NCBI GenBank assembly: GCA_039984955.1
Contig: JBDWTN010000005.1
Span: 682,001-746,000, forward strand
DNA length: 64,000 nucleotides
Direction: 5' to 3'
Source of the DNA: Marinobacter alexandrii
Lineage (GTDB): Bacteria; Bacteroidota; Bacteroidia; Cytophagales; Cyclobacteriaceae
Shown here: positions 1-64,000 of the stretch, in pieces
Layout of the letters: each line of letters begins with the position of its first letter
Position numbering within the stretch: the stretch's first letter is position 1
The notes under the pieces: generated by a model
Seen by the model: the letters and a program-made list of their open reading frames with translations, nothing else
Databases searched by the model: none
Told to the model about the DNA's origin: nothing
Program-made: the position numbers and the translations under genes

Positions 1-448
1 CTAAGGCTTTGGCTCCCAGGTAAAGAACTGATGTTAGATTTACGAAAACGAATAGCGCAATCCAGAAGATTGCCAAAATGGTTTTAAGGTTAGCGCTAAA
101 TCTTTTCTCAATGAACTGAGGAATCGTATAGAGTCCTTTCTCAATAAAGATTGGCAGAAAGTATTTACCAACAATCAGCAGAGTGATAGCCGCCATCCAC
201 TCATAAGAAGCAATGGCCAACCCGATTGCAAAACCTGAACCAGTCATCCCAATAAACTGCTCCGCAGAAATGTTTGCAGCAATGAGGGACGCGCCTATCG
301 CCCACCAAGGCAGAGACTTTCCTGCGAGAAAATAATCTTCCGCACTTTTTTCTACACCTTTTTTGCTACGAGAAACAAATAGTCCCATGCAAAGGATTAG
401 CAAGCAATAAGAAGAAAAAATGATAATGTCTAATGTGCTAAATATCAT
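1..448 (-). CDS. Sodium/solute symporter (SSS family), N-terminal part, cut by window edge
   Basis: The reverse strand encodes an open N-terminus of about 149 residues from ATG at 448 (MIFSTLDIIIFSSYCLLI). It continues beyond the left edge. It shows a first hydrophobic helix, then the family-typical stretch with AEDYFLAGKSLPWWAIGASL, NISAEQFIGMTGSGFA and further membrane segments. These resemble Na+/sugar symporters of the SGLT type. It is probably an inner-membrane importer of galactose or a related sugar, because it follows galM by only 2 bp in a galactose operon. The substrate is inferred from context; the family call rests on the visible sequence. Confidence 0.88.
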   Translation of the reverse strand, partial: MIFSTLDIIIFSSYCLLILCMGLFVSRSKKGVEKSAEDYFLAGKSLPWWAIGASLIAANISAEQFIGMTGSGFAIGLAIASYEWMAAITLLIVGKYFLPIFIEKGLYTIPQFIEKRFSANLKTILAIFWIALFVFVNLTSVLYLGAKAL

Positions 449-450
449 GG

Positions 451-1524
451 TTAGATTGTTTTGAATCTATAGGTCGTTTTTGAATAAAAGGTATCCGTTG
501 GTTCTAATGTAACATCAGGGAAATCTTGTTGATTAGGTGAATCCGGGAAATGCTGGGTTTCTAAGCAGACAGCAGTATGTTTTTTGCAATCAACTCCATC
601 AATCTTTAACTCATCCAAGTAGTTTCCGGTGTAAAGCTGTATTCCTGGTTCAGTGGTCCATACTTCCATTACTCTACCACTTTGATCATGACTTAAAACA
701 GCCGCTTTCTGCAGAGTCTCCGAATCCCAATTTTTCAATTTAAAGCAATGATCATATCCTTTGGCTTGATCTATTTGCTCAAATTCACCAACTGAAGGAA
801 TAGCTATTTTTTTTGTGTCTCTGAAATCAAATGGAGAATTGCTCACTCTCACAGTCTTCCCAAGAGGAATTTGTTCACTACTGGTTGGCAGGTATTGATC
901 AGCATTTATTAATAGCTCATGATCAGCTATTTCTTTGGAAAAATCTCCACCCAAATTGAAGTAGCAATGATTAGTAGGATTAAATACTGTTGCTCTATCG
1001 GTTTGAGCCCGATAGGTGATTGAGAAAGAATCTGGCGTAAAGATGAATTCAGCAATCATATTCACATTGCCGGGATAAGATTCTTCATTGTGAATGCTTA
1101 GATAACCAAGTGAAATAGTCACCTCTTCTTCTTTTTCTTCTACTCTAATAGTATTCCAGGCTTTCTTTCCAAACCCCTCAAACCCACCGTGCAGATGATG
1201 CTTTCCACTATTTACAGATAATTGAACCTCCTGATCTTTTAAGATAAATTTTCCATTATTTACCCTATTAGCATACCTACCCACCAAGCTACCTACCACC
1301 TGCGTATCAGCAAGGTAATCTTTGAATGATGGCAGCTCCAGTACTACATTATCATATTTTCCATGATGATCTGGAATTTGAAGTTGTTTAATAATACCAC
1401 CATAGCTAAGTAGCTGAGCTTTAAGGCCATTGTTAAAATCAATTGAAAACTGATTAATTCGCTTTCCTTTCAATAGACAAATGGTATCAATCTGGATGAA
1501 CTGATATGTAGCATCGGTCTCCAT
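451..1524 (-). CDS. galM: Galactose mutarotase (aldose 1-epimerase)
   Basis: This 357-aa protein interconverts the alpha and beta anomers of galactose so that galactokinase can use the sugar. The family signatures are visible: HHLHGG at about residues 109-114, NHCYFNLGG with the probable catalytic His at about 186, and a C-terminal LETQHFPDSPN containing the probable catalytic Glu at about 322. Length is normal for bacterial GalM. No clear signal peptide is present, so it is likely cytoplasmic. It lies 3 bp from galT and 2 bp from the SSS symporter, in the order galK-galT-galM-transporter, one tight transcription unit. Confidence 0.94.
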   Translation of the reverse strand: METDATYQFIQIDTICLLKGKRINQFSIDFNNGLKAQLLSYGGIIKQLQIPDHHGKYDNVVLELPSFKDYLADTQVVGSLVGRYANRVNNGKFILKDQEVQLSVNSGKHHLHGGFEGFGKKAWNTIRVEEKEEEVTISLGYLSIHNEESYPGNVNMIAEFIFTPDSFSITYRAQTDRATVFNPTNHCYFNLGGDFSKEIADHELLINADQYLPTSSEQIPLGKTVRVSNSPFDFRDTKKIAIPSVGEFEQIDQAKGYDHCFKLKNWDSETLQKAAVLSHDQSGRVMEVWTTEPGIQLYTGNYLDELKIDGVDCKKHTAVCLETQHFPDSPNQQDFPDVTLEPTDTFYSKTTYRFKTI

Positions 1525-1527
1525 ATG

Positions 1528-2559
1528 CTAAGCTTTTTTATAATGTATAATTGAAAGATCACGAAGTATTTGAGCGGCTTGCTCAGCCGTAATATCTCTT
1601 TGAGGATTGGCAAACATTTCATAACCTACCATGAATTTTTTCACCGTAGCTGAACGAAGTAAGGGCGGGTAAAAAGAATAATGAAAATGCCAACCTAGAT
1701 CGCCATTACCATCCGTTGGGCGTTGTTGCATTCCTGCAGAATATGGAAATGAAGTCTCAAATAGGTTATCATACCGAATAGTGATTTCGGAAAGAATTTG
1801 AGCAAAACCTCTTTCCTCTTCTCCACTTATTTCGTCAATAGAACGAAAATGCCTACGGGGGATAATCATAGTCTCATAAGGCCATACTGCCCAAAATGGA
1901 ACCAAACACACAAAGTATTCATTCTCACAAACCACTCGTTCTCTTGATTCAAGCTCCTGCAAAAGATAGTCTCCTAGAAGGCTACTTGAATGCTGTTCGA
2001 AATAATCATTTTGGCTTCTTGTCTTCTTTGCTATTTCATTAGGGACGCTGCTCTGCGCCCAAATTTGACCATGCGGATGAGGGTTACTGCATCCCATAAT
2101 TTCTCCCTTATTTTCAAAAATCTGAACATTGTTGATTGAAGGTTGAGATGCTAGTTCGACAAATTGCTCTTTCCAAAGTTTCACTACGCTATGAATATCC
2201 TCTACAGTCATTTTAGCCATGGTGAGCGAATGATCTGGAGAGAAGCACACCACTTTACAAATACCTTCTTCAACATTAGCGCGTAGAAGTCTGTCATCTA
2301 AATCACCTTTTGCCTGCTCAGGAAGTAGCGCTGCAAAATCATTGGTAAAAGTAAAAGTGGAATCATAGTTTGGATTTTCATCTCCGTTGGCTCGTCTATT
2401 TCCGGGACATAAGTAGCAGCTAGAATTATAAGATTCCGACGTTTCATTAACAGAATCCTCTTGCTTCCCCTGCCAGGGTCTTTTGGTCCGGTGAGGTGAA
2501 ACGAGCACCCACTCTTCCGTCAATGGATTGAATCTTTTATGTGTTTTATTGAATTCCAT
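1528..2559 (-). CDS. galT: Galactose-1-phosphate uridylyltransferase
   Basis: This is the Leloir-pathway enzyme that exchanges UMP between UDP-glucose and galactose-1-phosphate. At 343 aa it has the usual length. The active-site HPHGQ motif is at about 161-165, where the second His is the nucleophile that carries UMP in this family. An N-terminal Cys pair (SCYLCPGN, about 48 and 51) fits the zinc site. A C-terminal [14 protein letters not shown] stretch is also typical. It sits 3 bp downstream of galK and 3 bp upstream of galM. galE (UDP-galactose epimerase) is not in the window and must be elsewhere if the pathway is complete. Confidence 0.95.
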
Positions 2560-2562
2560 CGG

Positions 2563-3738
2563 TTAGTTTGATTCTGAGATAATATGCACCCCATCTGATA
2601 TCTCAACTGAGATGGGAGTTGAGTTTATATCAAATTCTTTCTTGTAAGCTTCCCCTATATCACTGACAAATTGATCCTCTATACTTCTTTCTATCAGATT
2701 GATGGTACAACCACCAAAACCTCCACCCATCATTCTGGCTCCCAATACTCCCTGATAGTCATTGGCAAAATCGGCAAGAAAATCAATCTCCTCACAAGTA
2801 ATCTCATACCCATTTTTCATTCCCTCTTGTCCTTGCTTTAGCAACTCTCCTACTCTGCCCAAGTCATCTGATTTCATTGCCTCTACTATTCCATGTACAC
2901 GTTCATTCTCTTCTATTATGTATTTGCACCGACGGTAGCTTTTGTCAGATAAGGAAGACTTGCAATTCTCAAGTATTTCAATATGCATGTCCCTCATTGA
3001 CCTTACAGCTGTATACGTACGAGCTATAATCTCCACCCCTTCTTCTGTCTGTTCTCGCCGAACATTATATCCTGAACTGGCATGACTGTGTTTCACTTCA
3101 GAATTAATCAGGAGAAATTTATGATCGGATAATTTGATGGGTGAAACCTCATGATTGAGGCTATCACAATCCAATAGAATCGCATGATCCTCTACCCCGA
3201 AAAGACTGGCATATTGATCCATAATTCCACACATCACTCCCACAAAATGATGCTCTGACCATTGTGCAGTGAGAGCCATCTCTCTTCTAGAAAGATCTAA
3301 ATGGAAGAGTTCATTCAGGCCAAAACAAACTCCGCATTCTAAAGCAGCAGATGAGGATAAGCCTGATCCTTGGGGCAAGTCTCCAGTGAATACTATATTA
3401 AAGGGCTCGATTCCATATCCTTGAGATTTCAACCTTGATACCACTCCAAGCACATAATTTTTCCATGAAAAACCAGCAAGTGGTTCCAGTTCATCTAAAG
3501 TAAAATCTAATGATTCCCCTTCATCTAAAGCAATGACTCGACACGTGCTGTCATTTGAAAGTGAAAAGGCAAAGTAGATGCCTAGGTCAATGGCCGCCGG
3601 GAGTACGAACCCTTTATTATAATCTGTATGCTCTCCAATTAGATTGATTCTTCCAGGAGCTCTTACTAGTAATGTAGAGTGATCCGAAAGTTCACTGATT
3701 TTGCTCTTAACCTTATCTATCAATTTTCTATTCATCAT
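2563..3738 (-). CDS. galK: Galactokinase
   Basis: This GHMP-superfamily kinase phosphorylates galactose at C1. Of 391 aa, the N-terminal galactokinase signature GRINLIGEHTDYNKG is at about 29-43, the ATP-binding GSGLSSSAALE motif is in the middle, and the third GHMP motif (GARMMGGGFGGCTI) is near residue 340. Two consecutive ATGs (3738 and 3735) are possible starts. Either way the start overlaps the stop of the upstream oxidase gene, so translation is probably coupled. It is the first of three consecutive Leloir genes. Confidence 0.95.
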   Translation of the reverse strand: MMNRKLIDKVKSKISELSDHSTLLVRAPGRINLIGEHTDYNKGFVLPAAIDLGIYFAFSLSNDSTCRVIALDEGESLDFTLDELEPLAGFSWKNYVLGVVSRLKSQGYGIEPFNIVFTGDLPQGSGLSSSAALECGVCFGLNELFHLDLSRREMALTAQWSEHHFVGVMCGIMDQYASLFGVEDHAILLDCDSLNHEVSPIKLSDHKFLLINSEVKHSHASSGYNVRREQTEEGVEIIARTYTAVRSMRDMHIEILENCKSSLSDKSYRRCKYIIEENERVHGIVEAMKSDDLGRVGELLKQGQEGMKNGYEITCEEIDFLADFANDYQGVLGARMMGGGFGGCTINLIERSIEDQFVSDIGEAYKKEFDINSTPISVEISDGVHIISESN

Positions 3739-4901
3739 TTGCCCCAGTCTTGAACAATTAGATCACGAGTCAATTCATCAGTTGATTCACATCCTAGTTG
3801 ATCCATCACTTGTCTTAGCTGCATATCAAGCATATTAATGGTATGGATACCTCCTTTTTTTCCTAAAGCTCCTACGCCATACATAAAAGTTCTTCCAAGA
3901 AAGCAAGCCTTTGCTCCGGTCGCCAAGCACCTGGCAATGTCAGTACCCGATTCAATTCCTCCATCCATCATCATGGTAAGTTTGTTTTCATACTTCTCAA
4001 GCAGTCTGCTTAGCGAATGAATGGTTGACTCGCCTGCATCTAATTGCCTTCCTCCATGATTAGATACAATCACTCCGTCAGCGCCGATAGCAACAGCTTT
4101 TTCTGCATCGACTTCATTTACTACTCCTTTAATTATCAGCTTTCCTTTCCATTGACCTCTCAGAGCTTTTAATTTTTCTTCATCAAGTCTTCCATTGAAC
4201 GTGTCATTCATAAATTTTCCCAGCTGACCCAAGTTCAGATTCTTTGGCATATAAGACTTAAGTGTGGCAAAATTTGGCTGACCATACACAAGAGTTTGTA
4301 GTGCCCAGTTGGGTTTACCAGTGATTTGGAGAATATTCTTAAGTGATAGCTTGGGGGGCATGCTTAAACCATTTTTAATATCCTTGTATCGAATACCGAA
4401 GCTAGGAGTATCAGCAAGTGCTACAAGGACTCTACAGCCACTTTCCCATGCTCTATCAAGCATATCTTTCTTTAATTTCTCTTCAGCTGGATGATAGAGT
4501 TGAAACCAAAAATTTCCTTCTGTAATTGATGCAACATCCTCAATACTACTCGTGGTAACCGTACTTAAGATAAATGGAATATTTTTTTGAAAGGCAGCCT
4601 TAGCAAGCACCATTGGAGAATTAGGCCAAATCAACCCCTGAAGACCTATAGGGGCTATACCAAAAGGGGCATTATATGTTTTTCCAAATAATTCAACGGC
4701 ATGATCAACTGAGTCAAGTTTCTTAATGTATTGAGGCATCAATTCAATACGTTGGATGTCCTCATGATTCTTTTTAAGGTTTCTCTCTTCCCCGGCTCCA
4801 CCAATCAGGTATTCGAAAGCAAATTTCGGGACTCTCCTTTTAGCTTTTTCTCGTAAGTCTTGTGAGGATGGGTATCGGGTGTCGAATAAGCCTTTATTCA
4901 T
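3735..4901 (-). CDS. FMN-dependent alpha-hydroxy-acid oxidase/dehydrogenase (L-lactate dehydrogenase LldD-like)
   Basis: This is a TIM-barrel flavoprotein that oxidises L-2-hydroxy acids such as L-lactate to the keto acid. Family hallmarks seen are SNHGGRQLDAGEST (the catalytic-His region), an upstream loop around IIKGVVNEVDAEKA, and the FMN phosphate-binding segment with DGGIESGTDIARCLATGA. I chose ATG 4901, giving 388 aa; a GTG two codons earlier at 4907 would overlap the upstream stop by one base. The stop overlaps galK. An L-lactate oxidase in a galactose operon is unusual. It makes sense if L-lactate arises from the rhamnose pathway at 33.6-38.4 kb, which shares a putative operator with this operon. 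Exact substrate is not provable from sequence. Confidence 0.85.
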   Translation of the reverse strand: MNKGLFDTRYPSSQDLREKAKRRVPKFAFEYLIGGAGEERNLKKNHEDIQRIELMPQYIKKLDSVDHAVELFGKTYNAPFGIAPIGLQGLIWPNSPMVLAKAAFQKNIPFILSTVTTSSIEDVASITEGNFWFQLYHPAEEKLKKDMLDRAWESGCRVLVALADTPSFGIRYKDIKNGLSMPPKLSLKNILQITGKPNWALQTLVYGQPNFATLKSYMPKNLNLGQLGKFMNDTFNGRLDEEKLKALRGQWKGKLIIKGVVNEVDAEKAVAIGADGVIVSNHGGRQLDAGESTIHSLSRLLEKYENKLTMMMDGGIESGTDIARCLATGAKACFLGRTFMYGVGALGKKGGIHTINMLDMQLRQVMDQLGCESTDELTRDLIVQDWGK

Positions 4902-4906
4902 AATCA

Positions 4907-5200
4907 CTATTCAAAATCAAAGGTTGATGCCTTACCCAGATAGGAGATTTCTATGTGATCTTGAGCATCCAGACAAGCTCTAAAAATTGATTTTCTGATA
5001 GATAGATTCTTTCTTCCTAGACTTTCCACTATTGACTTTCTCAGTTCCTCAGGCTCAAACTTCAATTTTCTATCAAAATAGTAATAGGTGAATGAAGAAA
5101 ACATCATCGGTAATGTTTCTAACCGATCCGACTTGGTTACCTGGAAGATTATCTCCGCCTGATGATTAGCAGCATCATATATCACTCCGTAGCAATTCAT
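4907..5200 (-). CDS. Small hypothetical protein (97 aa)
   Basis: I do not recognise this protein. It is 97 aa, probably cytoplasmic, with no signal peptide or membrane segment. It looks mixed alpha/beta with a charged central helix (EPEELRKSIVESLGRKN). It is probably real: its ATG overlaps the stop of the 58-aa membrane protein upstream (ATGA), and it ends just before the alpha-hydroxy-acid oxidase, so it sits inside a tightly packed operon. A role as accessory to the permease or the oxidase is only a guess. Confidence 0.65.
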   Translation of the reverse strand: MNCYGVIYDAANHQAEIIFQVTKSDRLETLPMMFSSFTYYYFDRKLKFEPEELRKSIVESLGRKNLSIRKSIFRACLDAQDHIEISYLGKASTFDFE

Positions 5201-5373
5201 GCTTTGTGCTTCATTTGATCTTTGAAGACAGATACTGCAAGCCAGAGCACCGTTCCTAACAACATAATCTTATGGTTCCAGTCCAGTGTAATCATCTCCA
5301 TGAAATAAAGAATTGGGGCAATCAAGGTAATCGATAATCCGATGTATCCGACAGTAGATAATAGTTTGCTCAT
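5197..5373 (-). CDS. Small membrane protein (58 aa)
   Basis: A 58-codon ORF starts with MSKLLSTVGYIGLS and ends with VFKDQMKHKA. It has two hydrophobic segments (about 8-24 and 36-50) separated by a short MEMITLDWNHK loop, so it is likely a two-helix inner-membrane protein. Its start overlaps the permease stop and its stop overlaps the start of the 97-aa ORF, each as ATGA. Such double overlap strongly suggests a translated gene. Similar two-helix partners are common beside transporters, but this family is not one I recognise. Confidence 0.7.
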   Translation of the reverse strand: MSKLLSTVGYIGLSITLIAPILYFMEMITLDWNHKIMLLGTVLWLAVSVFKDQMKHKA

Positions 5374-6797
5374 GATCTATTCATCCATTTACTAAATACA
5401 ATAAAAAGAACTCCAGTAGTAATCCAAGCAGGTAGCGTCAAAAACGAAAGAAACATACCTGTACTCAATGAAACACTATAAAAAATCGCCATACTAATTA
5501 TCCATGCCAGCAACACGGCCCAGTTAAAGTTTTTATTGGCCCACTCCGCATAGTTCTGTTTTATAGCAAATTTCTGCGAGAAGTAATGGTCGAAGAAGAT
5601 GATTGCTCCTATAGGTGCAAGAATGAATCCGTAAGTCGCCACGAATCCTAGAAGTTTCATCGCGAAGGCAGGAAATATACCAGCAATTGTCGCAAGTACC
5701 CCCGCTACAATCGTCACAGTGAACGTAGATGCTTTTGGCATGATGGCTTGAAAAGCTAGCCCCGCCCGATAGATAGTTGGATTAGCAGTGGTCCACCCTG
5801 CTACCACTACCAGCACTAAACCAGAAATACCTACAGCCTGATAAGCCATTGGTCCCGGCGCTACAGGAGGAGCCTCTCCATTCGCCAATGCATTTATTGC
5901 CTCTGGCGACTGTATGAAAACTGCGTATAGTAAGGAAGCACAGACCCAGGCCATGAAATGACCGATATACATTCCTGCTGATGTCGTCCATCCGGCAGAA
6001 GCTTTCTTAGCATAACGAAATACGGAAAGATCGGCCATACCCATGTGCATAGCGGCATTGCAAAACCATGCAAAGAACATGACATGCCAAAAGGTGAATT
6101 TCGTTTGACCTGGAAATGGCTCACCTCCATCTCCCCAGATTGCCCAGATATCCTGAAAAGACTGCACATTCAATTGTCTCAATGCTACAATACCGCATGC
6201 AAGAAATACAACAACCATCCATGGCGCTGCAATATTTGCAAACCGACTGACAGACTCATAGCCTTTAGCTGCAACTAAAGAAATTACAGTACCAATCAAA
6301 ATCACTATTATTACCCAGCTTATACTATTAGGCATGGTATCAGTAAGTGCCGGCATAGGCATATCAAATGGTATTCCTACAGCGGTAGCTGAAACAGTAA
6401 TCATGGAACCTGCCAGGAAACAAAAAAGGATGCCATTAGCCAGGTTATAAATTGTCACCAGATTTTTACCACAGATCTTTTCTAGTTGATAGTATAAGGT
6501 AATTCTTGATTTTGTAGCGATCGGTGCTGTTATATATCGCCAACTTAGCGTGGCGAGTAAGTTTCCTAAAAATAATCCTACGATGAGATCAAAGGCACTT
6601 ACCCCAGCTGCTAAAAATAATGGTCCAATCATTAGCTCCGTTCCGGCGGCATGTTCTCCAGCATACATACCAAGGAAGCTCTTCCAGCCTTTACGTTCGT
6701 GAGCTGGTATCGGCTCACGCTCGTATTCATTGACTGGGTTTTCCTGCTCAACACTTATAGCTTCGATTCTTTCGCTCATAGTTAAGTTCGTTTGCAA
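5370..6797 (-). CDS. NCS1-type (purine/cytosine permease family) transporter
   Basis: A 475-aa polytopic membrane protein with about 12 hydrophobic segments. The N-terminal region with the motif EHAAGTELMIGPLFLAAGVS, followed by a long run of transporter helices, resembles the nucleobase:cation symporter-1 family (cytosine permease CodB and relatives). It is the first gene of the galactose operon. The 5' region holds a putative operator (6924-6941). The substrate is uncertain: the family usually carries nucleobases or related compounds, yet this gene is coupled to a small membrane protein and an alpha-hydroxy-acid oxidase. A hydroxy-acid or sugar-derived substrate is possible but unproven. 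Confidence 0.8.
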   Translation of the reverse strand: MQTNLTMSERIEAISVEQENPVNEYEREPIPAHERKGWKSFLGMYAGEHAAGTELMIGPLFLAAGVSAFDLIVGLFLGNLLATLSWRYITAPIATKSRITLYYQLEKICGKNLVTIYNLANGILFCFLAGSMITVSATAVGIPFDMPMPALTDTMPNSISWVIIVILIGTVISLVAAKGYESVSRFANIAAPWMVVVFLACGIVALRQLNVQSFQDIWAIWGDGGEPFPGQTKFTFWHVMFFAWFCNAAMHMGMADLSVFRYAKKASAGWTTSAGMYIGHFMAWVCASLLYAVFIQSPEAINALANGEAPPVAPGPMAYQAVGISGLVLVVVAGWTTANPTIYRAGLAFQAIMPKASTFTVTIVAGVLATIAGIFPAFAMKLLGFVATYGFILAPIGAIIFFDHYFSQKFAIKQNYAEWANKNFNWAVLLAWIISMAIFYSVSLSTGMFLSFLTLPAWITTGVLFIVFSKWMNRS

Positions 6798-6923
6798 TTC
6801 GGAAAGATTAATTCCATTTTGTTAAAATGGACACGTTCTTTTTGTTAATTACTTATTTACAGCTATTATTCATTCCTCGAATTGCAAAATTTATAGCAAA
6901 CTAACGAGTGATCAGAGCATGAG

Positions 6924-6941
6924 CATCCTGCACTGTGCTGA
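6924..6941 (-). promoter_or_regulatory. Putative regulon operator, site A (galactose operon)
   Basis: Read toward the operon the site is TCAGCACAGTGCAGGATG. It matches the three other intergenic copies at 11624, 28511 and 33596. Its inner edge lies 127 bp before the permease start codon. The family-wide pattern is TCAGCATAGTRCAGGATG. Function as a binding site for the GntR-type regulator at 32526-33548 is inferred. Confidence 0.65.
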
Positions 6942-6998
6942 GTTTTATATTTAACCGATCAACTTCAAGATCTCCTTCATAAATTAAATTGATATATA

Positions 6999-7094
6999 TG
7001 CGGAGAATAAAAAAAATTCTCCGCAAAATACACTGATAATAGGTAGATCTTCTGCGGAGAATGACATACATTTGCTGCAAAAATTGCGGAGAAT
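6999..7094 (+). promoter_or_regulatory. Repeated TGCGGAGAAT boxes upstream of fic
   Basis: Four copies of a 10-bp box are seen. TGCGGAGAAT at 6999-7008 is followed by seven A and its exact inverted copy ATTCTCCGCA at 7016-7025. Direct copies follow at 7053-7062 and 7085-7094, 32 bp apart. The last copy runs into the fic ATG (7093). This is a likely operator array for autoregulation. The palindromic pair could also form an RNA hairpin. The candidate binder is the C-terminal winged-helix region of the Fic protein itself (inference). Confidence 0.7.
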
Positions 7095-8196
7095 GTGGAT
7101 ATATCAGCGAAATAATTGGCCAAATTTTAAATGGGACAATGGATTTGCTTCTGAAAAGCTAGCTACACTTCATAAAAAGCAAGGCATATTACTTGGTCAA
7201 ATGGAAGAATTGGGATTTACCTTAAAATCTGACGCTAGCATGCAGATGGTAACTCAGGATGTATTGAAGTCCAGTCTTATTGAGGGTGAGAACTTACCAA
7301 AAGACGAAGTTAGATCTTCTGTAGCCAGACGGATGGGATTGGAAATAGGTGGATTAGTGAACAGCAGCAGAGAGGTGGAAGGAGTGGTGGATATGATGCT
7401 TGATGCTACGATAAAATACAATGAAAGACTTACGAAAGATCGATTATTAGGATGGCATAATTCGCTTTTTCCAGCTGGAAAAAGCGGCATGCATTCCATA
7501 ACTGTGGGTCTGTGGAGAGATAATACTAGGAATGATCCCATGCAGGTAGTTTCAGGAGCTATAGGCCGGGAGGTCGTTCATTTCCAAGCACCGGATGCCG
7601 ATAGGCTTGAAGAGGAAATGCGACGATTTCTCATGTGGCTCAACGGTAGAACAAAGCTAGATCCATTGTTGAAAGCTGCCATAGCACATCTCTGGTTTGT
7701 GACATTACACCCTTTTGATGATGGAAATGGGCGCATAGCACGTGCTGTCACAGATATGTTATTGGCAAGATCGGATGATATGTCATTCAGATTTTATAGT
7801 ATGTCTTCAAGCATAGAAAAAGATAAAAAAAATTACTATGCTATACTGGAGAAAACTCAACGCGGAGATTTAGATGTGTCTGAATGGGTCATGTGGTTTT
7901 TGAACCGTTTAGAAGATGCATTCGGACAATCTCATATACTCCTAAATGATGTTCTGTTTCAAGCCAAGTTTTGGCATAACCCCGAACTTCTAGGAATTAA
8001 CAATCGCCAAAAGAATATGCTGAAAAAACTATTGGATGATTTTCAAGGAAAGCTTACTTCATCAAAGTGGGCTAAAATGACTAAAACTTCACAAGACACA
8101 GCGGGCAGGGATATCAACGATCTGATAAAGAAAGGAATCTTAAAAAAAGATGATTCTGGCGGAAGAAGCACAAGTTATTCATTGGTGAGAGATTGA
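7093..8196 (+). CDS. Fic-family protein (AMPylase type) with DUF4172-like N-terminus and C-terminal wHTH
   Basis: This 367-aa Fic protein starts with MWIYQRNNWPNFKWD, the typical opening of Fic proteins with the DUF4172 N-terminal domain. That supports ATG 7093 over an upstream TTG at 7072. The catalytic motif HPFDDGNGR is at 206-214. A class II inhibitory motif (SxxxEG: S60, E64, G65) is visible. The last 65 residues look like a winged helix (SSKWAKMTKTSQDTAGRDINDLIKKG). The family transfers AMP or similar groups to target proteins. It stands alone between the galactose operon and GH2 with its own repeat-rich promoter. The target cannot be read from sequence. Confidence 0.93.
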   Translation: MWIYQRNNWPNFKWDNGFASEKLATLHKKQGILLGQMEELGFTLKSDASMQMVTQDVLKSSLIEGENLPKDEVRSSVARRMGLEIGGLVNSSREVEGVVDMMLDATIKYNERLTKDRLLGWHNSLFPAGKSGMHSITVGLWRDNTRNDPMQVVSGAIGREVVHFQAPDADRLEEEMRRFLMWLNGRTKLDPLLKAAIAHLWFVTLHPFDDGNGRIARAVTDMLLARSDDMSFRFYSMSSSIEKDKKNYYAILEKTQRGDLDVSEWVMWFLNRLEDAFGQSHILLNDVLFQAKFWHNPELLGINNRQKNMLKKLLDDFQGKLTSSKWAKMTKTSQDTAGRDINDLIKKGILKKDDSGGRSTSYSLVRD

Positions 8197-8235
8197 AATA
8201 GATCTGTATACTCTTATTTTTTAAACCATTAAAAA

Positions 8236-8281
8236 GGCAGCTCCGCCTAGCAGAGCCGCCAATGCAAAGCCTTCGCTTTGC
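8236..8281. terminator. Two consecutive hairpins between convergent fic and GH2 genes
   Basis: Hairpin one is GGCAGCTC at 8236-8243 pairing with GAGCCGCC at 8253-8260 (one mismatch). Hairpin two is GCAAAGC-CTTC-GCTTTGC at 8264-8281, a perfect 7-bp stem. The location between two converging stop codons (8196 and 8286) fits a bidirectional terminator. Confidence 0.6.
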
Positions 8282-8285
8282 TTCC

Positions 8286-11504
<3,219 letters not shown>

Positions 11505-11623
11505 TTATATTGAAAGATCTACTATCAGAAAAATATCAATTGATGAGGTTTTCAGAATGAATTCACGTTTACTTATTTCAAATAAAATAATTGTAGAAAA
11601 ATACATCAGGAGATTAGCTTGAC

Positions 11624-11641
11624 TATCCTGCACTATGCTGA
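11624..11641 (-). promoter_or_regulatory. Putative regulon operator, site B (GH2 gene)
   Basis: In the direction of the GH2 gene the site reads TCAGCATAGTGCAGGATA. It lies in the 287-bp gap between the alpha/beta hydrolase stop and the GH2 start, 180 bp before ATG 11444. It matches sites A, C and D. It implies that GH2 has its own regulated promoter rather than only read-through from the PUL. The rest of this gap shows only a weak 6-bp stem (ATGAGT/ACTCAT, about 11673-11695). Confidence 0.65.
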
Positions 11642-11731
11642 TCTTGTAGCAATTTTATTTCACAAAAAGCCAGGATGAGTCTACTTAAATGACTCATAGG
11701 ATGATGTGTTTCACTTTTATCATTTCAATAA

Positions 11732-12577
11732 CTATTCTTCACCCCTAATAATTTCTTTGGTCAACGAGTTGACTTCTCTTACCAAAAGAGGAAATGCAGG
11801 ATACATCATTTGTCCATGATTATTGCCATCAAGTTCGTGAATTTTTACTCTTTCATGTCCCACTATTTTCATCATACGCATCATGTAGGCATTTTCTTCA
11901 TACCTTCCTAACATTTCTAGGTCCCTATCACCAGTAATGATTAGCAAAGGAGCGGCATCTCCCCTGACGTGATATAGGGGTGCTAATTCATCAATAACAG
12001 GCTGATGACCAGGTATTCCCATTTGCTGACGAATCGTAAAATGCGTTATAGCATGTCCTGAAAATGGGATGAGTCCAGCTATTTGGTTGGCGTCAATTCC
12101 ATGATCATTGAGATAGTCTTTGTCTAATCCAACCATATACGTCAAATAACCACCCGCAGACATACCAGAAACAAAAATCAAGTTCTTATTACCACCATAA
12201 TTTTCAATGTTTTTGAATGCCCAAGCTGTTGCGGCTGCAGCATCTTTAATACACTCTATCCCCTCTACTTTCGGTGAAAGTCGATAATCTGCACCTATTA
12301 CTGCAAAACCACGATTCTTTAAATAGTTAGGAATGGATCTCTTCCCCCCTGTCAAGCCTCCACCATGGAACCAAATAATCGTAGGAAAATTTTTTGAATT
12401 AGTAGGGTAATAGAAATCAAAAACACACATTTTTTGCATGTAATCATTGTCATTCATGAGTGCTTCACTATAGTATGGAATAGCCTTCTCTGTTTTGTAA
12501 ATTTTCCTTTCACCCTGAGCTGTTGTGCTTTGTGTCAGTGCAGTCAGAATAACTATTGCTAAGAGGTTTGCTTTCAT
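11732..12577 (-). CDS. Secreted alpha/beta-hydrolase (esterase/lipase-like)
   Basis: A 281-aa protein with an N-terminal signal peptide (MKANLLAIVILTALTQSTTAQ). It has the oxyanion-hole motif FHGGGLTGG, the nucleophile elbow SGMSAGGY and a C-terminal HGQMM His, a complete Ser-Asp-His hydrolase set of the HGGG (BD-FAE/lipase) type. It is the last gene of the SusC-led operon, downstream of GH78. A plausible role is removal of acyl groups, for example acetyl esters, from the glycan. The natural ester is not deducible. Confidence 0.85.
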   Translation of the reverse strand: MKANLLAIVILTALTQSTTAQGERKIYKTEKAIPYYSEALMNDNDYMQKMCVFDFYYPTNSKNFPTIIWFHGGGLTGGKRSIPNYLKNRGFAVIGADYRLSPKVEGIECIKDAAAATAWAFKNIENYGGNKNLIFVSGMSAGGYLTYMVGLDKDYLNDHGIDANQIAGLIPFSGHAITHFTIRQQMGIPGHQPVIDELAPLYHVRGDAAPLLIITGDRDLEMLGRYEENAYMMRMMKIVGHERVKIHELDGNNHGQMMYPAFPLLVREVNSLTKEIIRGEE

Positions 12578-12605
12578 AATTACTATTTACTGAAAGAAGT
12601 CTTTC

Positions 12606-14888
12606 CTATTTTGAGATTGCTTCAATTTTGTTAGATCCAGCTGATAAACCTATTTCATAATACCCATTTTTATCGCTCAGATTTAGCGTTTTCCCATTAA
12701 GTGAAACATCCCTATACAATGAAGGGACATAACCATAAGCTTTTGTACTTTCCGGAACTTCAATAGTCATTACAAACGATTCGTTTTCCGCAATTATATC
12801 TACCTTAATATCTCCTTTCACACTTGATACAACCGCTTTCACTTTTGTCAATCCTCCCAATTGTGGCTTTACCTGAAAAGTCTTATAACCAGGCTCTAGC
12901 GGATAAACTCCAGCCACTTTCTGCGAGAGTAGTGTCAAGCCTCCCCCACTCCAAGCATGGTTGGTTGTGCCACCACCATATCCTTCCTTTCCTATGCCCC
13001 AACCTTCCCAAAGGGTTGTGATTGTTGGATGATTGACCATTTTCCCAAATCGCTGCTTCATTCGCTTTAAAGCAAACTCGGGATAGCTCATGATAAAAAG
13101 CGACTCCAGGATGTACTTTTCCATATAAGGACTTGCATGCATTTGTGCTTGAAATACCTGATAGATTGATTCGTATTTATCAATATCTGCCAACCCAGCC
13201 ACAACCGCCAATCCTTGAGAACGATCATCGGTAGGGCCTTGGTATCCCGAAGATCGATAGTAGTTTTCCTTCCAAAAAGCTTTATTAAAAGCTGATTTGA
13301 AGTTCTCAGCATGTAGTTGAAGACTATCTGCATCCGACCGGTATCCTAGCGCATTGGCCATTTTTTGCATACCAGAAAGTGCAAGCGCATATTGTGTATT
13401 TAGCAGTAGCACCATGTCTTTATTCGGGCCCCAATCTCCCCAAAACCAGCCACCTTGGCGCATCACCAGCGTTCCATCTTCTTTCAGCTTCCAAATAGAT
13501 AAGTATTTTTTGACGGGCTTGTAAACTTGCCTAATTGTTTCCAGATCACCTGTGTGCATATAGTAATTCCAAAATCCATATTCGCCAATACTCATCAGCA
13601 TTTGACCTGGGAGTTCTTTTGCCCAATTTCCAGCCGGTACCGGAGAGAAGAAAGTGCTATCTAATTTTTGCCAATTGACTAGTTCCAGCATGCCTTTACG
13701 CATGAGTGCATCCGCATCTCGATCCAAAGCATAGAATGCTTCTCCTCCTTCAAGCACTTCGTCACCCCACCATTGAGCTCGCTCTCGATCCGGACAATCC
13801 ATGTAGTTGTCTCGCATAGTGACATAAAGTGTTCTTGCTGCTTTCTTCCAAAGAAGATTATAAAACTCATCATCGCAATAGAAGCTACCTGCAAATTCTG
13901 TGTTGTAGCCCGATTCACGATATTTCAAATCCAACACTTTCACCTCCTCAGGAATCACATAGTACACCTTGTGTCCATTGATCCACCCTGGTGATTCAAA
14001 TTCCTGAATTCCATCTTTGGTAAGATATTCAGCTCGCATATTGTATTCAGAGCCCCCTTTATAGTGATCCGTGAACATAACGATCCGTTTACCGGCAGGA
14101 GCGTCAACTTTAAGGTAAGGTGTGATTTGAGCGTTGTATGGCAAGTCAGCTGTAAGTGTATCGCCTTCTGAGATACTAACATACTCCTTCAGTCCAAAGT
14201 CTTTCCATTGGGGAACAATTCGCCTGATCAGTTTTCCCCACGGCTGGCATTCCCCTTTGCAGTAAGCTTTGGCTCTTGGCCATTGGTTGTCTTCAAAATT
14301 GGATAAATACCAGTTAGTAATGTCTTCTCGAGCATCAAATACAATATTAGATTCCGACAATCTCCAATTCGGATAAGGTGGCTCACTTTCATTCAAGAAT
14401 GCAGGATGAGGGATAGCTTTCCATGTGCTGTCTGTTTGTAGAAGTAATCCATCAGGATTCCAGATTTCTGCAATCAAGCCAGCCCTGCCCGAGTTTTTAT
14501 GTGAAAAACCCTCTTTACCGAAATGCCACATGAGGACAGCAAGGGTGTTTGTACCTTTCTTCAGGTACTTTGAAACATCCAGTTCATCGCTGTATGTATC
14601 ATTGGGGGTAGGTCCTCTTTTCAATTGACCTTCCCTCACTACCAATGAATCATTCAACCATAACCAGTATTTAGAATCAACAGCAATTCGTAGTATTTCC
14701 GAAGATGAAGGTTTCTCTACCTCAAACTCTTTCCGGTAGGCAGTCCAGGTATTGATGCTATCATGCTGATTGGAAGCTAATATCCACCAGGCTTTCCATT
14801 CTTCATCAAAGATCGTTTCTCGCGCATCTTCCTCCCCACAATTGAGGAAGAATAAAAACACCAACAGCAAAATCACATTCCCTTTCAT
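12606..14888 (-). CDS. GH78 alpha-L-rhamnosidase, lipoprotein
   Basis: A 760-aa protein that begins with a lipoprotein signal (LLVFLFFLNCGEEDAR). It carries N-terminal beta-sandwich domains, an (alpha/alpha)6 catalytic domain with DCPDRERAQWWGDE and TTLWEGWG, and the C-terminal beta domain preceded by NHAWSGGG and GVYPLEPGY. These are hallmarks of GH78 inverting rhamnosidases. The acidic residues after the lipid Cys fit surface or outer-membrane anchoring. It should release terminal L-rhamnose. Its start overlaps the stop of the upstream ORF (ATGA). Together with RhaT and the rhamnose catabolic genes it points to a rhamnose-bearing substrate. Confidence 0.93.
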   Translation of the reverse strand: MKGNVILLLVFLFFLNCGEEDARETIFDEEWKAWWILASNQHDSINTWTAYRKEFEVEKPSSSEILRIAVDSKYWLWLNDSLVVREGQLKRGPTPNDTYSDELDVSKYLKKGTNTLAVLMWHFGKEGFSHKNSGRAGLIAEIWNPDGLLLQTDSTWKAIPHPAFLNESEPPYPNWRLSESNIVFDAREDITNWYLSNFEDNQWPRAKAYCKGECQPWGKLIRRIVPQWKDFGLKEYVSISEGDTLTADLPYNAQITPYLKVDAPAGKRIVMFTDHYKGGSEYNMRAEYLTKDGIQEFESPGWINGHKVYYVIPEEVKVLDLKYRESGYNTEFAGSFYCDDEFYNLLWKKAARTLYVTMRDNYMDCPDRERAQWWGDEVLEGGEAFYALDRDADALMRKGMLELVNWQKLDSTFFSPVPAGNWAKELPGQMLMSIGEYGFWNYYMHTGDLETIRQVYKPVKKYLSIWKLKEDGTLVMRQGGWFWGDWGPNKDMVLLLNTQYALALSGMQKMANALGYRSDADSLQLHAENFKSAFNKAFWKENYYRSSGYQGPTDDRSQGLAVVAGLADIDKYESIYQVFQAQMHASPYMEKYILESLFIMSYPEFALKRMKQRFGKMVNHPTITTLWEGWGIGKEGYGGGTTNHAWSGGGLTLLSQKVAGVYPLEPGYKTFQVKPQLGGLTKVKAVVSSVKGDIKVDIIAENESFVMTIEVPESTKAYGYVPSLYRDVSLNGKTLNLSDKNGYYEIGLSAGSNKIEAISK

Positions 14889-15910
14889 TTCATTACTGGT
14901 TTAATCCAGAAAGTATATCGATAACTCTTAGCTGGAATTCTAAAAGGCACATGGGGTCCCGCATCTCTATTCCATGTGTTATCCCCTCCTACGCCCATTT
15001 GTTTATAGTCAATATTCAGCGTGATGTTACTAAATTCAAGCTCTTCTATTCTTTTCGCTTCTTCAATATTTTCTAAAGTAAATGGCCAGGCACTTATACT
15101 TAGTGGATCTTGTTCTGCTTCAATTCGGATGCCATTGCCTTCACTATTGGTCAGCTCAGCCCACCACACTTCTGCTTTATTGCTGCTCTCCTGTGGACGG
15201 ACATAATAAGTATAATCATCTTTTACTGATTCAGTATAAAGTCCAAAGAACGATCCTGTTTTCTTGTCAGCATATGTTTCCAAGGGTCCTCTTCCAAACC
15301 ACTTCAGTTGATCAAGTTCCTCATCTAATTTAACCTGTAATCCCACTCGTGGAATGTTAGGAAGATTCGAAATGGTCGTGAGTTGATAATCTACTTTTAG
15401 CTTTCCTCCATCGATTTTGTATTTTGTAGTGATTTGGATACTATCATCCTCATCTTCATGGACTGAAACAACTTCACTATTGTGCTCATTGAAAGAGAAA
15501 TTCTTGAGTGATAGTTTATCGACCACCTCTTTCCAGTAACTCTGACGCAGAGGCATCCCTGAGGCAAAGTCATTATCTGTTGGTGCACGCCAAAAATTTG
15601 GCTTCAATGCTTTTTCTATTATTTCATAACCATTCAATTGATAACTGGATAGGTAGCCTGTGTTTTTACTAAAAACCATTCTTATGCTTCCATTAGTGAC
15701 CTCAATAGACGATTTTTCCAGACTGATAAAATGAATACTCAGACTTGCCTTTCTTTTTTTCCTAACAAAAGAATCAACAGGGACGCCTAGTGGGAGATTT
15801 GAAAGCTTCAACCCACATTCCTGCGCTAACCCACCAAATTTTCTTGCCCACTCATCTTTTGCATAGAGAATAACAGCTGCAAAAATGAATGAAATACTAC
15901 TTCTCATCAT
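14885..15910 (-). CDS. Orphan beta-galactosidase small-chain domain; probable GH2 remnant
   Basis: Residues from about 65 to 341 match the C-terminal domain of the full GH2 enzyme at 8286-11444, with shared blocks PNFWR-PTDND, NIPRVG, WFGRGP-E-Y, RPQES and YKQMGVGGD. The TIM barrel with both catalytic glutamates is absent. The first residues (SISFIFAAVILYA) resemble a short signal peptide, followed by about 45 residues I cannot place. The frame is open, the gap to the sulfatase is only 20 bp, and its stop overlaps the GH78 start. It is either a deletion product that is still translated, or a stand-alone sugar-binding or LacM-like subunit. I favour the remnant. Confidence 0.75.
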   Translation of the reverse strand: MMRSSISFIFAAVILYAKDEWARKFGGLAQECGLKLSNLPLGVPVDSFVRKKRKASLSIHFISLEKSSIEVTNGSIRMVFSKNTGYLSSYQLNGYEIIEKALKPNFWRAPTDNDFASGMPLRQSYWKEVVDKLSLKNFSFNEHNSEVVSVHEDEDDSIQITTKYKIDGGKLKVDYQLTTISNLPNIPRVGLQVKLDEELDQLKWFGRGPLETYADKKTGSFFGLYTESVKDDYTYYVRPQESSNKAEVWWAELTNSEGNGIRIEAEQDPLSISAWPFTLENIEEAKRIEELEFSNITLNIDYKQMGVGGDNTWNRDAGPHVPFRIPAKSYRYTFWIKPVMK

Positions 15911-15930
15911 TTGATCTTTGAAAGCACTAA

Positions 15931-17355
15931 CTAACCGATATAGTTAGGATTTGTCGAAGGGTCTTTTGCTTCCAGTTTTCTTTTCCACTCCTGAAGGTCA
16001 TTTAAAAGCTCCTCTGCCTTTTCAGATTCAGCAATAGATAAATCATTCATCTCTTCTGGATCATTCGCCAGATTGTAGAGCTGATAGCTATCATCTTCAT
16101 ATAAGTAAATGAGTTTATAAGCACCTTTTCTTACTGCTGATGCAGGATGACCTCCTTGAGGACTGTAGTGTGGAACATGAAAGAAAATTGGCTTATTCCT
16201 TTCTTCGCCTCTGATCATCGGAAGGATGGATTTACCATCCGAAGTAAAATCTTTTCTACCCAATAAATCCAAAACCGTGTTGTGAATATCTGTTCCTGAT
16301 ACTGGCTTATTATTATCTCCTCCTCTAAACAACGTTTCATTGTACATAATAAAGGGAACTCGTATACCTCCTTCGTACAAATATCCCTTTCCTTCGTTTA
16401 ATGGGAAATTATCTGTTGGCGGAGTGTGCTTCGCAAATGCAGGTACTTCTCTGACTGAAAGACCTCCATTATCTGAAGTGAAAATAATTACTGTGTTTTC
16501 GAGGAGTCCAAAACTGTCCAATGAATCTAGCAACCTACCAACATTTCTATCTATTGCCTCCACCATGGCGGCATAATGAGGATTAGGAATTGGGCCATCT
16601 TCTACACCTCCAGCTTTTTGTACGTACTTCTCAACCAGATCTTCCGGACCTTCTATGGGTACGTGTGGGGAATAAAAATTTAAATAAGCTAAGAATTTGT
16701 TTTCTACACCTCCGATGTAATCAATGAAGTGATCCGTTAATTTATCGGTTAGATAATCACCGGGTTCTGAATCTGCTTTTATATCCTCCATTCCATGGTT
16801 GAAAAATGGATAATTAAAGGTGTTTGGCAAACCATGATAGTTGGCTGCATACATATGATCAAACCCCTGAGCCACGGGTCTGAATTCTCCACCACCCAAA
16901 TGCCATTTACCCACATATGCAGTGGTATAGCCTTCCCTCTTTACAGCCTCTGCTGTTGTGTAATGTTCCAATTTTAAAGATTGATCAATTGGTGGAGTAG
17001 CTAATTTCCTATTAGGTCCAGAAGGCCGATTTCCATGAATATGCTCTGTGATATTAACTCTCACTGGATGTAATCCCGTCACAATACTTGCACGAGATGG
17101 GCTGCATAGTGATGCAGGTGCGTAGGCATCTGTAAATCGAACCCCTTTTGAAGCGAGTGCATCGAGGTTAGGAGTTTCAATAAAACTATTCCCGTAGCTA
17201 CTTAAATCACTCCAGCCGAGATCATCTGCTACGATAACGATAACGTTAGGTTTATCTAAAGCAGCCGGCTGGTCTGAACCAGATTTACATCCGGAGATGA
17301 TTAAAACAATAAGAAGAGCTGCAAATCCAAATGGCTGAAAGAACGTATATCGCAT
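15931..17355 (-). CDS. S1-family sulfatase, lipoprotein
   Basis: A 474-aa formylglycine-dependent sulfatase. The activation motif CSPSR (Cys about 84) lies in SLCSPSRASIVTG. Metal-binding residues are seen in IVADDLGWSD near the N-terminus and FTSDNGG in the middle. A lipobox ending at Cys23 (LIISGCKSGSD) implies membrane anchoring. It removes sulfate esters from the glycan and needs a maturation enzyme not present in the window. It follows the GH-A hydrolase by 3 bp in the SusC-led operon. Its presence is the main evidence that the substrate is sulfated, hence probably algal. Confidence 0.94.
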   Translation of the reverse strand: MRYTFFQPFGFAALLIVLIISGCKSGSDQPAALDKPNVIVIVADDLGWSDLSSYGNSFIETPNLDALASKGVRFTDAYAPASLCSPSRASIVTGLHPVRVNITEHIHGNRPSGPNRKLATPPIDQSLKLEHYTTAEAVKREGYTTAYVGKWHLGGGEFRPVAQGFDHMYAANYHGLPNTFNYPFFNHGMEDIKADSEPGDYLTDKLTDHFIDYIGGVENKFLAYLNFYSPHVPIEGPEDLVEKYVQKAGGVEDGPIPNPHYAAMVEAIDRNVGRLLDSLDSFGLLENTVIIFTSDNGGLSVREVPAFAKHTPPTDNFPLNEGKGYLYEGGIRVPFIMYNETLFRGGDNNKPVSGTDIHNTVLDLLGRKDFTSDGKSILPMIRGEERNKPIFFHVPHYSPQGGHPASAVRKGAYKLIYLYEDDSYQLYNLANDPEEMNDLSIAESEKAEELLNDLQEWKRKLEAKDPSTNPNYIG

Positions 17356-17358
17356 TTG

Positions 17359-19038
17359 TTATTTGTTTAAATAGATTTTTTTGGAAAATTGATTGTCGAT
17401 AGTTTGGACTTTAAGGATGATCAAACCAGAATATTGATTCATTTCGGTATTGACATATTTGTTTGATCTAATGTCATCAACTTTAAAAAGCCTTTTTCCT
17501 GACAATAAATAAGCAGCTACCTGTTCAATAGCGGTTTCTGATTCGATTGTTAGTCCTTCACTAGAAAGTGAGATTAATGGTTGTCTTAGTTGACTCTCAC
17601 CAACCGATGTAATAGTACTTCCCAAACCAATTTTCAGAGTACTCAATGAATAAGGAGTAGTAACAAACTCTATTTCAGAAGCCGGACTTTCATAAACTTC
17701 ATTCAAGATTTCTTCACTATTTCGTGTATCATCGGTTCGTTCAGCTTTGACTCCCAACATCGGTTCGCTTACTCCGCCATTATCGAGCGAAATTGTGATC
17801 TTCCTATTGACACTTAGGTAGTTCGCTATCTGAACATACAACGTATCTACATCCGGATGCTTGAATGCAACAATATCCCCACTAGGAAAGTCTGCTTCAT
17901 ACGATAATACGCTGGAATTAGCAGGCTGAGCAGTGGTCAATTGCTTGTATGCATAATAATGCTTGTACGGTATAGGGTTATCTGACTGCCAGGCAACTTG
18001 TATCAGTCCAGGAGGTTGAAAATCCCCTGGATAGTTATTCATAAAATAATACCAGGCACTTACCCCATTATTAACAGCAGTGCTAAATATTCTGGATAGT
18101 GACAATACCGTGCGCACACTTTCGGATACGGGTAAATTTCCGAGATCATCAATTCCACCAGCGCCTTTTGCAGCATGCGTTTCAGATTGATGAAAAGGTT
18201 TATCTCCTATCTCTCCAAGTATATCCTGGAAAAGATCACTTCTTGCGCCATTTCCATATTGATGTACTGCAACGATATCAATTTGATCCCAGGCTTCAGG
18301 ATAATTTTCTTTGAAATACTTTATATATGTTAAGCAACCATTGGGAGAGAAAGAACTTGGCCCCATAATGAGAGGCATTTTAATACCAGAAGTGTTGATG
18401 GTGGGATCATTTAGCATAGCCTTGAACTTTGGCACAGCTTGAGAAAAAATAAGTGCTACTCCTTTTTTTGTATCACCATCATAACCATACTCATACTGTC
18501 TACAAGAGCCTCCTGTACAGGGATTTATAAGGTCCGGCTCGTTAACCACGTTGAATACTTCAATTTCCAGATCATTGTCTTTATAATACTGGAAAAGTTG
18601 AAAAAACCAATCGGCCAGCTTATCGTAAATTTCAGGATCATCGGTATCTAAAACGCGATAGGTATTTCCATTTACCACCTGGTCTGTTCGAAGATCATCA
18701 GGAAATTTATTACCAACCATGGATATTTTTATCTCTGGATTATAGGCTTTAGCTGCTTTAAAATAATCCACCCTACGCTGAAAATAAGGAGGATCATCAG
18801 ATGGATATCTTTCATCAGGGTAATCCTGCAAATACTGCATATTTATATCCTCATTGATCAAGCGTACAGCTTTATCTTGATTTTCAGCATTCATGCTAAA
18901 ATGATGTCCCAGAAATAAACTGACAGAAACACCACCGCCTTCAAATTCCTGTTGTGGATCGTCCAAATTAACAGTGAGACTCTGGGCCGAAAGGCCCAGA
19001 GAAACTAGTAATGTTAGTACTATGCAATAAAATTTCAT
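17359..19038 (-). CDS. Clan GH-A glycoside hydrolase (GH30-like) with T9SS sorting domain
   Basis: A 559-aa secreted protein with signal peptide MKFYCIVLTLLVSLGLSAQ. A TIM-barrel region carries VFNVVNEPDL (probable acid/base Glu after Asn) and PFHQSETHA (probable nucleophile Glu), the spacing of retaining clan GH-A enzymes. A beta-sandwich follows (about 395-475). The last 75 residues look like a T9SS C-terminal sorting domain ending KIYLNK. GH30 is the closest family I can suggest; an endo-acting galactanase-type activity would suit the neighbouring beta-galactosidase and GH43-like enzyme. Family assignment needs a search. Confidence 0.72.
   Translation of the reverse strand: MKFYCIVLTLLVSLGLSAQSLTVNLDDPQQEFEGGGVSVSLFLGHHFSMNAENQDKAVRLINEDINMQYLQDYPDERYPSDDPPYFQRRVDYFKAAKAYNPEIKISMVGNKFPDDLRTDQVVNGNTYRVLDTDDPEIYDKLADWFFQLFQYYKDNDLEIEVFNVVNEPDLINPCTGGSCRQYEYGYDGDTKKGVALIFSQAVPKFKAMLNDPTINTSGIKMPLIMGPSSFSPNGCLTYIKYFKENYPEAWDQIDIVAVHQYGNGARSDLFQDILGEIGDKPFHQSETHAAKGAGGIDDLGNLPVSESVRTVLSLSRIFSTAVNNGVSAWYYFMNNYPGDFQPPGLIQVAWQSDNPIPYKHYYAYKQLTTAQPANSSVLSYEADFPSGDIVAFKHPDVDTLYVQIANYLSVNRKITISLDNGGVSEPMLGVKAERTDDTRNSEEILNEVYESPASEIEFVTTPYSLSTLKIGLGSTITSVGESQLRQPLISLSSEGLTIESETAIEQVAAYLLSGKRLFKVDDIRSNKYVNTEMNQYSGLIILKVQTIDNQFSKKIYLNK
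18980..19001. repeat. Perfect 9-bp hairpin inside the signal-peptide codons of the GH-A hydrolase
   Basis: CTCTGGGCC-GAAA-GGCCCAGAG forms a 9-bp perfect stem with a 4-base loop. It sits 38-59 nt downstream of the start of the hydrolase gene, in codons for SLGLSAQS. The GC-rich stem is unusual in this AT-rich operon and could affect translation or mRNA stability. Confidence 0.7.
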
Positions 19039-19044
19039 TCAGTA

Positions 19045-22000
19045 TTATTTATCTAATAGAATCAATCGACCTATTTTAAATTTACCTCCTTGAGCAAATC
19101 GATAGAGGTACATTCCAGTTGATAGCTTATTGCCATCTTTACCTGTACCGTCCCATGTAATCTTATGTTCTCCCTTGGCTTGCTGCCCATCCAGTATTCT
19201 CAACACCTCCTTGCCATTCAGATCTAATATAGATAATTGAACTTGCTCTCTCTGTTCCAGCAGAAAATGAAAGGTGGTTAGGTCTACAAATGGATTGGGG
19301 TAGTTAATGAAATCTGTGACATCATCAAGTCCCAGTGGTCCTTCTCCACCAACGTCTCCAAGTGGTACTATACTTTCGAATGTTGTACCTAAGTGAATCT
19401 CGTCTATGGATAATTCTGTGACGCCACCTGCTGTTCGAAAGTATACACTTGCGATCCCATCATTTAGTGAATTAACCTCGAGTACTGCATCTGGAAAATT
19501 TGGATCAGGTATTACCTCAGGATCTGGATTCATCCAGAGCAGCACGCTATCAGCCTCTGCATCACCTGAGAAAATGACTTTTGCGACATACCAGTTAACT
19601 TGACTTGCATTTACAGCTGTCTTTACAAAATCACCATCACCGCCAATATCGTGTATGGAAGCTTCTACATCAGGGTTTCTTTTTCCGAAAAGAACCAGAT
19701 TGTCTCCGGAAGCATCTCCAAATCCTCCTTGTCCTACATTTTGGTTAGCTCTTCCAATAAACGAAAACCAGTATGTATTGCCATCATCCGTGATTGGAGT
19801 GGCCAATCTTCTAGAGAAGATGCCTGGTCCCACGCCTGTTCCAGCTAAAAGAGTTGTACTATTATCTTTACCGCTTAAACCAGAAAGACTAAGATTTCCT
19901 GCATCAATGCTGGCAGGACCTCCACCTCCAGCTCCAAATTCCCATGGGCCAGCCCACTGGTCTCCAGATGACCCAAGCCCCAATAACGATTCTCCCGAAG
20001 GATATCTGAATTGCTCTCTTGCAATTAGTTCTTCAGGAATTTCCTCTTGGATGGAAGTAACATCTGCGTAGTTGTATCCCAATCTTAATTCATCTATTGC
20101 AAAGGTGATAGAAGGACCACCTGAGGCAGTAATTCTTACCCCATCAAATCCACTGTTCATAGCTAGTCTATTTTCCGAATCTGCATTCACTATCAAATCT
20201 GCCTGGTTGGTTGCTGGCTGAATTTCTGGTATTGGATCAATCCACATATGAAAGTCCTCAGGATTATCATCCCCAGAAAAATCTATTCGTACCACAATCC
20301 AGTTCGTACCTTCAGCATCTGATTCTGTAATAAATTCAAATATTTCAGGATCCCATATCAAACCAATTCGGTTGAAACCGGCTGTTCTTCCAAATCCAAT
20401 TTTTTCTTCAGTTCCGTCCATCAACACAACTTTTGCTTCTGTGTTAATACTTGTCGCATTTTGAAAATCGATCAAAAAGCTCATCCAAACCGTACTTCCA
20501 TCATCTTCAAATCGCCCAGACAGCTCTCGATCATATTGAACGGTATCGATCGTGTAGTTGATCAAGGCTTTATTACCAGTCGGATTAGTAAAATCAGATG
20601 TAATACTATTTGCTTCCAGGAGAATGCTATCTCCATTTGTTCTCTGCCATCCGTCGGCCCAACCATCTGATCTATCTCCGAAGTTTTCTAACTGTGCAGT
20701 TGCAGTATAATCGAACCCCTCATAGGTTGATCCTGCGGTAAATAGAGATTCTATATTGACTAAGTCACCAGGAACAATATCTGTATAAGATGTGCCCAGA
20801 TAGATGTCATCTATTAATGAGTTTGAGACTCCTGCATCATTTTTGATACCGATCGCTTGCCAACCTCCATTCAACTCTGAAGCGGCAAATTTTAAAATCT
20901 CCTGTCCTACGGTAGGTTCCACATTCGGATCAGGATTTAAGAATAGTCTTACTGTATCTCTATCTGTAGTGGCATTGGTCTCTATCCTAGCCACTAGCCA
21001 ATGTGTCCCTTCTGCAACGTCTGTTGCTACCGATTGACCAAAAGGGCCGAATGAACCTATTGCAAGAGATCCTGCAGAAGTCCACTTACCTATTGCAACA
21101 AACTGACCATTGCCTCCAGAAGCTTCAAGTGATTCCGTATCGTTATTAACGAGCATCACAGTCGTTACTCCATTATCTGTAGTATTATTGAATTCCGCAA
21201 AAAAGCTTAGCCAATAGGTCAACCCATTATCTCCGTATGTACTTTCCAAGGGACGGAACATTCTTGTTGCTCCTGCTGTAGCATCAATATTTAATGCATT
21301 TGGCAAAGTCTGCCTGAAAACATCAATATTGGTTATTGAATCTTCTACAATATTTGGTTCCGGTCCACTAAGTATTTGCCAAGGACCTCCCCATCCATTT
21401 TCTGAACCACCTGCTCCAGATATTGTTCCTGCAGCGTAATCGAAACTTTCAAAAGCTGGTTCAGGTATTACGACACTTATTAAGTCTCCGGGAATAACAT
21501 CACTGAAACTATTTCCTAAGTAAATATCATCGATACTAGCCTTTACCAAGCCAGAGCCATTTTTAATACCGATACCTCTCCAACCTCCATTCAGTGTGCT
21601 AACTGTATATTTAACATCTTCTTCACCTTTAACAGGTTCTACTCCGGGATCTGGATTAAGATAGAGTCTTACTGTATCTCCATCAGATGTGCCATTTGTC
21701 TCTACGGATACTACAAACCAGAGAGATGTATCACTTGCTACAGTGATATTATCCGGAGATTTATTAAATCCTCCAGAAAATTTTCCTAATCCAAACTGAA
21801 ATGCAGCATCCCACTTACCTACAGCCACAAATTGACCATTAGGTCCAGAGGCTCCCATCTCTTCGGAAGCATTATCAATCAACATTACATTGATCAAATC
21901 AGCTCCTTCAGCTCCTTCAAAGTCACCGAAAAAACTCATCCAATAGGTACGTCCATTATCTTCATAACTATTAGCCAAAGGCCTGGCATATCTGGATTCA

Positions 22001-23676
22001 CCTACCGTTGCGTCCATAAGAAGTGCGTTTCCTGTAGTAAGCGTTAACAGATCATTGTTAAGGATGCCATTACCAATAATGGTGTGCTCGGGTTCATCGA
22101 TGAGTTCCCATGGACCTGCCCATCCATTTTCTGTTCCTCCATTTCCTGACAAACCACCACCAACTGTATATTCGAATTTTTCGAATGCGACTGTCGGAGC
22201 AACATCTATGATTGCAAGGTCTTCAGGAACTACATCAGCATACTCAATACCTAAATAGATATCATCTATTGTAGTTTTCAAGCTTCCAGCACTATTTTTT
22301 ATACCTATAGCTTGCCATCCATCATTGAGTCTGGTAGACCAAAATTTTGCAACTTCTTCACCGATTAGAGGCTCTGATCCAGGATCTGGATCTAAAAATA
22401 ACCTCAACGTGTCTGCGTCTGCATTGCCAGTTGTTTCAACTGACATGACTAACCAATGAGCACCATCTTCTATGAGTGTTGTTACATCTTTCGCAAAGCC
22501 ACCTGAGAACTTTCCAACTCCGAATTGAAATGCTCCATCCCACTTACCACTTGCAGCAAATTGACCACCAGGTCCACCAGCTCCCATAGTTTCTGTGCCA
22601 TTGTTTATAAGCATTGGTAGCATTAGATCCGAAGCATCAGCCCCTTCAAAATCACCAAAGTAGCTAAACCAATAGGTAAGTCCATTGTCCTCATATGTTT
22701 GGCTGAGAGATCGAGTCAGTCTTGTTTCTCCTAGCGCATTATCAAATAACAAAGCATTACCTCTGGTTGACCTTAATAAACTTTGGATTGAAACTGAGTC
22801 TTCCACAATTACCTGATTAGCACCCGTAGTAAGCTCCCAAGATCCTCCCCAACCATCCGAAGCAGTTCCTTGCCCTGAAATATTAGAAGCTGCGGCATAG
22901 TCGAAGGTTTCTTTTACTGGAGCGTATAGCGGTATGTCTTTAGCAGAAGTCGGAACAATATCTGCATAAGAGTTGCCTAAATATATGTCATCAAAACTGG
23001 CAGTAATGGATGTTGCATTCTCTGCTCTAATGAGGACAGAATTGATGGTGCCAGAATTCATAATACCTCCTGCATAAGTTGCGCCTGCCATATCGTCCGT
23101 AGGCTCAACCAAAGGATCCGGATTTACAAACAACCGAACAGTATCTTCTACCGCATCTCCTGTAAAGGTGATCTTGGCCACCAACCAATTCAATTGATTA
23201 GGAGAAACCCCATTCACATTTTGAAAACTACCGGGTGCTCCTACTGCAAGAGCCCCTGATCCAACTCTACCGATGATAAATTTAAAACCATCGGTATCAT
23301 CTTGAAGAATAAGGTTGGCTACATTTCCACCAGTCGTTTCAACATCCATGGTAAAGGCTAGCCAATACTCATTTCCATCATCCGTAATTGGTGTAGATAA
23401 AGCCCTCTGATAGCGGAGGTTTTCATTGGCACTCGTGACAGAAAGGTCTATATAGGTACCACTTGCTTTTCCCGTTCGATAATTTCTGAGGGTATCATCA
23501 ATAATTGTTCTCTCGGTGGCTAAAGCCTCCCAAGCGCCTCCCCATCCTACTCCACTATTTGCTCCACCTAAGTTAGAACCAAGCGTATAATCAAAGTCTT
23601 CTGACACGATGACTTGTGCACTTAGTGTGCATACAGTCATCGTCAGGAAGAATAGTATTATATAATTTTTTTTCAT
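19045..23676 (-). CDS. Large repetitive secreted protein with six tandem domains and T9SS sorting domain
   Basis: A 1543-aa protein with signal peptide MKKNYIILFFLTMTVCTLSAQ. Six repeats of about 225-250 residues follow. Each starts with a phrase like E-FDY plus WGG-WE and ends with a phrase like IDDIYLG-SYADIVP. The repeats look like beta-rich, LamG/concanavalin-like sandwiches. The C-terminus holds NYPNPFVDLTTFHFLL and ends GKFKIGRLILLDK, a classic T9SS type A sorting domain, so the protein is probably displayed on the surface or released. Position right after SusD suggests a glycan-binding or cell-wall-adhering role. No catalytic motif is seen. Confidence 0.85.
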   Translation of the reverse strand: MKKNYIILFFLTMTVCTLSAQVIVSEDFDYTLGSNLGGANSGVGWGGAWEALATERTIIDDTLRNYRTGKASGTYIDLSVTSANENLRYQRALSTPITDDGNEYWLAFTMDVETTGGNVANLILQDDTDGFKFIIGRVGSGALAVGAPGSFQNVNGVSPNQLNWLVAKITFTGDAVEDTVRLFVNPDPLVEPTDDMAGATYAGGIMNSGTINSVLIRAENATSITASFDDIYLGNSYADIVPTSAKDIPLYAPVKETFDYAAASNISGQGTASDGWGGSWELTTGANQVIVEDSVSIQSLLRSTRGNALLFDNALGETRLTRSLSQTYEDNGLTYWFSYFGDFEGADASDLMLPMLINNGTETMGAGGPGGQFAASGKWDGAFQFGVGKFSGGFAKDVTTLIEDGAHWLVMSVETTGNADADTLRLFLDPDPGSEPLIGEEVAKFWSTRLNDGWQAIGIKNSAGSLKTTIDDIYLGIEYADVVPEDLAIIDVAPTVAFEKFEYTVGGGLSGNGGTENGWAGPWELIDEPEHTIIGNGILNNDLLTLTTGNALLMDATVGESRYARPLANSYEDNGRTYWMSFFGDFEGAEGADLINVMLIDNASEEMGASGPNGQFVAVGKWDAAFQFGLGKFSGGFNKSPDNITVASDTSLWFVVSVETNGTSDGDTVRLYLNPDPGVEPVKGEEDVKYTVSTLNGGWRGIGIKNGSGLVKASIDDIYLGNSFSDVIPGDLISVVIPEPAFESFDYAAGTISGAGGSENGWGGPWQILSGPEPNIVEDSITNIDVFRQTLPNALNIDATAGATRMFRPLESTYGDNGLTYWLSFFAEFNNTTDNGVTTVMLVNNDTESLEASGGNGQFVAIGKWTSAGSLAIGSFGPFGQSVATDVAEGTHWLVARIETNATTDRDTVRLFLNPDPNVEPTVGQEILKFAASELNGGWQAIGIKNDAGVSNSLIDDIYLGTSYTDIVPGDLVNIESLFTAGSTYEGFDYTATAQLENFGDRSDGWADGWQRTNGDSILLEANSITSDFTNPTGNKALINYTIDTVQYDRELSGRFEDDGSTVWMSFLIDFQNATSINTEAKVVLMDGTEEKIGFGRTAGFNRIGLIWDPEIFEFITESDAEGTNWIVVRIDFSGDDNPEDFHMWIDPIPEIQPATNQADLIVNADSENRLAMNSGFDGVRITASGGPSITFAIDELRLGYNYADVTSIQEEIPEELIAREQFRYPSGESLLGLGSSGDQWAGPWEFGAGGGGPASIDAGNLSLSGLSGKDNSTTLLAGTGVGPGIFSRRLATPITDDGNTYWFSFIGRANQNVGQGGFGDASGDNLVLFGKRNPDVEASIHDIGGDGDFVKTAVNASQVNWYVAKVIFSGDAEADSVLLWMNPDPEVIPDPNFPDAVLEVNSLNDGIASVYFRTAGGVTELSIDEIHLGTTFESIVPLGDVGGEGPLGLDDVTDFINYPNPFVDLTTFHFLLEQREQVQLSILDLNGKEVLRILDGQQAKGEHKITWDGTGKDGNKLSTGMYLYRFAQGGKFKIGRLILLDK

Positions 23677-23705
23677 GTTTATTCAGATTAAATAGCTATC
23701 AGATT

Positions 23706-25202
23706 TTACTCCCATTCTTCATTTTGTGTGTATCCAAACTGAAGGCGTTGATTGGTAGGTATGGCCAGAGTGGTTCGAATATTCGTGTACGCTTCAGGTG
23801 CTATTATTCCACCTTCTCCTAGAATACCCTTTTCTGTCTTTTGCACATCTCCATGCGCCATCATCACAGCTTCAGCTTGACCAGTGCGAACCAAATCAAA
23901 CCAGCGATGATTTTCAAAAGCCAGTTCTCTTCTTCTCTCATCTGCAATAATCTGAAGCAGATCTTCTACTGAAGAGGGGTTAACGGGACCTACTCCAGAT
24001 CTTAATCGGATAATATTTATTGTACCAATGGCTGTTTGATCTACAGCCTGAGAAGATCTTACACGACTCTCTGCTAACATGAGCAGTGCGTCAGCATATC
24101 TGAACATTGGCCAGTTTACATTGGTAATTCCAAGGTCAAGGAACTCGAAAGCATATTTTTTCATCCATGGTATGCTGTCATTTTCATCCACATAATAACC
24201 TATGTTATGTTCCAGACGATCATCGCCATCTTCATACAAATCAATAAGGCTTTGTGTAGGTTGGTTTTGCCCAGCTCTAGATTGTGCCAATTGACCAAAT
24301 GCTAATAAATCTCCCCCACTATTGTATGGGATGAATGAGGTTACAAAGTTTGACCCTTGTCCTAGATTAAAATCATATTGAATATCGAATATAGATTCCG
24401 AATGATTCTTATTATTTGGATCAAAAACATCAACATAGTTTGCCACTAATGAGTACCCTATTGTTTGTAACTCCTCTAAAGCACTAACCGCTTCTGGATA
24501 TTCCTGTCTTGCCATATGCATTTTAGCTTTTAGCATCAGAGCAGCTCCACGGGTAGCTCTTCCAGTATTTTCGGAATCCCATTCGTCTGGCAAAAACTCA
24601 ATAGCACTATCAATATTTGAAAAGAGCGTATCGTAAATTACTTCCCTATCTACACGCTGTGTAAATTCCGAAGTAAGTGCACCGTCTACATTGGATACCG
24701 TTGATAGAGGTAATGGAATATCACCATATAGTCTAACCAGATTAAAATAATACCAAGTCCTTAGGAAATAAACTTCTCCTTTTCTCTGATTCTTCAATGC
24801 AAAATCAGAGAATATTACATCATCAATATTTTCAAGAACAAATGTGCACCTGGTTACTCCATCGAATGCCTCGCTCCAATAATTTGCAATACTTGGATTA
24901 TCGGCATTCATTAAAAACTCATCTAGTTGTTCATTTAGAAAGCCTCCCCGATCATCTGGATTATATTGAAAACTACTGTTGTCGGATCTGTTTTCACCAA
25001 ACCTCCACTGCAAATTTTGATGTATGGCTCTATTCTTTACATAGGCTGCATTGACCGATCTTGTTACTTCGTTTTCATTTTTAAAGAAGTTGTCTACAGA
25101 GAAAGAGTTTTCCGGAGCTACATCCAGAAAGTCATCACAGCTACTCAATGCTAAGCAACTAATGATTGTTATGGTTAAAATTTTAATTTTCATATCGTTC
25201 AT
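23706..25202 (-). CDS. susD: SusD/RagB-family glycan-binding lipoprotein
   Basis: A 498-aa protein with lipobox SCLALSSCDDFLDVAPE, the canonical opening of SusD proteins, then TPR-like helical segments (LRTWYYFNLVRLYGDIPLPL) and the C-terminal RRRELAFENHRWFDLVRTG block. It is the outer-membrane lid partner of the SusC transporter. It begins 3 bp after SusC. The glycan bound cannot be read from the sequence; operon content suggests a sulfated rhamnose/galactose-containing polymer. A second ATG three codons in (25193) is an alternative start. Confidence 0.95.
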   Translation of the reverse strand: MNDMKIKILTITIISCLALSSCDDFLDVAPENSFSVDNFFKNENEVTRSVNAAYVKNRAIHQNLQWRFGENRSDNSSFQYNPDDRGGFLNEQLDEFLMNADNPSIANYWSEAFDGVTRCTFVLENIDDVIFSDFALKNQRKGEVYFLRTWYYFNLVRLYGDIPLPLSTVSNVDGALTSEFTQRVDREVIYDTLFSNIDSAIEFLPDEWDSENTGRATRGAALMLKAKMHMARQEYPEAVSALEELQTIGYSLVANYVDVFDPNNKNHSESIFDIQYDFNLGQGSNFVTSFIPYNSGGDLLAFGQLAQSRAGQNQPTQSLIDLYEDGDDRLEHNIGYYVDENDSIPWMKKYAFEFLDLGITNVNWPMFRYADALLMLAESRVRSSQAVDQTAIGTINIIRLRSGVGPVNPSSVEDLLQIIADERRRELAFENHRWFDLVRTGQAEAVMMAHGDVQKTEKGILGEGGIIAPEAYTNIRTTLAIPTNQRLQFGYTQNEEWE

Positions 25203-25205
25203 TGC

Positions 25206-28200
25206 TTAGTTAAATGTCACATTCAGACCTAGCGTATATGTTCTCGCGATGGGGAAACTCCCTTGAAATACATTTCGCACTAATGTATTATCCCCTACTC
25301 TTGCAGTTTCCGGATGACCTAATTCAAATTCCTTATAGATGAAGAAGGGGTTTTGAACACTGGAGTAAACCCTGAGTCTATTAAATACTTTGGTAGCCCA
25401 ATCATTCGGGCTAAAAGTGTAACCCAAGGTGATATTGGTCACAGCCAAAAAGTCATTGTCTTTGACCGAGTCTGAATTTGGTATCCTCCACTTCCCTGTA
25501 GCAGAGACTGTAGTAGGTATTGTCTTGGTAGAAGGATCATCGCCTGGTCTAAATCTGTTTTCAATTTCGGTCAGCAAATTGAAAACCCCATCAAGGTTCT
25601 CCGTGCTTTGCTTACTGATATCAAAAATTTGGCTCCCTACCTCCCCATTCATTAATATAGTTAGATCAAAATTTCGATAAGCAAAACGGTGAGTCATTCC
25701 GTAATAAAAATCTGGAAGAGGATTACCTAAGATCAAATAATCTTCCTCATCTTCTAGCTGACCATCTCCATCTCCATCTACGTATTTAATTGATCCCACT
25801 ACTGCTCCAGGATATTTTAGGACGTCTGGATCATCTATTTCTTCCTGAGTATATAGTCCGGTGATTTTCAATCCTCGATAATTCCCTATGGGCAATCCTG
25901 CTCTAGTAATCGTAAAAGATGAGCCATTTCCTGCCGCTCCTCTAAGCAACTGTTCGTTAGCCAACTTTTCTACCTCATTGACATTTCTGGTGAAGTTTAA
26001 ATTGATATCATATGAAAACCTACCCAGCTTGATCAGATCAGAGGTGTTTAGTTCTATCTCGATTCCTCTATTACTAAATTGACCTGCATTTCCAGGTATA
26101 CTTCCAAAGCCAGTTGTAACAGGCACAGGTATGTTCGTCAGGAAGTCGATGGTTCGCATGTTGTAGTAATCAAGCGAGAGATAAATTCTGTTTTCCAATA
26201 ATCCGATATCTAACCCAATATCAAACTCTTCAGTCTCTTCCCATATTACTTGATCATTGGGCAGTCCATTAACTACACTTCCCGGAGCAAGTCCTATTTC
26301 ACTACCACTACCAAATACGTAATTAACCTGACCTACATTTCCTTGAGCTGCAAAATTTCCTATTCCTGAATTCGAACCACTAAAACCATATGCTACCTCA
26401 ACCTTCACGTCACTGAATATACTTTTCAATCCACTCCAGAAGGATTCGTTAGAAATTCTCCAGGCTGCTGCTGCGGAAGGGAAAAAACCATACCTTTCTG
26501 ATTTTCCAAACTTGGAAGATCCATCTACACGACCAGATGCGGTAAAGTAATACCGATCGTCAAATACATAGTTAACGCGTCCTAAATAGGAAATCAAGCG
26601 GTTTTGGGTAGCTCCAGTTCCACCGGTAAAATTGTTAACGTTTTCGGTATTTACATTTCCTGAGGATACCGGCAATTGGAAACTCTCCTCGATAAGATTT
26701 CTGGCATTGATGCCTACACCTTCCGATCTTCGTTTCTCCATGGAGTACCCCAGAAGTACATTGACGTCATGTCGTCCAAACTTCTTATTGTAGTTGATTG
26801 TATTTTCCCAAACCCAATTTTTTCTACTCTCTTCTGAATATCCTGCTGTTGCTAAGCCGCTTCCTTCCGGATTCGGTTGAAGTGAACTTCCCGGTAATCT
26901 GGAAGGAGTGAATGTATTCACGTTCCGAGTATTGAAATTGTAACTGAAAGAAGTTTTAGCAGTCAAGCCTTCTATGATCTTTAGTTGCAAGTTTGTACCA
27001 GTAAGCATTGAGAGATTTTCTCGCTCATCTCTTATCCATTTCATTTTTGCCACCGGGCTTGCCACCCAAAAAGTTGTCAAATCTCCCAGTGCTGCCCCAT
27101 TAATGTTTCCACTTCTATCTCTCACTGGTGCAGAAGGATCAGCCCAATAGGTAGATAAAACTGAGCCGAATACACCAAAACCACTAGAAGCATTAGGATC
27201 GGTGCTACCACCAGTTCGCAGAGTATAACTGGGCGCCATATTGATACCGTATGTCAATCGATCAGAGATTTTTCCCTGAACCTTTGCTTGTGCACTATAT
27301 CTTTCGAATTCTGTATTTATGACAACACCTTCTTGCTGTAAGTGCCCTACAGAAAAGCTATAGTTTACATTCTCAGTTCCTCCACGCATATTTAAATTAT
27401 GCTCTTGGAAGATACCGTTTTGGGTTAGCTCATCAAACCAGTCGGTTCCTTCGCCATATTGTTCCGGATTTCTGAATTCTTCTGGAATATCTTCTTCGGT
27501 AGGTTCATTTCCTCCTGCTCTAATGTTATCTTCTATACGTTCTCTTTGAAACCTCGCTAACTGCGTTGCATTCATTACCTTCGGTTTCTGATATTCTGGT
27601 ATATCCTGAAATCCAGCTCGACTGCTGAGAGACACTATAGGCTTACCTTTTTTACCTCCTTTTGTCGTAATAATGACTACACCATTAGCCGCTCGAGAAC
27701 CATAAATAGCCTTTGCGGAAACATCTTTTAATACACTGATCGATTCGATATCGCTGGTTGATAACCAGTTAAGATTGAAGTTATCTCCACCTCCACCAAT
27801 GTTTCCGATTGGAAAACCATCAATTACATAAAGTGGATTGTTATTATTTGCAGATCCTACTCCTCTTATTGTCACAGTAACTCCCCCTCCTGGTTGTCCT
27901 GATTGTCTGGTTTGTACACCTGCCGAAAGTCCTTTAAGTGCCTGGTCAAAAGACGCAACAGGTAACTCTTCAATCTGCCTACTGTCAATTTTCGTGACAG
28001 CTCCTATTAAATCAGCCTTCCTCTGCTGACCATATCCTACAACCACAACTTCATTGAGTGCTTGTAAGTCTTCCTGAAGGGAAATGTCAATGATGTTTCT
28101 ATTTTGAACAAGAACTTCAAGTGTCTCAAATCCCACATATGAAAACCTCAAGGTACCATCCGTATCTGAAGTCTCTATGCGATAATTACCATCGATATCT

Positions 28201-28367
28201 GTAACCGCTCCCTGTGTGGTATTTAATAGCCGGACTGTAACTCCTGGCAATACGTCCCCCGTGCTAGCATCGGTGACCTTACCATTTATTATGTTGCTTT
28301 GAACTGCAAATACATGCAATCCAAAGAGACAACCAATAAATACACCTATAAATAATCGTCTTTTCAT
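25206..28367 (-). CDS. susC: SusC/RagA-family TonB-dependent outer-membrane transporter
   Basis: A 1053-aa protein with signal peptide, then a carboxypeptidase-like beta domain (INGKVTDASTGDVLPGVTV), a TonB-box-like segment, the plug domain (PLYVIDGFPIGN, SIEVLKDVSAKAIYGSRA-like region) and a long beta-barrel ending in an aromatic-containing strand (YTLGLNVTFN). It imports oligosaccharides across the outer membrane with SusD. It is the first gene of the eight-gene minus-strand PUL operon. The 277-bp divergent region upstream carries operator site C. Confidence 0.96.
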   Translation of the reverse strand: MKRRLFIGVFIGCLFGLHVFAVQSNIINGKVTDASTGDVLPGVTVRLLNTTQGAVTDIDGNYRIETSDTDGTLRFSYVGFETLEVLVQNRNIIDISLQEDLQALNEVVVVGYGQQRKADLIGAVTKIDSRQIEELPVASFDQALKGLSAGVQTRQSGQPGGGVTVTIRGVGSANNNNPLYVIDGFPIGNIGGGGDNFNLNWLSTSDIESISVLKDVSAKAIYGSRAANGVVIITTKGGKKGKPIVSLSSRAGFQDIPEYQKPKVMNATQLARFQRERIEDNIRAGGNEPTEEDIPEEFRNPEQYGEGTDWFDELTQNGIFQEHNLNMRGGTENVNYSFSVGHLQQEGVVINTEFERYSAQAKVQGKISDRLTYGINMAPSYTLRTGGSTDPNASSGFGVFGSVLSTYWADPSAPVRDRSGNINGAALGDLTTFWVASPVAKMKWIRDERENLSMLTGTNLQLKIIEGLTAKTSFSYNFNTRNVNTFTPSRLPGSSLQPNPEGSGLATAGYSEESRKNWVWENTINYNKKFGRHDVNVLLGYSMEKRRSEGVGINARNLIEESFQLPVSSGNVNTENVNNFTGGTGATQNRLISYLGRVNYVFDDRYYFTASGRVDGSSKFGKSERYGFFPSAAAAWRISNESFWSGLKSIFSDVKVEVAYGFSGSNSGIGNFAAQGNVGQVNYVFGSGSEIGLAPGSVVNGLPNDQVIWEETEEFDIGLDIGLLENRIYLSLDYYNMRTIDFLTNIPVPVTTGFGSIPGNAGQFSNRGIEIELNTSDLIKLGRFSYDINLNFTRNVNEVEKLANEQLLRGAAGNGSSFTITRAGLPIGNYRGLKITGLYTQEEIDDPDVLKYPGAVVGSIKYVDGDGDGQLEDEEDYLILGNPLPDFYYGMTHRFAYRNFDLTILMNGEVGSQIFDISKQSTENLDGVFNLLTEIENRFRPGDDPSTKTIPTTVSATGKWRIPNSDSVKDNDFLAVTNITLGYTFSPNDWATKVFNRLRVYSSVQNPFFIYKEFELGHPETARVGDNTLVRNVFQGSFPIARTYTLGLNVTFN

Positions 28368-28510
28368 AGTTTTTCTTTAAGCGATGTTGCTCTTCATTAT
28401 TAGAATAGCAATAGGTTGATTAATAAGTTAGAAATTTCATAAAATGAGGTTCCAATGTCATCCGTAGATTATGAAATTTTCAGAAAATTAACAGTGGTCT
28501 CTTACCCATC

Positions 28511-28528
28511 CATCCTGTACTATGCTGT
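28511..28528 (-). promoter_or_regulatory. Putative regulon operator, site C (SusC / GH43-like divergent region)
   Basis: In the SusC direction the site reads ACAGCATAGTACAGGATG, 17 of 18 positions identical to site D. It lies 144 bp before the SusC start and 117 bp before the GH43-like start, so it could serve both divergent operons. The rest of the 277-bp gap shows no clear ORF or strong hairpin. Confidence 0.68.
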
Positions 28529-28644
28529 CATGTTTTGTTTTTATGCAATCGTTTTAAAACCAATCCGTTAAGCAGGTCACAACAGGATACTATCTCATTT
28601 TCAGTGAGCTAAATTTTCAATCCAGATCCAAAAAACAGCCCTTT

Positions 28645-30048
28645 ATGAGATTGAATTTTGCGGTAATCTTTCTTTATGTGATTATCAACTCTGCAATATC
28701 ACAAGTTGCCCAAATTAGCAATGTAACACCGAGAAGTGATGACTCTGGAAAAATAGTAGACGCCCATGATGGAAGAGTCATAAAGTTTGGTGAAAAGTTC
28801 TATTGGTACGGCACTCAATACAGTAATACTAATGGTTTTACAATAGCGAATAAGTATGTGGCCTACAGTTCTACAGATATGATGAACTGGAAACTGGAAG
28901 GTGACTTACTCAAAGACGCTCCTGAAGGAATTCACTACCGTCCTCATGTTATTTACAACAAGCAAACCAAGCAGTATGTACTATGGTATAACTGGTATCC
29001 AAAACTTTGGGACGGGCAGTTTGGTGTTGCAGTAAGTAAAACACCTGAAGGACCTTTTAAGATCGTAAATCCTGATACAAAAGTATCTAAGTCAGAAATT
29101 GGAGTGGGTGACTTGGGCCTTTTTGTAGATGAAGATAATATAGCATATATCTCATACAACAGTATTCAAAATCATCAATTGGTAGTAGAACGATTAAATT
29201 CAAGCTATACTAAATCTACTATGGAGACCAGCAACATTATTGCTGAGCACGTGGAGGCGGGATCTATGTTTAAGCGCGAGGGGTTGTATTATCTACTGAC
29301 TGATTATACCTGTTGCTTTTGTAATTACGGCTCTGGTGCCAGAGTGTACACAGCGAAAGATCCACTTGGCCCCTATAAGTTTTCTAGCAATATCAACCGG
29401 TTCCCTGGAAAGTATGCGCCAGAGCTTACCGACGGTATGAAAAACATCAATCTTACTTATCGGCTTAAGAAAGAAAACGGTCTGATAATAGAAAATATCA
29501 GTAATGCTCCAATTTCAACCGTACAAATTCAAGTATTTACTGGCAATCGTAATGGACTTTGTGGTGCAGTAGATTCAGCATGGGTACATCCCCCTATCAC
29601 CATACCGGAATTCTCCTTTTCTGCAAATGGTATTGAAGTTAACCCTACTAACAGAGTAATCAAGAAAATTGGTCTGAGAAACATTTTGACCTTCGAATTC
29701 GATTCGTTCAATGCACTTAACCTTGAGTTGAAAGTATCAAGCTATTCTTATGATCAACTATCATTACTTGAAGTAGAAATAAACAAAGGCCAGAGTAAAA
29801 TCATGGTATTTGAATCTGGCGAAGGTATTGGCAAACAACCGATCATCCCGGCACAACAATCGTATGTGATGGAACTGCCAACAAAGAATGGAATTCAATA
29901 TATCTGGATGGGTGATCTCTGGGGTTCAGCAAATGACAACATCAAAGGTCATGATTTTCAGTATTGGAGCGCTCCACTTCAATTTAATGAAGATGGTTCC
30001 ATTCAACGGATGCAATGGGTAGATGAGTGGGAAGTAGAACTAAAGTAA
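28645..30048 (+). CDS. GH43-like five-bladed beta-propeller hydrolase with an internal insertion
   Basis: A 467-aa protein with an N-terminal signal peptide (about 19 residues). The opening VDAHDGRVIKFGEKFYWYGT, with the Asp expected of the base, and later blades (YRPHVIYN, WYNWYP, GVGDLGLFVDEDNIAYI, EAGSMFKREGLYYLL) fit a GH43-type propeller. The closing part (YIWMGDLWGS, DFQYWSAPLQF, WVDEWEVEL) recalls exo-beta-1,3-galactanase-type GH43 (subfamily 24 like). Residues about 258-375 look like an inserted beta-sandwich before the final blade. The substrate is tentative. It is 2 bp from the isomerase gene, so it heads a catabolic operon. Confidence 0.72.
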   Translation: MRLNFAVIFLYVIINSAISQVAQISNVTPRSDDSGKIVDAHDGRVIKFGEKFYWYGTQYSNTNGFTIANKYVAYSSTDMMNWKLEGDLLKDAPEGIHYRPHVIYNKQTKQYVLWYNWYPKLWDGQFGVAVSKTPEGPFKIVNPDTKVSKSEIGVGDLGLFVDEDNIAYISYNSIQNHQLVVERLNSSYTKSTMETSNIIAEHVEAGSMFKREGLYYLLTDYTCCFCNYGSGARVYTAKDPLGPYKFSSNINRFPGKYAPELTDGMKNINLTYRLKKENGLIIENISNAPISTVQIQVFTGNRNGLCGAVDSAWVHPPITIPEFSFSANGIEVNPTNRVIKKIGLRNILTFEFDSFNALNLELKVSSYSYDQLSLLEVEINKGQSKIMVFESGEGIGKQPIIPAQQSYVMELPTKNGIQYIWMGDLWGSANDNIKGHDFQYWSAPLQFNEDGSIQRMQWVDEWEVELK

Positions 30049-30050
30049 GC

Positions 30051-31466
30051 ATGAAAACAAATATTGGTCTTTTCGCTATTGGTTTAGATACCTATTGGCT
30101 ACAATTTGACAGCTTGCTGGATCGATTGCTCGGCTATCACAAGCAAATCTCGGAACGAATCTCCAAAGAAGCCAACGTCACAGATGTGGGTATGGTGGAT
30201 AGCTCTGAAAGAGTAAAAAAAGCCATTGAAGCTTTTGATTCAAAAAAAATAGATCTACTCATCGTCAACATTTCTACATACGGTTTATCTCAAAATATAT
30301 TACCCATTGTACGGGATAGTAGAGCACCTACTCTTATCCTTAATCTTCAACCTACAGCTTCAATTGATTATGATTTCATCAATGGTCTTGGCGATAGAGG
30401 AAAAATGACTGGAGAATGGCTGGCTTACTGCCAGGCATGCGTAGCGCCTGAGGTTGGTGGCGTATTTTCAAAAGCTAATCTACCGATAAGACTCGTTTCC
30501 GGACACTTAGAGGATCCCGAGGTATGGACTGACATATCTGAATGGATACAAGCTGCGAAAACGGTCAAAACACTTAAGCAAAATAGAGTGGGAATATTGG
30601 GACATTATTATAATGGCATGCTTGACGTGTATAGCGATCTAGCGAGGTACTCAGCTGTACTGGGAAGCGAATTTCAAATCTTAGAATTCGGTGAATTAAA
30701 GGCTTTAAGTGAAAAGATTTCTAAAGAGGAAATAAACAAAAAAAGAGAAGAGTTTCAATCTGCTTTCAATATATCAAATGAGTGTTCTAACTATGAATTG
30801 GAGCGTGCAGCCACTACTTCCATTGCACTGGATAACTTAGTCAATGGATATAATCTTGATTCACTAGCCTACTATTATGAAGGAAAAGGTGATCCTGCAT
30901 ATGAAAATATTGTCACCTCACTCATTCCTGGTTTCACTTTGCTTACTGGCAATCATATCCCTGTAGCTGGCGAATATGAAATAAAGAATGTACACGCAAT
31001 GAAGATCATGGATGCACTCAATGCGGGCGGGTCTTTTGCTGAATTTTATGCAATGGATTTTAATGATGATGTGATCCTGCTGGGACATGATGGACCTGCT
31101 CATTTCGCGATAGCAGAAGGTAAAGTAGGTTTGGTACCTGTACCTGTTTATCATGGAAAACCAGGCAATGGGTTATCCATTCAAATGGAAGTCAGTCATG
31201 GAGCAGTGACCATTTTATCTGTTTGTGAATCAGGAGACGGAAAGCTTTTTCTTCTATGTGCTGAGGGTCGGTCTGTGGAGGGTCCTACACTACAAATTGG
31301 CAACACCAATAGTCGGTATAAATTTGAATTAAAACCAAAAGACTTTATCAATCAGTGGAGCAAAGCTGGTCCCTCTCATCACATGGCCATAGGTGTTGGT
31401 CATGTTGCTGGTCAAATAGAAAAGCTCGCTGATCTCTTAGGAATTGCCTTTATCAAAATCTGTTAA
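30051..31466 (+). CDS. L-arabinose/L-fucose isomerase-family protein
   Basis: 471 aa from ATG 30051; a longer frame would start inside the preceding gene. The N-terminal Rossmann-like domains (DLLIVNISTYGLSQNILP, HYYNGMLDVYSD) and the C-terminal segment with GHDGPAHFAI, EVSHGAVTI and SHHMAIGVGH resemble the AraA/FucI superfamily, which uses a divalent metal to convert aldoses to ketoses. It is cytoplasmic. It lies between a GH43-like enzyme and RhaT. A dedicated rhamnose isomerase is also encoded at 35819, so this one may act on a second deoxy- or pentose sugar (fucose, arabinose or L-galactose). The substrate is unresolved. Confidence 0.75.
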   Translation: MKTNIGLFAIGLDTYWLQFDSLLDRLLGYHKQISERISKEANVTDVGMVDSSERVKKAIEAFDSKKIDLLIVNISTYGLSQNILPIVRDSRAPTLILNLQPTASIDYDFINGLGDRGKMTGEWLAYCQACVAPEVGGVFSKANLPIRLVSGHLEDPEVWTDISEWIQAAKTVKTLKQNRVGILGHYYNGMLDVYSDLARYSAVLGSEFQILEFGELKALSEKISKEEINKKREEFQSAFNISNECSNYELERAATTSIALDNLVNGYNLDSLAYYYEGKGDPAYENIVTSLIPGFTLLTGNHIPVAGEYEIKNVHAMKIMDALNAGGSFAEFYAMDFNDDVILLGHDGPAHFAIAEGKVGLVPVPVYHGKPGNGLSIQMEVSHGAVTILSVCESGDGKLFLLCAEGRSVEGPTLQIGNTNSRYKFELKPKDFINQWSKAGPSHHMAIGVGHVAGQIEKLADLLGIAFIKIC

Positions 31467-31476
31467 TAACTAACTT

Positions 31477-32523
31477 ATGATCAGTTCCGCACTCGGAATT
31501 TTTTTCCATGCCCTAGGAGGATTTGCATCCGGTAGTTTTTATCTTCCATTAAAGAAAATAACCCAATGGAGCTGGGAGTCCGGATGGTTGGTTAATGGAT
31601 TTTTTGCCTGGATTATCATGCCTTGGTTCGTTGCTGTTCTTACTATTCCTGACCTTTTAGAGATACTGATTCAAGCGGAGGTAAATACTATTTTTTGGAC
31701 GTATTTCTTTGGCATACTGTGGGGAATAGGTGGACTCACTTTTGGATTAACCATGCGCTATCTTGGTATTGGGCTTGGGATGGCCATGGCACTAGGCCTT
31801 ACCGCTGCTTTCGGTACGCTCATCCCTCCTATTTATGATGGTTCATTCATAGATATAACCCAAAGCACGAATGGTCAAATAGTCTTGTTTGGAGTATTGG
31901 TTTCTTTCATTGGCATTTTCCTCTGCGGTAAGGCAGGTGTACTGAAAGAGCAACATTTGAGTGAAGATCAGAAGAAAGAAGGCATCAAAGAGTTCGATCT
32001 AAAGAAAGGACTCATAGTGGCTTTTTTTGCCGGTATCATGAGTTCTTGTTTCGCATTTGGTATTCAAGCCGGAGCTCCCCTTGCTGCTTCTGCCAGCATT
32101 GCCGGAACCAATGAGTTATGGGTCAATGGACCAATATTTATTGTAATACTTCTAGGTGGTGCTACTACCAACTTTGCTTGGAGTATTCTTCTCAACATCA
32201 AGAAAAAGTCATGGAAGGACTATAAGGATACTTCCAGTCCGCTGAAAATGAATTACCTATTCGCAGCTTTGGCCGGAATCACCTGGTATTTGCAATTCAT
32301 GTTCTATGGAATGGGTACGACCCAGATGGGAGAGCACGATTTTGCCAGCTGGTCCATTCATATGGCATTCATCATTGCCTTTAGTTCTATGTGGGGATTG
32401 ATCACTGGAGAATGGAAAGGAGTCAAACGAAAAGTGCTTGTCGTTTTAGGACTTGGAATTTTTATTTTAATCCTCAGTACGTTGATCATTGGAATGGCAG
32501 AGCAGATTGCCACTAGCGTGTAA
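31477..32523 (+). CDS. rhaT: L-rhamnose/proton symporter
   Basis: A 348-aa membrane protein with about ten hydrophobic segments. It begins MISSALGIFFHALGGFASGSF, and carries KKITQWSWESGWLVNGFFAW and WGIGGLTFGLTMRYLGIGLG, highly typical of RhaT. Length is the family norm. It sits 10 bp after the isomerase and is convergent with the GntR regulator, with only 2 bp between stops. It imports L-rhamnose released by GH78 into the cytoplasm for the enzymes at 33.7-38.4 kb. Confidence 0.94.
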   Translation: MISSALGIFFHALGGFASGSFYLPLKKITQWSWESGWLVNGFFAWIIMPWFVAVLTIPDLLEILIQAEVNTIFWTYFFGILWGIGGLTFGLTMRYLGIGLGMAMALGLTAAFGTLIPPIYDGSFIDITQSTNGQIVLFGVLVSFIGIFLCGKAGVLKEQHLSEDQKKEGIKEFDLKKGLIVAFFAGIMSSCFAFGIQAGAPLAASASIAGTNELWVNGPIFIVILLGGATTNFAWSILLNIKKKSWKDYKDTSSPLKMNYLFAALAGITWYLQFMFYGMGTTQMGEHDFASWSIHMAFIIAFSSMWGLITGEWKGVKRKVLVVLGLGIFILILSTLIIGMAEQIATSV

Positions 32524-32525
32524 AT

Positions 32526-33548
32526 CTAAAGCGAATTCCGCTCTATGAACACAAAGTCGTTTTTTTCCTGGATCAGTTTCTTTGACTTAATCATATTAGC
32601 AACTGCCTTACCCATCGCCTTAAAATCAGTCGTCATTACAGTGATCCCATTTTCAAGTATTTCCTTCAGTGGTGTTTCATTGTAAGAAATGATACCCACA
32701 TCATCTCCTGTTTTCAATCCTTTTTCACGGATTGCCTTAATGAGATTAATTAAGTCATTTTCATCAATCACAATAAACAGGTCGCCTTTATTAACCTCAT
32801 AATCTTCCTCAATATCATCCATCACTTGAGCTTCGAGGCTATTTTGTCTTACAAAGTCGTTAAATCCTAAAATAATCTCCTTTGGATATGGATAGACTTC
32901 ATTTACAGGAAAAACGAGATACACCTTTTTATATTTTTTCACATCATTTATACTTGATGTAAGAGCTTCATAAATATCCGTTCTAAAGTCCTGGTAGACA
33001 TTACCAAAGTTTCCCACTAGTTCAGGGATTTGCCTATCTAATATGATTAGTTCTGTATCAGGAATTTTCTTCAACGTACTTTTCACCCTTTCATCGATCA
33101 CGTGAAAATTTGGCATCACCACATAGTAGGAATACTCTTCAAGCTTCTTTGTAACCAAATCATCAAAAATCTCAGGGTCGCAATGATGAATATACAAATC
33201 CACATATGCGGTATCCCCTAAACCTCTCACAATGGAGTCATAGATCATTTTTTTGTACGGGCTTAGCTTATTAAAAATTAGGCATACATGGATCTTCGAA
33301 ACCAGGTCTGTATTGGCAATGAAATATCCTTTGCCCTTTACGCTGGTTATGAATTTCTTTTCTTTTAATTGTGAGTAGGCTTTTTCTACTGTATCACGAG
33401 AAAGCAAATAAGTTTCACTTATCGCATTGATAGACGGTATCTTGTCTCCAATATGTAATTGTTTTTTTTCTATTCCATTAATTACTGAATCGATGATTTG
33501 CTTGTATTTCGGAGTTCTTGACTCTGGATTGATACTAAATTCCCACAT
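32526..33548 (-). CDS. GntR-family transcriptional regulator with LacI-type sugar-binding domain
   Basis: 340 aa from ATG 33548 (MWEFSINPESRTPKYKQ). An upstream in-frame start would put operator site D inside the coding region and was rejected. The N-terminal winged helix is complete (GDKIPSINAISETYLLSRDTVEKAY, then LKEKKFITSVKGKGYFI). The remainder is a periplasmic-binding-protein-like effector domain (LIFNKLSPYKKMIYDSIV, VGIISYNETPLKEIL), as in Bacteroidota sugar regulators of the FucR type. It is divergent from the rhamnose operon with site D between them. I infer that it senses a rhamnose- or fucose-derived ligand and controls all four sites. Confidence 0.9.
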   Translation of the reverse strand: MWEFSINPESRTPKYKQIIDSVINGIEKKQLHIGDKIPSINAISETYLLSRDTVEKAYSQLKEKKFITSVKGKGYFIANTDLVSKIHVCLIFNKLSPYKKMIYDSIVRGLGDTAYVDLYIHHCDPEIFDDLVTKKLEEYSYYVVMPNFHVIDERVKSTLKKIPDTELIILDRQIPELVGNFGNVYQDFRTDIYEALTSSINDVKKYKKVYLVFPVNEVYPYPKEIILGFNDFVRQNSLEAQVMDDIEEDYEVNKGDLFIVIDENDLINLIKAIREKGLKTGDDVGIISYNETPLKEILENGITVMTTDFKAMGKAVANMIKSKKLIQEKNDFVFIERNSL

Positions 33549-33595
33549 AGTTAAGATTTCAACCACAAGTATATAACTTTTACAATGTGATTTGG

Positions 33596-33613
33596 TCAGC
33601 ATAGTACAGGATG
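33596..33613 (+). promoter_or_regulatory. Putative regulon operator, site D (gntR / rhamnose operon)
   Basis: The site reads TCAGCATAGTACAGGATG toward the rhamnose operon. It lies 53 bp before ATG 33666 and 48 bp before the divergent regulator start. Within it, CAGCAT and CAGGAT form a near direct repeat at a 10-bp period. A location between a regulator and its likely target operon is the classic operator position. Confidence 0.72.
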
Positions 33614-33665
33614 CAAAACGAGCGCCCAGAATATTACTTTGACATCTAAACACATTAAACCCTAT

Positions 33666-35774
33666 ATGGAAGTATCTCAAGCCACATCTAAATTGGTCGA
33701 AAATCGCTGGGATGACAAAAAAGCAGACAGTCTAAAATCCAGTGAAATAGACTTACTCTTATATCGCTCCAATATCCTGGGAGCAGACCTTCGTGTAACA
33801 AATTATGGAGGAGGTAACACCAGTTGTAAAACAATTGAAATAGACCCCCTAACCGGTGAAGAAACCAAGGTAATGTGGGTTAAAGGTTCTGGGGGTGATA
33901 TTGGCACACTTAAAAGAAGCGGACTAGCCGGATTGTATATGAATCGGCTACAAAACCTGAAAAAAAGATATCGTGGACTTGAGTACGAAGATGAAATGGT
34001 GGGGCTTTTTAATCACTGCATTTTCGATCTTGATTCAAAAGCACCTTCCATAGACACCCCTCTTCATGCTTTTTTACCTTTTGACCATATAGACCACCTA
34101 CACCCAGATGCCATCATCGCCATTGCAGCAGCAAAGGACGGTGAACAGATTATGAAAGAACTTTGGGGAGATAAGATGGCTTGGATCCCTTGGCAAAGAC
34201 CTGGCTTTGACTTGGCTTTACAACTTGAAAAAGCGCTCGAGGAAAATCCTGAAATAGAAGGAATAATACTTGGTGGACATGGACTATTTACATGGGGAGA
34301 TACCGCTAAGCAATGCTATGAAAACAGTCTGGATAAGATCAACAGGGCAATTGAATATCTGGAGAATAATTACGGAGTTAAAAGACCGGTATTCGGAGGC
34401 TCAATAGTGACATCTCCTGATGAAGATACAATCAAAAATCAGGCTGCAGCGCTAGCTCCTACTTTGAGAGGCCTATGCAGCAGTGAAAACCGAATGGTTG
34501 GTCATTTTTCTTCTGATGATGCAGTTCTTGAGTTCATAAACAGTGCTGATCTGGAAAAACTTGCTCCAATGGGTACCAGCTGCCCTGATCACTTCTTGCG
34601 AACGAAGATCAAACCTTTGGTATTGGATCTTACACCCAATGAGGATTTATCTGATCTTGGAGTAATTAAGGATCGGTTGATTCCTCTCTTTGAAGAATAC
34701 AGAAAAGATTATAAAAACTACTATGAATCGTGTAAGCGATCTAATAGTCCAGCAATGAGAGACCCGAATCCGGTGATCATTTTATGGCCGGGAATCGGAA
34801 TGTTCTCGTTCGCTAAAAACAAACAAACTTCCCGTGTAGCTTCTGAATTCTATATCAATGCGATCAATGTAATGAAAGGTGCGGAAGCAGTAAGCTCTTA
34901 TACCTCTCTCCCACTTCAAGAAGCATTTGATATTGAATATTGGTTGCTAGAAGAAGCTAAACTTCAGCGGATGCCGAAGGAACAACCTTTGAGTAGAAAA
35001 ATTGCTTTAGTGACAGGTTCTGGTGGAGGTATTGGCAAAGCCATCGCTGACAAGTTTATTCGCGAAGGAGCATGTGTTGTCTTTACCGATGTAGATGAAG
35101 ACCGAGTTAATGAAGCATCCAAAGATTACACTACTGATCATGCCATTGCAGTTCAATTAGATGTAACGAGCAGTGAACACATTGATGTATCATTCAAAGA
35201 AGCAAGCCTTGCTTTTGGCGGAGTAGACATTGTAGTCAATTGTGCTGGTTTGGCTATATCTAAGCCTCTTGGTGATACTGAAGAAAGTGACTGGCAGCTA
35301 TTACAGGACGTCATAGTCAAAGGTCAGTTCCTGGTTTCTAAAGCGGGAGTAAAAGTCATGAGAGAGCAAGCTCTCGGGGGTGATATCGTAAATATTGCGA
35401 GCAAAAACGGATTGGTATCTGGACCAAACAATGCAGGTTACGGTACGGCAAAAGCTGCACAGACTCATATGTCAAGACTACTAGCCGCGGAGCTTGGACC
35501 AGATAAGATCAAAGTTAATGTGGTAAATCCTGATGCTGTAATAGAAGGCAGCAAAATCTGGGAAGGTAAATGGGCCGAAGGAAGAGCAAGAGCTTATGGC
35601 ATTTCAGTAGAGGAGTTACCAGCACACTATGCCAAGCGAACCTTAATGAATGAAATCATAGGCACTGGAGATATTGCTAATGCGGCATTCGCATATGTCA
35701 GTGGATTATTATCAAAGTCCACAGGAAATATCCTGAATGTGGATGGAGGAGTTGCAGCTGCTTTCGTGAGGTAG
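33666..35774 (+). CDS. rhaEW: Bifunctional rhamnulose-1-phosphate aldolase / lactaldehyde dehydrogenase (RhaEW type)
   Basis: 702 aa from ATG 33666; a TTG at 33639 is less likely. The N-terminal half is a class II aldolase/adducin domain (LHAFLPFDHIDHLHPDAI, GIILGGHGLFTWGD). The C-terminal third is a short-chain dehydrogenase with VTGSGGGIGKAI at about 446-458 and the active-site YGTAK at about 592. This fusion is known from Bacillus and Chloroflexus as RhaEW, which cleaves L-rhamnulose-1-phosphate to DHAP and L-lactaldehyde and oxidises the latter to L-lactate. Action on fuculose-1-phosphate is possible. It is the first gene of the rhamnose operon. Confidence 0.92.
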   Translation: MEVSQATSKLVENRWDDKKADSLKSSEIDLLLYRSNILGADLRVTNYGGGNTSCKTIEIDPLTGEETKVMWVKGSGGDIGTLKRSGLAGLYMNRLQNLKKRYRGLEYEDEMVGLFNHCIFDLDSKAPSIDTPLHAFLPFDHIDHLHPDAIIAIAAAKDGEQIMKELWGDKMAWIPWQRPGFDLALQLEKALEENPEIEGIILGGHGLFTWGDTAKQCYENSLDKINRAIEYLENNYGVKRPVFGGSIVTSPDEDTIKNQAAALAPTLRGLCSSENRMVGHFSSDDAVLEFINSADLEKLAPMGTSCPDHFLRTKIKPLVLDLTPNEDLSDLGVIKDRLIPLFEEYRKDYKNYYESCKRSNSPAMRDPNPVIILWPGIGMFSFAKNKQTSRVASEFYINAINVMKGAEAVSSYTSLPLQEAFDIEYWLLEEAKLQRMPKEQPLSRKIALVTGSGGGIGKAIADKFIREGACVVFTDVDEDRVNEASKDYTTDHAIAVQLDVTSSEHIDVSFKEASLAFGGVDIVVNCAGLAISKPLGDTEESDWQLLQDVIVKGQFLVSKAGVKVMREQALGGDIVNIASKNGLVSGPNNAGYGTAKAAQTHMSRLLAAELGPDKIKVNVVNPDAVIEGSKIWEGKWAEGRARAYGISVEELPAHYAKRTLMNEIIGTGDIANAAFAYVSGLLSKSTGNILNVDGGVAAAFVR

Positions 35775-35818
35775 TCTCCTTTATCTTATGTATCCGTTTT
35801 TACCTATTTTACTAACCT

Positions 35819-37096
35819 ATGCGCATTTCTAAGGATCAAATAGCTGATTTCAACACATCCCGCAAAGAGGCCCATAACAAACGTTATACTGCCTTGGCTA
35901 AGGAACTTCAGTCTGAAAATTATGATGTAGAGAAAATTCTATCAAAGCTTCAATCCTTTCAAATCGCAATCCCTAGTTGGGCTCTTGGTACTGGAGGTAC
36001 TCGATTTGGGAGATTTCCCGAAGGTGGTGAGCCCAGAAACCTGAACGATAAACTGGAAGACGTTGGGCTTATCCATGCGTTGAATAAGTCCAACGGAACT
36101 ATTTCGCTACATATTCCATGGGATATACCTGAAGATATTGATGCATTGATGACCTCAGCTAAGGAATTGGAGTTGGAGTTTGATGCGGTGAATTCAAATA
36201 CCTTTCAAGATCAATCCTGGCAAAAGCATAGCTATAAGCACGGATCAATTTCCAGCTTAGATGAGGACGTGAGAAAACAAGCAGTAGACCATAATATCGA
36301 TGTTATAAAAATTGGTGATAAGCTAGGATCAAAAGCTTTGACTGTTTGGTTAGCAGACGGAAGTAATTTTCCAGGTCAGATCAATTTCAGAGAGCGATTC
36401 AAAAAAACCTTGCAATCACTGGAAGAGATTTACAAAGAGCTTCCTAGCGATTGGAAAATGCTCATTGAGTATAAACCGTATGAACCTAATTTCTATTCAA
36501 TGGTTATTCCCGACTGGGGAACTTCCTTCAACTTAGCAAGTAAGCTTGGAGATAAAGCATATACCCTCGTTGATCTCGGTCATCATTTACCAAACACAAA
36601 CATTGAGCAGATTGTGTCGATCCTTATGATGGAACAAAAGCTTGGTGGCTTTCACTTTAACGACTCCAAATATGGGGATGACGATTTATCAGTTGGTTCG
36701 CTCAAACCATATCAACTCTACTTAATTTTTGTCGAATTGGTATTAGGAGCGAGTGAAACAAATAACCCTGTTCCAGCGTGGATGATCGATGCAAGTCATA
36801 ACCTGAAAGATCCTATTGAAGACCTGCTCCAATCTACCGAAGCGATTCTGGTAGCATATGCTCAGGCGCTATTAATTGATTTCGATAACCTAGAAGGTGC
36901 CAGACAAAATAATGATGCAGTAAGGGCTCAGCAAATCTTACAAAATGCTTTTCGCACAGATGTAAGGCCTTTGATAAAAGAGGCTATGAAACGAAACGAT
37001 GGGTGTCTTGATCCTGTCGGTTTCTATCGCGAGAATAACATCCGACAGACACTAACCAAAGATCGAGGTAGCGATTCAGTAGCAACTGGCCTGTAG
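35819..37096 (+). CDS. rhaI: L-rhamnose isomerase, RhaI type (TIM barrel)
   Basis: A 425-aa TIM-barrel sugar isomerase. Visible parts include PSWALGTGGTRFGRFP near the N-terminus, SLHIPWDIPEDIDAL, MLIEYKPYEPNFY (metal-binding Glu on a barrel strand), TLVDLGHHLPNTNIEQI and GGFHFNDSKYGDDDLSVGS, the pattern of the alternative rhamnose isomerase found in Rhizobium and Pseudomonas rather than E. coli RhaA. It converts L-rhamnose to L-rhamnulose. It lies 44 bp downstream of the aldolase/dehydrogenase and 1 bp before the kinase. Confidence 0.9.
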   Translation: MRISKDQIADFNTSRKEAHNKRYTALAKELQSENYDVEKILSKLQSFQIAIPSWALGTGGTRFGRFPEGGEPRNLNDKLEDVGLIHALNKSNGTISLHIPWDIPEDIDALMTSAKELELEFDAVNSNTFQDQSWQKHSYKHGSISSLDEDVRKQAVDHNIDVIKIGDKLGSKALTVWLADGSNFPGQINFRERFKKTLQSLEEIYKELPSDWKMLIEYKPYEPNFYSMVIPDWGTSFNLASKLGDKAYTLVDLGHHLPNTNIEQIVSILMMEQKLGGFHFNDSKYGDDDLSVGSLKPYQLYLIFVELVLGASETNNPVPAWMIDASHNLKDPIEDLLQSTEAILVAYAQALLIDFDNLEGARQNNDAVRAQQILQNAFRTDVRPLIKEAMKRNDGCLDPVGFYRENNIRQTLTKDRGSDSVATGL

Positions 37097-37097
37097 T

Positions 37098-38402
37098 ATG
37101 ATAGATGCCATTGCCATATTCGATATAGGTAAGACCAATAAGAAATTTTTCCTTTTTAATCATTCATTTGAGGTGCTGGAAAAAGAAAACATCCAGTTTG
37201 AAGAAACCATGGATGAAGATGGGTTTCCCTGCGAAGATTTGGAGAAGTTAGTTGCTTGGGTTCAAGCCACTTTTAATAAATACAACGCTCTTAAGAAGTA
37301 TCAGATTACGTATCTAAATTTTTCCACCTACGGCGCAAGTCTAGTTTATTTGGACGAACTAAGAAACCCAATTCTACCCTTTTACAACTACTTAAAACCA
37401 GTAAGAGCTGAGTTCTCAGAGTTATTTGACAAAAAATACAACTCCCAAACAGTTTCTCTTGAATTCTGTTCTCCAAACCTGGAACTTTTAAACAGTGGAT
37501 TTCAGCTCTTTTGGCTGAAACACAGACATCCACAGAAGTTTCGAAAAGTAAAACAAGCATTACATTTTCCTCAATACCTGGCTTATCTATTTCACGATAA
37601 GATCATGGCTGATTATACTTCTATTGGCTGTCACACCCGACTTTGGGATTACGAAAATGAAGGGTATCATAAATGGACAGAGCTAGAGGATATAAGACAT
37701 CTCCTTCCTCTACCTGTTTCTTCTAACCGAACGTTTGCAGGAAAAACTCATAAAGAAATAGCTATTGGAGTAGGTATTCATGATAGCTCTGCAGCATTAA
37801 TACCGTACATTAAAAAATCTGAAAAGCCTTTTATTTTACTTTCTACAGGAACCTGGAATATCTCACTAAATCCATTCAATAAACAATCACTTAGTCAGCA
37901 AGATTTGGACACTGACTGTCTATTTTTCCTCGATCCAATGGCCAATCATGTGAAAGCTAGCAGGGCTATGTTGGGAGCAGAGCATGAATTTCAAGTCAGT
38001 AAACTGATTGATCGATTCAAAAAGAAACCTGGAGATTACTGGAACCTTAAGTTTGATACTGAGAGGTATAGCAGAATTATTAAAGATTCAGGCAAGCAGA
38101 TATTAAAGCCTGCAAAAGTAGAGAATGACGAGATTTTGAGGCCATTCGAACTGATCAAAGAGAATCCTTATGATAATTTCGCAGATGCCTATTTTTTCCT
38201 CATTCATAGCTTGATCGCTATACAACTCAAGTCTCTGGAGCTAGTCAACATATCTAATACTGCGCGACTCTACATTGATGGTGGTTTTGTTAATAATGAT
38301 GTATTTGTAAAAGCTCTCGGATACCACCTTCCAAAGGCAGAAATCATCGAAAGCGAAAATCCTATTGGCTCAGCCTTGGGTGCAGCGATGGTGATGTTTT
38401 GA
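37098..38402 (+). CDS. rhaB: FGGY-family carbohydrate kinase, probable L-rhamnulokinase
   Basis: A 434-aa kinase with the N-terminal phosphate-binding stretch IFDIGKTNKKFFLFN, a central LLSTGTWNISLNPF block and the C-terminal ARLYIDGGFVNNDVFVKAL and NPIGSALGAAMV segments of the actin-like FGGY fold. It begins one base after the isomerase stop. Context implies phosphorylation of L-rhamnulose at C1 to supply the aldolase. Other ketoses such as L-fuculose cannot be excluded. It is the last gene of the three-gene operon; the 55-bp gap to the aminotransferase suggests the catabolic unit ends here. Confidence 0.87.
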   Translation: MIDAIAIFDIGKTNKKFFLFNHSFEVLEKENIQFEETMDEDGFPCEDLEKLVAWVQATFNKYNALKKYQITYLNFSTYGASLVYLDELRNPILPFYNYLKPVRAEFSELFDKKYNSQTVSLEFCSPNLELLNSGFQLFWLKHRHPQKFRKVKQALHFPQYLAYLFHDKIMADYTSIGCHTRLWDYENEGYHKWTELEDIRHLLPLPVSSNRTFAGKTHKEIAIGVGIHDSSAALIPYIKKSEKPFILLSTGTWNISLNPFNKQSLSQQDLDTDCLFFLDPMANHVKASRAMLGAEHEFQVSKLIDRFKKKPGDYWNLKFDTERYSRIIKDSGKQILKPAKVENDEILRPFELIKENPYDNFADAYFFLIHSLIAIQLKSLELVNISNTARLYIDGGFVNNDVFVKALGYHLPKAEIIESENPIGSALGAAMVMF

Positions 38403-38457
38403 GGTCAAATCAAAATCGTTCTTTTTATAATCAGCTAATCACCCGTATTTTTAGGTC

Positions 38458-39621
38458 ATGACAAACAATCATGTTCACATAAAATCTAAACTCACAGCTG
38501 GTGAAACCAACATCTTTACCATCATGTCTAAGCTGGCTACTGAGCATAAGGCGATAAATCTTGGGCAAGGCTTCCCTGATTTCGAATGTGATGAAAAACT
38601 TAAAGAGCTTGTATCCAAATATGTCTCGGAAGGCAAAAACCAGTACTGCCCATTATCCGGCCTTCCAAAGCTCAATCAGACCTTGAGCAAGAAAATGGAA
38701 GGAATGTATGGTATGCCGATCAATCCTGATAACCAGATTTGTGTAACTGCTGGAGCTACGCAGGCACTCTACACTGCAATCGTGGCATTTGTAAATCAAG
38801 GTGATGAAGTCATCATATTTGAACCTGCCTATGATTGCTATACCCCGCAAATTCAACTGGCAGGAGGGATCGTGAAGCCATACCCAATGACCTACCCAGA
38901 TTATAAAATTGACTGGAATAAGGTAAAAGATATGGTGAATGATAAAACCCGAATGATCATCATCAATACACCTCATAATCCTAGCGGTACTATTCTAAGC
39001 GAGCAGGACATGAACGCCCTTGAAAACATTGTATCGAGCAGAAACATCATTGTATTGAGCGATGAGGTTTATGAACATCTTATCTATGATCAGGAAGAGC
39101 ATCAAAGTATCATGAGATTTCCAGCGCTCTTTCAGCAATCCATGGCTGTATTTTCATTCGGAAAGACTCTTCATGCCACAGGTTGGAAAATGGGCTATAT
39201 CGTAGGGCCTGAGTATCTAATAAGTGAATTTAAGACCATCCACCAATGGAATGTCTTCTGCACCAATTCCTTTGTGCAATTTGCTATAGCAGACTACCTA
39301 GATAAACCAAAGAATTACGAGTACCTCCCCTCCTTTTTCCAGAAAAAGAGAGACCGTATGAACCAACTATTTGAGGATGTACCCTTAACACCCAAACTAG
39401 CAAAAGGAACATATTTTCAGGCTTACAACTACGATCAAGTAAGTGATTTGGACGATTTGGCTTTTGCGAAACATTTAACTTCCGAAATTGGAGTAGCAGC
39501 CATACCTATGTCACCATTTTATACAACCCCTCCTAAGGACAAGGTGATAAGACTCTGTTTTGCAAAGCAGGAAAGCACAATTGAAGCCGCAGCAGAACGA
39601 TTAATGAAATTGAAAGGTTGA
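38458..39621 (+). CDS. Class I/II PLP aminotransferase (methionine aminotransferase, YbdL-like)
   Basis: A 387-aa fold-type I aminotransferase. The cofactor Lys is in FSFGKTLHATGWKMGY; other landmarks are GQGFPDFECDE, VTAGATQALYTAIVAF, NTPHNPSGTI and VLSDEVYEH. The sequence resembles bacterial methionine/kynurenine aminotransferases of the YbdL/KAT group. It is cytoplasmic. No functional link to the upstream rhamnose operon is apparent, and it probably starts a new unit. Confidence 0.9.
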   Translation: MTNNHVHIKSKLTAGETNIFTIMSKLATEHKAINLGQGFPDFECDEKLKELVSKYVSEGKNQYCPLSGLPKLNQTLSKKMEGMYGMPINPDNQICVTAGATQALYTAIVAFVNQGDEVIIFEPAYDCYTPQIQLAGGIVKPYPMTYPDYKIDWNKVKDMVNDKTRMIIINTPHNPSGTILSEQDMNALENIVSSRNIIVLSDEVYEHLIYDQEEHQSIMRFPALFQQSMAVFSFGKTLHATGWKMGYIVGPEYLISEFKTIHQWNVFCTNSFVQFAIADYLDKPKNYEYLPSFFQKKRDRMNQLFEDVPLTPKLAKGTYFQAYNYDQVSDLDDLAFAKHLTSEIGVAAIPMSPFYTTPPKDKVIRLCFAKQESTIEAAAERLMKLKG

Positions 39622-39661
39622 TAAGATGATCTATGAAAATAGATTCTGAAACAAGTTCAGA

Positions 39662-40300
39662 ATGACTGAAAATACTCAAAAAACCTATTTTTACGATTAT
39701 GAGAATCCCATCGTTCAGGGGATCGTCGAGGAGTTTAAGGGTAATTCCTTGAGTCAGAAAGAGAAAGCTATCGGGCTTTATTTGAAAATAAGAGATGGAT
39801 GGCGATATAATCCGTATGATATCAGTTTTCAAAAAGAGGCCTTGAAGGCAAGCAATATTGCGCAAAAGAAGCACGGACACTGCATTGATAAATCAATCCT
39901 TTATATAGCCGGACTGAGAGCCTTGGGCATTCCTGCGAAGCTGCACCTGGCTAAAGTCAAAAACCACATCGCTGTAGAACGTTTAACAGAAAAGTTTGGA
40001 ACGAATGAGTTAACTCCTCACGGAATGGTCGATGTTTATCTCAATAACAATTGGTTAAAAGCGACACCTGCTTTCAACAAGGAATTGTGCGAGATGACGG
40101 GTGTGGAACCGTTAGTATTTGATGGCACCAATGATTCGGTATTTCAAGAATATAATAAGGAAGGTCAGGAGTTCATGAAATATTTAGAAGACTATGGATC
40201 ATTTGATGATGTTCCATTTGAGTTTATCAAGAAGAATATGAAAGAGAATTACCCTATGCTTGAAAGTTTGCTTAATAAACAGGGTGAACTAAAATTGTAG
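39662..40300 (+). CDS. Transglutaminase-like cysteine-peptidase-fold protein
   Basis: A 212-aa protein. The catalytic-type triad can be seen as HGHCIDKSILYIAGLRALGIPA (Cys at about 79), a later His/Asp region around HGMVDVYLNNNWLKATPAF, and spacing typical of transglutaminase-like domains. No signal peptide, so cytoplasmic. It is 9 bp upstream of a MoxR-type ATPase and a VWA protein, a trio often seen together in bacteria. The exact reaction is unknown and may be proteolytic or amide-transfer. Confidence 0.82.
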   Translation: MTENTQKTYFYDYENPIVQGIVEEFKGNSLSQKEKAIGLYLKIRDGWRYNPYDISFQKEALKASNIAQKKHGHCIDKSILYIAGLRALGIPAKLHLAKVKNHIAVERLTEKFGTNELTPHGMVDVYLNNNWLKATPAFNKELCEMTGVEPLVFDGTNDSVFQEYNKEGQEFMKYLEDYGSFDDVPFEFIKKNMKENYPMLESLLNKQGELKL

Positions 40301-40309
40301 ATTATTGAT

Positions 40310-41215
40310 ATGGCAGAAACAAAACACTGGAAAGGATCTGAAAAGTATTTATGCGATCCCGATTTAGCACAAGCATTTCACATGGCACGCTCGCTCGGTA
40401 TGCCGCTCCTCATCGAAGGCGAGCCAGGAACCGGAAAAACAGAACTTCCCATTCACTATGCAAAAGATCGAGGTTTGGATCTTGAAGTTTATCCAGTCGG
40501 TTCAAAAAGTAATGTGGAACAGTTCGTAGCTCGGTTTGATCATGTGAAGTATCTAAGAGATTCGCAGATTGAAATTCTGAATGCGCAACGAGAGGAAAAA
40601 GGATTAGAAAGTAAACTATCCACAGGAGATAGAAACCCTGAATCACTGGCAGATTATGTAGTAAAAGGGCCAGCCGCCATCTCGTATAGCAAACCAAATT
40701 CTGTATTGCTCATTGATGAAATAGACAAGGCCCCTCGTGAGTTTCCCAATGACTTGCTTTATGCATTGAGTCATCGAAAATTCATCATGCCTGAATCTGG
40801 TGAAATAGTTGAAGTATCGGAAGAAGATATGCCGGCGATTGTGATCACTTCGAATAGAGAACAAGAACTTCCCACCGCTTTCAAAGGGCGATGTATTTAC
40901 CATTACATTCATTTTCCTGAAAAGGATGTAATGGGAAAAATCATAGAAAAGCATCATCCAGGCTTGGATGAAAAAGTAGTGAAAGTAGGGTTAGACGTAT
41001 TTTATCACTTAAGAAGATTGGGGCTCGAGCGAGCTCCAACAACCAGAGAGATCCTCAATTGGCTTAAATACATGAGTGATATTGCTCCAAAAGATGCCAT
41101 TGAAAAAATAGAAGGATTGGAAGGAATTGGTGCGTTGATCAAGACACAAGCAGATATGGAACGCGTCAATCGAATGATTGGGGCAGGTGATAATTTCAGA
41201 CCATCGCATAATTGA
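40310..41215 (+). CDS. MoxR-type AAA+ ATPase
   Basis: A 301-aa ATPase with Walker A GEPGTGKTEL at about 37-46 and Walker B VLLIDEIDKAPREF. An arginine-finger region follows (TAFKGRCIYHYIHFPE). MoxR ATPases act as chaperones that activate or insert cofactors in partner enzymes, usually with a VWA protein encoded next door, as here. The stop and the next ATG are separated by a single base. The client complex is not identifiable from the window. Confidence 0.93.
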   Translation: MAETKHWKGSEKYLCDPDLAQAFHMARSLGMPLLIEGEPGTGKTELPIHYAKDRGLDLEVYPVGSKSNVEQFVARFDHVKYLRDSQIEILNAQREEKGLESKLSTGDRNPESLADYVVKGPAAISYSKPNSVLLIDEIDKAPREFPNDLLYALSHRKFIMPESGEIVEVSEEDMPAIVITSNREQELPTAFKGRCIYHYIHFPEKDVMGKIIEKHHPGLDEKVVKVGLDVFYHLRRLGLERAPTTREILNWLKYMSDIAPKDAIEKIEGLEGIGALIKTQADMERVNRMIGAGDNFRPSHN

Positions 41216-41216
41216 T

Positions 41217-42548
41217 ATGCTAAGCTCACTCCCTGAATCGTTTCGCAAACATGGTCTTCAAGCAGATATAAGAACATTATTGATCTTGCGGAAGGCTATG
41301 CAGAAAGGATTGATTAAGACATTAGGTGATCTACACAATGCTCTCAGGGGTATTATTGTAAAAGGACCCGAAGATATTGGGCCATTTACAAAGGCATACT
41401 ATGAATACTTCTTACATATTCCAATCACCCCTGGTCAAACACTTGAAGATGCTATTCTCAGATCTGAAACCTTCAAGCAATGGAAGACTCAGTACATTGA
41501 TGAAGCTGATAAGGATACAGATCTGACAGAAGAAGATCTCGTTAGTGCTTTTTTGGATCAGGTGCATCTTACAAGTTATGACATAAAAGAGGTTGTTTCT
41601 GGTAAAGAGATTTGGGATAAGGATAATCCCGATCAAGTAGATGAAGATAGTAAGGAGACTGACGATCAACCAGCAGAAAGGATGCTGGACAAAATGGCTG
41701 ATTATTCGGATCTGTCATTAGAAGAACTCTTAGAAAGAATGGAAAAGGTGCGAAATCAGCAACGTACCAAACACAGTGGTGGAAGTCACTGGATTGGAAC
41801 CGGGGGCATTTCCCCATATGGTCATGGTGGCGCAGCTAAAAACGGCATCAGAGTAGGTGGACAAGGTGGTGGACGCATGGCTCGTAAAGTAATTGGTGAT
41901 AAAAACTATTTCCCTGTAGATAAGGATGCGCTTCTCAATGATAACAATGTAGATGCTGCATTGGCCTCAATCAAAGGAGTTATCGAGGAAAGCGCCATTG
42001 AAAAACTAGATATTCCCACTACCATAAAATCTGGTCTAAAGCGTGGCGGGCTTTTTTTACCCGAACTCTCCAGTGAAAAATATGAAGAGTTAAAAATTAT
42101 TGTCCTAATTGACAATGGTGGATATTCGATGGCACCTTATGTGAAAAGTGTTCAACAGCTTTTTAGAAAGATGAAGACACGTTTTGCTCACGATCTTGAA
42201 GTCTTCTACTTTCATAATACCATCTACGATCGTGTATGGATAGACGAACGCAGATCTAAGTACATATCTATCGAAAAGCTTCTGATGTACAATAAGTCGT
42301 ACCGGATATTCTTTATCGGAGATTCGGCAATGGCGCCTTACGAACTCAGTGCGCTTAGTATTCAGAATATCCAAGCCATTGTAAAGAAATTTAAGAAATC
42401 AGTTTGGCTAAACCCTGAGCCGCTGAAATACTGGTCTGGTACATATACCATTCAAGCCATGAAACAGATTGTGCCTATGTTTCCACTTACCCCACGTGGA
42501 ATTGAGCGTGCAGTAAGGGAAATGAATACCAAGAGCACTGAAGGTTAG
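41217..42548 (+). CDS. VWA-domain protein (CoxE-like), MoxR partner, with altered MIDAS
   Basis: 443 aa from ATG 41217; a longer frame overlaps the ATPase gene and is less likely. The N-terminal half is helical and acidic, the middle holds a Gly/His-rich linker (GTGGISPYGHGGAAKNG), and the C-terminal half is a von Willebrand A fold (KIIVLIDNGGYSMAPY, then FFIGDSAMAPYEL). The usual MIDAS DxSxS is replaced by D-N-G-G-Y, so metal binding may be altered. Likely functions as adaptor for the upstream ATPase. Its stop overlaps the stop of the convergent GNAT gene. Confidence 0.85.
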   Translation: MLSSLPESFRKHGLQADIRTLLILRKAMQKGLIKTLGDLHNALRGIIVKGPEDIGPFTKAYYEYFLHIPITPGQTLEDAILRSETFKQWKTQYIDEADKDTDLTEEDLVSAFLDQVHLTSYDIKEVVSGKEIWDKDNPDQVDEDSKETDDQPAERMLDKMADYSDLSLEELLERMEKVRNQQRTKHSGGSHWIGTGGISPYGHGGAAKNGIRVGGQGGGRMARKVIGDKNYFPVDKDALLNDNNVDAALASIKGVIEESAIEKLDIPTTIKSGLKRGGLFLPELSSEKYEELKIIVLIDNGGYSMAPYVKSVQQLFRKMKTRFAHDLEVFYFHNTIYDRVWIDERRSKYISIEKLLMYNKSYRIFFIGDSAMAPYELSALSIQNIQAIVKKFKKSVWLNPEPLKYWSGTYTIQAMKQIVPMFPLTPRGIERAVREMNTKSTEG

Positions 42549-43057
42549 AAAAAGTATCTAAATCCATACACAGTCAACCCATTTTGTTCAAAATCTAGAT
42601 CTACAGAACGCTTAAAACCCATCTTTTCATACATCCCCCATGCCACTTTCATAGATTCTGTTGTATGTATGATCACTTGACCCACATTCGCTGATTTCGC
42701 CATCTCAATACATGCATTCGTAAGTTTTCTCCCTATCCCCAAACCTCTTGCGGGTCTACTCACGGTTAATAGTCTAAAACCTGAAGCATTCGTTTCTTTC
42801 GTTGCTATACCTCCTGAGCCATAATCTTCCATGTCTGCTATGTACACCACAGTTCCAAGAATCTTTTCCTTGTCTTTAGCTAAAAGTAATTTCACACTTT
42901 CCTTTTGGACAAAGTCTCCAATATTGGCCAGCATTTCATAGTACTCTGGCTGCTGCTTAGGTGTTGCGAATCCTTCTAGATTGGAATAAACATCAATCAT
43001 CAATTGACCTATTTCAAAAAAATCTTTTGGCTGAGCTTCAATGATCTGGATTCTCAT
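42545..43057 (-). CDS. GNAT-family N-acetyltransferase
   Basis: 170 aa from ATG 43057 (MRIQIIEAQPKDFFEIG). An in-frame extension to 43372 would overlap the DoxX gene and is rejected. The acetyl-CoA-binding motif is seen as LLTVSRPARGLGIGRKLTNACIEMA, followed by YEKMGFKRSVDLDF. It acetylates an unknown small molecule or protein. It lies 14 bp downstream of the DoxX-like gene and may be cotranscribed. Confidence 0.9.
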   Translation of the reverse strand: MRIQIIEAQPKDFFEIGQLMIDVYSNLEGFATPKQQPEYYEMLANIGDFVQKESVKLLLAKDKEKILGTVVYIADMEDYGSGGIATKETNASGFRLLTVSRPARGLGIGRKLTNACIEMAKSANVGQVIIHTTESMKVAWGMYEKMGFKRSVDLDFEQNGLTVYGFRYFF

Positions 43058-43071
43058 TATTGATTTTAGGT

Positions 43072-43479
43072 TTAGGCAGGCGTCATTTCCCAAAGAAGAT
43101 AAATGGCCATGATTGAAATAATAAAATAAGTAGTGAGGGTACCTGCTCCCACATAATCCTGAGCTATTCTTTGACCAAAAAACAGCCCAAGTATTGAAAG
43201 CGCTGACAATTGAGCTCCTATCAGACCTATTTCGGCATTCCCTTCTACTAAGATAAAAAAGATACCCACCGCACTGAACCCTCCTGCAGCTACTTCTAAA
43301 ATGGTAATTAAAGGCATCAAAATTCCTACCATATTCCTCAGAGGACTTTTTGAAAAATGGCTGGTTAGCCATTCCGTATTGCCTTTGTAATTAAACACCT
43401 TGTCTAACCCAGATTGCAAGAAAAGTATAGCGAGCAACGCGAGACAGAATACTGGAGCAGATAGTAAAAGAAGTTTCAT
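43072..43479 (-). CDS. DoxX-like small membrane protein
   Basis: A 135-aa protein with four hydrophobic segments. The opening helix includes FLQSGLDKVFNYKGN, where Gly-Leu-Asp-Lys in a membrane helix is typical of the DoxX/DoxD family, and the second helix has ITILEVAAGGFSAVG. Function in Bacteroidota is uncertain; family members are linked to redox or respiratory functions. The 265-bp gap to the divergent kinase at 43745 shows only tiny ORFs and no strong structure. Confidence 0.78.
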   Translation of the reverse strand: MKLLLLSAPVFCLALLAILFLQSGLDKVFNYKGNTEWLTSHFSKSPLRNMVGILMPLITILEVAAGGFSAVGIFFILVEGNAEIGLIGAQLSALSILGLFFGQRIAQDYVGAGTLTTYFIISIMAIYLLWEMTPA

Positions 43480-43744
43480 ATGGTTTTTCTATATCAAGGG
43501 TTGAAGATATGAAATCGTCATTAAAAATCAGAAGCGATTTTACATCAACTGCGGATGAATTTTTATGTAAGATTCCATGTGGCCATTGAAAAGAAGACAA
43601 TACACATGAAAAAGCGAACAATTCAAGCGATTCTGTATCTTCGTTTCATTACATATGATCCATTTTCAACGGCATAATGGAATCGCCTAAATTTTATTCA
43701 TCCTCGGTTAGTATATTGAGGATTCTAAAATTTGCGCTTATTTT

Positions 43745-45262
43745 ATGTCTTCATCGCTTAAGAATACCGTACTTATTTTAACTCTGGCTGTTCTGCTGCC
43801 AGTAGCGATTTTTTCGGCTGTAGAAGTAGCTTCTCTCAATGAAAATGAGCAGATGTTGGAACAAGTTTATCGAGAGCAACTGGATGGGATTATTTTTTCG
43901 GTCAATCAATACGCTGCTGATCTATTCGATTTTTACATTCAGCAAATAGATTATCAATATCAACAAGAAGGTTTTTCCTCTCTTTCCGACCCAGGAGCAA
44001 TTAAGGGTAACCTTGCGATTGAATTCATTGCATTGTCTACACCAGCTATCCAAACCATAGATTTTAATGAACAAACGGAATTAGGATCCTTCAACATTGA
44101 CAGTGCATTCAGTGCAAATGAGCTATTGATTGAACGACTCATCCGATACAAAGAGACTGACTATATCAAGCAAGAAGTCATTGGTGAGATTAGAAACACA
44201 AACGAAAATATTCAAATCAGTCTAATCATTATCGGTAAGGATACTCCGTGCCTTGTTTTCATAGACCCTGTAGCATACATAGAAGACCTACTCGCTCCAA
44301 AGATTCAACAGATTACCACCCAAGCCATCAATACCAATGTGAGAGACACCATAACAAACCGGATTGTGTATCAATCTAAGGTAGAACCTACCGGAATTAT
44401 CCAAAGTGGTCCCTTGAATAAGACGCCTGGTTATGAAATAAATGTGAGTCTATATGCTCAGTCAGTTACAGACTTGATTTCTTATCGAACCAAAAGAAAC
44501 CTAATTACACTTTCCATTGTAGTATTCATCATTCTGGCTGGTATGGTTCTTATCATTCGAAATCTTCGCAAGGAAATTCAACTAAACAAGACCAAAGCAG
44601 ATTTTGTAGCTAATGTCTCACATGAAATAAGAACTCCCTTAGCATTGATAAGTATGTTCAATGAAACTCTTCTAATGGGACGAGTAAAAGAAGATAAGAA
44701 ATATGAATATTATGAAATCATCTCTAAAGAAACCTCACGGTTAAAAAACATTGTGAATAAGATTCTTTCGTTCAGTCAGATTGATGCGAATAAAAAAGCT
44801 TACAATTTCAGTAAAGTCTCTCCAGACGAAATCATAAAAGATGTGGTGAATTCTTACTCCTATCATCTATCAGAAAAAGGATTTACATACGATTTAAACC
44901 TCAATGGAAACATTGAAATAAACGCTGATCATGAGGCTTTTTCTGAAGTATTGATTAACCTCATTGACAATGCAATGAAATACAGTAAAGAAGAAAAACA
45001 TATAGTACTAGAATCTAAATCTGACCAAACACATTACATTCTTGATGTCTCAGATAAAGGCGTGGGAATTGACAAAAAAAATCAGAAAAACATATTTGAC
45101 AAGTTTTTCCGTGTAGAAGGTGGCAATGTGCATAACACAAAGGGTACCGGTTTAGGATTATCCTTGGTAGCAGAAATCATGAAGGCTCATAATGCTGAGA
45201 TTTCTGTTGAAAGCACACTAGGTGAAGGGAGTCAATTCACCTTAAAATTTCCAATCATATGA
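43745..45262 (+). CDS. Membrane sensor histidine kinase
   Basis: A 505-aa protein with transmembrane segments at about 8-28 and 252-272 enclosing a periplasmic sensor region of about 220 residues. The HisKA phospho-acceptor is His293 in NVSHEIRTPL; the ATPase domain shows NLIDNAMKYSKE, DKGVGIDKKN and TKGTGLGLSLV. Its TGA overlaps the response-regulator ATG, so the pair is translationally coupled. The signal is unknown and the neighbours give no hint. Confidence 0.95.
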   Translation: MSSSLKNTVLILTLAVLLPVAIFSAVEVASLNENEQMLEQVYREQLDGIIFSVNQYAADLFDFYIQQIDYQYQQEGFSSLSDPGAIKGNLAIEFIALSTPAIQTIDFNEQTELGSFNIDSAFSANELLIERLIRYKETDYIKQEVIGEIRNTNENIQISLIIIGKDTPCLVFIDPVAYIEDLLAPKIQQITTQAINTNVRDTITNRIVYQSKVEPTGIIQSGPLNKTPGYEINVSLYAQSVTDLISYRTKRNLITLSIVVFIILAGMVLIIRNLRKEIQLNKTKADFVANVSHEIRTPLALISMFNETLLMGRVKEDKKYEYYEIISKETSRLKNIVNKILSFSQIDANKKAYNFSKVSPDEIIKDVVNSYSYHLSEKGFTYDLNLNGNIEINADHEAFSEVLINLIDNAMKYSKEEKHIVLESKSDQTHYILDVSDKGVGIDKKNQKNIFDKFFRVEGGNVHNTKGTGLGLSLVAEIMKAHNAEISVESTLGEGSQFTLKFPII

Positions 45263-45942
45263 GTAAGCACATTTTAGTTGTTGATGATGAAAGCAACATG
45301 CGTCGTGGACTTAAGGATAACTTTGAATTTGAAGGATATGAGGTAACAGAAGCGATAGATGGATCGGACGCACTCAATATTTTGCAAGATCTATCTCCAG
45401 ATTTAATTATCCTGGATGTAATGATGCCTAAACTGAGTGGCTTTGAAGTTTGTAAACAATTACGAAAGCAAGGAAACAACACTCCTATCATTTTGCTTAC
45501 GGCCAAGGGTGAAGAAATTGACAAAGTTCTGGGACTAGAAATGGGAGCAGATGATTATGTACAAAAACCTTTTTCTATTCGGGAGTTGATCGCTAGAGTC
45601 AATGCCATACTTCGGAGGAGTCAGTCGAACAATAAAATTGAAGAATCAATTGATTTTGGGTTACTAAAAGTTGATTTCAAAAAGTACACTGCAACTCGAA
45701 ATGGAAACGAAGAAAAGCTATCGCATAAAGAGTTTGAAATACTACAATACCTACATGAACATGAAGGAGAAATAGTCGATCGTCATGAGCTCTTAAAAAA
45801 TGTATGGGGCTATCATGAGCAACCTACTACGCGAACAGTAGATAACTTTATAGTTAAGCTTAGACAGAAAATAGAGAAAGATCCAGCCAATCCTCATCAT
45901 ATTATAACAGTGCATGGCGCTGGATACAAGCTCATTTTATGA
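45259..45942 (+). CDS. OmpR/PhoB-family response regulator
   Basis: A 227-aa regulator. The receiver domain has acidic D9 and D10, phospho-acceptor D53 in ILDVMMP and K103 in VQKPFS. The C-terminal winged helix includes LSHKEFEILQYLHEHEGEIVD and TTRTVDNFIVKLRQKIE. It pairs with the overlapping histidine kinase. Target genes are not evident; the secreted proteins directly downstream are candidates. Confidence 0.95.
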   Translation: MSKHILVVDDESNMRRGLKDNFEFEGYEVTEAIDGSDALNILQDLSPDLIILDVMMPKLSGFEVCKQLRKQGNNTPIILLTAKGEEIDKVLGLEMGADDYVQKPFSIRELIARVNAILRRSQSNNKIEESIDFGLLKVDFKKYTATRNGNEEKLSHKEFEILQYLHEHEGEIVDRHELLKNVWGYHEQPTTRTVDNFIVKLRQKIEKDPANPHHIITVHGAGYKLIL

Positions 45943-46055
45943 TTTTTGAGAGGTCCGTGACATCTTTTTACAAACGTTTACTGAAGGGTGACATCTAGTG
46001 ATATGAGAGTCCGTTGATTTACAAAACAATTCAACAAAACCTAAATAGACTCCAT

Positions 46056-46550
46056 ATGAAAGTCATGATCACATCTCTCCTTCTCATCTTATCATTTTCT
46101 ATCTTAGGTCAAGAAGTAGGATACGTGAAAATGCAGAGTTACAAAAAACCTATCGTAAAGGCCGAAATCAATGGTAAAAAAGGATATTTCCTCATTGATA
46201 CAGGATCAGATATTTCTATCATCAATTATGCTCATTTAAAAAAATACAAACTTGAGGCGTCTAAAGTATATGGCGATCATAAACGAGCGATGAGTTTCAA
46301 TGGTGAAAAAACTGCTGCGATGAGAGTAAGGAATGTAGAAGTTGTATTGGGAGATCGATTTGATCACAAACTATTTTATAGTCTAAATTTAACAGAGGTG
46401 ATTCGGTCAATAGAAGCGAAAACAAATATCAAGATAAATGGAATAATAGGGACAGACTTACTCGCTAAGTACAACTGTATGATCGACTATAGTCAAAGGC
46501 GTATTATCTTGGTGGATAGCAGAAGTAAACACAAATTTGCTACTCGATGA
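46056..46550 (+). CDS. Retropepsin-like aspartic protease-fold protein, secreted
   Basis: 164 aa from ATG 46056 (MKVMITSLLLILSFSILGQ), which gives a proper signal peptide; the upstream in-frame start at 46014 does not. The single-domain aspartyl protease motif is FLIDTGSDISII, and a second fold element GIIGTDLLAKYNCMIDY is typical of retropepsin-like proteins in Bacteroidota. Probably periplasmic or secreted. Its stop overlaps the next gene by ATGA. The substrate is unknown. Confidence 0.82.
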   Translation: MKVMITSLLLILSFSILGQEVGYVKMQSYKKPIVKAEINGKKGYFLIDTGSDISIINYAHLKKYKLEASKVYGDHKRAMSFNGEKTAAMRVRNVEVVLGDRFDHKLFYSLNLTEVIRSIEAKTNIKINGIIGTDLLAKYNCMIDYSQRRIILVDSRSKHKFATR

Positions 46551-47527
46551 AATTGCTTAAAATCAGTATACTGTTTTTTTTCTCGTTCAATCTAACTGGT
46601 CAAAAAACGAAAATCCTCAACCTTGCTGGAGAATGGAAATTTACCATTGGTGATCGAGAGGAGTATGTTGATGTCGACTATGACGATAGTAGCTGGGAGT
46701 CCATCAAAGTTCCATCTCCGTGGGAAAATGAAGGGTTTGCCAATTATAATGGGTTTGCTTGGTATCGATATTCTTTTGATGGAAAGGACCTCAAAGGTTT
46801 CACCAATCTTCTTATCAACCTTGGATATATTGATGATGTGCATGAAGCTTATCTCAATGAAAGACTCATTGGATTCAAAGGCTCATTTCCACCTGAATTT
46901 TATACTGCTTACAATGCGCTTAATGAGTATGCACTACCAGAATCAGCTATCAACAGGAATGGGGAAAATGTAATTGCCATCAAAGTTTATGATTTGGTCC
47001 AAGAAGGGGGCATAGCAAAAGGAAATATCGGGATCTATCTAGATGCCAAATTGGGAAGAGACTTCCATTCACTCGAAGGGGTGTGGAGATTTACAACAAA
47101 TCAAGATTTAGACTGGGAAAAACGAAGTTATGATGATCAGGATTGGGAAAATATTATTGTTCCTAGTTACTGGAGGAGTAAACACATCAAGCGTTCCAAG
47201 GGTTATGGATGGTATCGTAAAGAGTTCAAAATTCCAGAAGACTTAAAAGACAGAGACCTATATCTCGTAATGGGAAAAATTGATGATTTCGATTACACCT
47301 ATGTAAATGGTGAAATCATTGGGCGGACCAAAGACTTTCTCCCTTTTGGTGAAAGTACCAGTTATGATGAGTTTAGAATCTATAAAATTTCCAAAGAATT
47401 GCTGAATCCAAGAGGCACCAACATTATTGCAGTTCAGGTAGAGGATATTGGCATAGATGCAGGCATCTACAGCGGACCTATTGGTTTAACTGCAAATGTT
47501 AGCTCAAAAAGAAACTATGGACGATAG
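46547..47527 (+). CDS. Secreted protein with two tandem GH2-type sugar-binding domains
   Basis: A 326-aa protein with signal peptide MKLLKISILFFFSFNLTGQ. Two similar jelly-roll domains follow: the first with LAGEWKFTIGD, DDSSWESIKVPSPWENEG; the second with LEGVWRFTTNQDL, DDQDWENIIVPSYW and YGWYRKEFKIP. Both match the N-terminal sugar-binding domain of GH2 enzymes and sialate O-acetylesterases. No catalytic barrel follows, so a binding role is likely. The start overlaps the aspartic-protease-like gene. Confidence 0.82.
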   Translation: MKLLKISILFFFSFNLTGQKTKILNLAGEWKFTIGDREEYVDVDYDDSSWESIKVPSPWENEGFANYNGFAWYRYSFDGKDLKGFTNLLINLGYIDDVHEAYLNERLIGFKGSFPPEFYTAYNALNEYALPESAINRNGENVIAIKVYDLVQEGGIAKGNIGIYLDAKLGRDFHSLEGVWRFTTNQDLDWEKRSYDDQDWENIIVPSYWRSKHIKRSKGYGWYRKEFKIPEDLKDRDLYLVMGKIDDFDYTYVNGEIIGRTKDFLPFGESTSYDEFRIYKISKELLNPRGTNIIAVQVEDIGIDAGIYSGPIGLTANVSSKRNYGR

Positions 47528-47630
47528 CCACAGTCCTGTTTATAAAATCCATAAATATTATTAATCCAAAAAAGTAAACTGCATTAGCAATAATACGTTT
47601 TTGATAGTAATACTATTAAATAATGTAGTC

Positions 47631-47954
47631 ATGCTAAAAGAAAGAATAGTTCTACTTATAATATTATTGATTGCCGTTTTTCTAAGAGCAAATGCGGGAT
47701 CAGAATCAGATTGGATCAAAGCAGGAGACAAAGCGCTGGCTGCTCAGGATCACGAGCAATCCATTTTGCTATACAGTAAAGCAATTGAAGAAAAACCAGA
47801 ACATGCGCTTGCATACTTAAAAAGAGCTAAGGCATATCAAGCCTCTGGTGCATTCCGCAAATCAGCCTATGATATGCAGAAGGCTTATCAACTGGATCCA
47901 GTATTCTTTAAGTCATACTTGAAAACATCAAAGAATTATCAATTCAAAAATTAA
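47631..47954 (+). CDS. Small secreted/anchored TPR protein
   Basis: 107 aa from ATG 47631 (MLKERIVLLIILLIAVFLRANA), giving a signal peptide or membrane anchor; the TTG at 47601 is less likely. It then has about two TPR units (WIKAGDKALAAQDHEQSILLYSKAI, ALAYLKRAKAYQASGAFRKSA). A protein-interaction role is inferred from the TPR fold. It is 6 bp from the next small gene. Confidence 0.75.
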   Translation: MLKERIVLLIILLIAVFLRANAGSESDWIKAGDKALAAQDHEQSILLYSKAIEEKPEHALAYLKRAKAYQASGAFRKSAYDMQKAYQLDPVFFKSYLKTSKNYQFKN

Positions 47955-47960
47955 ATAGCT

Positions 47961-48338
47961 ATGAAAACCAGATCTATATACAGAATATTAGAAGGTGCAT
48001 TCCTTTTCGTAATAATCATTATGATATATATTTTATCTATTGTTTCTGCTAAAGGGCAAATGGCGAAGGAGTTCCCTTCTATTTATGAGTTGACACAATT
48101 TCATAACATGGAGCGAATAGAGGTTTCAGAAAGTAATTCAGGTGAGACATTTGAGGCAAACAGTAGTACTAGAAATGCATTTCCGGTTAGTCCACTTGAA
48201 GTGTTTCAGATTGATGAAAGTGATCAATTCCGTGACACACTAATTCAAGAAAAAACGGTTCAGTTTCCTAAAAACACTTTATTGAAAAGAAGAAACAAAA
48301 GTGAGCATCAAGCTCCAATGATTGTAATTCCTCTTTAG
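47961..48338 (+). CDS. Hypothetical protein with one N-terminal membrane segment
   Basis: A 125-aa protein, not recognised. Residues about 11-31 are hydrophobic (AFLFVIIIMIYILSIVSAKG), a signal anchor or signal peptide. The remainder is polar and Ser/Thr-rich, probably outside the cytoplasm. Close coupling (6 bp) to the TPR gene suggests joint expression. It is the last gene before the 50-bp repeat that borders the laminarin-type PUL. Confidence 0.6.
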   Translation: MKTRSIYRILEGAFLFVIIIMIYILSIVSAKGQMAKEFPSIYELTQFHNMERIEVSESNSGETFEANSSTRNAFPVSPLEVFQIDESDQFRDTLIQEKTVQFPKNTLLKRRNKSEHQAPMIVIPL

Positions 48339-48340
48339 AA

Positions 48341-48390
48341 TGCTAGTTACTCATTACATCAACCAGGCGCATCAGTTCACTATTGATGGG
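48341..48390 (-). repeat. Left copy of a 50-bp direct repeat flanking the second PUL
   Basis: It matches 63951-64000 in the same orientation at 45 of 50 positions. On the minus strand it reads in frame as PINSELMRLVDVMSN and a TAG stop. It lies just downstream of the sugar-porter stop and in the same frame. It may be a remnant of a gene's 3' end. Confidence 0.8.
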
Positions 48391-48405
48391 TTTGGTTTTT
48401 TCAAA

Positions 48406-49788
48406 CTAGCTCTTCACATTCCACTGTGATTCTAATTCCTCAAGTGATTTTCCTTTGGTCTCCGGAATGAACTTATAAGTCAATAGCAGAGTAGCTAGAA
48501 TAAATGAAATAAAAATGAAGTACGGCAAAGATTGATTCCAAAATGGACCTTGGTTAATTTCACTTTCTACGACAATCGGAAAGGATTGTGAAACCAAATA
48601 GTTCATCCCCCATTGTGCAGCAACTGCTACAGACATAGCAAGACTTCTGATTTTATTGGGAAACATTTCCGAAAGCAAAACCCATACTACAGGCCCCATT
48701 GACAAAGCAAACGATCCTATGAATACCAAAATACCAATAAGAGACACCAATCCCACATGGCCCGTTTTGAGTGTAATACCCAGCATCAGAAATCCGATCG
48801 TCATACCAATACATCCTAAATAAATAAGCGGTTTTCGGCCAAATTTATCTACCGTCCCCATTGCAATAAATGTACAAAGGAGATTTACTCCCGCGAGCAA
48901 TAACTGTTGCTTTAACACATCTTCCTGACCAAACCCAAGAGCCTTTTCGAAGATATCAGCTCCATAATAAAGCACTGCGTTGATCCCTGTAAGCTGTTGA
49001 AGTGCTGATAAAGCTGTTCCTATCAATACAATAGGTAAAAAACTTTTCTTTAAGAGTACTGAAAACTTAGGGTTGTCTTTTTTATCAATTGAAAGACATA
49101 TATGACTGAATTCTTTTTCAGCCAAATCTGCTCCATGGAGCTGGGTAAGTATGTTTTTAGCTTCCGCATCTCTTCCTTTCATAATAAGCCATCGTGGGCT
49201 TTTAGGAACTACGAACAGTAGAAAAAGAAATATCAAGCATGGGAGCAATTCAGACCAAAACATGAGTCTCCAACCTTGATTAAGGTTGTACTCGAAATCT
49301 CCAGAATTTCCAATAGCATAAGTAGATAGGAATACGATAAAAAACCCCACAACGATGGCCAACTGATAATAGGTAACCATCTTCCCTCTAATACTCGCAG
49401 GAGATAATTCTGCTATGTAAGTAGGTGCATTCATAGAAGCAATACCTATTCCCAACCCACCTATAATCCTAAAAAATACGAGCAAAGGGACAGACTGTGG
49501 TAAAAATGATGGCAAGCCAGAGCCCCAAGCTGAAATGCTAAACAAGATTGCTGACAAGATTAAAGAATTTTTCCTTCCGTAAGCTTTACTAATCAGACCT
49601 GAAAATAAGGCACCCACAAAACAACCGACTAGCGCACTACTGACCACCCATCCCTTCATTGCTGCATCCAACTCAAAATATTTACTGAAGTAAAATTGAG
49701 TTCCATTGATAACCCCAGTGTCATAACCAAAAAGGAGCCCACCAAGAGATGACACAAGAGTAATGAGTAGTAAACTTTGCTTTTTCAT
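48406..49788 (-). CDS. MFS sugar porter (sugar/proton symporter family)
   Basis: A 460-aa protein with 12 hydrophobic segments. Sugar-porter signatures visible are GGLLFGYDTGVINGTQ, GRKNSLILSAILF, FFRIIGGLGIGIASMNAPTYIAELSP, PKSPRWL, QQLTGINAVLYYG and the C-terminal FIPETKGKSLEELE. It is a member of the XylE/GLUT-like family, so likely a glucose or small-oligosaccharide importer in the inner membrane. As the last gene of the minus-strand PUL it completes uptake of sugar released from beta-glucan. Confidence 0.93.
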   Translation of the reverse strand: MKKQSLLLITLVSSLGGLLFGYDTGVINGTQFYFSKYFELDAAMKGWVVSSALVGCFVGALFSGLISKAYGRKNSLILSAILFSISAWGSGLPSFLPQSVPLLVFFRIIGGLGIGIASMNAPTYIAELSPASIRGKMVTYYQLAIVVGFFIVFLSTYAIGNSGDFEYNLNQGWRLMFWSELLPCLIFLFLLFVVPKSPRWLIMKGRDAEAKNILTQLHGADLAEKEFSHICLSIDKKDNPKFSVLLKKSFLPIVLIGTALSALQQLTGINAVLYYGADIFEKALGFGQEDVLKQQLLLAGVNLLCTFIAMGTVDKFGRKPLIYLGCIGMTIGFLMLGITLKTGHVGLVSLIGILVFIGSFALSMGPVVWVLLSEMFPNKIRSLAMSVAVAAQWGMNYLVSQSFPIVVESEINQGPFWNQSLPYFIFISFILATLLLTYKFIPETKGKSLEELESQWNVKS

Positions 49789-49794
49789 AGAGGG

Positions 49795-52038
49795 TTAGAG
49801 AGTGATTGATTCGCTAATTAAATCTTGCGAATTTGAACCTACAGAAATAAGGAATTCTCCTGACTCAAAAACTGTATTGCCATTCGTATCGAAATAAGAA
49901 AGATCCTCTTTGGTGAATTGAAATCGAATTTGCTTAGCCTGGCCAGGCTCCAATCCGATTTTTTCGAATCCTTTGAGTTCAAGAACAGGTCGAGAAATAG
50001 ATGCTGCTATGTCTCGAATGTATACTTGAACAACTTCTTGTCCATATACATCACTTGTATTAGTTACAGTAATTAAGACGTTGATTTCTTCTGAGCTTTG
50101 CTTTATCACCAGATCACTATATTCAAATTCTGAATAGCTAAGGCCATATCCAAACGGATAAAGTGGCGTATTTTCTACGTCCATATGGTGAGAATAAAAT
50201 ACAGCACCTTCATTGTTTGGTCTTCCAGTATTTAGATGATTATAATATAAGGGTAACTGCCCTACATGTCGAGGAAAACTCATTGGTAATTTGCCCGATG
50301 GATTAACATCTCCAGAAAGTACATCTGCAATTGCATTTCCAGCCTCGCTTCCCAGATGCCAGGCCTCCACGATAGTCGGAATATTATCTGCCTCCCATGG
50401 AATGGATAATGGACGTCCATTCATAAGCACCAATACTATGTTTTTGTTGACCTTGTATATTTCTTTCAGTAAATCGAGTTGTAGTCCAGGCAATCCAATA
50501 TCTGCTCTGCTTCTAGCCTCGCCTGACATATAAGCAGTTTCTCCGAGAGCCATGATCACAACATCGCTTGTTCGTGCCACACGAATAGCTTCCTCAAAAC
50601 CAGACTTATCATTTTGTTCTATTTGCACTTCATTAAAAAAGTTGTTAGGTCCAATAGAAAGTTTACATCCCTCGGCATATGAAATTTGCATCTGATTGCC
50701 GAGTCGAGTTTGAATGCCCTCATATAGTGAAATAGCTGTATTGCTCTTAGCAGCAGCTCTCCAGTTTCCTAGTGGTGAGTCCTTATCTTTTGCTAAAGGG
50801 CCAATTACGCCTAGTTTTTTAACATTAGCAAGTGGGAGTAAATTCTGTTCGTTCTTCAAAAGAACGATGGATTTGGTAGCAACTTCCCTACTGATTTTTT
50901 TATGAGCTGGATGCCCGATTAGCTCACGTTCTATTTCTTCATCAAAGTATTTATATGGGTTATCAAAGAGTCCAAGCTCATACTTTAGTGATAATATCTG
51001 ACGTACAGATTCATCTACTAGATCTTCAGAAACTTGACCTTCAAGTATCAACTGCTCCAGGTGATTGACAAATGCATCACCTTCCATGTCTACATCACAT
51101 CCTGCTATTGCTGCTTTCATGGCTGCTTCTCTCCGATCTGATGCTACACCATGGTTGATTATTTCCCCTATCGAATTCCAATCGGATACTACCACCCCAT
51201 CAAAGTTCCATTTGTCAGCAAGCAACTCTCTAAGTAAGTATAAATTGGACGTGGAAGGAATGCCATCAATATCATTGAACGCATTCATAAAGGTTGCTAC
51301 ATTGCTTTCAACTGAAGCTCTAAAAGGAGGCAATATCACATTATGAAGAGTATTTTTACCAACAGTAACTGAATTGTAATCTTTGCCGCTTTCAGCAAAT
51401 CCATATCCAGCAAAATGCTTGGCACATGCTGCAATGGTATGCTTATCGGAAAGATCATTACCTTGAAATCCTTTGATACGAGCTTTTGCAATAAGCGAAC
51501 CCAAATAAGGATCTTCGCCTGCTCCTTCCATTACACGACCCCATCTGGCATCTCTAGATATATCAACCATCGGAGCGAATGTCCATTGGATACCTGCGGA
51601 AGAAGCCTCCTTAGCTGCAATACTTGCAGATAATTGTATGGCTTCTAAATCCCACGATGCTGCTTCACCCAATGGGATAGGAAACATCGTCTGATAGCCA
51701 TGTATTACGTCATAGGCAAAAATGAGTGGAATACCCAGACGAGTACTATCTACTACCATTTTTTGCAGCTTTCTGGTATCCCTAGCACCAAGCGTGTTTA
51801 GCACAGAACCAACTTCCCCATTTAGGAAGCGTTGATATCTCTCAGCATGATCCACAGAAGCATTCGGGCCCGTCATTTCAGAACCTACAGAATATTGGTT
51901 CATTTGACCGATTTTTTCGCGCAAAGTCATTTCTGATAAGAGGCTATCGACTTTCAGGTTAGCATCAGAAGCGTCTTTTTCGACATCCTGACATGATATA
52001 ATTAAAGAACTAATGAATATAAAAAAGATGTATTTCAT
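49795..52038 (-). CDS. GH3 beta-glucosidase, lipoprotein
   Basis: 747 aa from ATG 52038 (MKYIFFIFISSLIISCQDVEKD), giving a lipobox; an in-frame extension runs into a repetitive GC-rich element and is rejected. The GH3 N-terminal barrel contains EKIGQMNQYSVG, AKHFAGYG and the nucleophile region GVVVSDWNSIGE. The C-terminal alpha/beta domain (KSIVLLKNEQNLLPL, LGVIGPLA) and fibronectin-like end are present. It should hydrolyse beta-linked gluco-oligosaccharides exo-wise, producing glucose. Six bp upstream of the sugar porter. Confidence 0.94.
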   Translation of the reverse strand: MKYIFFIFISSLIISCQDVEKDASDANLKVDSLLSEMTLREKIGQMNQYSVGSEMTGPNASVDHAERYQRFLNGEVGSVLNTLGARDTRKLQKMVVDSTRLGIPLIFAYDVIHGYQTMFPIPLGEAASWDLEAIQLSASIAAKEASSAGIQWTFAPMVDISRDARWGRVMEGAGEDPYLGSLIAKARIKGFQGNDLSDKHTIAACAKHFAGYGFAESGKDYNSVTVGKNTLHNVILPPFRASVESNVATFMNAFNDIDGIPSTSNLYLLRELLADKWNFDGVVVSDWNSIGEIINHGVASDRREAAMKAAIAGCDVDMEGDAFVNHLEQLILEGQVSEDLVDESVRQILSLKYELGLFDNPYKYFDEEIERELIGHPAHKKISREVATKSIVLLKNEQNLLPLANVKKLGVIGPLAKDKDSPLGNWRAAAKSNTAISLYEGIQTRLGNQMQISYAEGCKLSIGPNNFFNEVQIEQNDKSGFEEAIRVARTSDVVIMALGETAYMSGEARSRADIGLPGLQLDLLKEIYKVNKNIVLVLMNGRPLSIPWEADNIPTIVEAWHLGSEAGNAIADVLSGDVNPSGKLPMSFPRHVGQLPLYYNHLNTGRPNNEGAVFYSHHMDVENTPLYPFGYGLSYSEFEYSDLVIKQSSEEINVLITVTNTSDVYGQEVVQVYIRDIAASISRPVLELKGFEKIGLEPGQAKQIRFQFTKEDLSYFDTNGNTVFESGEFLISVGSNSQDLISESITL

Positions 52039-52070
52039 GTGCATAGTCTGTTTTTTAAAAGCCACATGGA

Positions 52071-52155
52071 ACCTGCCTGCCGCAGGCAAGGTTCGCAGCT
52101 GCGATTCATCCGTGCTTGCCCGCCTGGCTGAAGCCATTCGGACAGAGTATACTAG
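52071..52155. repeat. GC-rich palindromic dispersed-repeat-like element
   Basis: The gap between GH3 and GH16 holds TGCCTG-CCG-CAGGCA (52074-52088) and a 10-bp palindrome CGCAGCTGCG (52094-52103), followed by a GC-rich tail. Composition differs sharply from the AT-rich neighbours. I recall similar palindromic units scattered in Bacteroidota genomes. Copy number in this genome cannot be judged from one window. Confidence 0.55.
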
Positions 52156-52182
52156 GGACTCTAAGTTTATGCTCATTTCATT

Positions 52183-52995
52183 CTATTTGGTTAAGTATCG
52201 AACATAGTCTATTTCAAGGCGCTGAGGAAAAGCACTTTTCTCTACTCCCGCTTTACCACCCCATGTGCCTCCTACCGCCAGGTTAATAATCAAGTGATAA
52301 TCATATTGATTAAATGGCCAGCCGGCTACATCGTCTTCATTTCTCTTTAAATGATTATACATATTATCGTCTACGAACCATTTAATTTCATTCTCTGACC
52401 ACTCAACCGCATATACGTGAAATTCACTGTCAACATTTTTAACATATACGCTATCTACTTTATGCGTGCCAATCATACCATTATACTTTGTCGTATGTAT
52501 AGCTCCATAGATGGTTCCGGGATTGTATCCCACATGCTCTACGATATCAATTTCACCGTCTGCTGGCCATTCAGCATTGCCATCAACAGTGGGAAGCATC
52601 CAAAAGGCCATCCAGGTGCCTCTGCCTACAGGTAGTTTTGCTTTCATCTCGAATCTTCCGTATCGGAAATCAAGCTTCCCTTTTGTAGCCAATTTAGCAC
52701 TTGAAAAAAAGGAGTCGACAGTATCTTTTAGATGTGCCTCTAAAACGAGTACTCCATTTTCAATTCTGACATTCTCAGGCAGATCGGTATAATATTGCAA
52801 CTCTTTATTTCCCCATCCGCAGAGATCCGGACAGCCATCTCCTGTTACTACAGTCCAGAATTCATGGTCGATTTTATCAAAGTCAAAATTGTCTTCCCAA
52901 ACAGTTTTGTATCTGTCTCCATAAATTAATTGAGCTCCAAATAATATAGATGCAACTATAGTCAGGGATCCAGGTATTAAAATTTTTCTTTTCAT
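52183..52995 (-). CDS. GH16 endo-beta-glucanase (laminarinase type)
   Basis: A 270-aa protein with an N-terminal signal or anchor segment (about 7-24). The catalytic motif GEIDIVEH places the nucleophile at about Glu148 and the acid/base at Glu153. The substrate-cleft stretch GWGNKELQYY is typical of GH16 beta-1,3-glucanases, as is the C-terminal FPQRLEIDYVRYL. It is a single-domain enzyme, shorter than its neighbour. It cuts internal beta-1,3-glucosidic bonds. It starts directly at the stop of the second GH16 gene. Confidence 0.93.
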   Translation of the reverse strand: MKRKILIPGSLTIVASILFGAQLIYGDRYKTVWEDNFDFDKIDHEFWTVVTGDGCPDLCGWGNKELQYYTDLPENVRIENGVLVLEAHLKDTVDSFFSSAKLATKGKLDFRYGRFEMKAKLPVGRGTWMAFWMLPTVDGNAEWPADGEIDIVEHVGYNPGTIYGAIHTTKYNGMIGTHKVDSVYVKNVDSEFHVYAVEWSENEIKWFVDDNMYNHLKRNEDDVAGWPFNQYDYHLIINLAVGGTWGGKAGVEKSAFPQRLEIDYVRYLTK

Positions 52996-54087
52996 CTAAT
53001 TGGATTGAAAAACCCTTACATAATCAACCACCATCCTTTGAGGAAAAGTGGTTGTTTCATTTGGAGAACCTGGTAGGTTCCCACCAACGGCTACATTAAA
53101 AATGAAGAAGAAATCGTTAGTAAATTCTTCCATGTCAGAAGAGAAATTGACTGTTGTATATTGATTATCATCGACGTACCATGTAATGCTCGATTCGTTC
53201 CAGATCACACTGAAAACATGAAATTGGTCATTGAATGTCCCGTTACTTAAAGTGTATTCATGATCTTGCCCACAGGTGCAGGCGTAAGTTCCATTATTAT
53301 CCCAGTGTAATGTTCCAAAAACTGTGTCTTCTCGACCTCCACCGCCGATCATTTCCATGATATCAATTTCACCACAATTTGGCCATCCAATAGATCTAAA
53401 ATTTGCACCAAGCATCCACAATGCGGGCCAGATTCCTTGCCCTTCTGGCAAAATCGCACGAATATCGATTCGTCCATATCTAAAGGATTGCATATTTTCA
53501 GTAATGATACGTGAAGAGGTGTATTGACTTCCTGAAAATGCCTCATTCCTCGCTTCTATAATCAATAACCCATCATCAACTTGTGTATTCTCTTCTCGAT
53601 AGTATTGTAATTCGTTATTGCCCCATCCATCGGATCCAGTACCTATTTCATGTATCCAATCAGAGGACAGGGAATTTCCCTCAAATTCATCATTCCACAC
53701 CAGATCGTATCCCTCATAACTTAAAGGCGTTTCATAGCCACCATTATCAACATTGCTATTAATCTCTACCACCACATCTTCACTGATCTCAATGAAATTT
53801 GAAGAAGTAGTGTTAGCTCTGATTTTTATGGTATAAGTATCCTCCGCCAAATACGTGTAGCTCACCTTGCCATCATCATCATTAACGAAACCCTCACCTA
53901 CACCAAAATCAAATTGATAGAAGTTAGCATCATCTGCTGTTGCCGTAAATGATACATTTCCAGACTCATTCTTGCTTATTTCAACCGTGAGATTGGATGG
54001 TAATAGCACCATATTACTCTCACCATCCTCACCACAAGAAGAGGTCAGTAGCAAAGAAATCAGAATTAAAACTATTGTGTGCTTCAT
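52996..54087 (-). CDS. GH16 endo-beta-glucanase with N-terminal PKD-like domain, lipoprotein
   Basis: 363 aa from ATG 54087 (MKHTIVLILISLLLTSSCGEDGES), a lipobox start; the upstream ATG at 54111 adds residues before the signal. A PKD/Ig-like domain (about 30-110) precedes the GH16 domain, which has GWGNNELQYYREENTQ and catalytic GEIDIMEM. The ending FPQRMVVDYVRVF mirrors the neighbouring GH16. The lipid anchor with acidic residues suggests a cell-surface laminarinase, while the other GH16 may act on the fragments. Confidence 0.93.
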   Translation of the reverse strand: MKHTIVLILISLLLTSSCGEDGESNMVLLPSNLTVEISKNESGNVSFTATADDANFYQFDFGVGEGFVNDDDGKVSYTYLAEDTYTIKIRANTTSSNFIEISEDVVVEINSNVDNGGYETPLSYEGYDLVWNDEFEGNSLSSDWIHEIGTGSDGWGNNELQYYREENTQVDDGLLIIEARNEAFSGSQYTSSRIITENMQSFRYGRIDIRAILPEGQGIWPALWMLGANFRSIGWPNCGEIDIMEMIGGGGREDTVFGTLHWDNNGTYACTCGQDHEYTLSNGTFNDQFHVFSVIWNESSITWYVDDNQYTTVNFSSDMEEFTNDFFFIFNVAVGGNLPGSPNETTTFPQRMVVDYVRVFQSN

Positions 54088-54100
54088 CAAAATAAAATTA

Positions 54101-54127
54101 GGAAAAAGCATGCGGCACTAAGCCGCA
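54101..54127 (-). terminator. Intrinsic-terminator-like hairpin between PKD lipoprotein and GH16 genes
   Basis: On the minus strand TGCGGC-TTAGT-GCCGCA (54111-54127) is followed by TGCTTTTTCC. The 6-bp GC stem plus a T-run lies in the short gap after the stop at 54148. It may attenuate transcription from the SusCD/binding-protein part into the enzyme genes. Confidence 0.55.
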
Positions 54128-54147
54128 CACTCTTACAATAACTAGTA

Positions 54148-56256
54148 TTAATTTTTAGGAACAAGAATAAAGTTCCAGAATACACTTCCATCACCCGAAA
54201 CATCTATAGATAAAGAAAGCTCCTCACCAGATGCATTTTTGAAATAGTCCAGAACCTGATAACTAACAGCAGCATCCATATTTGGTGGTGCTGCTGTATA
54301 TTCTCCTCCATTAAATGCTTTAGGTAATGCAACAAAAGCTCCGGTACCTCGAACTATAATCTGGGCATCATCTGTATCTGTTGCTGGAACCAACGAGAAA
54401 GAATGAATTCCAGACCCCCATGTTTCTGCAGCTGTACCATTCAGATTCGCATCTGTCTGGCATCCTTCAGTTAGTCCCATATACGGCTCACCAAAAATGT
54501 CCCCATTGGTTTTATACTCATACTGACCACCTGTTTTGAAGATGAACTCATCATTCCATAGGCATGGTCTATCACCCGAAATATCAGCTCCATTGGGGAA
54601 GAATGCATCACTTCCAGGTGCAGGTCCAACACCAAATGCACCCGCAGCTGGCTTGAGCACCCACGATTTGACATCATCCCCTGTTAAAAGATCCACTGTA
54701 ATTTCGTCTGCCGACTCTGTCGCAAATCCAATATCATCAATATAGAACGTGCCTCCGTTATTATTATCGGTATCGGCAAAAATCACGAGATTTTGAAGGT
54801 TTGTCTGTGCCCCTGTGAAATCAAAGGTTACTTCAACCCATTGATTTGTAACAGGAATGCTAACATCATCTTGTGTAAAAGTTCCAGCATCGCCTTCAGC
54901 CTCTAACTTCAGAATCACATTGGATGCAACAGGCGACCATATCTTCATAGAAAGTATAGCGTTTTCAGAAAAATCAACTACCTCATCTAAAAGCATCGCT
55001 ATACCGGCAAACGAAAACTCGGTTCCTTTCACAAATTGTCCTACTCGTGATGATGTATTGATTCCAGAAGGATCCGGATTATCGATCACTGAGAATACAG
55101 AACCTCCAAACTCCCCAAAATTAACATCACCATCTTCCCAGGTTAATGGAAACACCTTCGGCACAGAAGTAACAGTCAATTCAGATGTGAAGACATCTTC
55201 CTGACCTGGGCCTGTAGCTGTCAATGTCACCGTATAGGTACCATCTACCGTGTACGTATGCACCGGATTCTCGTCCGTGCTCATACTTCCATCACCAAAA
55301 TCCCAACTATAGGATTCTGCATTTAAAGATGTGTTGGTAAAAGTGGCTTGTAGACCATTGGTTGCAACAGTGAATCCAGCCTCCAATGGGGCAAATCCTT
55401 TTCTAATCAATCGGAGATACCAAACTAGAGATGGGTCTGTTTGATCAACGTATCTAAGAAACATTTCATTTTCATTAAGATCTAATACTTGGTAGCTTCT
55501 GGAATTAGTAAACATTCCCATAAAACCTGGAGCCGAAATGTTTATAAAGTTATCTCCTGCCTCGTTTGTACTTAAAGCATACGTCAAACCTTCGGGATCT
55601 TCAAATGGGGCATTGTAATTATTTCCAGCAAACTGTACAGCTCCAGAAAAATCGGATGACAATGCTGCGATAACAAACACACTTCCTTTCGCTTCCATGC
55701 TGAACTCACTACCCAATAACTTGAAGGTGTATTCATCATCCAAAAAATCCGCACCATCCTGATCGCCAACAGCTGCGGAGTAAAAATCTGGGAAAAAACT
55801 CGTACTGGGTCCAACACCGAAATAACCTGCTCTTTCACTATCAACTATCCATGTTTTTCCTTCAAGAATATTACACCCTCCAGTCAATAGCTGAAGAATT
55901 TCCACATTACAAATTTCCGGATCTGTTGCAGCAATTTCGAGCGACTGTGTCGTGGTGGTAGATCCACCTGAATTGTAGACAGTAAGTGTAACGTCGAACA
56001 TTCCTTCAAACGGAAAATAACCTGTCACCTCATCACCTTCTGCACTTGTACCGTTACCAAAATCCCAATTCTTGATAAAACCAGTAGAAGCATTGGTAAA
56101 GGTGAAATAGTTTGGTCCCTGTGAACTTTGAGTAACCGTAAAGGTGGCATTAGCCTCAGAGATGGGCTTTTCACTTAGTTCAAATGTCTCCTGCTGGCAG
56201 CTAACACTTAGTGTAGCCATCAGAATCCATAGATATGATTTTATATTCTTAATCAT
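54148..56256 (-). CDS. PKD-domain surface glycan-binding lipoprotein (SusE position)
   Basis: 702 aa from ATG 56256 (MIKNIKSYLWILMATLSVSCQQETFE), giving a lipobox; longer starts overlap susD. It has two PKD domains (GFIKNWDFGNGTSAEGDEV and SYSWDFGDGSMSTDENPVHTY). A beta-sandwich with a DVNFGEFGG start and a GGTFYIDDIGF end resembles carbohydrate-binding modules. Two similar blocks with KTWIVDSERAGYFGVGP and KSWVLKPAAGAFGVGPAP mark internal duplication. A role as surface glycan-binding protein for beta-glucan is inferred from its place after SusD. Confidence 0.83.
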   Translation of the reverse strand: MIKNIKSYLWILMATLSVSCQQETFELSEKPISEANATFTVTQSSQGPNYFTFTNASTGFIKNWDFGNGTSAEGDEVTGYFPFEGMFDVTLTVYNSGGSTTTTQSLEIAATDPEICNVEILQLLTGGCNILEGKTWIVDSERAGYFGVGPSTSFFPDFYSAAVGDQDGADFLDDEYTFKLLGSEFSMEAKGSVFVIAALSSDFSGAVQFAGNNYNAPFEDPEGLTYALSTNEAGDNFINISAPGFMGMFTNSRSYQVLDLNENEMFLRYVDQTDPSLVWYLRLIRKGFAPLEAGFTVATNGLQATFTNTSLNAESYSWDFGDGSMSTDENPVHTYTVDGTYTVTLTATGPGQEDVFTSELTVTSVPKVFPLTWEDGDVNFGEFGGSVFSVIDNPDPSGINTSSRVGQFVKGTEFSFAGIAMLLDEVVDFSENAILSMKIWSPVASNVILKLEAEGDAGTFTQDDVSIPVTNQWVEVTFDFTGAQTNLQNLVIFADTDNNNGGTFYIDDIGFATESADEITVDLLTGDDVKSWVLKPAAGAFGVGPAPGSDAFFPNGADISGDRPCLWNDEFIFKTGGQYEYKTNGDIFGEPYMGLTEGCQTDANLNGTAAETWGSGIHSFSLVPATDTDDAQIIVRGTGAFVALPKAFNGGEYTAAPPNMDAAVSYQVLDYFKNASGEELSLSIDVSGDGSVFWNFILVPKN

Positions 56257-56266
56257 GATCATTCTT

Positions 56267-57745
56267 TTAATAATTATCATTTTGTCTCCAAGCTCCCCCA
56301 GACAGATCAATTTCGGATCGAGGTATAGGGAATACTTCATGTTTTCCTACTACAAAACCATCAATAGCAGCTTCTGCTTGTCCGGTTCTTACCAGGTCAA
56401 AGAATCGTAACCCCTCACCTGCAGTTTCCCATCTTCTCTCTTGCCATATGGCATCAGTTAAAGCGGTACCACTCGCATTTACATCTGCAAGTCCTAATCG
56501 GCTTCTAACCATATTCAGATACATCTGGGCTTGTGCATCGTTAGGAGCAGCCTTGCGATTATGTGCTTCTGCTGCCATTAACAACACTTCAGGAAGTCTC
56601 AATACGCGATGATTTCTTGGGCTTGTCAAGCGCTCATCACCTGCACCCAGCTCGTTTGCACGTCTCATGTACTTATGATTATAATATCCGGTAAATCCGC
56701 CTGTTCCTACATCATAGCTAACTGTAGGATTGGAAGTCTCCCAGGCGATAAGATTCAATATTGCACCATCTCTACGAATGTCACCTGCTGCAAAAGAATT
56801 ATAAAGCTCCTCAGTCGGTAAGTTGTAACTATTACCATCGTCATATACAGGTCCTTCATAGTTTTTGGGACTATGAAAACCAATCGCCCAGTTACTTTCA
56901 GCCGCTTGTGGAGCAACAAAATCAGATCCCTCCTGGCCTGTATGCTGAATTTCGAAAACTGACTCAGAATTACCTTCTTGCGCTACACTGAACAATTCAA
57001 CGTATTCACCCGAGGTAGATACGGTGATCAAGCTATATGGTCCATCACTGATCAACTCATCAAGCACTATGGCAGCTTCGTCAAACTTATCCTGATAGAT
57101 GTAAGCTCTGCCCAGAAGACCTAATGCCGCACCCTTCGTGACCCGGCCTTTCACAGGACTCGTCCACTGTAAACCTTCAGCAGCGGCAATAAGATCTGTT
57201 TCTATTTGAGCATACACCTCTTCTTTGGGAGTTCGAGCTAACGATGTAGCTTCATCTATACTCAACCTCCGATCAACGACTAATGGAACATCCCCAAATA
57301 CTTTTACCAGTTGAAAGTAATAATATGCTCGAAGAAATGAGGCTTCAGCCAATAATTCATCTTTCCGTTCGAAGTTTAAGTTGTCTTTAAACTCGAATAT
57401 GAAATTGGTTCGGGTTATGCCTGAATACATAAATCGAAGGTGCCTCCTTAACTCTAACTCCGATTCTGGAGTATGGACCATTTCATCTATCTCATGCAAC
57501 GAACGTGTATCATTTGGACTTTCACCTCCGGCAATTGAGTTGTCAGATGCAATTTCGCCTAACCATAACGAAAGGAAACTCTGTCCTATCATATCGTACG
57601 CACCTATCAGCGCGTTCTCATAGTCTTGCTCTGTTTGAAAATAGCTTTCAGCGTCCTGAGCAAATTGTGGCTCAATATCCACAATATCCTCACAAGAGAA
57701 AGCTGTCATCAGTAATAATGTTAATAGTATATATTTCGCTTTCAT
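56267..57745 (-). CDS. susD: SusD/RagB-family glycan-binding lipoprotein (second PUL)
   Basis: A 492-aa protein with lipobox LLLMTAFSCEDIVDIEPQ. It has the family N-terminal (SYFQTEQDYENALIGAYD), central TPR-like LRAYYYFQLVKVFGDVPLVV, and C-terminal RWETAGEGLRFFDLVRTGQAE and PIPRSEIDL blocks. It pairs with the SusC 5 bp upstream, probably binding laminarin-type oligosaccharides at the cell surface. Confidence 0.95.
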   Translation of the reverse strand: MKAKYILLTLLLMTAFSCEDIVDIEPQFAQDAESYFQTEQDYENALIGAYDMIGQSFLSLWLGEIASDNSIAGGESPNDTRSLHEIDEMVHTPESELELRRHLRFMYSGITRTNFIFEFKDNLNFERKDELLAEASFLRAYYYFQLVKVFGDVPLVVDRRLSIDEATSLARTPKEEVYAQIETDLIAAAEGLQWTSPVKGRVTKGAALGLLGRAYIYQDKFDEAAIVLDELISDGPYSLITVSTSGEYVELFSVAQEGNSESVFEIQHTGQEGSDFVAPQAAESNWAIGFHSPKNYEGPVYDDGNSYNLPTEELYNSFAAGDIRRDGAILNLIAWETSNPTVSYDVGTGGFTGYYNHKYMRRANELGAGDERLTSPRNHRVLRLPEVLLMAAEAHNRKAAPNDAQAQMYLNMVRSRLGLADVNASGTALTDAIWQERRWETAGEGLRFFDLVRTGQAEAAIDGFVVGKHEVFPIPRSEIDLSGGAWRQNDNY

Positions 57746-57750
57746 CGCTA

Positions 57751-60700
57751 TTAAAATTTAATGTTAAAACCACCCATCAATACCCTTGCTTGGGGATACC
57801 TTCCATTATCAACTCCTAAATCAAGCGGTGAAGATTGCGTATCCGGATCGTATGCTCCGCCTCCTACATCGGGATCGTATCCCAGATACTTAGTGAAGGT
57901 TAGAAGATTAGTACCACCAACATAGAATCGAATGGACGTTGCACCGAGGTAGCTACTCAGGTTTGTTGGCAAAGTGTATCCTACCTGTATATTTCTCAAA
58001 CGTACAAACGAGCCATCTTCAACATAAAAGTCTGAGAAAACATTATTCTGAGTTAGTCCTGTAGTCAAACGTGGGTATTCATTGGTGCTGCCGGGACCTG
58101 TCCATCGATTGAGAGTATAGGACAACTGATTGGCTAACGGTTGTGCACGTTCGTAGTTTCTAATGATATCTTGCCCGAATGCTCCCCAGATATTGGCTGT
58201 AAGGTCTATTCCTTTATAATCCAGATTTAGATTAAAACCTATAGTGAAGTCTGGAATTGGAGATCCAATTTGTGTTCGATCGTTCTCGTCAACAATATTG
58301 TCTCCAGTTACGTCAACAAATCTCAAATCTCCGGGGCTAGGCGGATTCACACCTAAGGGATCGACAGTGCTTGCATTGATTTCCTCCTGAGTCTGCCATA
58401 TACCGTCAGTCTTGTAACCTACAAAATATCCAATGGGAAATCCTTCTTCCAAACGAGTAGCAACCCCACCTCCAATTCCAAATCCTGTCCCTGAAACAAA
58501 GTCCAAACCATTTGGAACCTTCGTAACCTCGTTGTTTATCAATGTGAAATTTGAACTAATCGAGATATTTAATCCATTGGATAATTGTTTATCATAACCT
58601 AGATCCAATTCTACGCCTGAATTCCTGATATTACCTCCATTGATGATTGGAGGAAAAGATCCCGGGCCGTAGGTGCCCAATACGGATAATACATCGGGTG
58701 CAAACAAAAGGTCATTGGTATTTTTCACAAAGTAGTTGGCAGTTAAGCTGAATGATTGAATAAGGTCAAGATCAATTCCTATATTCAATTGCTTATTCCG
58801 CTCCCACTTCAAATCAGGGTTACCCGCTCTTCCTATTGCAACGCCTCTTAGAATCGCATCATTAAATACATAATCACCTTCTCCTCCCAGTAGCGCTCTG
58901 TAAGCAAAGTCTCCAATTTGGTCATTACCCACCACCCCATAGCTAACTCTTACTTTTGCAAAATCGATAAAAGATGGAGTGAAGAATGACTCATCTGAAA
59001 TGACCCATCCAGCTGAAACAGCCGGGAATATTCCAAATTTATTGTTCGCACCAAACCGTGTGGAGCCGTCCCTACGTACAATCACAGAAAGGAAATACCT
59101 TTTTTCAAAATCGTATTCAGCTCTTACAAAAGTAGAAACCAGCTTAGATTCTACCTGATAGGAGGTTGTATTGTTCAAAAAGTTTCCTGTAGCCTGATTG
59201 GTCGAAATATCCGCAAGATTAGGATCATTGTTGGGGATATTTAATGCAAAACCTCTTAATTCATCTGACGATGTACCGAATAATGATGCGCCCAAAGTTC
59301 CTTTTACAGCATGAGAACCAAATGCTCTATTGTAGTTTAAGAAACCTTCAAAATTGTAGTCCAAAAATGTATTTCTAAATTCTTGTACTTCTGCTCCTCT
59401 TTCAACCTGAATTCCTCCAATGTCTACAAGGATTGGGTCAAGATCTTCATTTGCTGCAGTACTTTGTGGCTTACCTGGCCCGTACCAAACCAATGGAAAA
59501 AAGCTCTTCCCTTCTACTAAAGCGTAATTATATCCGCCTCGACCCGTTATTGTGAGGTTATCGTTGATTTCATAGGAAATTTCTTCTTTCCCAGTGAACT
59601 TATTCACCCTTGATTCATTGAATGTATTTTCAATAAGGGCCAATGGATTCACGATATCTGCAACTTCGGTCAGGTAACTAAACCGATTGTTCTCTTCAGC
59701 CACTCTGACAGGTGAGGTTGGAGGGGCATTGTTTGCACTGTACAAAATAGATCCAATACCTCCTACAGGAACGGTTTTGCTTAGTTCGTTTGTGTAGAGT
59801 AAAACACTTGTTAATTTGACTTTAGGGGCCAGTTCAGTCGTGAAATTGATTCGACCGTTTATCCGTTCAAAGTTGGCTTTATCTCCACCTCCAGCGATAC
59901 CTTCCTGACCAAAATAAGATCCACCTATATTATAGGTTGTCTTGTCTGTACCTCCCGATACACTTATGTTGTAGTTTTGAATAGGAGCCGTCTGGAAGAC
60001 TTCATCTTGCCAATCCGTACCTTCACCCAGCGATGTATTGTCGAATAATGGAGTTTGTCCTCCTGCAACAAAAGCCTCGTTTTTTAAAATGGCATATTCA
60101 GTTGCATTTAGCACATCAAGTTTTCTGGCAGCTTCCTGTATACCATAATATCCATTAAACTCAATTGAAGGCTTGGAGTTCAATCTTCCTTTTTTAGTTT
60201 CAATGAGTATCACACCATTAGCTGCCTGTACACCATAAATAGCTGCTGTTGCATCCTTCAACACGTTAACCGATTCGATATCTGATGGATTCAATGCATT
60301 TAGTCCTGACGGATCATATTTTACGCCATCGACCAAAATCAGTGGATTACTATTCCCATTGGTAGATATACCTCGAATACGAATATTGGAAGTTCCTCCA
60401 GGTGCACCTGAATTCGTCGTAATATTTACCCCGGCTGTTTGGCCCTGAAGTGCCTGATCCAGACGAGGTACGTTTCGCTTTGTGATTTCCTCTGCAGCCA
60501 CTTTAGTCGCAGCTCCTGTAAGTTCTTTTGCAGTAGTTGTACCATATCCAACTACAATTACTTCCTGAAGTTCATCTAAATCAACCTCTAATTGAAAGTC
60601 TACCACGGTTCGATTGCCAGGATCGATTTCACGTGTATTAAATCCCAGGTAAGATGCTACCAGGATGTCACCATCAGATATACTCAAAGTGTAATTGCCA

Positions 60701-60879
60701 TCCAGATCTGTTATTGCACCATTTGTGGTGCCCTTAATCTGAACGGTAGCACCTATTAATGCCTCACCACTCTGAGCATCTGTTACTTTTCCCGTAATTG
60801 CACGCTGAGCCTGGGCATAGCCTACGATCAGGATCAAGACAATAAACGAAAAACCAAATTTCAAATACTTCATATTCAT
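57751..60879 (-). CDS. susC: SusC/RagA-family TonB-dependent transporter (second PUL)
   Basis: A 1042-aa protein with signal peptide ending near GYAQAQ, a carboxypeptidase-like domain (ITGKVTDAQSGEALIGATV), a TonB-box-like ELQEVIVVGYGT region, plug (NPLILVDGVKYDPSG, SVNVLKDATAAIYGVQAANG) and beta-barrel. It leads the laminarin-type PUL on the minus strand. A 216-bp region separates it from the divergent regulator at 61096; I see no strong operator repeat there. ATG at 60879 or two codons later (60873) could be the start. Confidence 0.96.
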   Translation of the reverse strand: MNMKYLKFGFSFIVLILIVGYAQAQRAITGKVTDAQSGEALIGATVQIKGTTNGAITDLDGNYTLSISDGDILVASYLGFNTREIDPGNRTVVDFQLEVDLDELQEVIVVGYGTTTAKELTGAATKVAAEEITKRNVPRLDQALQGQTAGVNITTNSGAPGGTSNIRIRGISTNGNSNPLILVDGVKYDPSGLNALNPSDIESVNVLKDATAAIYGVQAANGVILIETKKGRLNSKPSIEFNGYYGIQEAARKLDVLNATEYAILKNEAFVAGGQTPLFDNTSLGEGTDWQDEVFQTAPIQNYNISVSGGTDKTTYNIGGSYFGQEGIAGGGDKANFERINGRINFTTELAPKVKLTSVLLYTNELSKTVPVGGIGSILYSANNAPPTSPVRVAEENNRFSYLTEVADIVNPLALIENTFNESRVNKFTGKEEISYEINDNLTITGRGGYNYALVEGKSFFPLVWYGPGKPQSTAANEDLDPILVDIGGIQVERGAEVQEFRNTFLDYNFEGFLNYNRAFGSHAVKGTLGASLFGTSSDELRGFALNIPNNDPNLADISTNQATGNFLNNTTSYQVESKLVSTFVRAEYDFEKRYFLSVIVRRDGSTRFGANNKFGIFPAVSAGWVISDESFFTPSFIDFAKVRVSYGVVGNDQIGDFAYRALLGGEGDYVFNDAILRGVAIGRAGNPDLKWERNKQLNIGIDLDLIQSFSLTANYFVKNTNDLLFAPDVLSVLGTYGPGSFPPIINGGNIRNSGVELDLGYDKQLSNGLNISISSNFTLINNEVTKVPNGLDFVSGTGFGIGGGVATRLEEGFPIGYFVGYKTDGIWQTQEEINASTVDPLGVNPPSPGDLRFVDVTGDNIVDENDRTQIGSPIPDFTIGFNLNLDYKGIDLTANIWGAFGQDIIRNYERAQPLANQLSYTLNRWTGPGSTNEYPRLTTGLTQNNVFSDFYVEDGSFVRLRNIQVGYTLPTNLSSYLGATSIRFYVGGTNLLTFTKYLGYDPDVGGGAYDPDTQSSPLDLGVDNGRYPQARVLMGGFNIKF

Positions 60880-61095
60880 TTAGGTCTATGTTTTACATAA
60901 ATAAGTTTAGATCGATCATGAATCGTCATACAAGGTATAAACCTATTACTCTGTAAACCTGATAATACACCACATCAAAAACTCATCATCCATAAAAAAT
61001 GATTACATCATTTTATCTTAAAAATGTACATTTGAAGTATTAAAGAACATTTTTACTTTCTCAAAAATTTCTTACTAAAAAATGATAAATTCACT

Positions 61096-63948
61096 ATGAG
61101 ACCGTATTTGATATTGATTTTTACCATTTTTTTAATAGGAACGATAAATGTAAAGGCTCAAAAAGAAGATGAAAGACAGCTAATATCCATACCCCTAACT
61201 ACTACATATACTCCATCAGAATACAATGGTGGAATTCAAAATTGGGGAATTACTCAGGACACTTCAGGCTATATCTATATAGCTAATAACTACGGTCTTC
61301 TAGAGTTCGACGGAGCAACTTGGAACAAGTACGCAATAGCGGGTGCGACAAAAGTAAGGACTGTTCTAGTTGAAGAGATATCAAATCGAATCTATGTAGG
61401 TGGTCAAAAGCAACTGGGCTATTTCGAGCATACTAAATCGGGGATCTCATATCATAGCCTTGTAGATCGTATTCCTAGTAACGTGGTTGTTGATGAAATT
61501 TGGGACCTAGTGGCATTTAACAATGAAATCTATATTAATGTAAATGGTACCCTCGCACTACTAAAAAACGATCAAATAAAGATATTAGATAATGTAAATG
61601 ATGTGGAATTCATTACTTCCATTGATGATGAACTCTTAGCTGGATCAACAAATGGCATCTATAGATTAAAGCAAGATAGTACAACATTTGAGCTCTTGGA
61701 AAACAGCGAAGGGCATAGCTATCGTGGAGTTTCTAAGTGGGGGAATAAATATATTCTTTTCACTTATGATGGTGACATATTCTATTATGAAAACAAAAAA
61801 CTAAAATCAATCAAAACGAGTATTGATAGTTTTTTAAAGACTTCTAAGATTAACAAGGTATTAAAGTTAGAAAATCAAACTATAGTGTTAGGTACCCAGA
61901 ACAATGGTTTGGTTATAATAGATAAAGACCTTAAACCTATCCTACACTTGACCAAAAACAGAGGACTTAATCACAGAACTGTAATTGCTTTATATGAAGA
62001 TGATTTCAATAATTTATGGGTAGGGCTAAATAATGGAATTTGTGTAGTTGAACTTGGCTCTCCTTTCTCTCTCATCAATGAAAATGTAGGTTTGGAGGGC
62101 ACAGGATATTCTGCTGCCAAATTGAATGATGAAATTTATTTAGGGACAAGCAGTGGCGTATTTGTTCCGAATGAAGCATTGGGAGATATGGATGCTAGAG
62201 CGGGGTATTCTGTATTGACCGGCAGTGAAGGCTTGGTAAATAGTATTTCTATACTAGACAAAAAGTTAATACTCGGTCATCATGAGGGAGCATTTATACT
62301 GAATGAAGGGAAGATTGAGGAGTTCAGTAATGAAACCGGATTTTGGGGTTTTAAAAAATTTGCCAAGAACAAATTAATTGGTGGAACTTATAATGGATTC
62401 TTCCTTTTCAAGAATTTAGATATACCTGAACTTGATAAATCACTAAAAGGCTTAAGTGAGTCCTCTAGAGTTTTTGAATTTGAAGATGATTCAACTCTAT
62501 GGATGACGCACGGATATAAAGGTGCCTACAAAATCAAATTTAAATCTGACTCAATAAATCAGTTATCACACTATGGATCAAGTGATGGTTTTCCTTCGGA
62601 TATTCTTATAAGTGTTTACAAAATAGACAAAGAATTGATTTTTACGGCAGAATCTGGAATCTATCAATACAGTCAAGAATTGGATGAGTTTACGCCACAT
62701 CCATTCCTAAATGAATGGTTTAGAAACCGACATGTAAGTAAAATAAAGCAGGCTGGAGATAGGATTTTTTACATTGCAGGAGGCGAGTTGGGTCTCATGC
62801 AAAAAAAATCAATTGGAATCTATGAGTCTGAAGAAAAGCAATTCAAAAAGATAAATAGTTACATAAGTGACGATCTTGAGAATATCAATATCATCAATGA
62901 TGACAACATTTTGATTGGCGCAAAAGAAGGGTTTATCCTTTATCAATCTATTTTGGACAAACCAATCAAAGATTCATATAACACCTACTTAAAAAATGTA
63001 GACATAACCAATCTAGATGATGAACTAAGTTCGATCTCAGGATCGTTTTTTGAATCAGCATCCATCGACAGCCCCAAGCTCATCCGATTTGAATATTCTG
63101 CTCCTTTCTATGATGGTCTTAGTGATTTGAAGTATTCATACAGACTAAAGCCATATGATGAAAGTTGGTCAGAGTGGACCAACACTAATTGGAAGGAATA
63201 TACTAACCTACCGGCTAAGAATTATGAATTTGAAGTCAAGTCTGTCAATGTCTACGGTAACGAAAGTAAGGTTAGCACCTATTCATTCACTATAAATCCT
63301 CGGTGGTATGAGTCTGAATTAGCCTATACCCTTTATTCATTTATCATATTAGTCATTTTCACAAGTGTCCTTTACACAAGAGAAAAGAAGCATAAGACAG
63401 AAAAAGAAATTTTAAACCTAAATAAAGAAAAAGAGATCCGATCAAAGGAACGTGAAATACATGAGTTTTCGGAAAAGACCAATCAGGAGATTCAGAATTT
63501 AAAAAATGAGAGTCTGAAAAAAGAAATTGATCACAAAAACAGCCAGCTCGCGTCTGTCACTATGCATTTGTTGAGTAAGAATGAATTTGTAATGTCAATC
63601 CGGAAAAAACTCGGTGATGCATTGACCACTAAGGACAATTCTGATAATCTAAGTAAAATAGTAAGATCAATTGACAAGAATATAGATGAGGACGAAGCGT
63701 GGGAAACATTTGCTCATCATTTTGATCAAGTTCATGGAAACTTTTTACATAAGCTAAAACAAGAGGTGAAGCTAACTCCTCAAGAAACCAAGCTATGCGC
63801 TTACCTAAAGATGAACATGAGCACCAAAGACATTGCAAACCTTATGAATATAACGATACGTGGGGTTGAGTTGGCACGATATCGATTGAGAAAAAAATTA
63901 GGTATTAGTCGGAAAGTTAACCTGGTTGAATTCTTGGATAATTATTAA
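61096..63948 (+). CDS. Propeller/Triple-Y sensor with cytoplasmic LuxR-like HTH (PUL regulator)
   Basis: A 950-aa protein with signal peptide (MRPYLILIFTIFLIGTINVKAQ). Beta-propeller repeats follow (NWGITQDTSGYIYIANNYGLLEF, DDFNNLWVGLNNGI, DDSTLWMTHG). A Triple-Y domain (FEYSAPFYDG to FTINPRWYES), one transmembrane helix near 755-775, a long charged coiled coil, and a C-terminal HTH (LTPQETKLCAYLKMNMSTKDIANLMNI split over the domain) are seen. It is a one-component membrane regulator, likely sensing a periplasmic glucan fragment. Divergence from SusC indicates local control. Confidence 0.9.
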   Translation: MRPYLILIFTIFLIGTINVKAQKEDERQLISIPLTTTYTPSEYNGGIQNWGITQDTSGYIYIANNYGLLEFDGATWNKYAIAGATKVRTVLVEEISNRIYVGGQKQLGYFEHTKSGISYHSLVDRIPSNVVVDEIWDLVAFNNEIYINVNGTLALLKNDQIKILDNVNDVEFITSIDDELLAGSTNGIYRLKQDSTTFELLENSEGHSYRGVSKWGNKYILFTYDGDIFYYENKKLKSIKTSIDSFLKTSKINKVLKLENQTIVLGTQNNGLVIIDKDLKPILHLTKNRGLNHRTVIALYEDDFNNLWVGLNNGICVVELGSPFSLINENVGLEGTGYSAAKLNDEIYLGTSSGVFVPNEALGDMDARAGYSVLTGSEGLVNSISILDKKLILGHHEGAFILNEGKIEEFSNETGFWGFKKFAKNKLIGGTYNGFFLFKNLDIPELDKSLKGLSESSRVFEFEDDSTLWMTHGYKGAYKIKFKSDSINQLSHYGSSDGFPSDILISVYKIDKELIFTAESGIYQYSQELDEFTPHPFLNEWFRNRHVSKIKQAGDRIFYIAGGELGLMQKKSIGIYESEEKQFKKINSYISDDLENINIINDDNILIGAKEGFILYQSILDKPIKDSYNTYLKNVDITNLDDELSSISGSFFESASIDSPKLIRFEYSAPFYDGLSDLKYSYRLKPYDESWSEWTNTNWKEYTNLPAKNYEFEVKSVNVYGNESKVSTYSFTINPRWYESELAYTLYSFIILVIFTSVLYTREKKHKTEKEILNLNKEKEIRSKEREIHEFSEKTNQEIQNLKNESLKKEIDHKNSQLASVTMHLLSKNEFVMSIRKKLGDALTTKDNSDNLSKIVRSIDKNIDEDEAWETFAHHFDQVHGNFLHKLKQEVKLTPQETKLCAYLKMNMSTKDIANLMNITIRGVELARYRLRKKLGISRKVNLVEFLDNY

Positions 63949-63950
63949 AC

Positions 63951-64000
63951 TGTCAGTTATTCATAACATCAACCAGACGCATCAGTTCACTATTGATGGG
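63951..64000 (-). repeat. Right copy of the 50-bp direct repeat
   Basis: Same orientation as 48341-48390, with mismatches at five positions. Two of the three mismatches inside the reading frame are synonymous wobble changes (GTA/GTT, CGC/CGT) and one swaps Ser/Asn. The repeat reaches the window edge, so its true length is unknown. Confidence 0.8.
63953..64000 (-). CDS. C-terminal end of an unidentified protein, cut by window edge
   Basis: Fifteen codons plus TGA on the minus strand read PINSELMRLVDVMNN. The length is too short to identify a family. The conservation pattern against the left copy (synonymous third-base changes) supports real coding. The gene would converge on the regulator at 61096-63948. 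Confidence 0.5.
   Translation of the reverse strand, partial: PINSELMRLVDVMNN

Follow-up and report, generated by a model that had tools for sequence, protein, structure and literature searches.

The usual target of GntR regulators is an inverted repeat, and the operator of AraR is a palindrome. The AraR subfamily, represented by Bacillus subtilis AraR, joins an N-terminal GntR winged helix to a C-terminal GalR/LacI-type sensor and controls the use of sugars and polysaccharides; in the available text of PMC4494728 it is described for Firmicutes, acting on arabinose, xylose and galactose genes. GntR-type domains that act on direct repeats, some of them activators, are found in the MocR subfamily and in GabR, TauR, FarR, NagQ and NanR (PMC5320631, PMC4494728), though the sensor of MocR proteins is aminotransferase-like and their repeats are spaced by two or three turns (PMC5320631). 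The L-rhamnose regulons described in 2013 place a target set similar to the one reported here under one regulator, which is of the AraC, DeoR or LacI type (AraC-type for Bacteroides RhaR); DeoR-type RhaR motifs are also direct repeats, with a 10–11 bp period, and the word GntR is absent from the main text of that paper (PMC3870299). In Bacteroides, PUL control by SusR and by hybrid two-component regulators (HTCS) likewise relies on direct repeats, spaced 67–77 bp apart for SusR and a mean of 21 bp apart for HTCS, with membrane-bound sensors (PMC3878776).

We analyzed a window of 64,000 nucleotides (the whole stretch of DNA under study) from Marinobacter alexandrii, a member of the Bacteroidota, which encodes a GntR/LacI-type regulator. 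In contrast to AraR, this protein belongs to Bacteroidota and is predicted to serve rhamnose use through a tandem-repeat box at fixed spacing, in an activator geometry. It differs from MocR proteins in its LacI-type sensor and in repeats one turn apart, and from SusR and HTCS in that its main domains are only GntR and Peripla_BP_3 and in that it would link PULs to central catabolism. The available text of PMC5507952 contains nothing on this GntR/LacI regulator. We consider it likely that this protein, an L-rhamnose-pathway regulator that would act as an activator, binds the box.

Five boxed promoters in the window

An earlier note had placed an 18-bp motif at four intergenic sites, each ahead of a sugar operon. 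All four 18-mers are present, three on the minus and one on the plus strand, and all read towards genes (Table 1). A window search allowing up to 3 mismatches returned 4 matches, all with 0 mismatches, against a shuffle mean of 0.54, and 0 of 100 shuffles reached 4. Across the whole 4.88-Mb genome, CAGCAYAGTRCAGGAT at up to 1 mismatch finds only the four sites; at up to 2 mismatches there are 5 matches, the four sites with 0 mismatches and one with 2 that falls within a predicted ORF of a different contig. Read backwards, the pattern matches 4 times at up to 2 mismatches and not at all at up to 1. This genome count is not independent, because the pattern was built from the same four sites. As an independent test we used a 46-nt model of 38 sites from relatives, excluding the window (its own rows, and the rhaEW sites of G037 and G039, were left out). 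The top five genome matches of this model, with 150 of 1713 first-look candidates scored, comprised the four sites plus an additional one at 28573–28616 on the plus strand (E 0.003 to 0.46); the next matches, with E 0.59 and 1.17, lie elsewhere. Window shuffles, genome-wide mismatch counts and the relatives-only model together led us to reject a chance match.

Table 1. Boxes, −7 boxes and genes of the five operons, with the regulator gene (window coordinates).
Feature	Sequence	Position	Strand	Context	Basis or remark
Box 1	CAGCACAGTGCAGGATGC	6923..6940	−	upstream of NCS1-type permease...galM operon	18-mer match and relatives' model
−7 box, promoter 1	TTAGTTTG	6897..6904	−		spacing 1 base shorter than usual
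Box 2	CAGCATAGTGCAGGATAG	11623..11640	−	upstream of lacZ	18-mer match and relatives' model
−7 box, promoter 2	TATTTTTC	11596..11603	−		sequence
Box 3	CAGCATAGTACAGGATGG	28510..28527	−	upstream of susC-led PUL	18-mer match and relatives' model
−7 box, promoter 3	TAATTTTC	28483..28490	−		sequence
Box 4	CAGCATAGTACAGGATGC	33597..33614	+	between regulator gene and rhaEW	18-mer match and relatives' model
−7 box, promoter 4	TTACTTTG	33634..33641	+		sequence
Box 5	CAGGTCACAACAGGATAC	28573..28590	+	upstream of GH43-like/isomerase/rhaT operon	relatives' model
−7 box, promoter 5	TAAATTTT	28610..28617	+		sequence
NCS1-type permease		5370..6797	−	first gene of operon 1	relatives' orthologues
Two small ORFs, 58 and 97 aa		4907..5373	−	join permease to lldD	overlapping/touching ends
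lldD, FMN-dependent L-lactate dehydrogenase-like		3735..4907	−	operon 1
galK, galT, galM (Leloir genes)		451..3738	−	end of operon 1
lacZ, GH2 beta-galactosidase		8286..11504	−
PUL operon		11732..28367	−	susC, susD, 1543-aa, 559-aa, sulfatase, Bgal_small_N, GH78 rhamnosidase, esterase
GH43-like protein, arabinose/fucose-isomerase-like protein, L-rhamnose/proton symporter RhaT		28645..32523	+
rhaEW, rhaI, rhaK-like kinase		33666..38402	+
GntR/LacI-type regulator		32526..33548	−	proposed activator	GntR winged helix and Peripla_BP_3 sensor

Boxes 1–3 are intergenic as the ORFs stand, as is the new box 5 (four of the five boxes); box 4 is so if the regulator starts at the ATG at 33548, the start taken in the earlier note, whereas the ORF in its longest form, from a TTG at 33680, would run across it. 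Four boxed operons was too low a count: box 5 would drive a fifth, the GH43-like/isomerase/rhaT operon behind it. In operon 1 the ORFs overlap, touch or lie 3 bases apart, with the NCS1-type permease first and the Leloir genes last, and orthologues of the permease carry the box in several relatives. Rhamnose isomerase, kinase and a bifunctional rhamnulose-1-phosphate aldolase/short-chain dehydrogenase (rhaEW) come under one motif, as rhaEW-rhaI-rhaK behind box 4 and likewise in relatives. The earlier proposal that PUL, beta-galactosidase, Leloir and rhamnose genes form one regulon is supported, with a correction as to its core: the predicted core targets in relatives are L-rhamnose use, L-lactate oxidation and PULs, and the galactose genes look like a local addition in this genome.

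Architecture of the box and its spacing to the −7 element

In the column profile of relatives' sites, 18 conserved columns form a tandem-repeat box, little is conserved upstream or in the 19-nt spacer that follows, and columns 38–45 hold TAnnTTTG, the −7 box of the sigma-A (sigma-ABfr) promoter of Bacteroidota. Of 42 sites, 34 have their best −7 box at column 38, and 39 have it at columns 37–39. Scanning with the box alone (score >16) in 77 regulator loci free of training sites (the best 80 of 580 without L202, L219 and L237, which come from training-site genomes) gave 139 matches, compared to 7 in reversed sequence. These represent 138 distinct sites in 69 of the 77 loci; the best −7 box lies at column 38 in 103, at columns 37–39 in 108 and outside these columns in 30. 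A leader RNA element was set aside: the box precedes the −7 box, and if the latter marks the promoter, the transcript does not include the box.

The earlier note had also remarked on a direct-repeat look, and column self-similarity of the 138 sites bears this out, with z 4.3 at period 10 and z 4.2 at period 5 (14 periods tried); the two repeats read CAGNAY. A partial dyad about column 7 in the same sites (z 3.1; 27 centers tried) would also fit a more ordinary GntR operator. The box would lie at about −49 to −32, where the −33 element belongs, which is an activator geometry. Transcription is predicted to start near 33646, 28622, 28478, 11591 and 6891. TTTG, the −33 sequence of sigma-ABfr promoters, occurs within columns 9–22 in just 2 of the 138 sites, a scarcity that arises partly by construction, because the sites were chosen for the box; −33 TTTG was also not found in F. 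johnsoniae, according to the available text of PMC7366714.

The direction in which the regulator acts was not stated earlier, and the near-fixed distance between box and −7 element points to activation. The same regulator and box could instead serve repression, with the protein covering the −33 region and blocking RNA polymerase until a sugar releases it, as for B. subtilis AraR, a known GntR-LacI chimera (PMC4494728) that is named a repressor in PDB entries; the box does overlap the promoter, where a repressor can act. We regard this as unlikely, since blocking requires no such spacing as the base-exact arrangement of the 34 and 103 sites above, and a promoter with the box in place of its −33 TTTG would be weak when bare.

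The GntR/LacI regulator

The N-terminus of the regulator is a GntR winged helix (PF00392, E 1.4e-11) with a profile match to the AraR DNA-binding domain 4egy (E 2.2e-10), and the C-terminus is a GalR/LacI-type sensor (PF13377, Peripla_BP_3, E 1.1e-8) with weak matches to the ancestral LacI chain 9nt3 (0.0038) and to AraR 3tb6 (0.0065). With a GntR winged helix instead, it is not of the known rhamnose types AraC, DeoR or LacI, and would work like a RhaR but from another family. The recognition helix RDTVEKAY is invariant across 17 aligned orthologues; by eye, this helix does not separate regulators with a box nearby from those without. On the regulator tree, the label "box within 5 kb" requires 14 changes, compared with 13.8 in shuffles, and shows no clustering, so that the tree defines no one clade of box binders.

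Association of the box with the regulator gene in relatives

Among 98 genomes of the order, the regulator occurs in 36, rhaEW in 36 and both in 33. A site scoring >15 was found upstream of 28 of 37 rhaEW genes (that of G054 was too short to score), all 28 in regulator-positive genomes; many of these belong to the matrix's own training set, and scores of 15–17 are weak because for some genes the top score among 300 shuffles was 15 to 20. None of the 3 rhaEW genes in regulator-negative genomes of the order has a site. Six in regulator-positive genomes score none, two of which are second copies, and at the rhaEW of G024, which has no scored site, a degenerate box at the right spacing is visible. 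Model matches with E≤0.02 occur in 25 of the 98 genomes, all regulator-positive; 22 of the 25 gave training sites, and the informative part is therefore the 0 of 62 regulator-negative genomes. For the operon-context survey, 72 of 135 model matches were chosen, 70 of them with locus sequence.

We then scored the surroundings of 48 regulator genes (51 matches without the window's own, G052:C121 and G016:C34), some of whose loci were shortened by contig ends or by the chosen region. With training loci included, a composite site scoring >14 lies within 5 kb of 32 genes, and one scoring >18 within 5 kb of 29; 16 have no box within 5 kb, which, together with the unclustered tree, indicates that paralogues are mixed in. 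A related-locus search with the single regulator protein found no loci, and an alignment query was used, of which we took the best 80 of 580 loci. In the 79 that remain without L202, a composite site is present in 72, with 54 having one no more than 1 kb from the regulator, and is absent altogether from 7. Zobellia and Leeuwenhoekiella (L222, L258, L216) are examples of the rhaEW-box-regulator arrangement.

In the phylum sample, a composite site is present at 10 of 20 regulator-positive rhaEW genes, one of which (G088) is a training site; the 20 come from the 26 genomes that have both rhaEW and a close orthologue, not counting G000, G069, G118, G122, G264 and G299. The other 10 have none within 400 nt, and in three of these genomes (G222, G295, G315) a model match lies 1–2 kb upstream. 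No composite site was found at the 20 rhaEW genes without a close regulator orthologue, which are all those of the remaining 19 rhaEW genomes, including G215 (32% regulator match); 18 of the 20 share only 43–47% identity with the rhaEW of the window and are possibly not orthologous to it. Model matches with E≤0.02 occur in 18 of 238 genomes, 16 of them regulator-positive (one, G069, is a training genome), and two of the 206 genomes without the regulator have one borderline match each, fewer than chance at that E-value.

Those two borderline matches, and the fact that promoters within a cluster can be copied along with their genes, are what would favor a functionless similarity, by chance or through shared ancestry of a duplicated promoter sequence. 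The comparative data speak strongly against this, and we give it next to no weight: conservation is limited to the box and the −7 element, the spacer and upstream sequences are little alike, and reversed controls are nearly empty (0 against 107 matches at score 18, training sites and overlapping loci counted; 2 matches in 1.59 Mb for the regulator-locus scan).

It is also improbable that a different transcription factor, with its gene elsewhere, binds the box and that the GntR/LacI gene is a mere pathway neighbor. Regulator and rhaEW co-occur anyway in the 33 genomes that have both, so that a link of the box to the regulator could be indirect; 16 of the 48 regulator genes lack a nearby box; and in G027, G040 and G043 the boxed rhaEW is far from the regulator. 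Yet the box was found at 0 of 3 and 0 of 20 rhaEW genes where a close regulator orthologue is missing, 54 of the 79 loci (from the best 80 of 580) have a composite site no more than 1 kb from the regulator, and in G027, G040 and G043 the regulator's own operon is preceded by a box. At first look these GntR/NCS1 operons appeared to have none, a reading rejected when the model found the box further upstream. The operon encodes, in order, a protein of 104 aa, one of 929 to 938 aa, the regulator and an NCS1 permease; in G027 the first two genes are rhaM and GH106 by Pfam, an assignment that for G040 and G043 comes from gene length and order.

A predicted regulon for rhamnose glycans

The box and its near-fixed −7 element recur at five promoters here and at over a hundred in relatives, and sequence comparison associates the box with the regulator gene. 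Five operons that share one box near-fixed from the promoter, with the box recurring by the regulator gene, suggest one activator for all, and comparative genomics supports the earlier idea of a single regulon under the protein encoded at 32526–33548. We propose that its LacI-type sensor domain would bind rhamnose or a catabolite, that the regulator dimer would then sit on the repeats, and that it would touch RNA polymerase and replace the −33 contact. Import, rhamnose breakdown, L-lactate oxidation and the PUL would be switched on together, and lacZ and the Leloir genes would have been drawn into the regulon in this genome, probably because the glycan, which is predicted to contain rhamnose, carries galactose too.

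We are evenly divided on a broader reading, in which this chimera, across much of Bacteroidota outside Bacteroidales, has become an activator that replaces the −33 element. It would bind head to tail on 5-/10-bp repeats whose spacing to TAnnTTTG is fixed, and through this composite promoter would place many unrelated PULs in one regulon with rhamnose catabolism and lactate oxidation, where otherwise HTCS or SusR would control each PUL specifically. The element would constitute a base-exact, testable code that marks promoters for the use of rhamnose glycans among environmental Bacteroidota, and a likely activating GntR/LacI chimera would offer a natural system for activator action at −33 in this phylum. 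Scanning for the box, 19 bp and TAnnTTTG would predict which PULs and uncharacterized genes act on rhamnose glycans; among these are PUL proteins that have no Pfam family and operons whose products carry cytochrome-c and 3-keto-sugar hydrolase domains. In the PUL of the window, the 1543-aa protein is T9SS-tailed and gave no match in a solved-structure search, and the 559-aa protein gave one weak match in that search, to a glucuronoarabinoxylan xylanase.

The box and its sites in the genome

The earlier note had proposed that one 18-bp tandem-repeat element (the box) marks four sugar operons, and its four sites were borne out, with 0 mismatches to a degenerate pattern and each oriented to its genes; four or more matches were reached by 0 of 100 shuffles. 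Across the whole genome (4,884,486 bases, 8 contigs) these four were also the sole matches at fewer than 2 mismatches. Since the reversed pattern yields 4 matches at up to 2 mismatches, weaker matches from the pattern alone are not credible. When a 46-nt model derived from relatives was used, the top five genome matches, one of them new (box 5), all fell inside the window. Taken singly, their E-values (0.003 to 0.46) are weak; the finding that all five best matches of a 4.9-Mb genome share a single 27-kb cluster is not. Box 5 reads CAGGTCACAACAGGATAC, followed by TAAATTTT exactly at column 38, and ends 54 bases ahead of the start of the GH43-like/isomerase/rhaT operon. The arabinose/fucose-isomerase-like protein of that operon scores 53.6 bits against an NCBIfam L-arabinose isomerase cut-off of 622.

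Boxes (the five top matches of the 46-nt model) and proteins discussed in the text
Feature	Position	Strand	Target or remark
Box 3	28511		susC-led PUL
Box 2	11624		lacZ
Box 4	33596		rhaEW
Box 5	28573	+	new; GH43-like/isomerase/rhaT operon
Box 1	6924		NCS1-type permease through galM
GntR/LacI-type regulator	32526-33548	-	proposed to bind the boxes
NCS1-type permease	5370-6797	-	
PUL protein, 559 aa	17359-19038	-	
PUL protein, 1543 aa	19045-23676	-	
Arabinose/fucose-isomerase-like protein	30027-31466	+	rhaT operon
Y_Y_Y/GerE regulator	61096		second PUL

The genes for the NCS1-type permease, two small ORFs, lldD, galK, galT and galM have ends that overlap, meet or are separated by 3 bases, an arrangement from which box 1 would probably drive the Leloir genes. 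The eight genes from susC through the esterase form a single run in which no gap exceeds 30 bases. Two proteins of this PUL are candidate new glycan-active enzymes: the 1543-aa protein, in which only a T9SS-type tail was matched, and the 559-aa protein, which gave no Pfam match. The second PUL of the window (GH16, GH3), which is accompanied by a Y_Y_Y/GerE regulator, had no match of the 46-nt model.

A composite promoter element

A matrix made from the regions upstream of rhaEW and the NCS1 permease gene reads CAGGAYAGTACAGGAY. In an ungapped stack of 38 sites from relatives, columns 1–18 are conserved, there is little conservation upstream or in columns 19–37, and TAnnTTTG (the −7 box) occupies columns 38–45. 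For the best −7 box, the start falls on column 38 in 34 of 42 sites and on columns 37–39 in 39. Class II activators of other bacteria take a position of about −41. The −7 box is described at −12 to −5 in F. psychrophilum (PMC9723704), which would put the 18-bp box at about −49 to −32; the sigma-ABfr elements are given elsewhere as TAnnTTTG at −7 and TTTG at −33 (PMC7366714).

The direct-repeat look described in the earlier note was upheld, periods 10 and 5 standing out within the box (z 4.3 and 4.2, respectively). A dyad centred on column 7, which some of the sites show as GTACAGTAC, reached z 3.1, and a concealed GntR-type dyad is possible.

Association with the regulator

Within the window's order, the regulator is found in 36 of 98 genomes and rhaEW in 36, with both in 33 (Fisher p 3e-19, kinship of genomes ignored). 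At E<=0.02 the model has matches in 25 of the 98 genomes, every one regulator-positive; because 22 of these 25 supplied training sites, the telling figure is the 0 of 62 genomes without the regulator. The pattern itself, at one mismatch, occurs 44 times in the 98 genomes (own genome included) and its reversed control twice; several occurrences adjoin orthologues of the regulator, rhaEW or the NCS1-type permease, and others fall within ORFs. Upstream of rhaEW, the best score exceeds 15 in 28 of 37 regions, all 28 in regulator-positive genomes and many belonging to the matrix's own training set, and 24 of these sites are at a distance of 48–84 bases from where rhaEW is projected to start. For some genes the best of 300 shuffles scored 15–20; rhaEW in the regulator-negative genomes G014, G078 and G093 had best scores of 7.3, −1.6 and −3.9.

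An even sample of the phylum (238 genomes) holds the regulator in 32, rhaEW in 45 and a model match in 18. Sixteen of these 18 have the regulator (including training genome G069), and the remaining two, without it, have one borderline match each. A composite site (box, 19-nt spacer and −7 box) was present at 10 of 20 regulator-positive rhaEW genes in this sample (one, in G088, being a training site) and at 0 of 20 others, which have no close regulator orthologue and 18 of which are just 43–47% identical to the window's rhaEW. G222, G295 and G315 are without a site at rhaEW but have a model match 1–2 kb upstream. With training loci counted, a site scoring >14 lies within 5 kb of 32 of 48 regulator genes, against a background of about 4 per Mb, and one scoring >18 within 5 kb of 29. 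The segment RDTVEKAY is the same in all 17 aligned orthologues, an alignment picked from good matches. In the regulator tree, boxed regulators are not clustered, which counts against the regulator as the binder.

The case is carried by tests without training sites. The 17-orthologue alignment was scanned against named genomes, and the best 80 of 580 loci were used, including loci of Maribacter, Zobellia, Chryseobacterium, Leeuwenhoekiella, Lewinella, Cyclobacterium and Flavobacterium, genera of Flavobacteriia, Saprospiria and Cytophagales. One locus was removed because it holds a training site, so that 79 of this best 80 remained; L219 and L237 come from training genomes. The composite matrix, trained in the window's order, scored >18 in 72 of the 79, as compared with 2 matches when all 80 sequences were reversed, and in 54 of the 79 the regulator has a site no more than 1 kb away. 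A box-only search, in which the −7 box plays no part in picking sites, gave 138 distinct sites in 69 of 77 of these best-scoring loci; the best −7 box begins at column 38 in 103 of them and within columns 37–39 in 108.

Chryseobacterium-type loci (L227, L235, L245, L247, L255 and others) carry a variant rhaEW box, CAGTATAGTACGGGAT, whose second repeat has CGGGAT; the regulator's recognition helix there is the same as elsewhere. Among the open-access titles and abstract openings covered by full-text searches, none describes a GntR-type rhamnose regulator or the box in Bacteroidota.

Targets in relatives

Seventy-two of 135 model matches were chosen for a survey of targets, and a locus was obtained for 70. 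Targets were rhaEW-rhaI-rhaK; the NCS1 permease; rhaM-GH106-regulator-permease; genes 20–28% like the window's GH78; LUD-domain lactate-utilisation genes (two checked by Pfam); and susC-susD PULs or neighbours with cytochrome-c-domain, 3-keto-disaccharide hydrolase, ThuA and AP_endonuc_2 proteins. Among the 79 named loci from the best 80 of 580, rhaEW is present in 61 and lldD in 45 (>50% identical), lldD often adjoining rhaK. L-lactate genes suit a rhamnose regulon, as RhaEW is described as an aldolase plus L-lactaldehyde dehydrogenase (PMC3870299).

Homologues of the window's PUL follow a box in three named loci: susC, susD, the 1543-aa protein, GH78 and sulfatase in L224; as far as GH78 in L232; and to the 1543-aa protein in L267, where a second box and lacZ come next. 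In L086, L088, L179, L187 and L196, boxed operons encode proteins of the cytochrome-c-domain, 3-keto-disaccharide hydrolase, ThuA and AP_endonuc_2 kinds; these operons perhaps represent an oxidative (3-keto) path for rhamnose glycosides that the regulator also controls. In relatives, the NCS1-type permease recurs in association with rha genes and the regulator, and its role may lie with rhamnose or lactate instead of nucleobase uptake.
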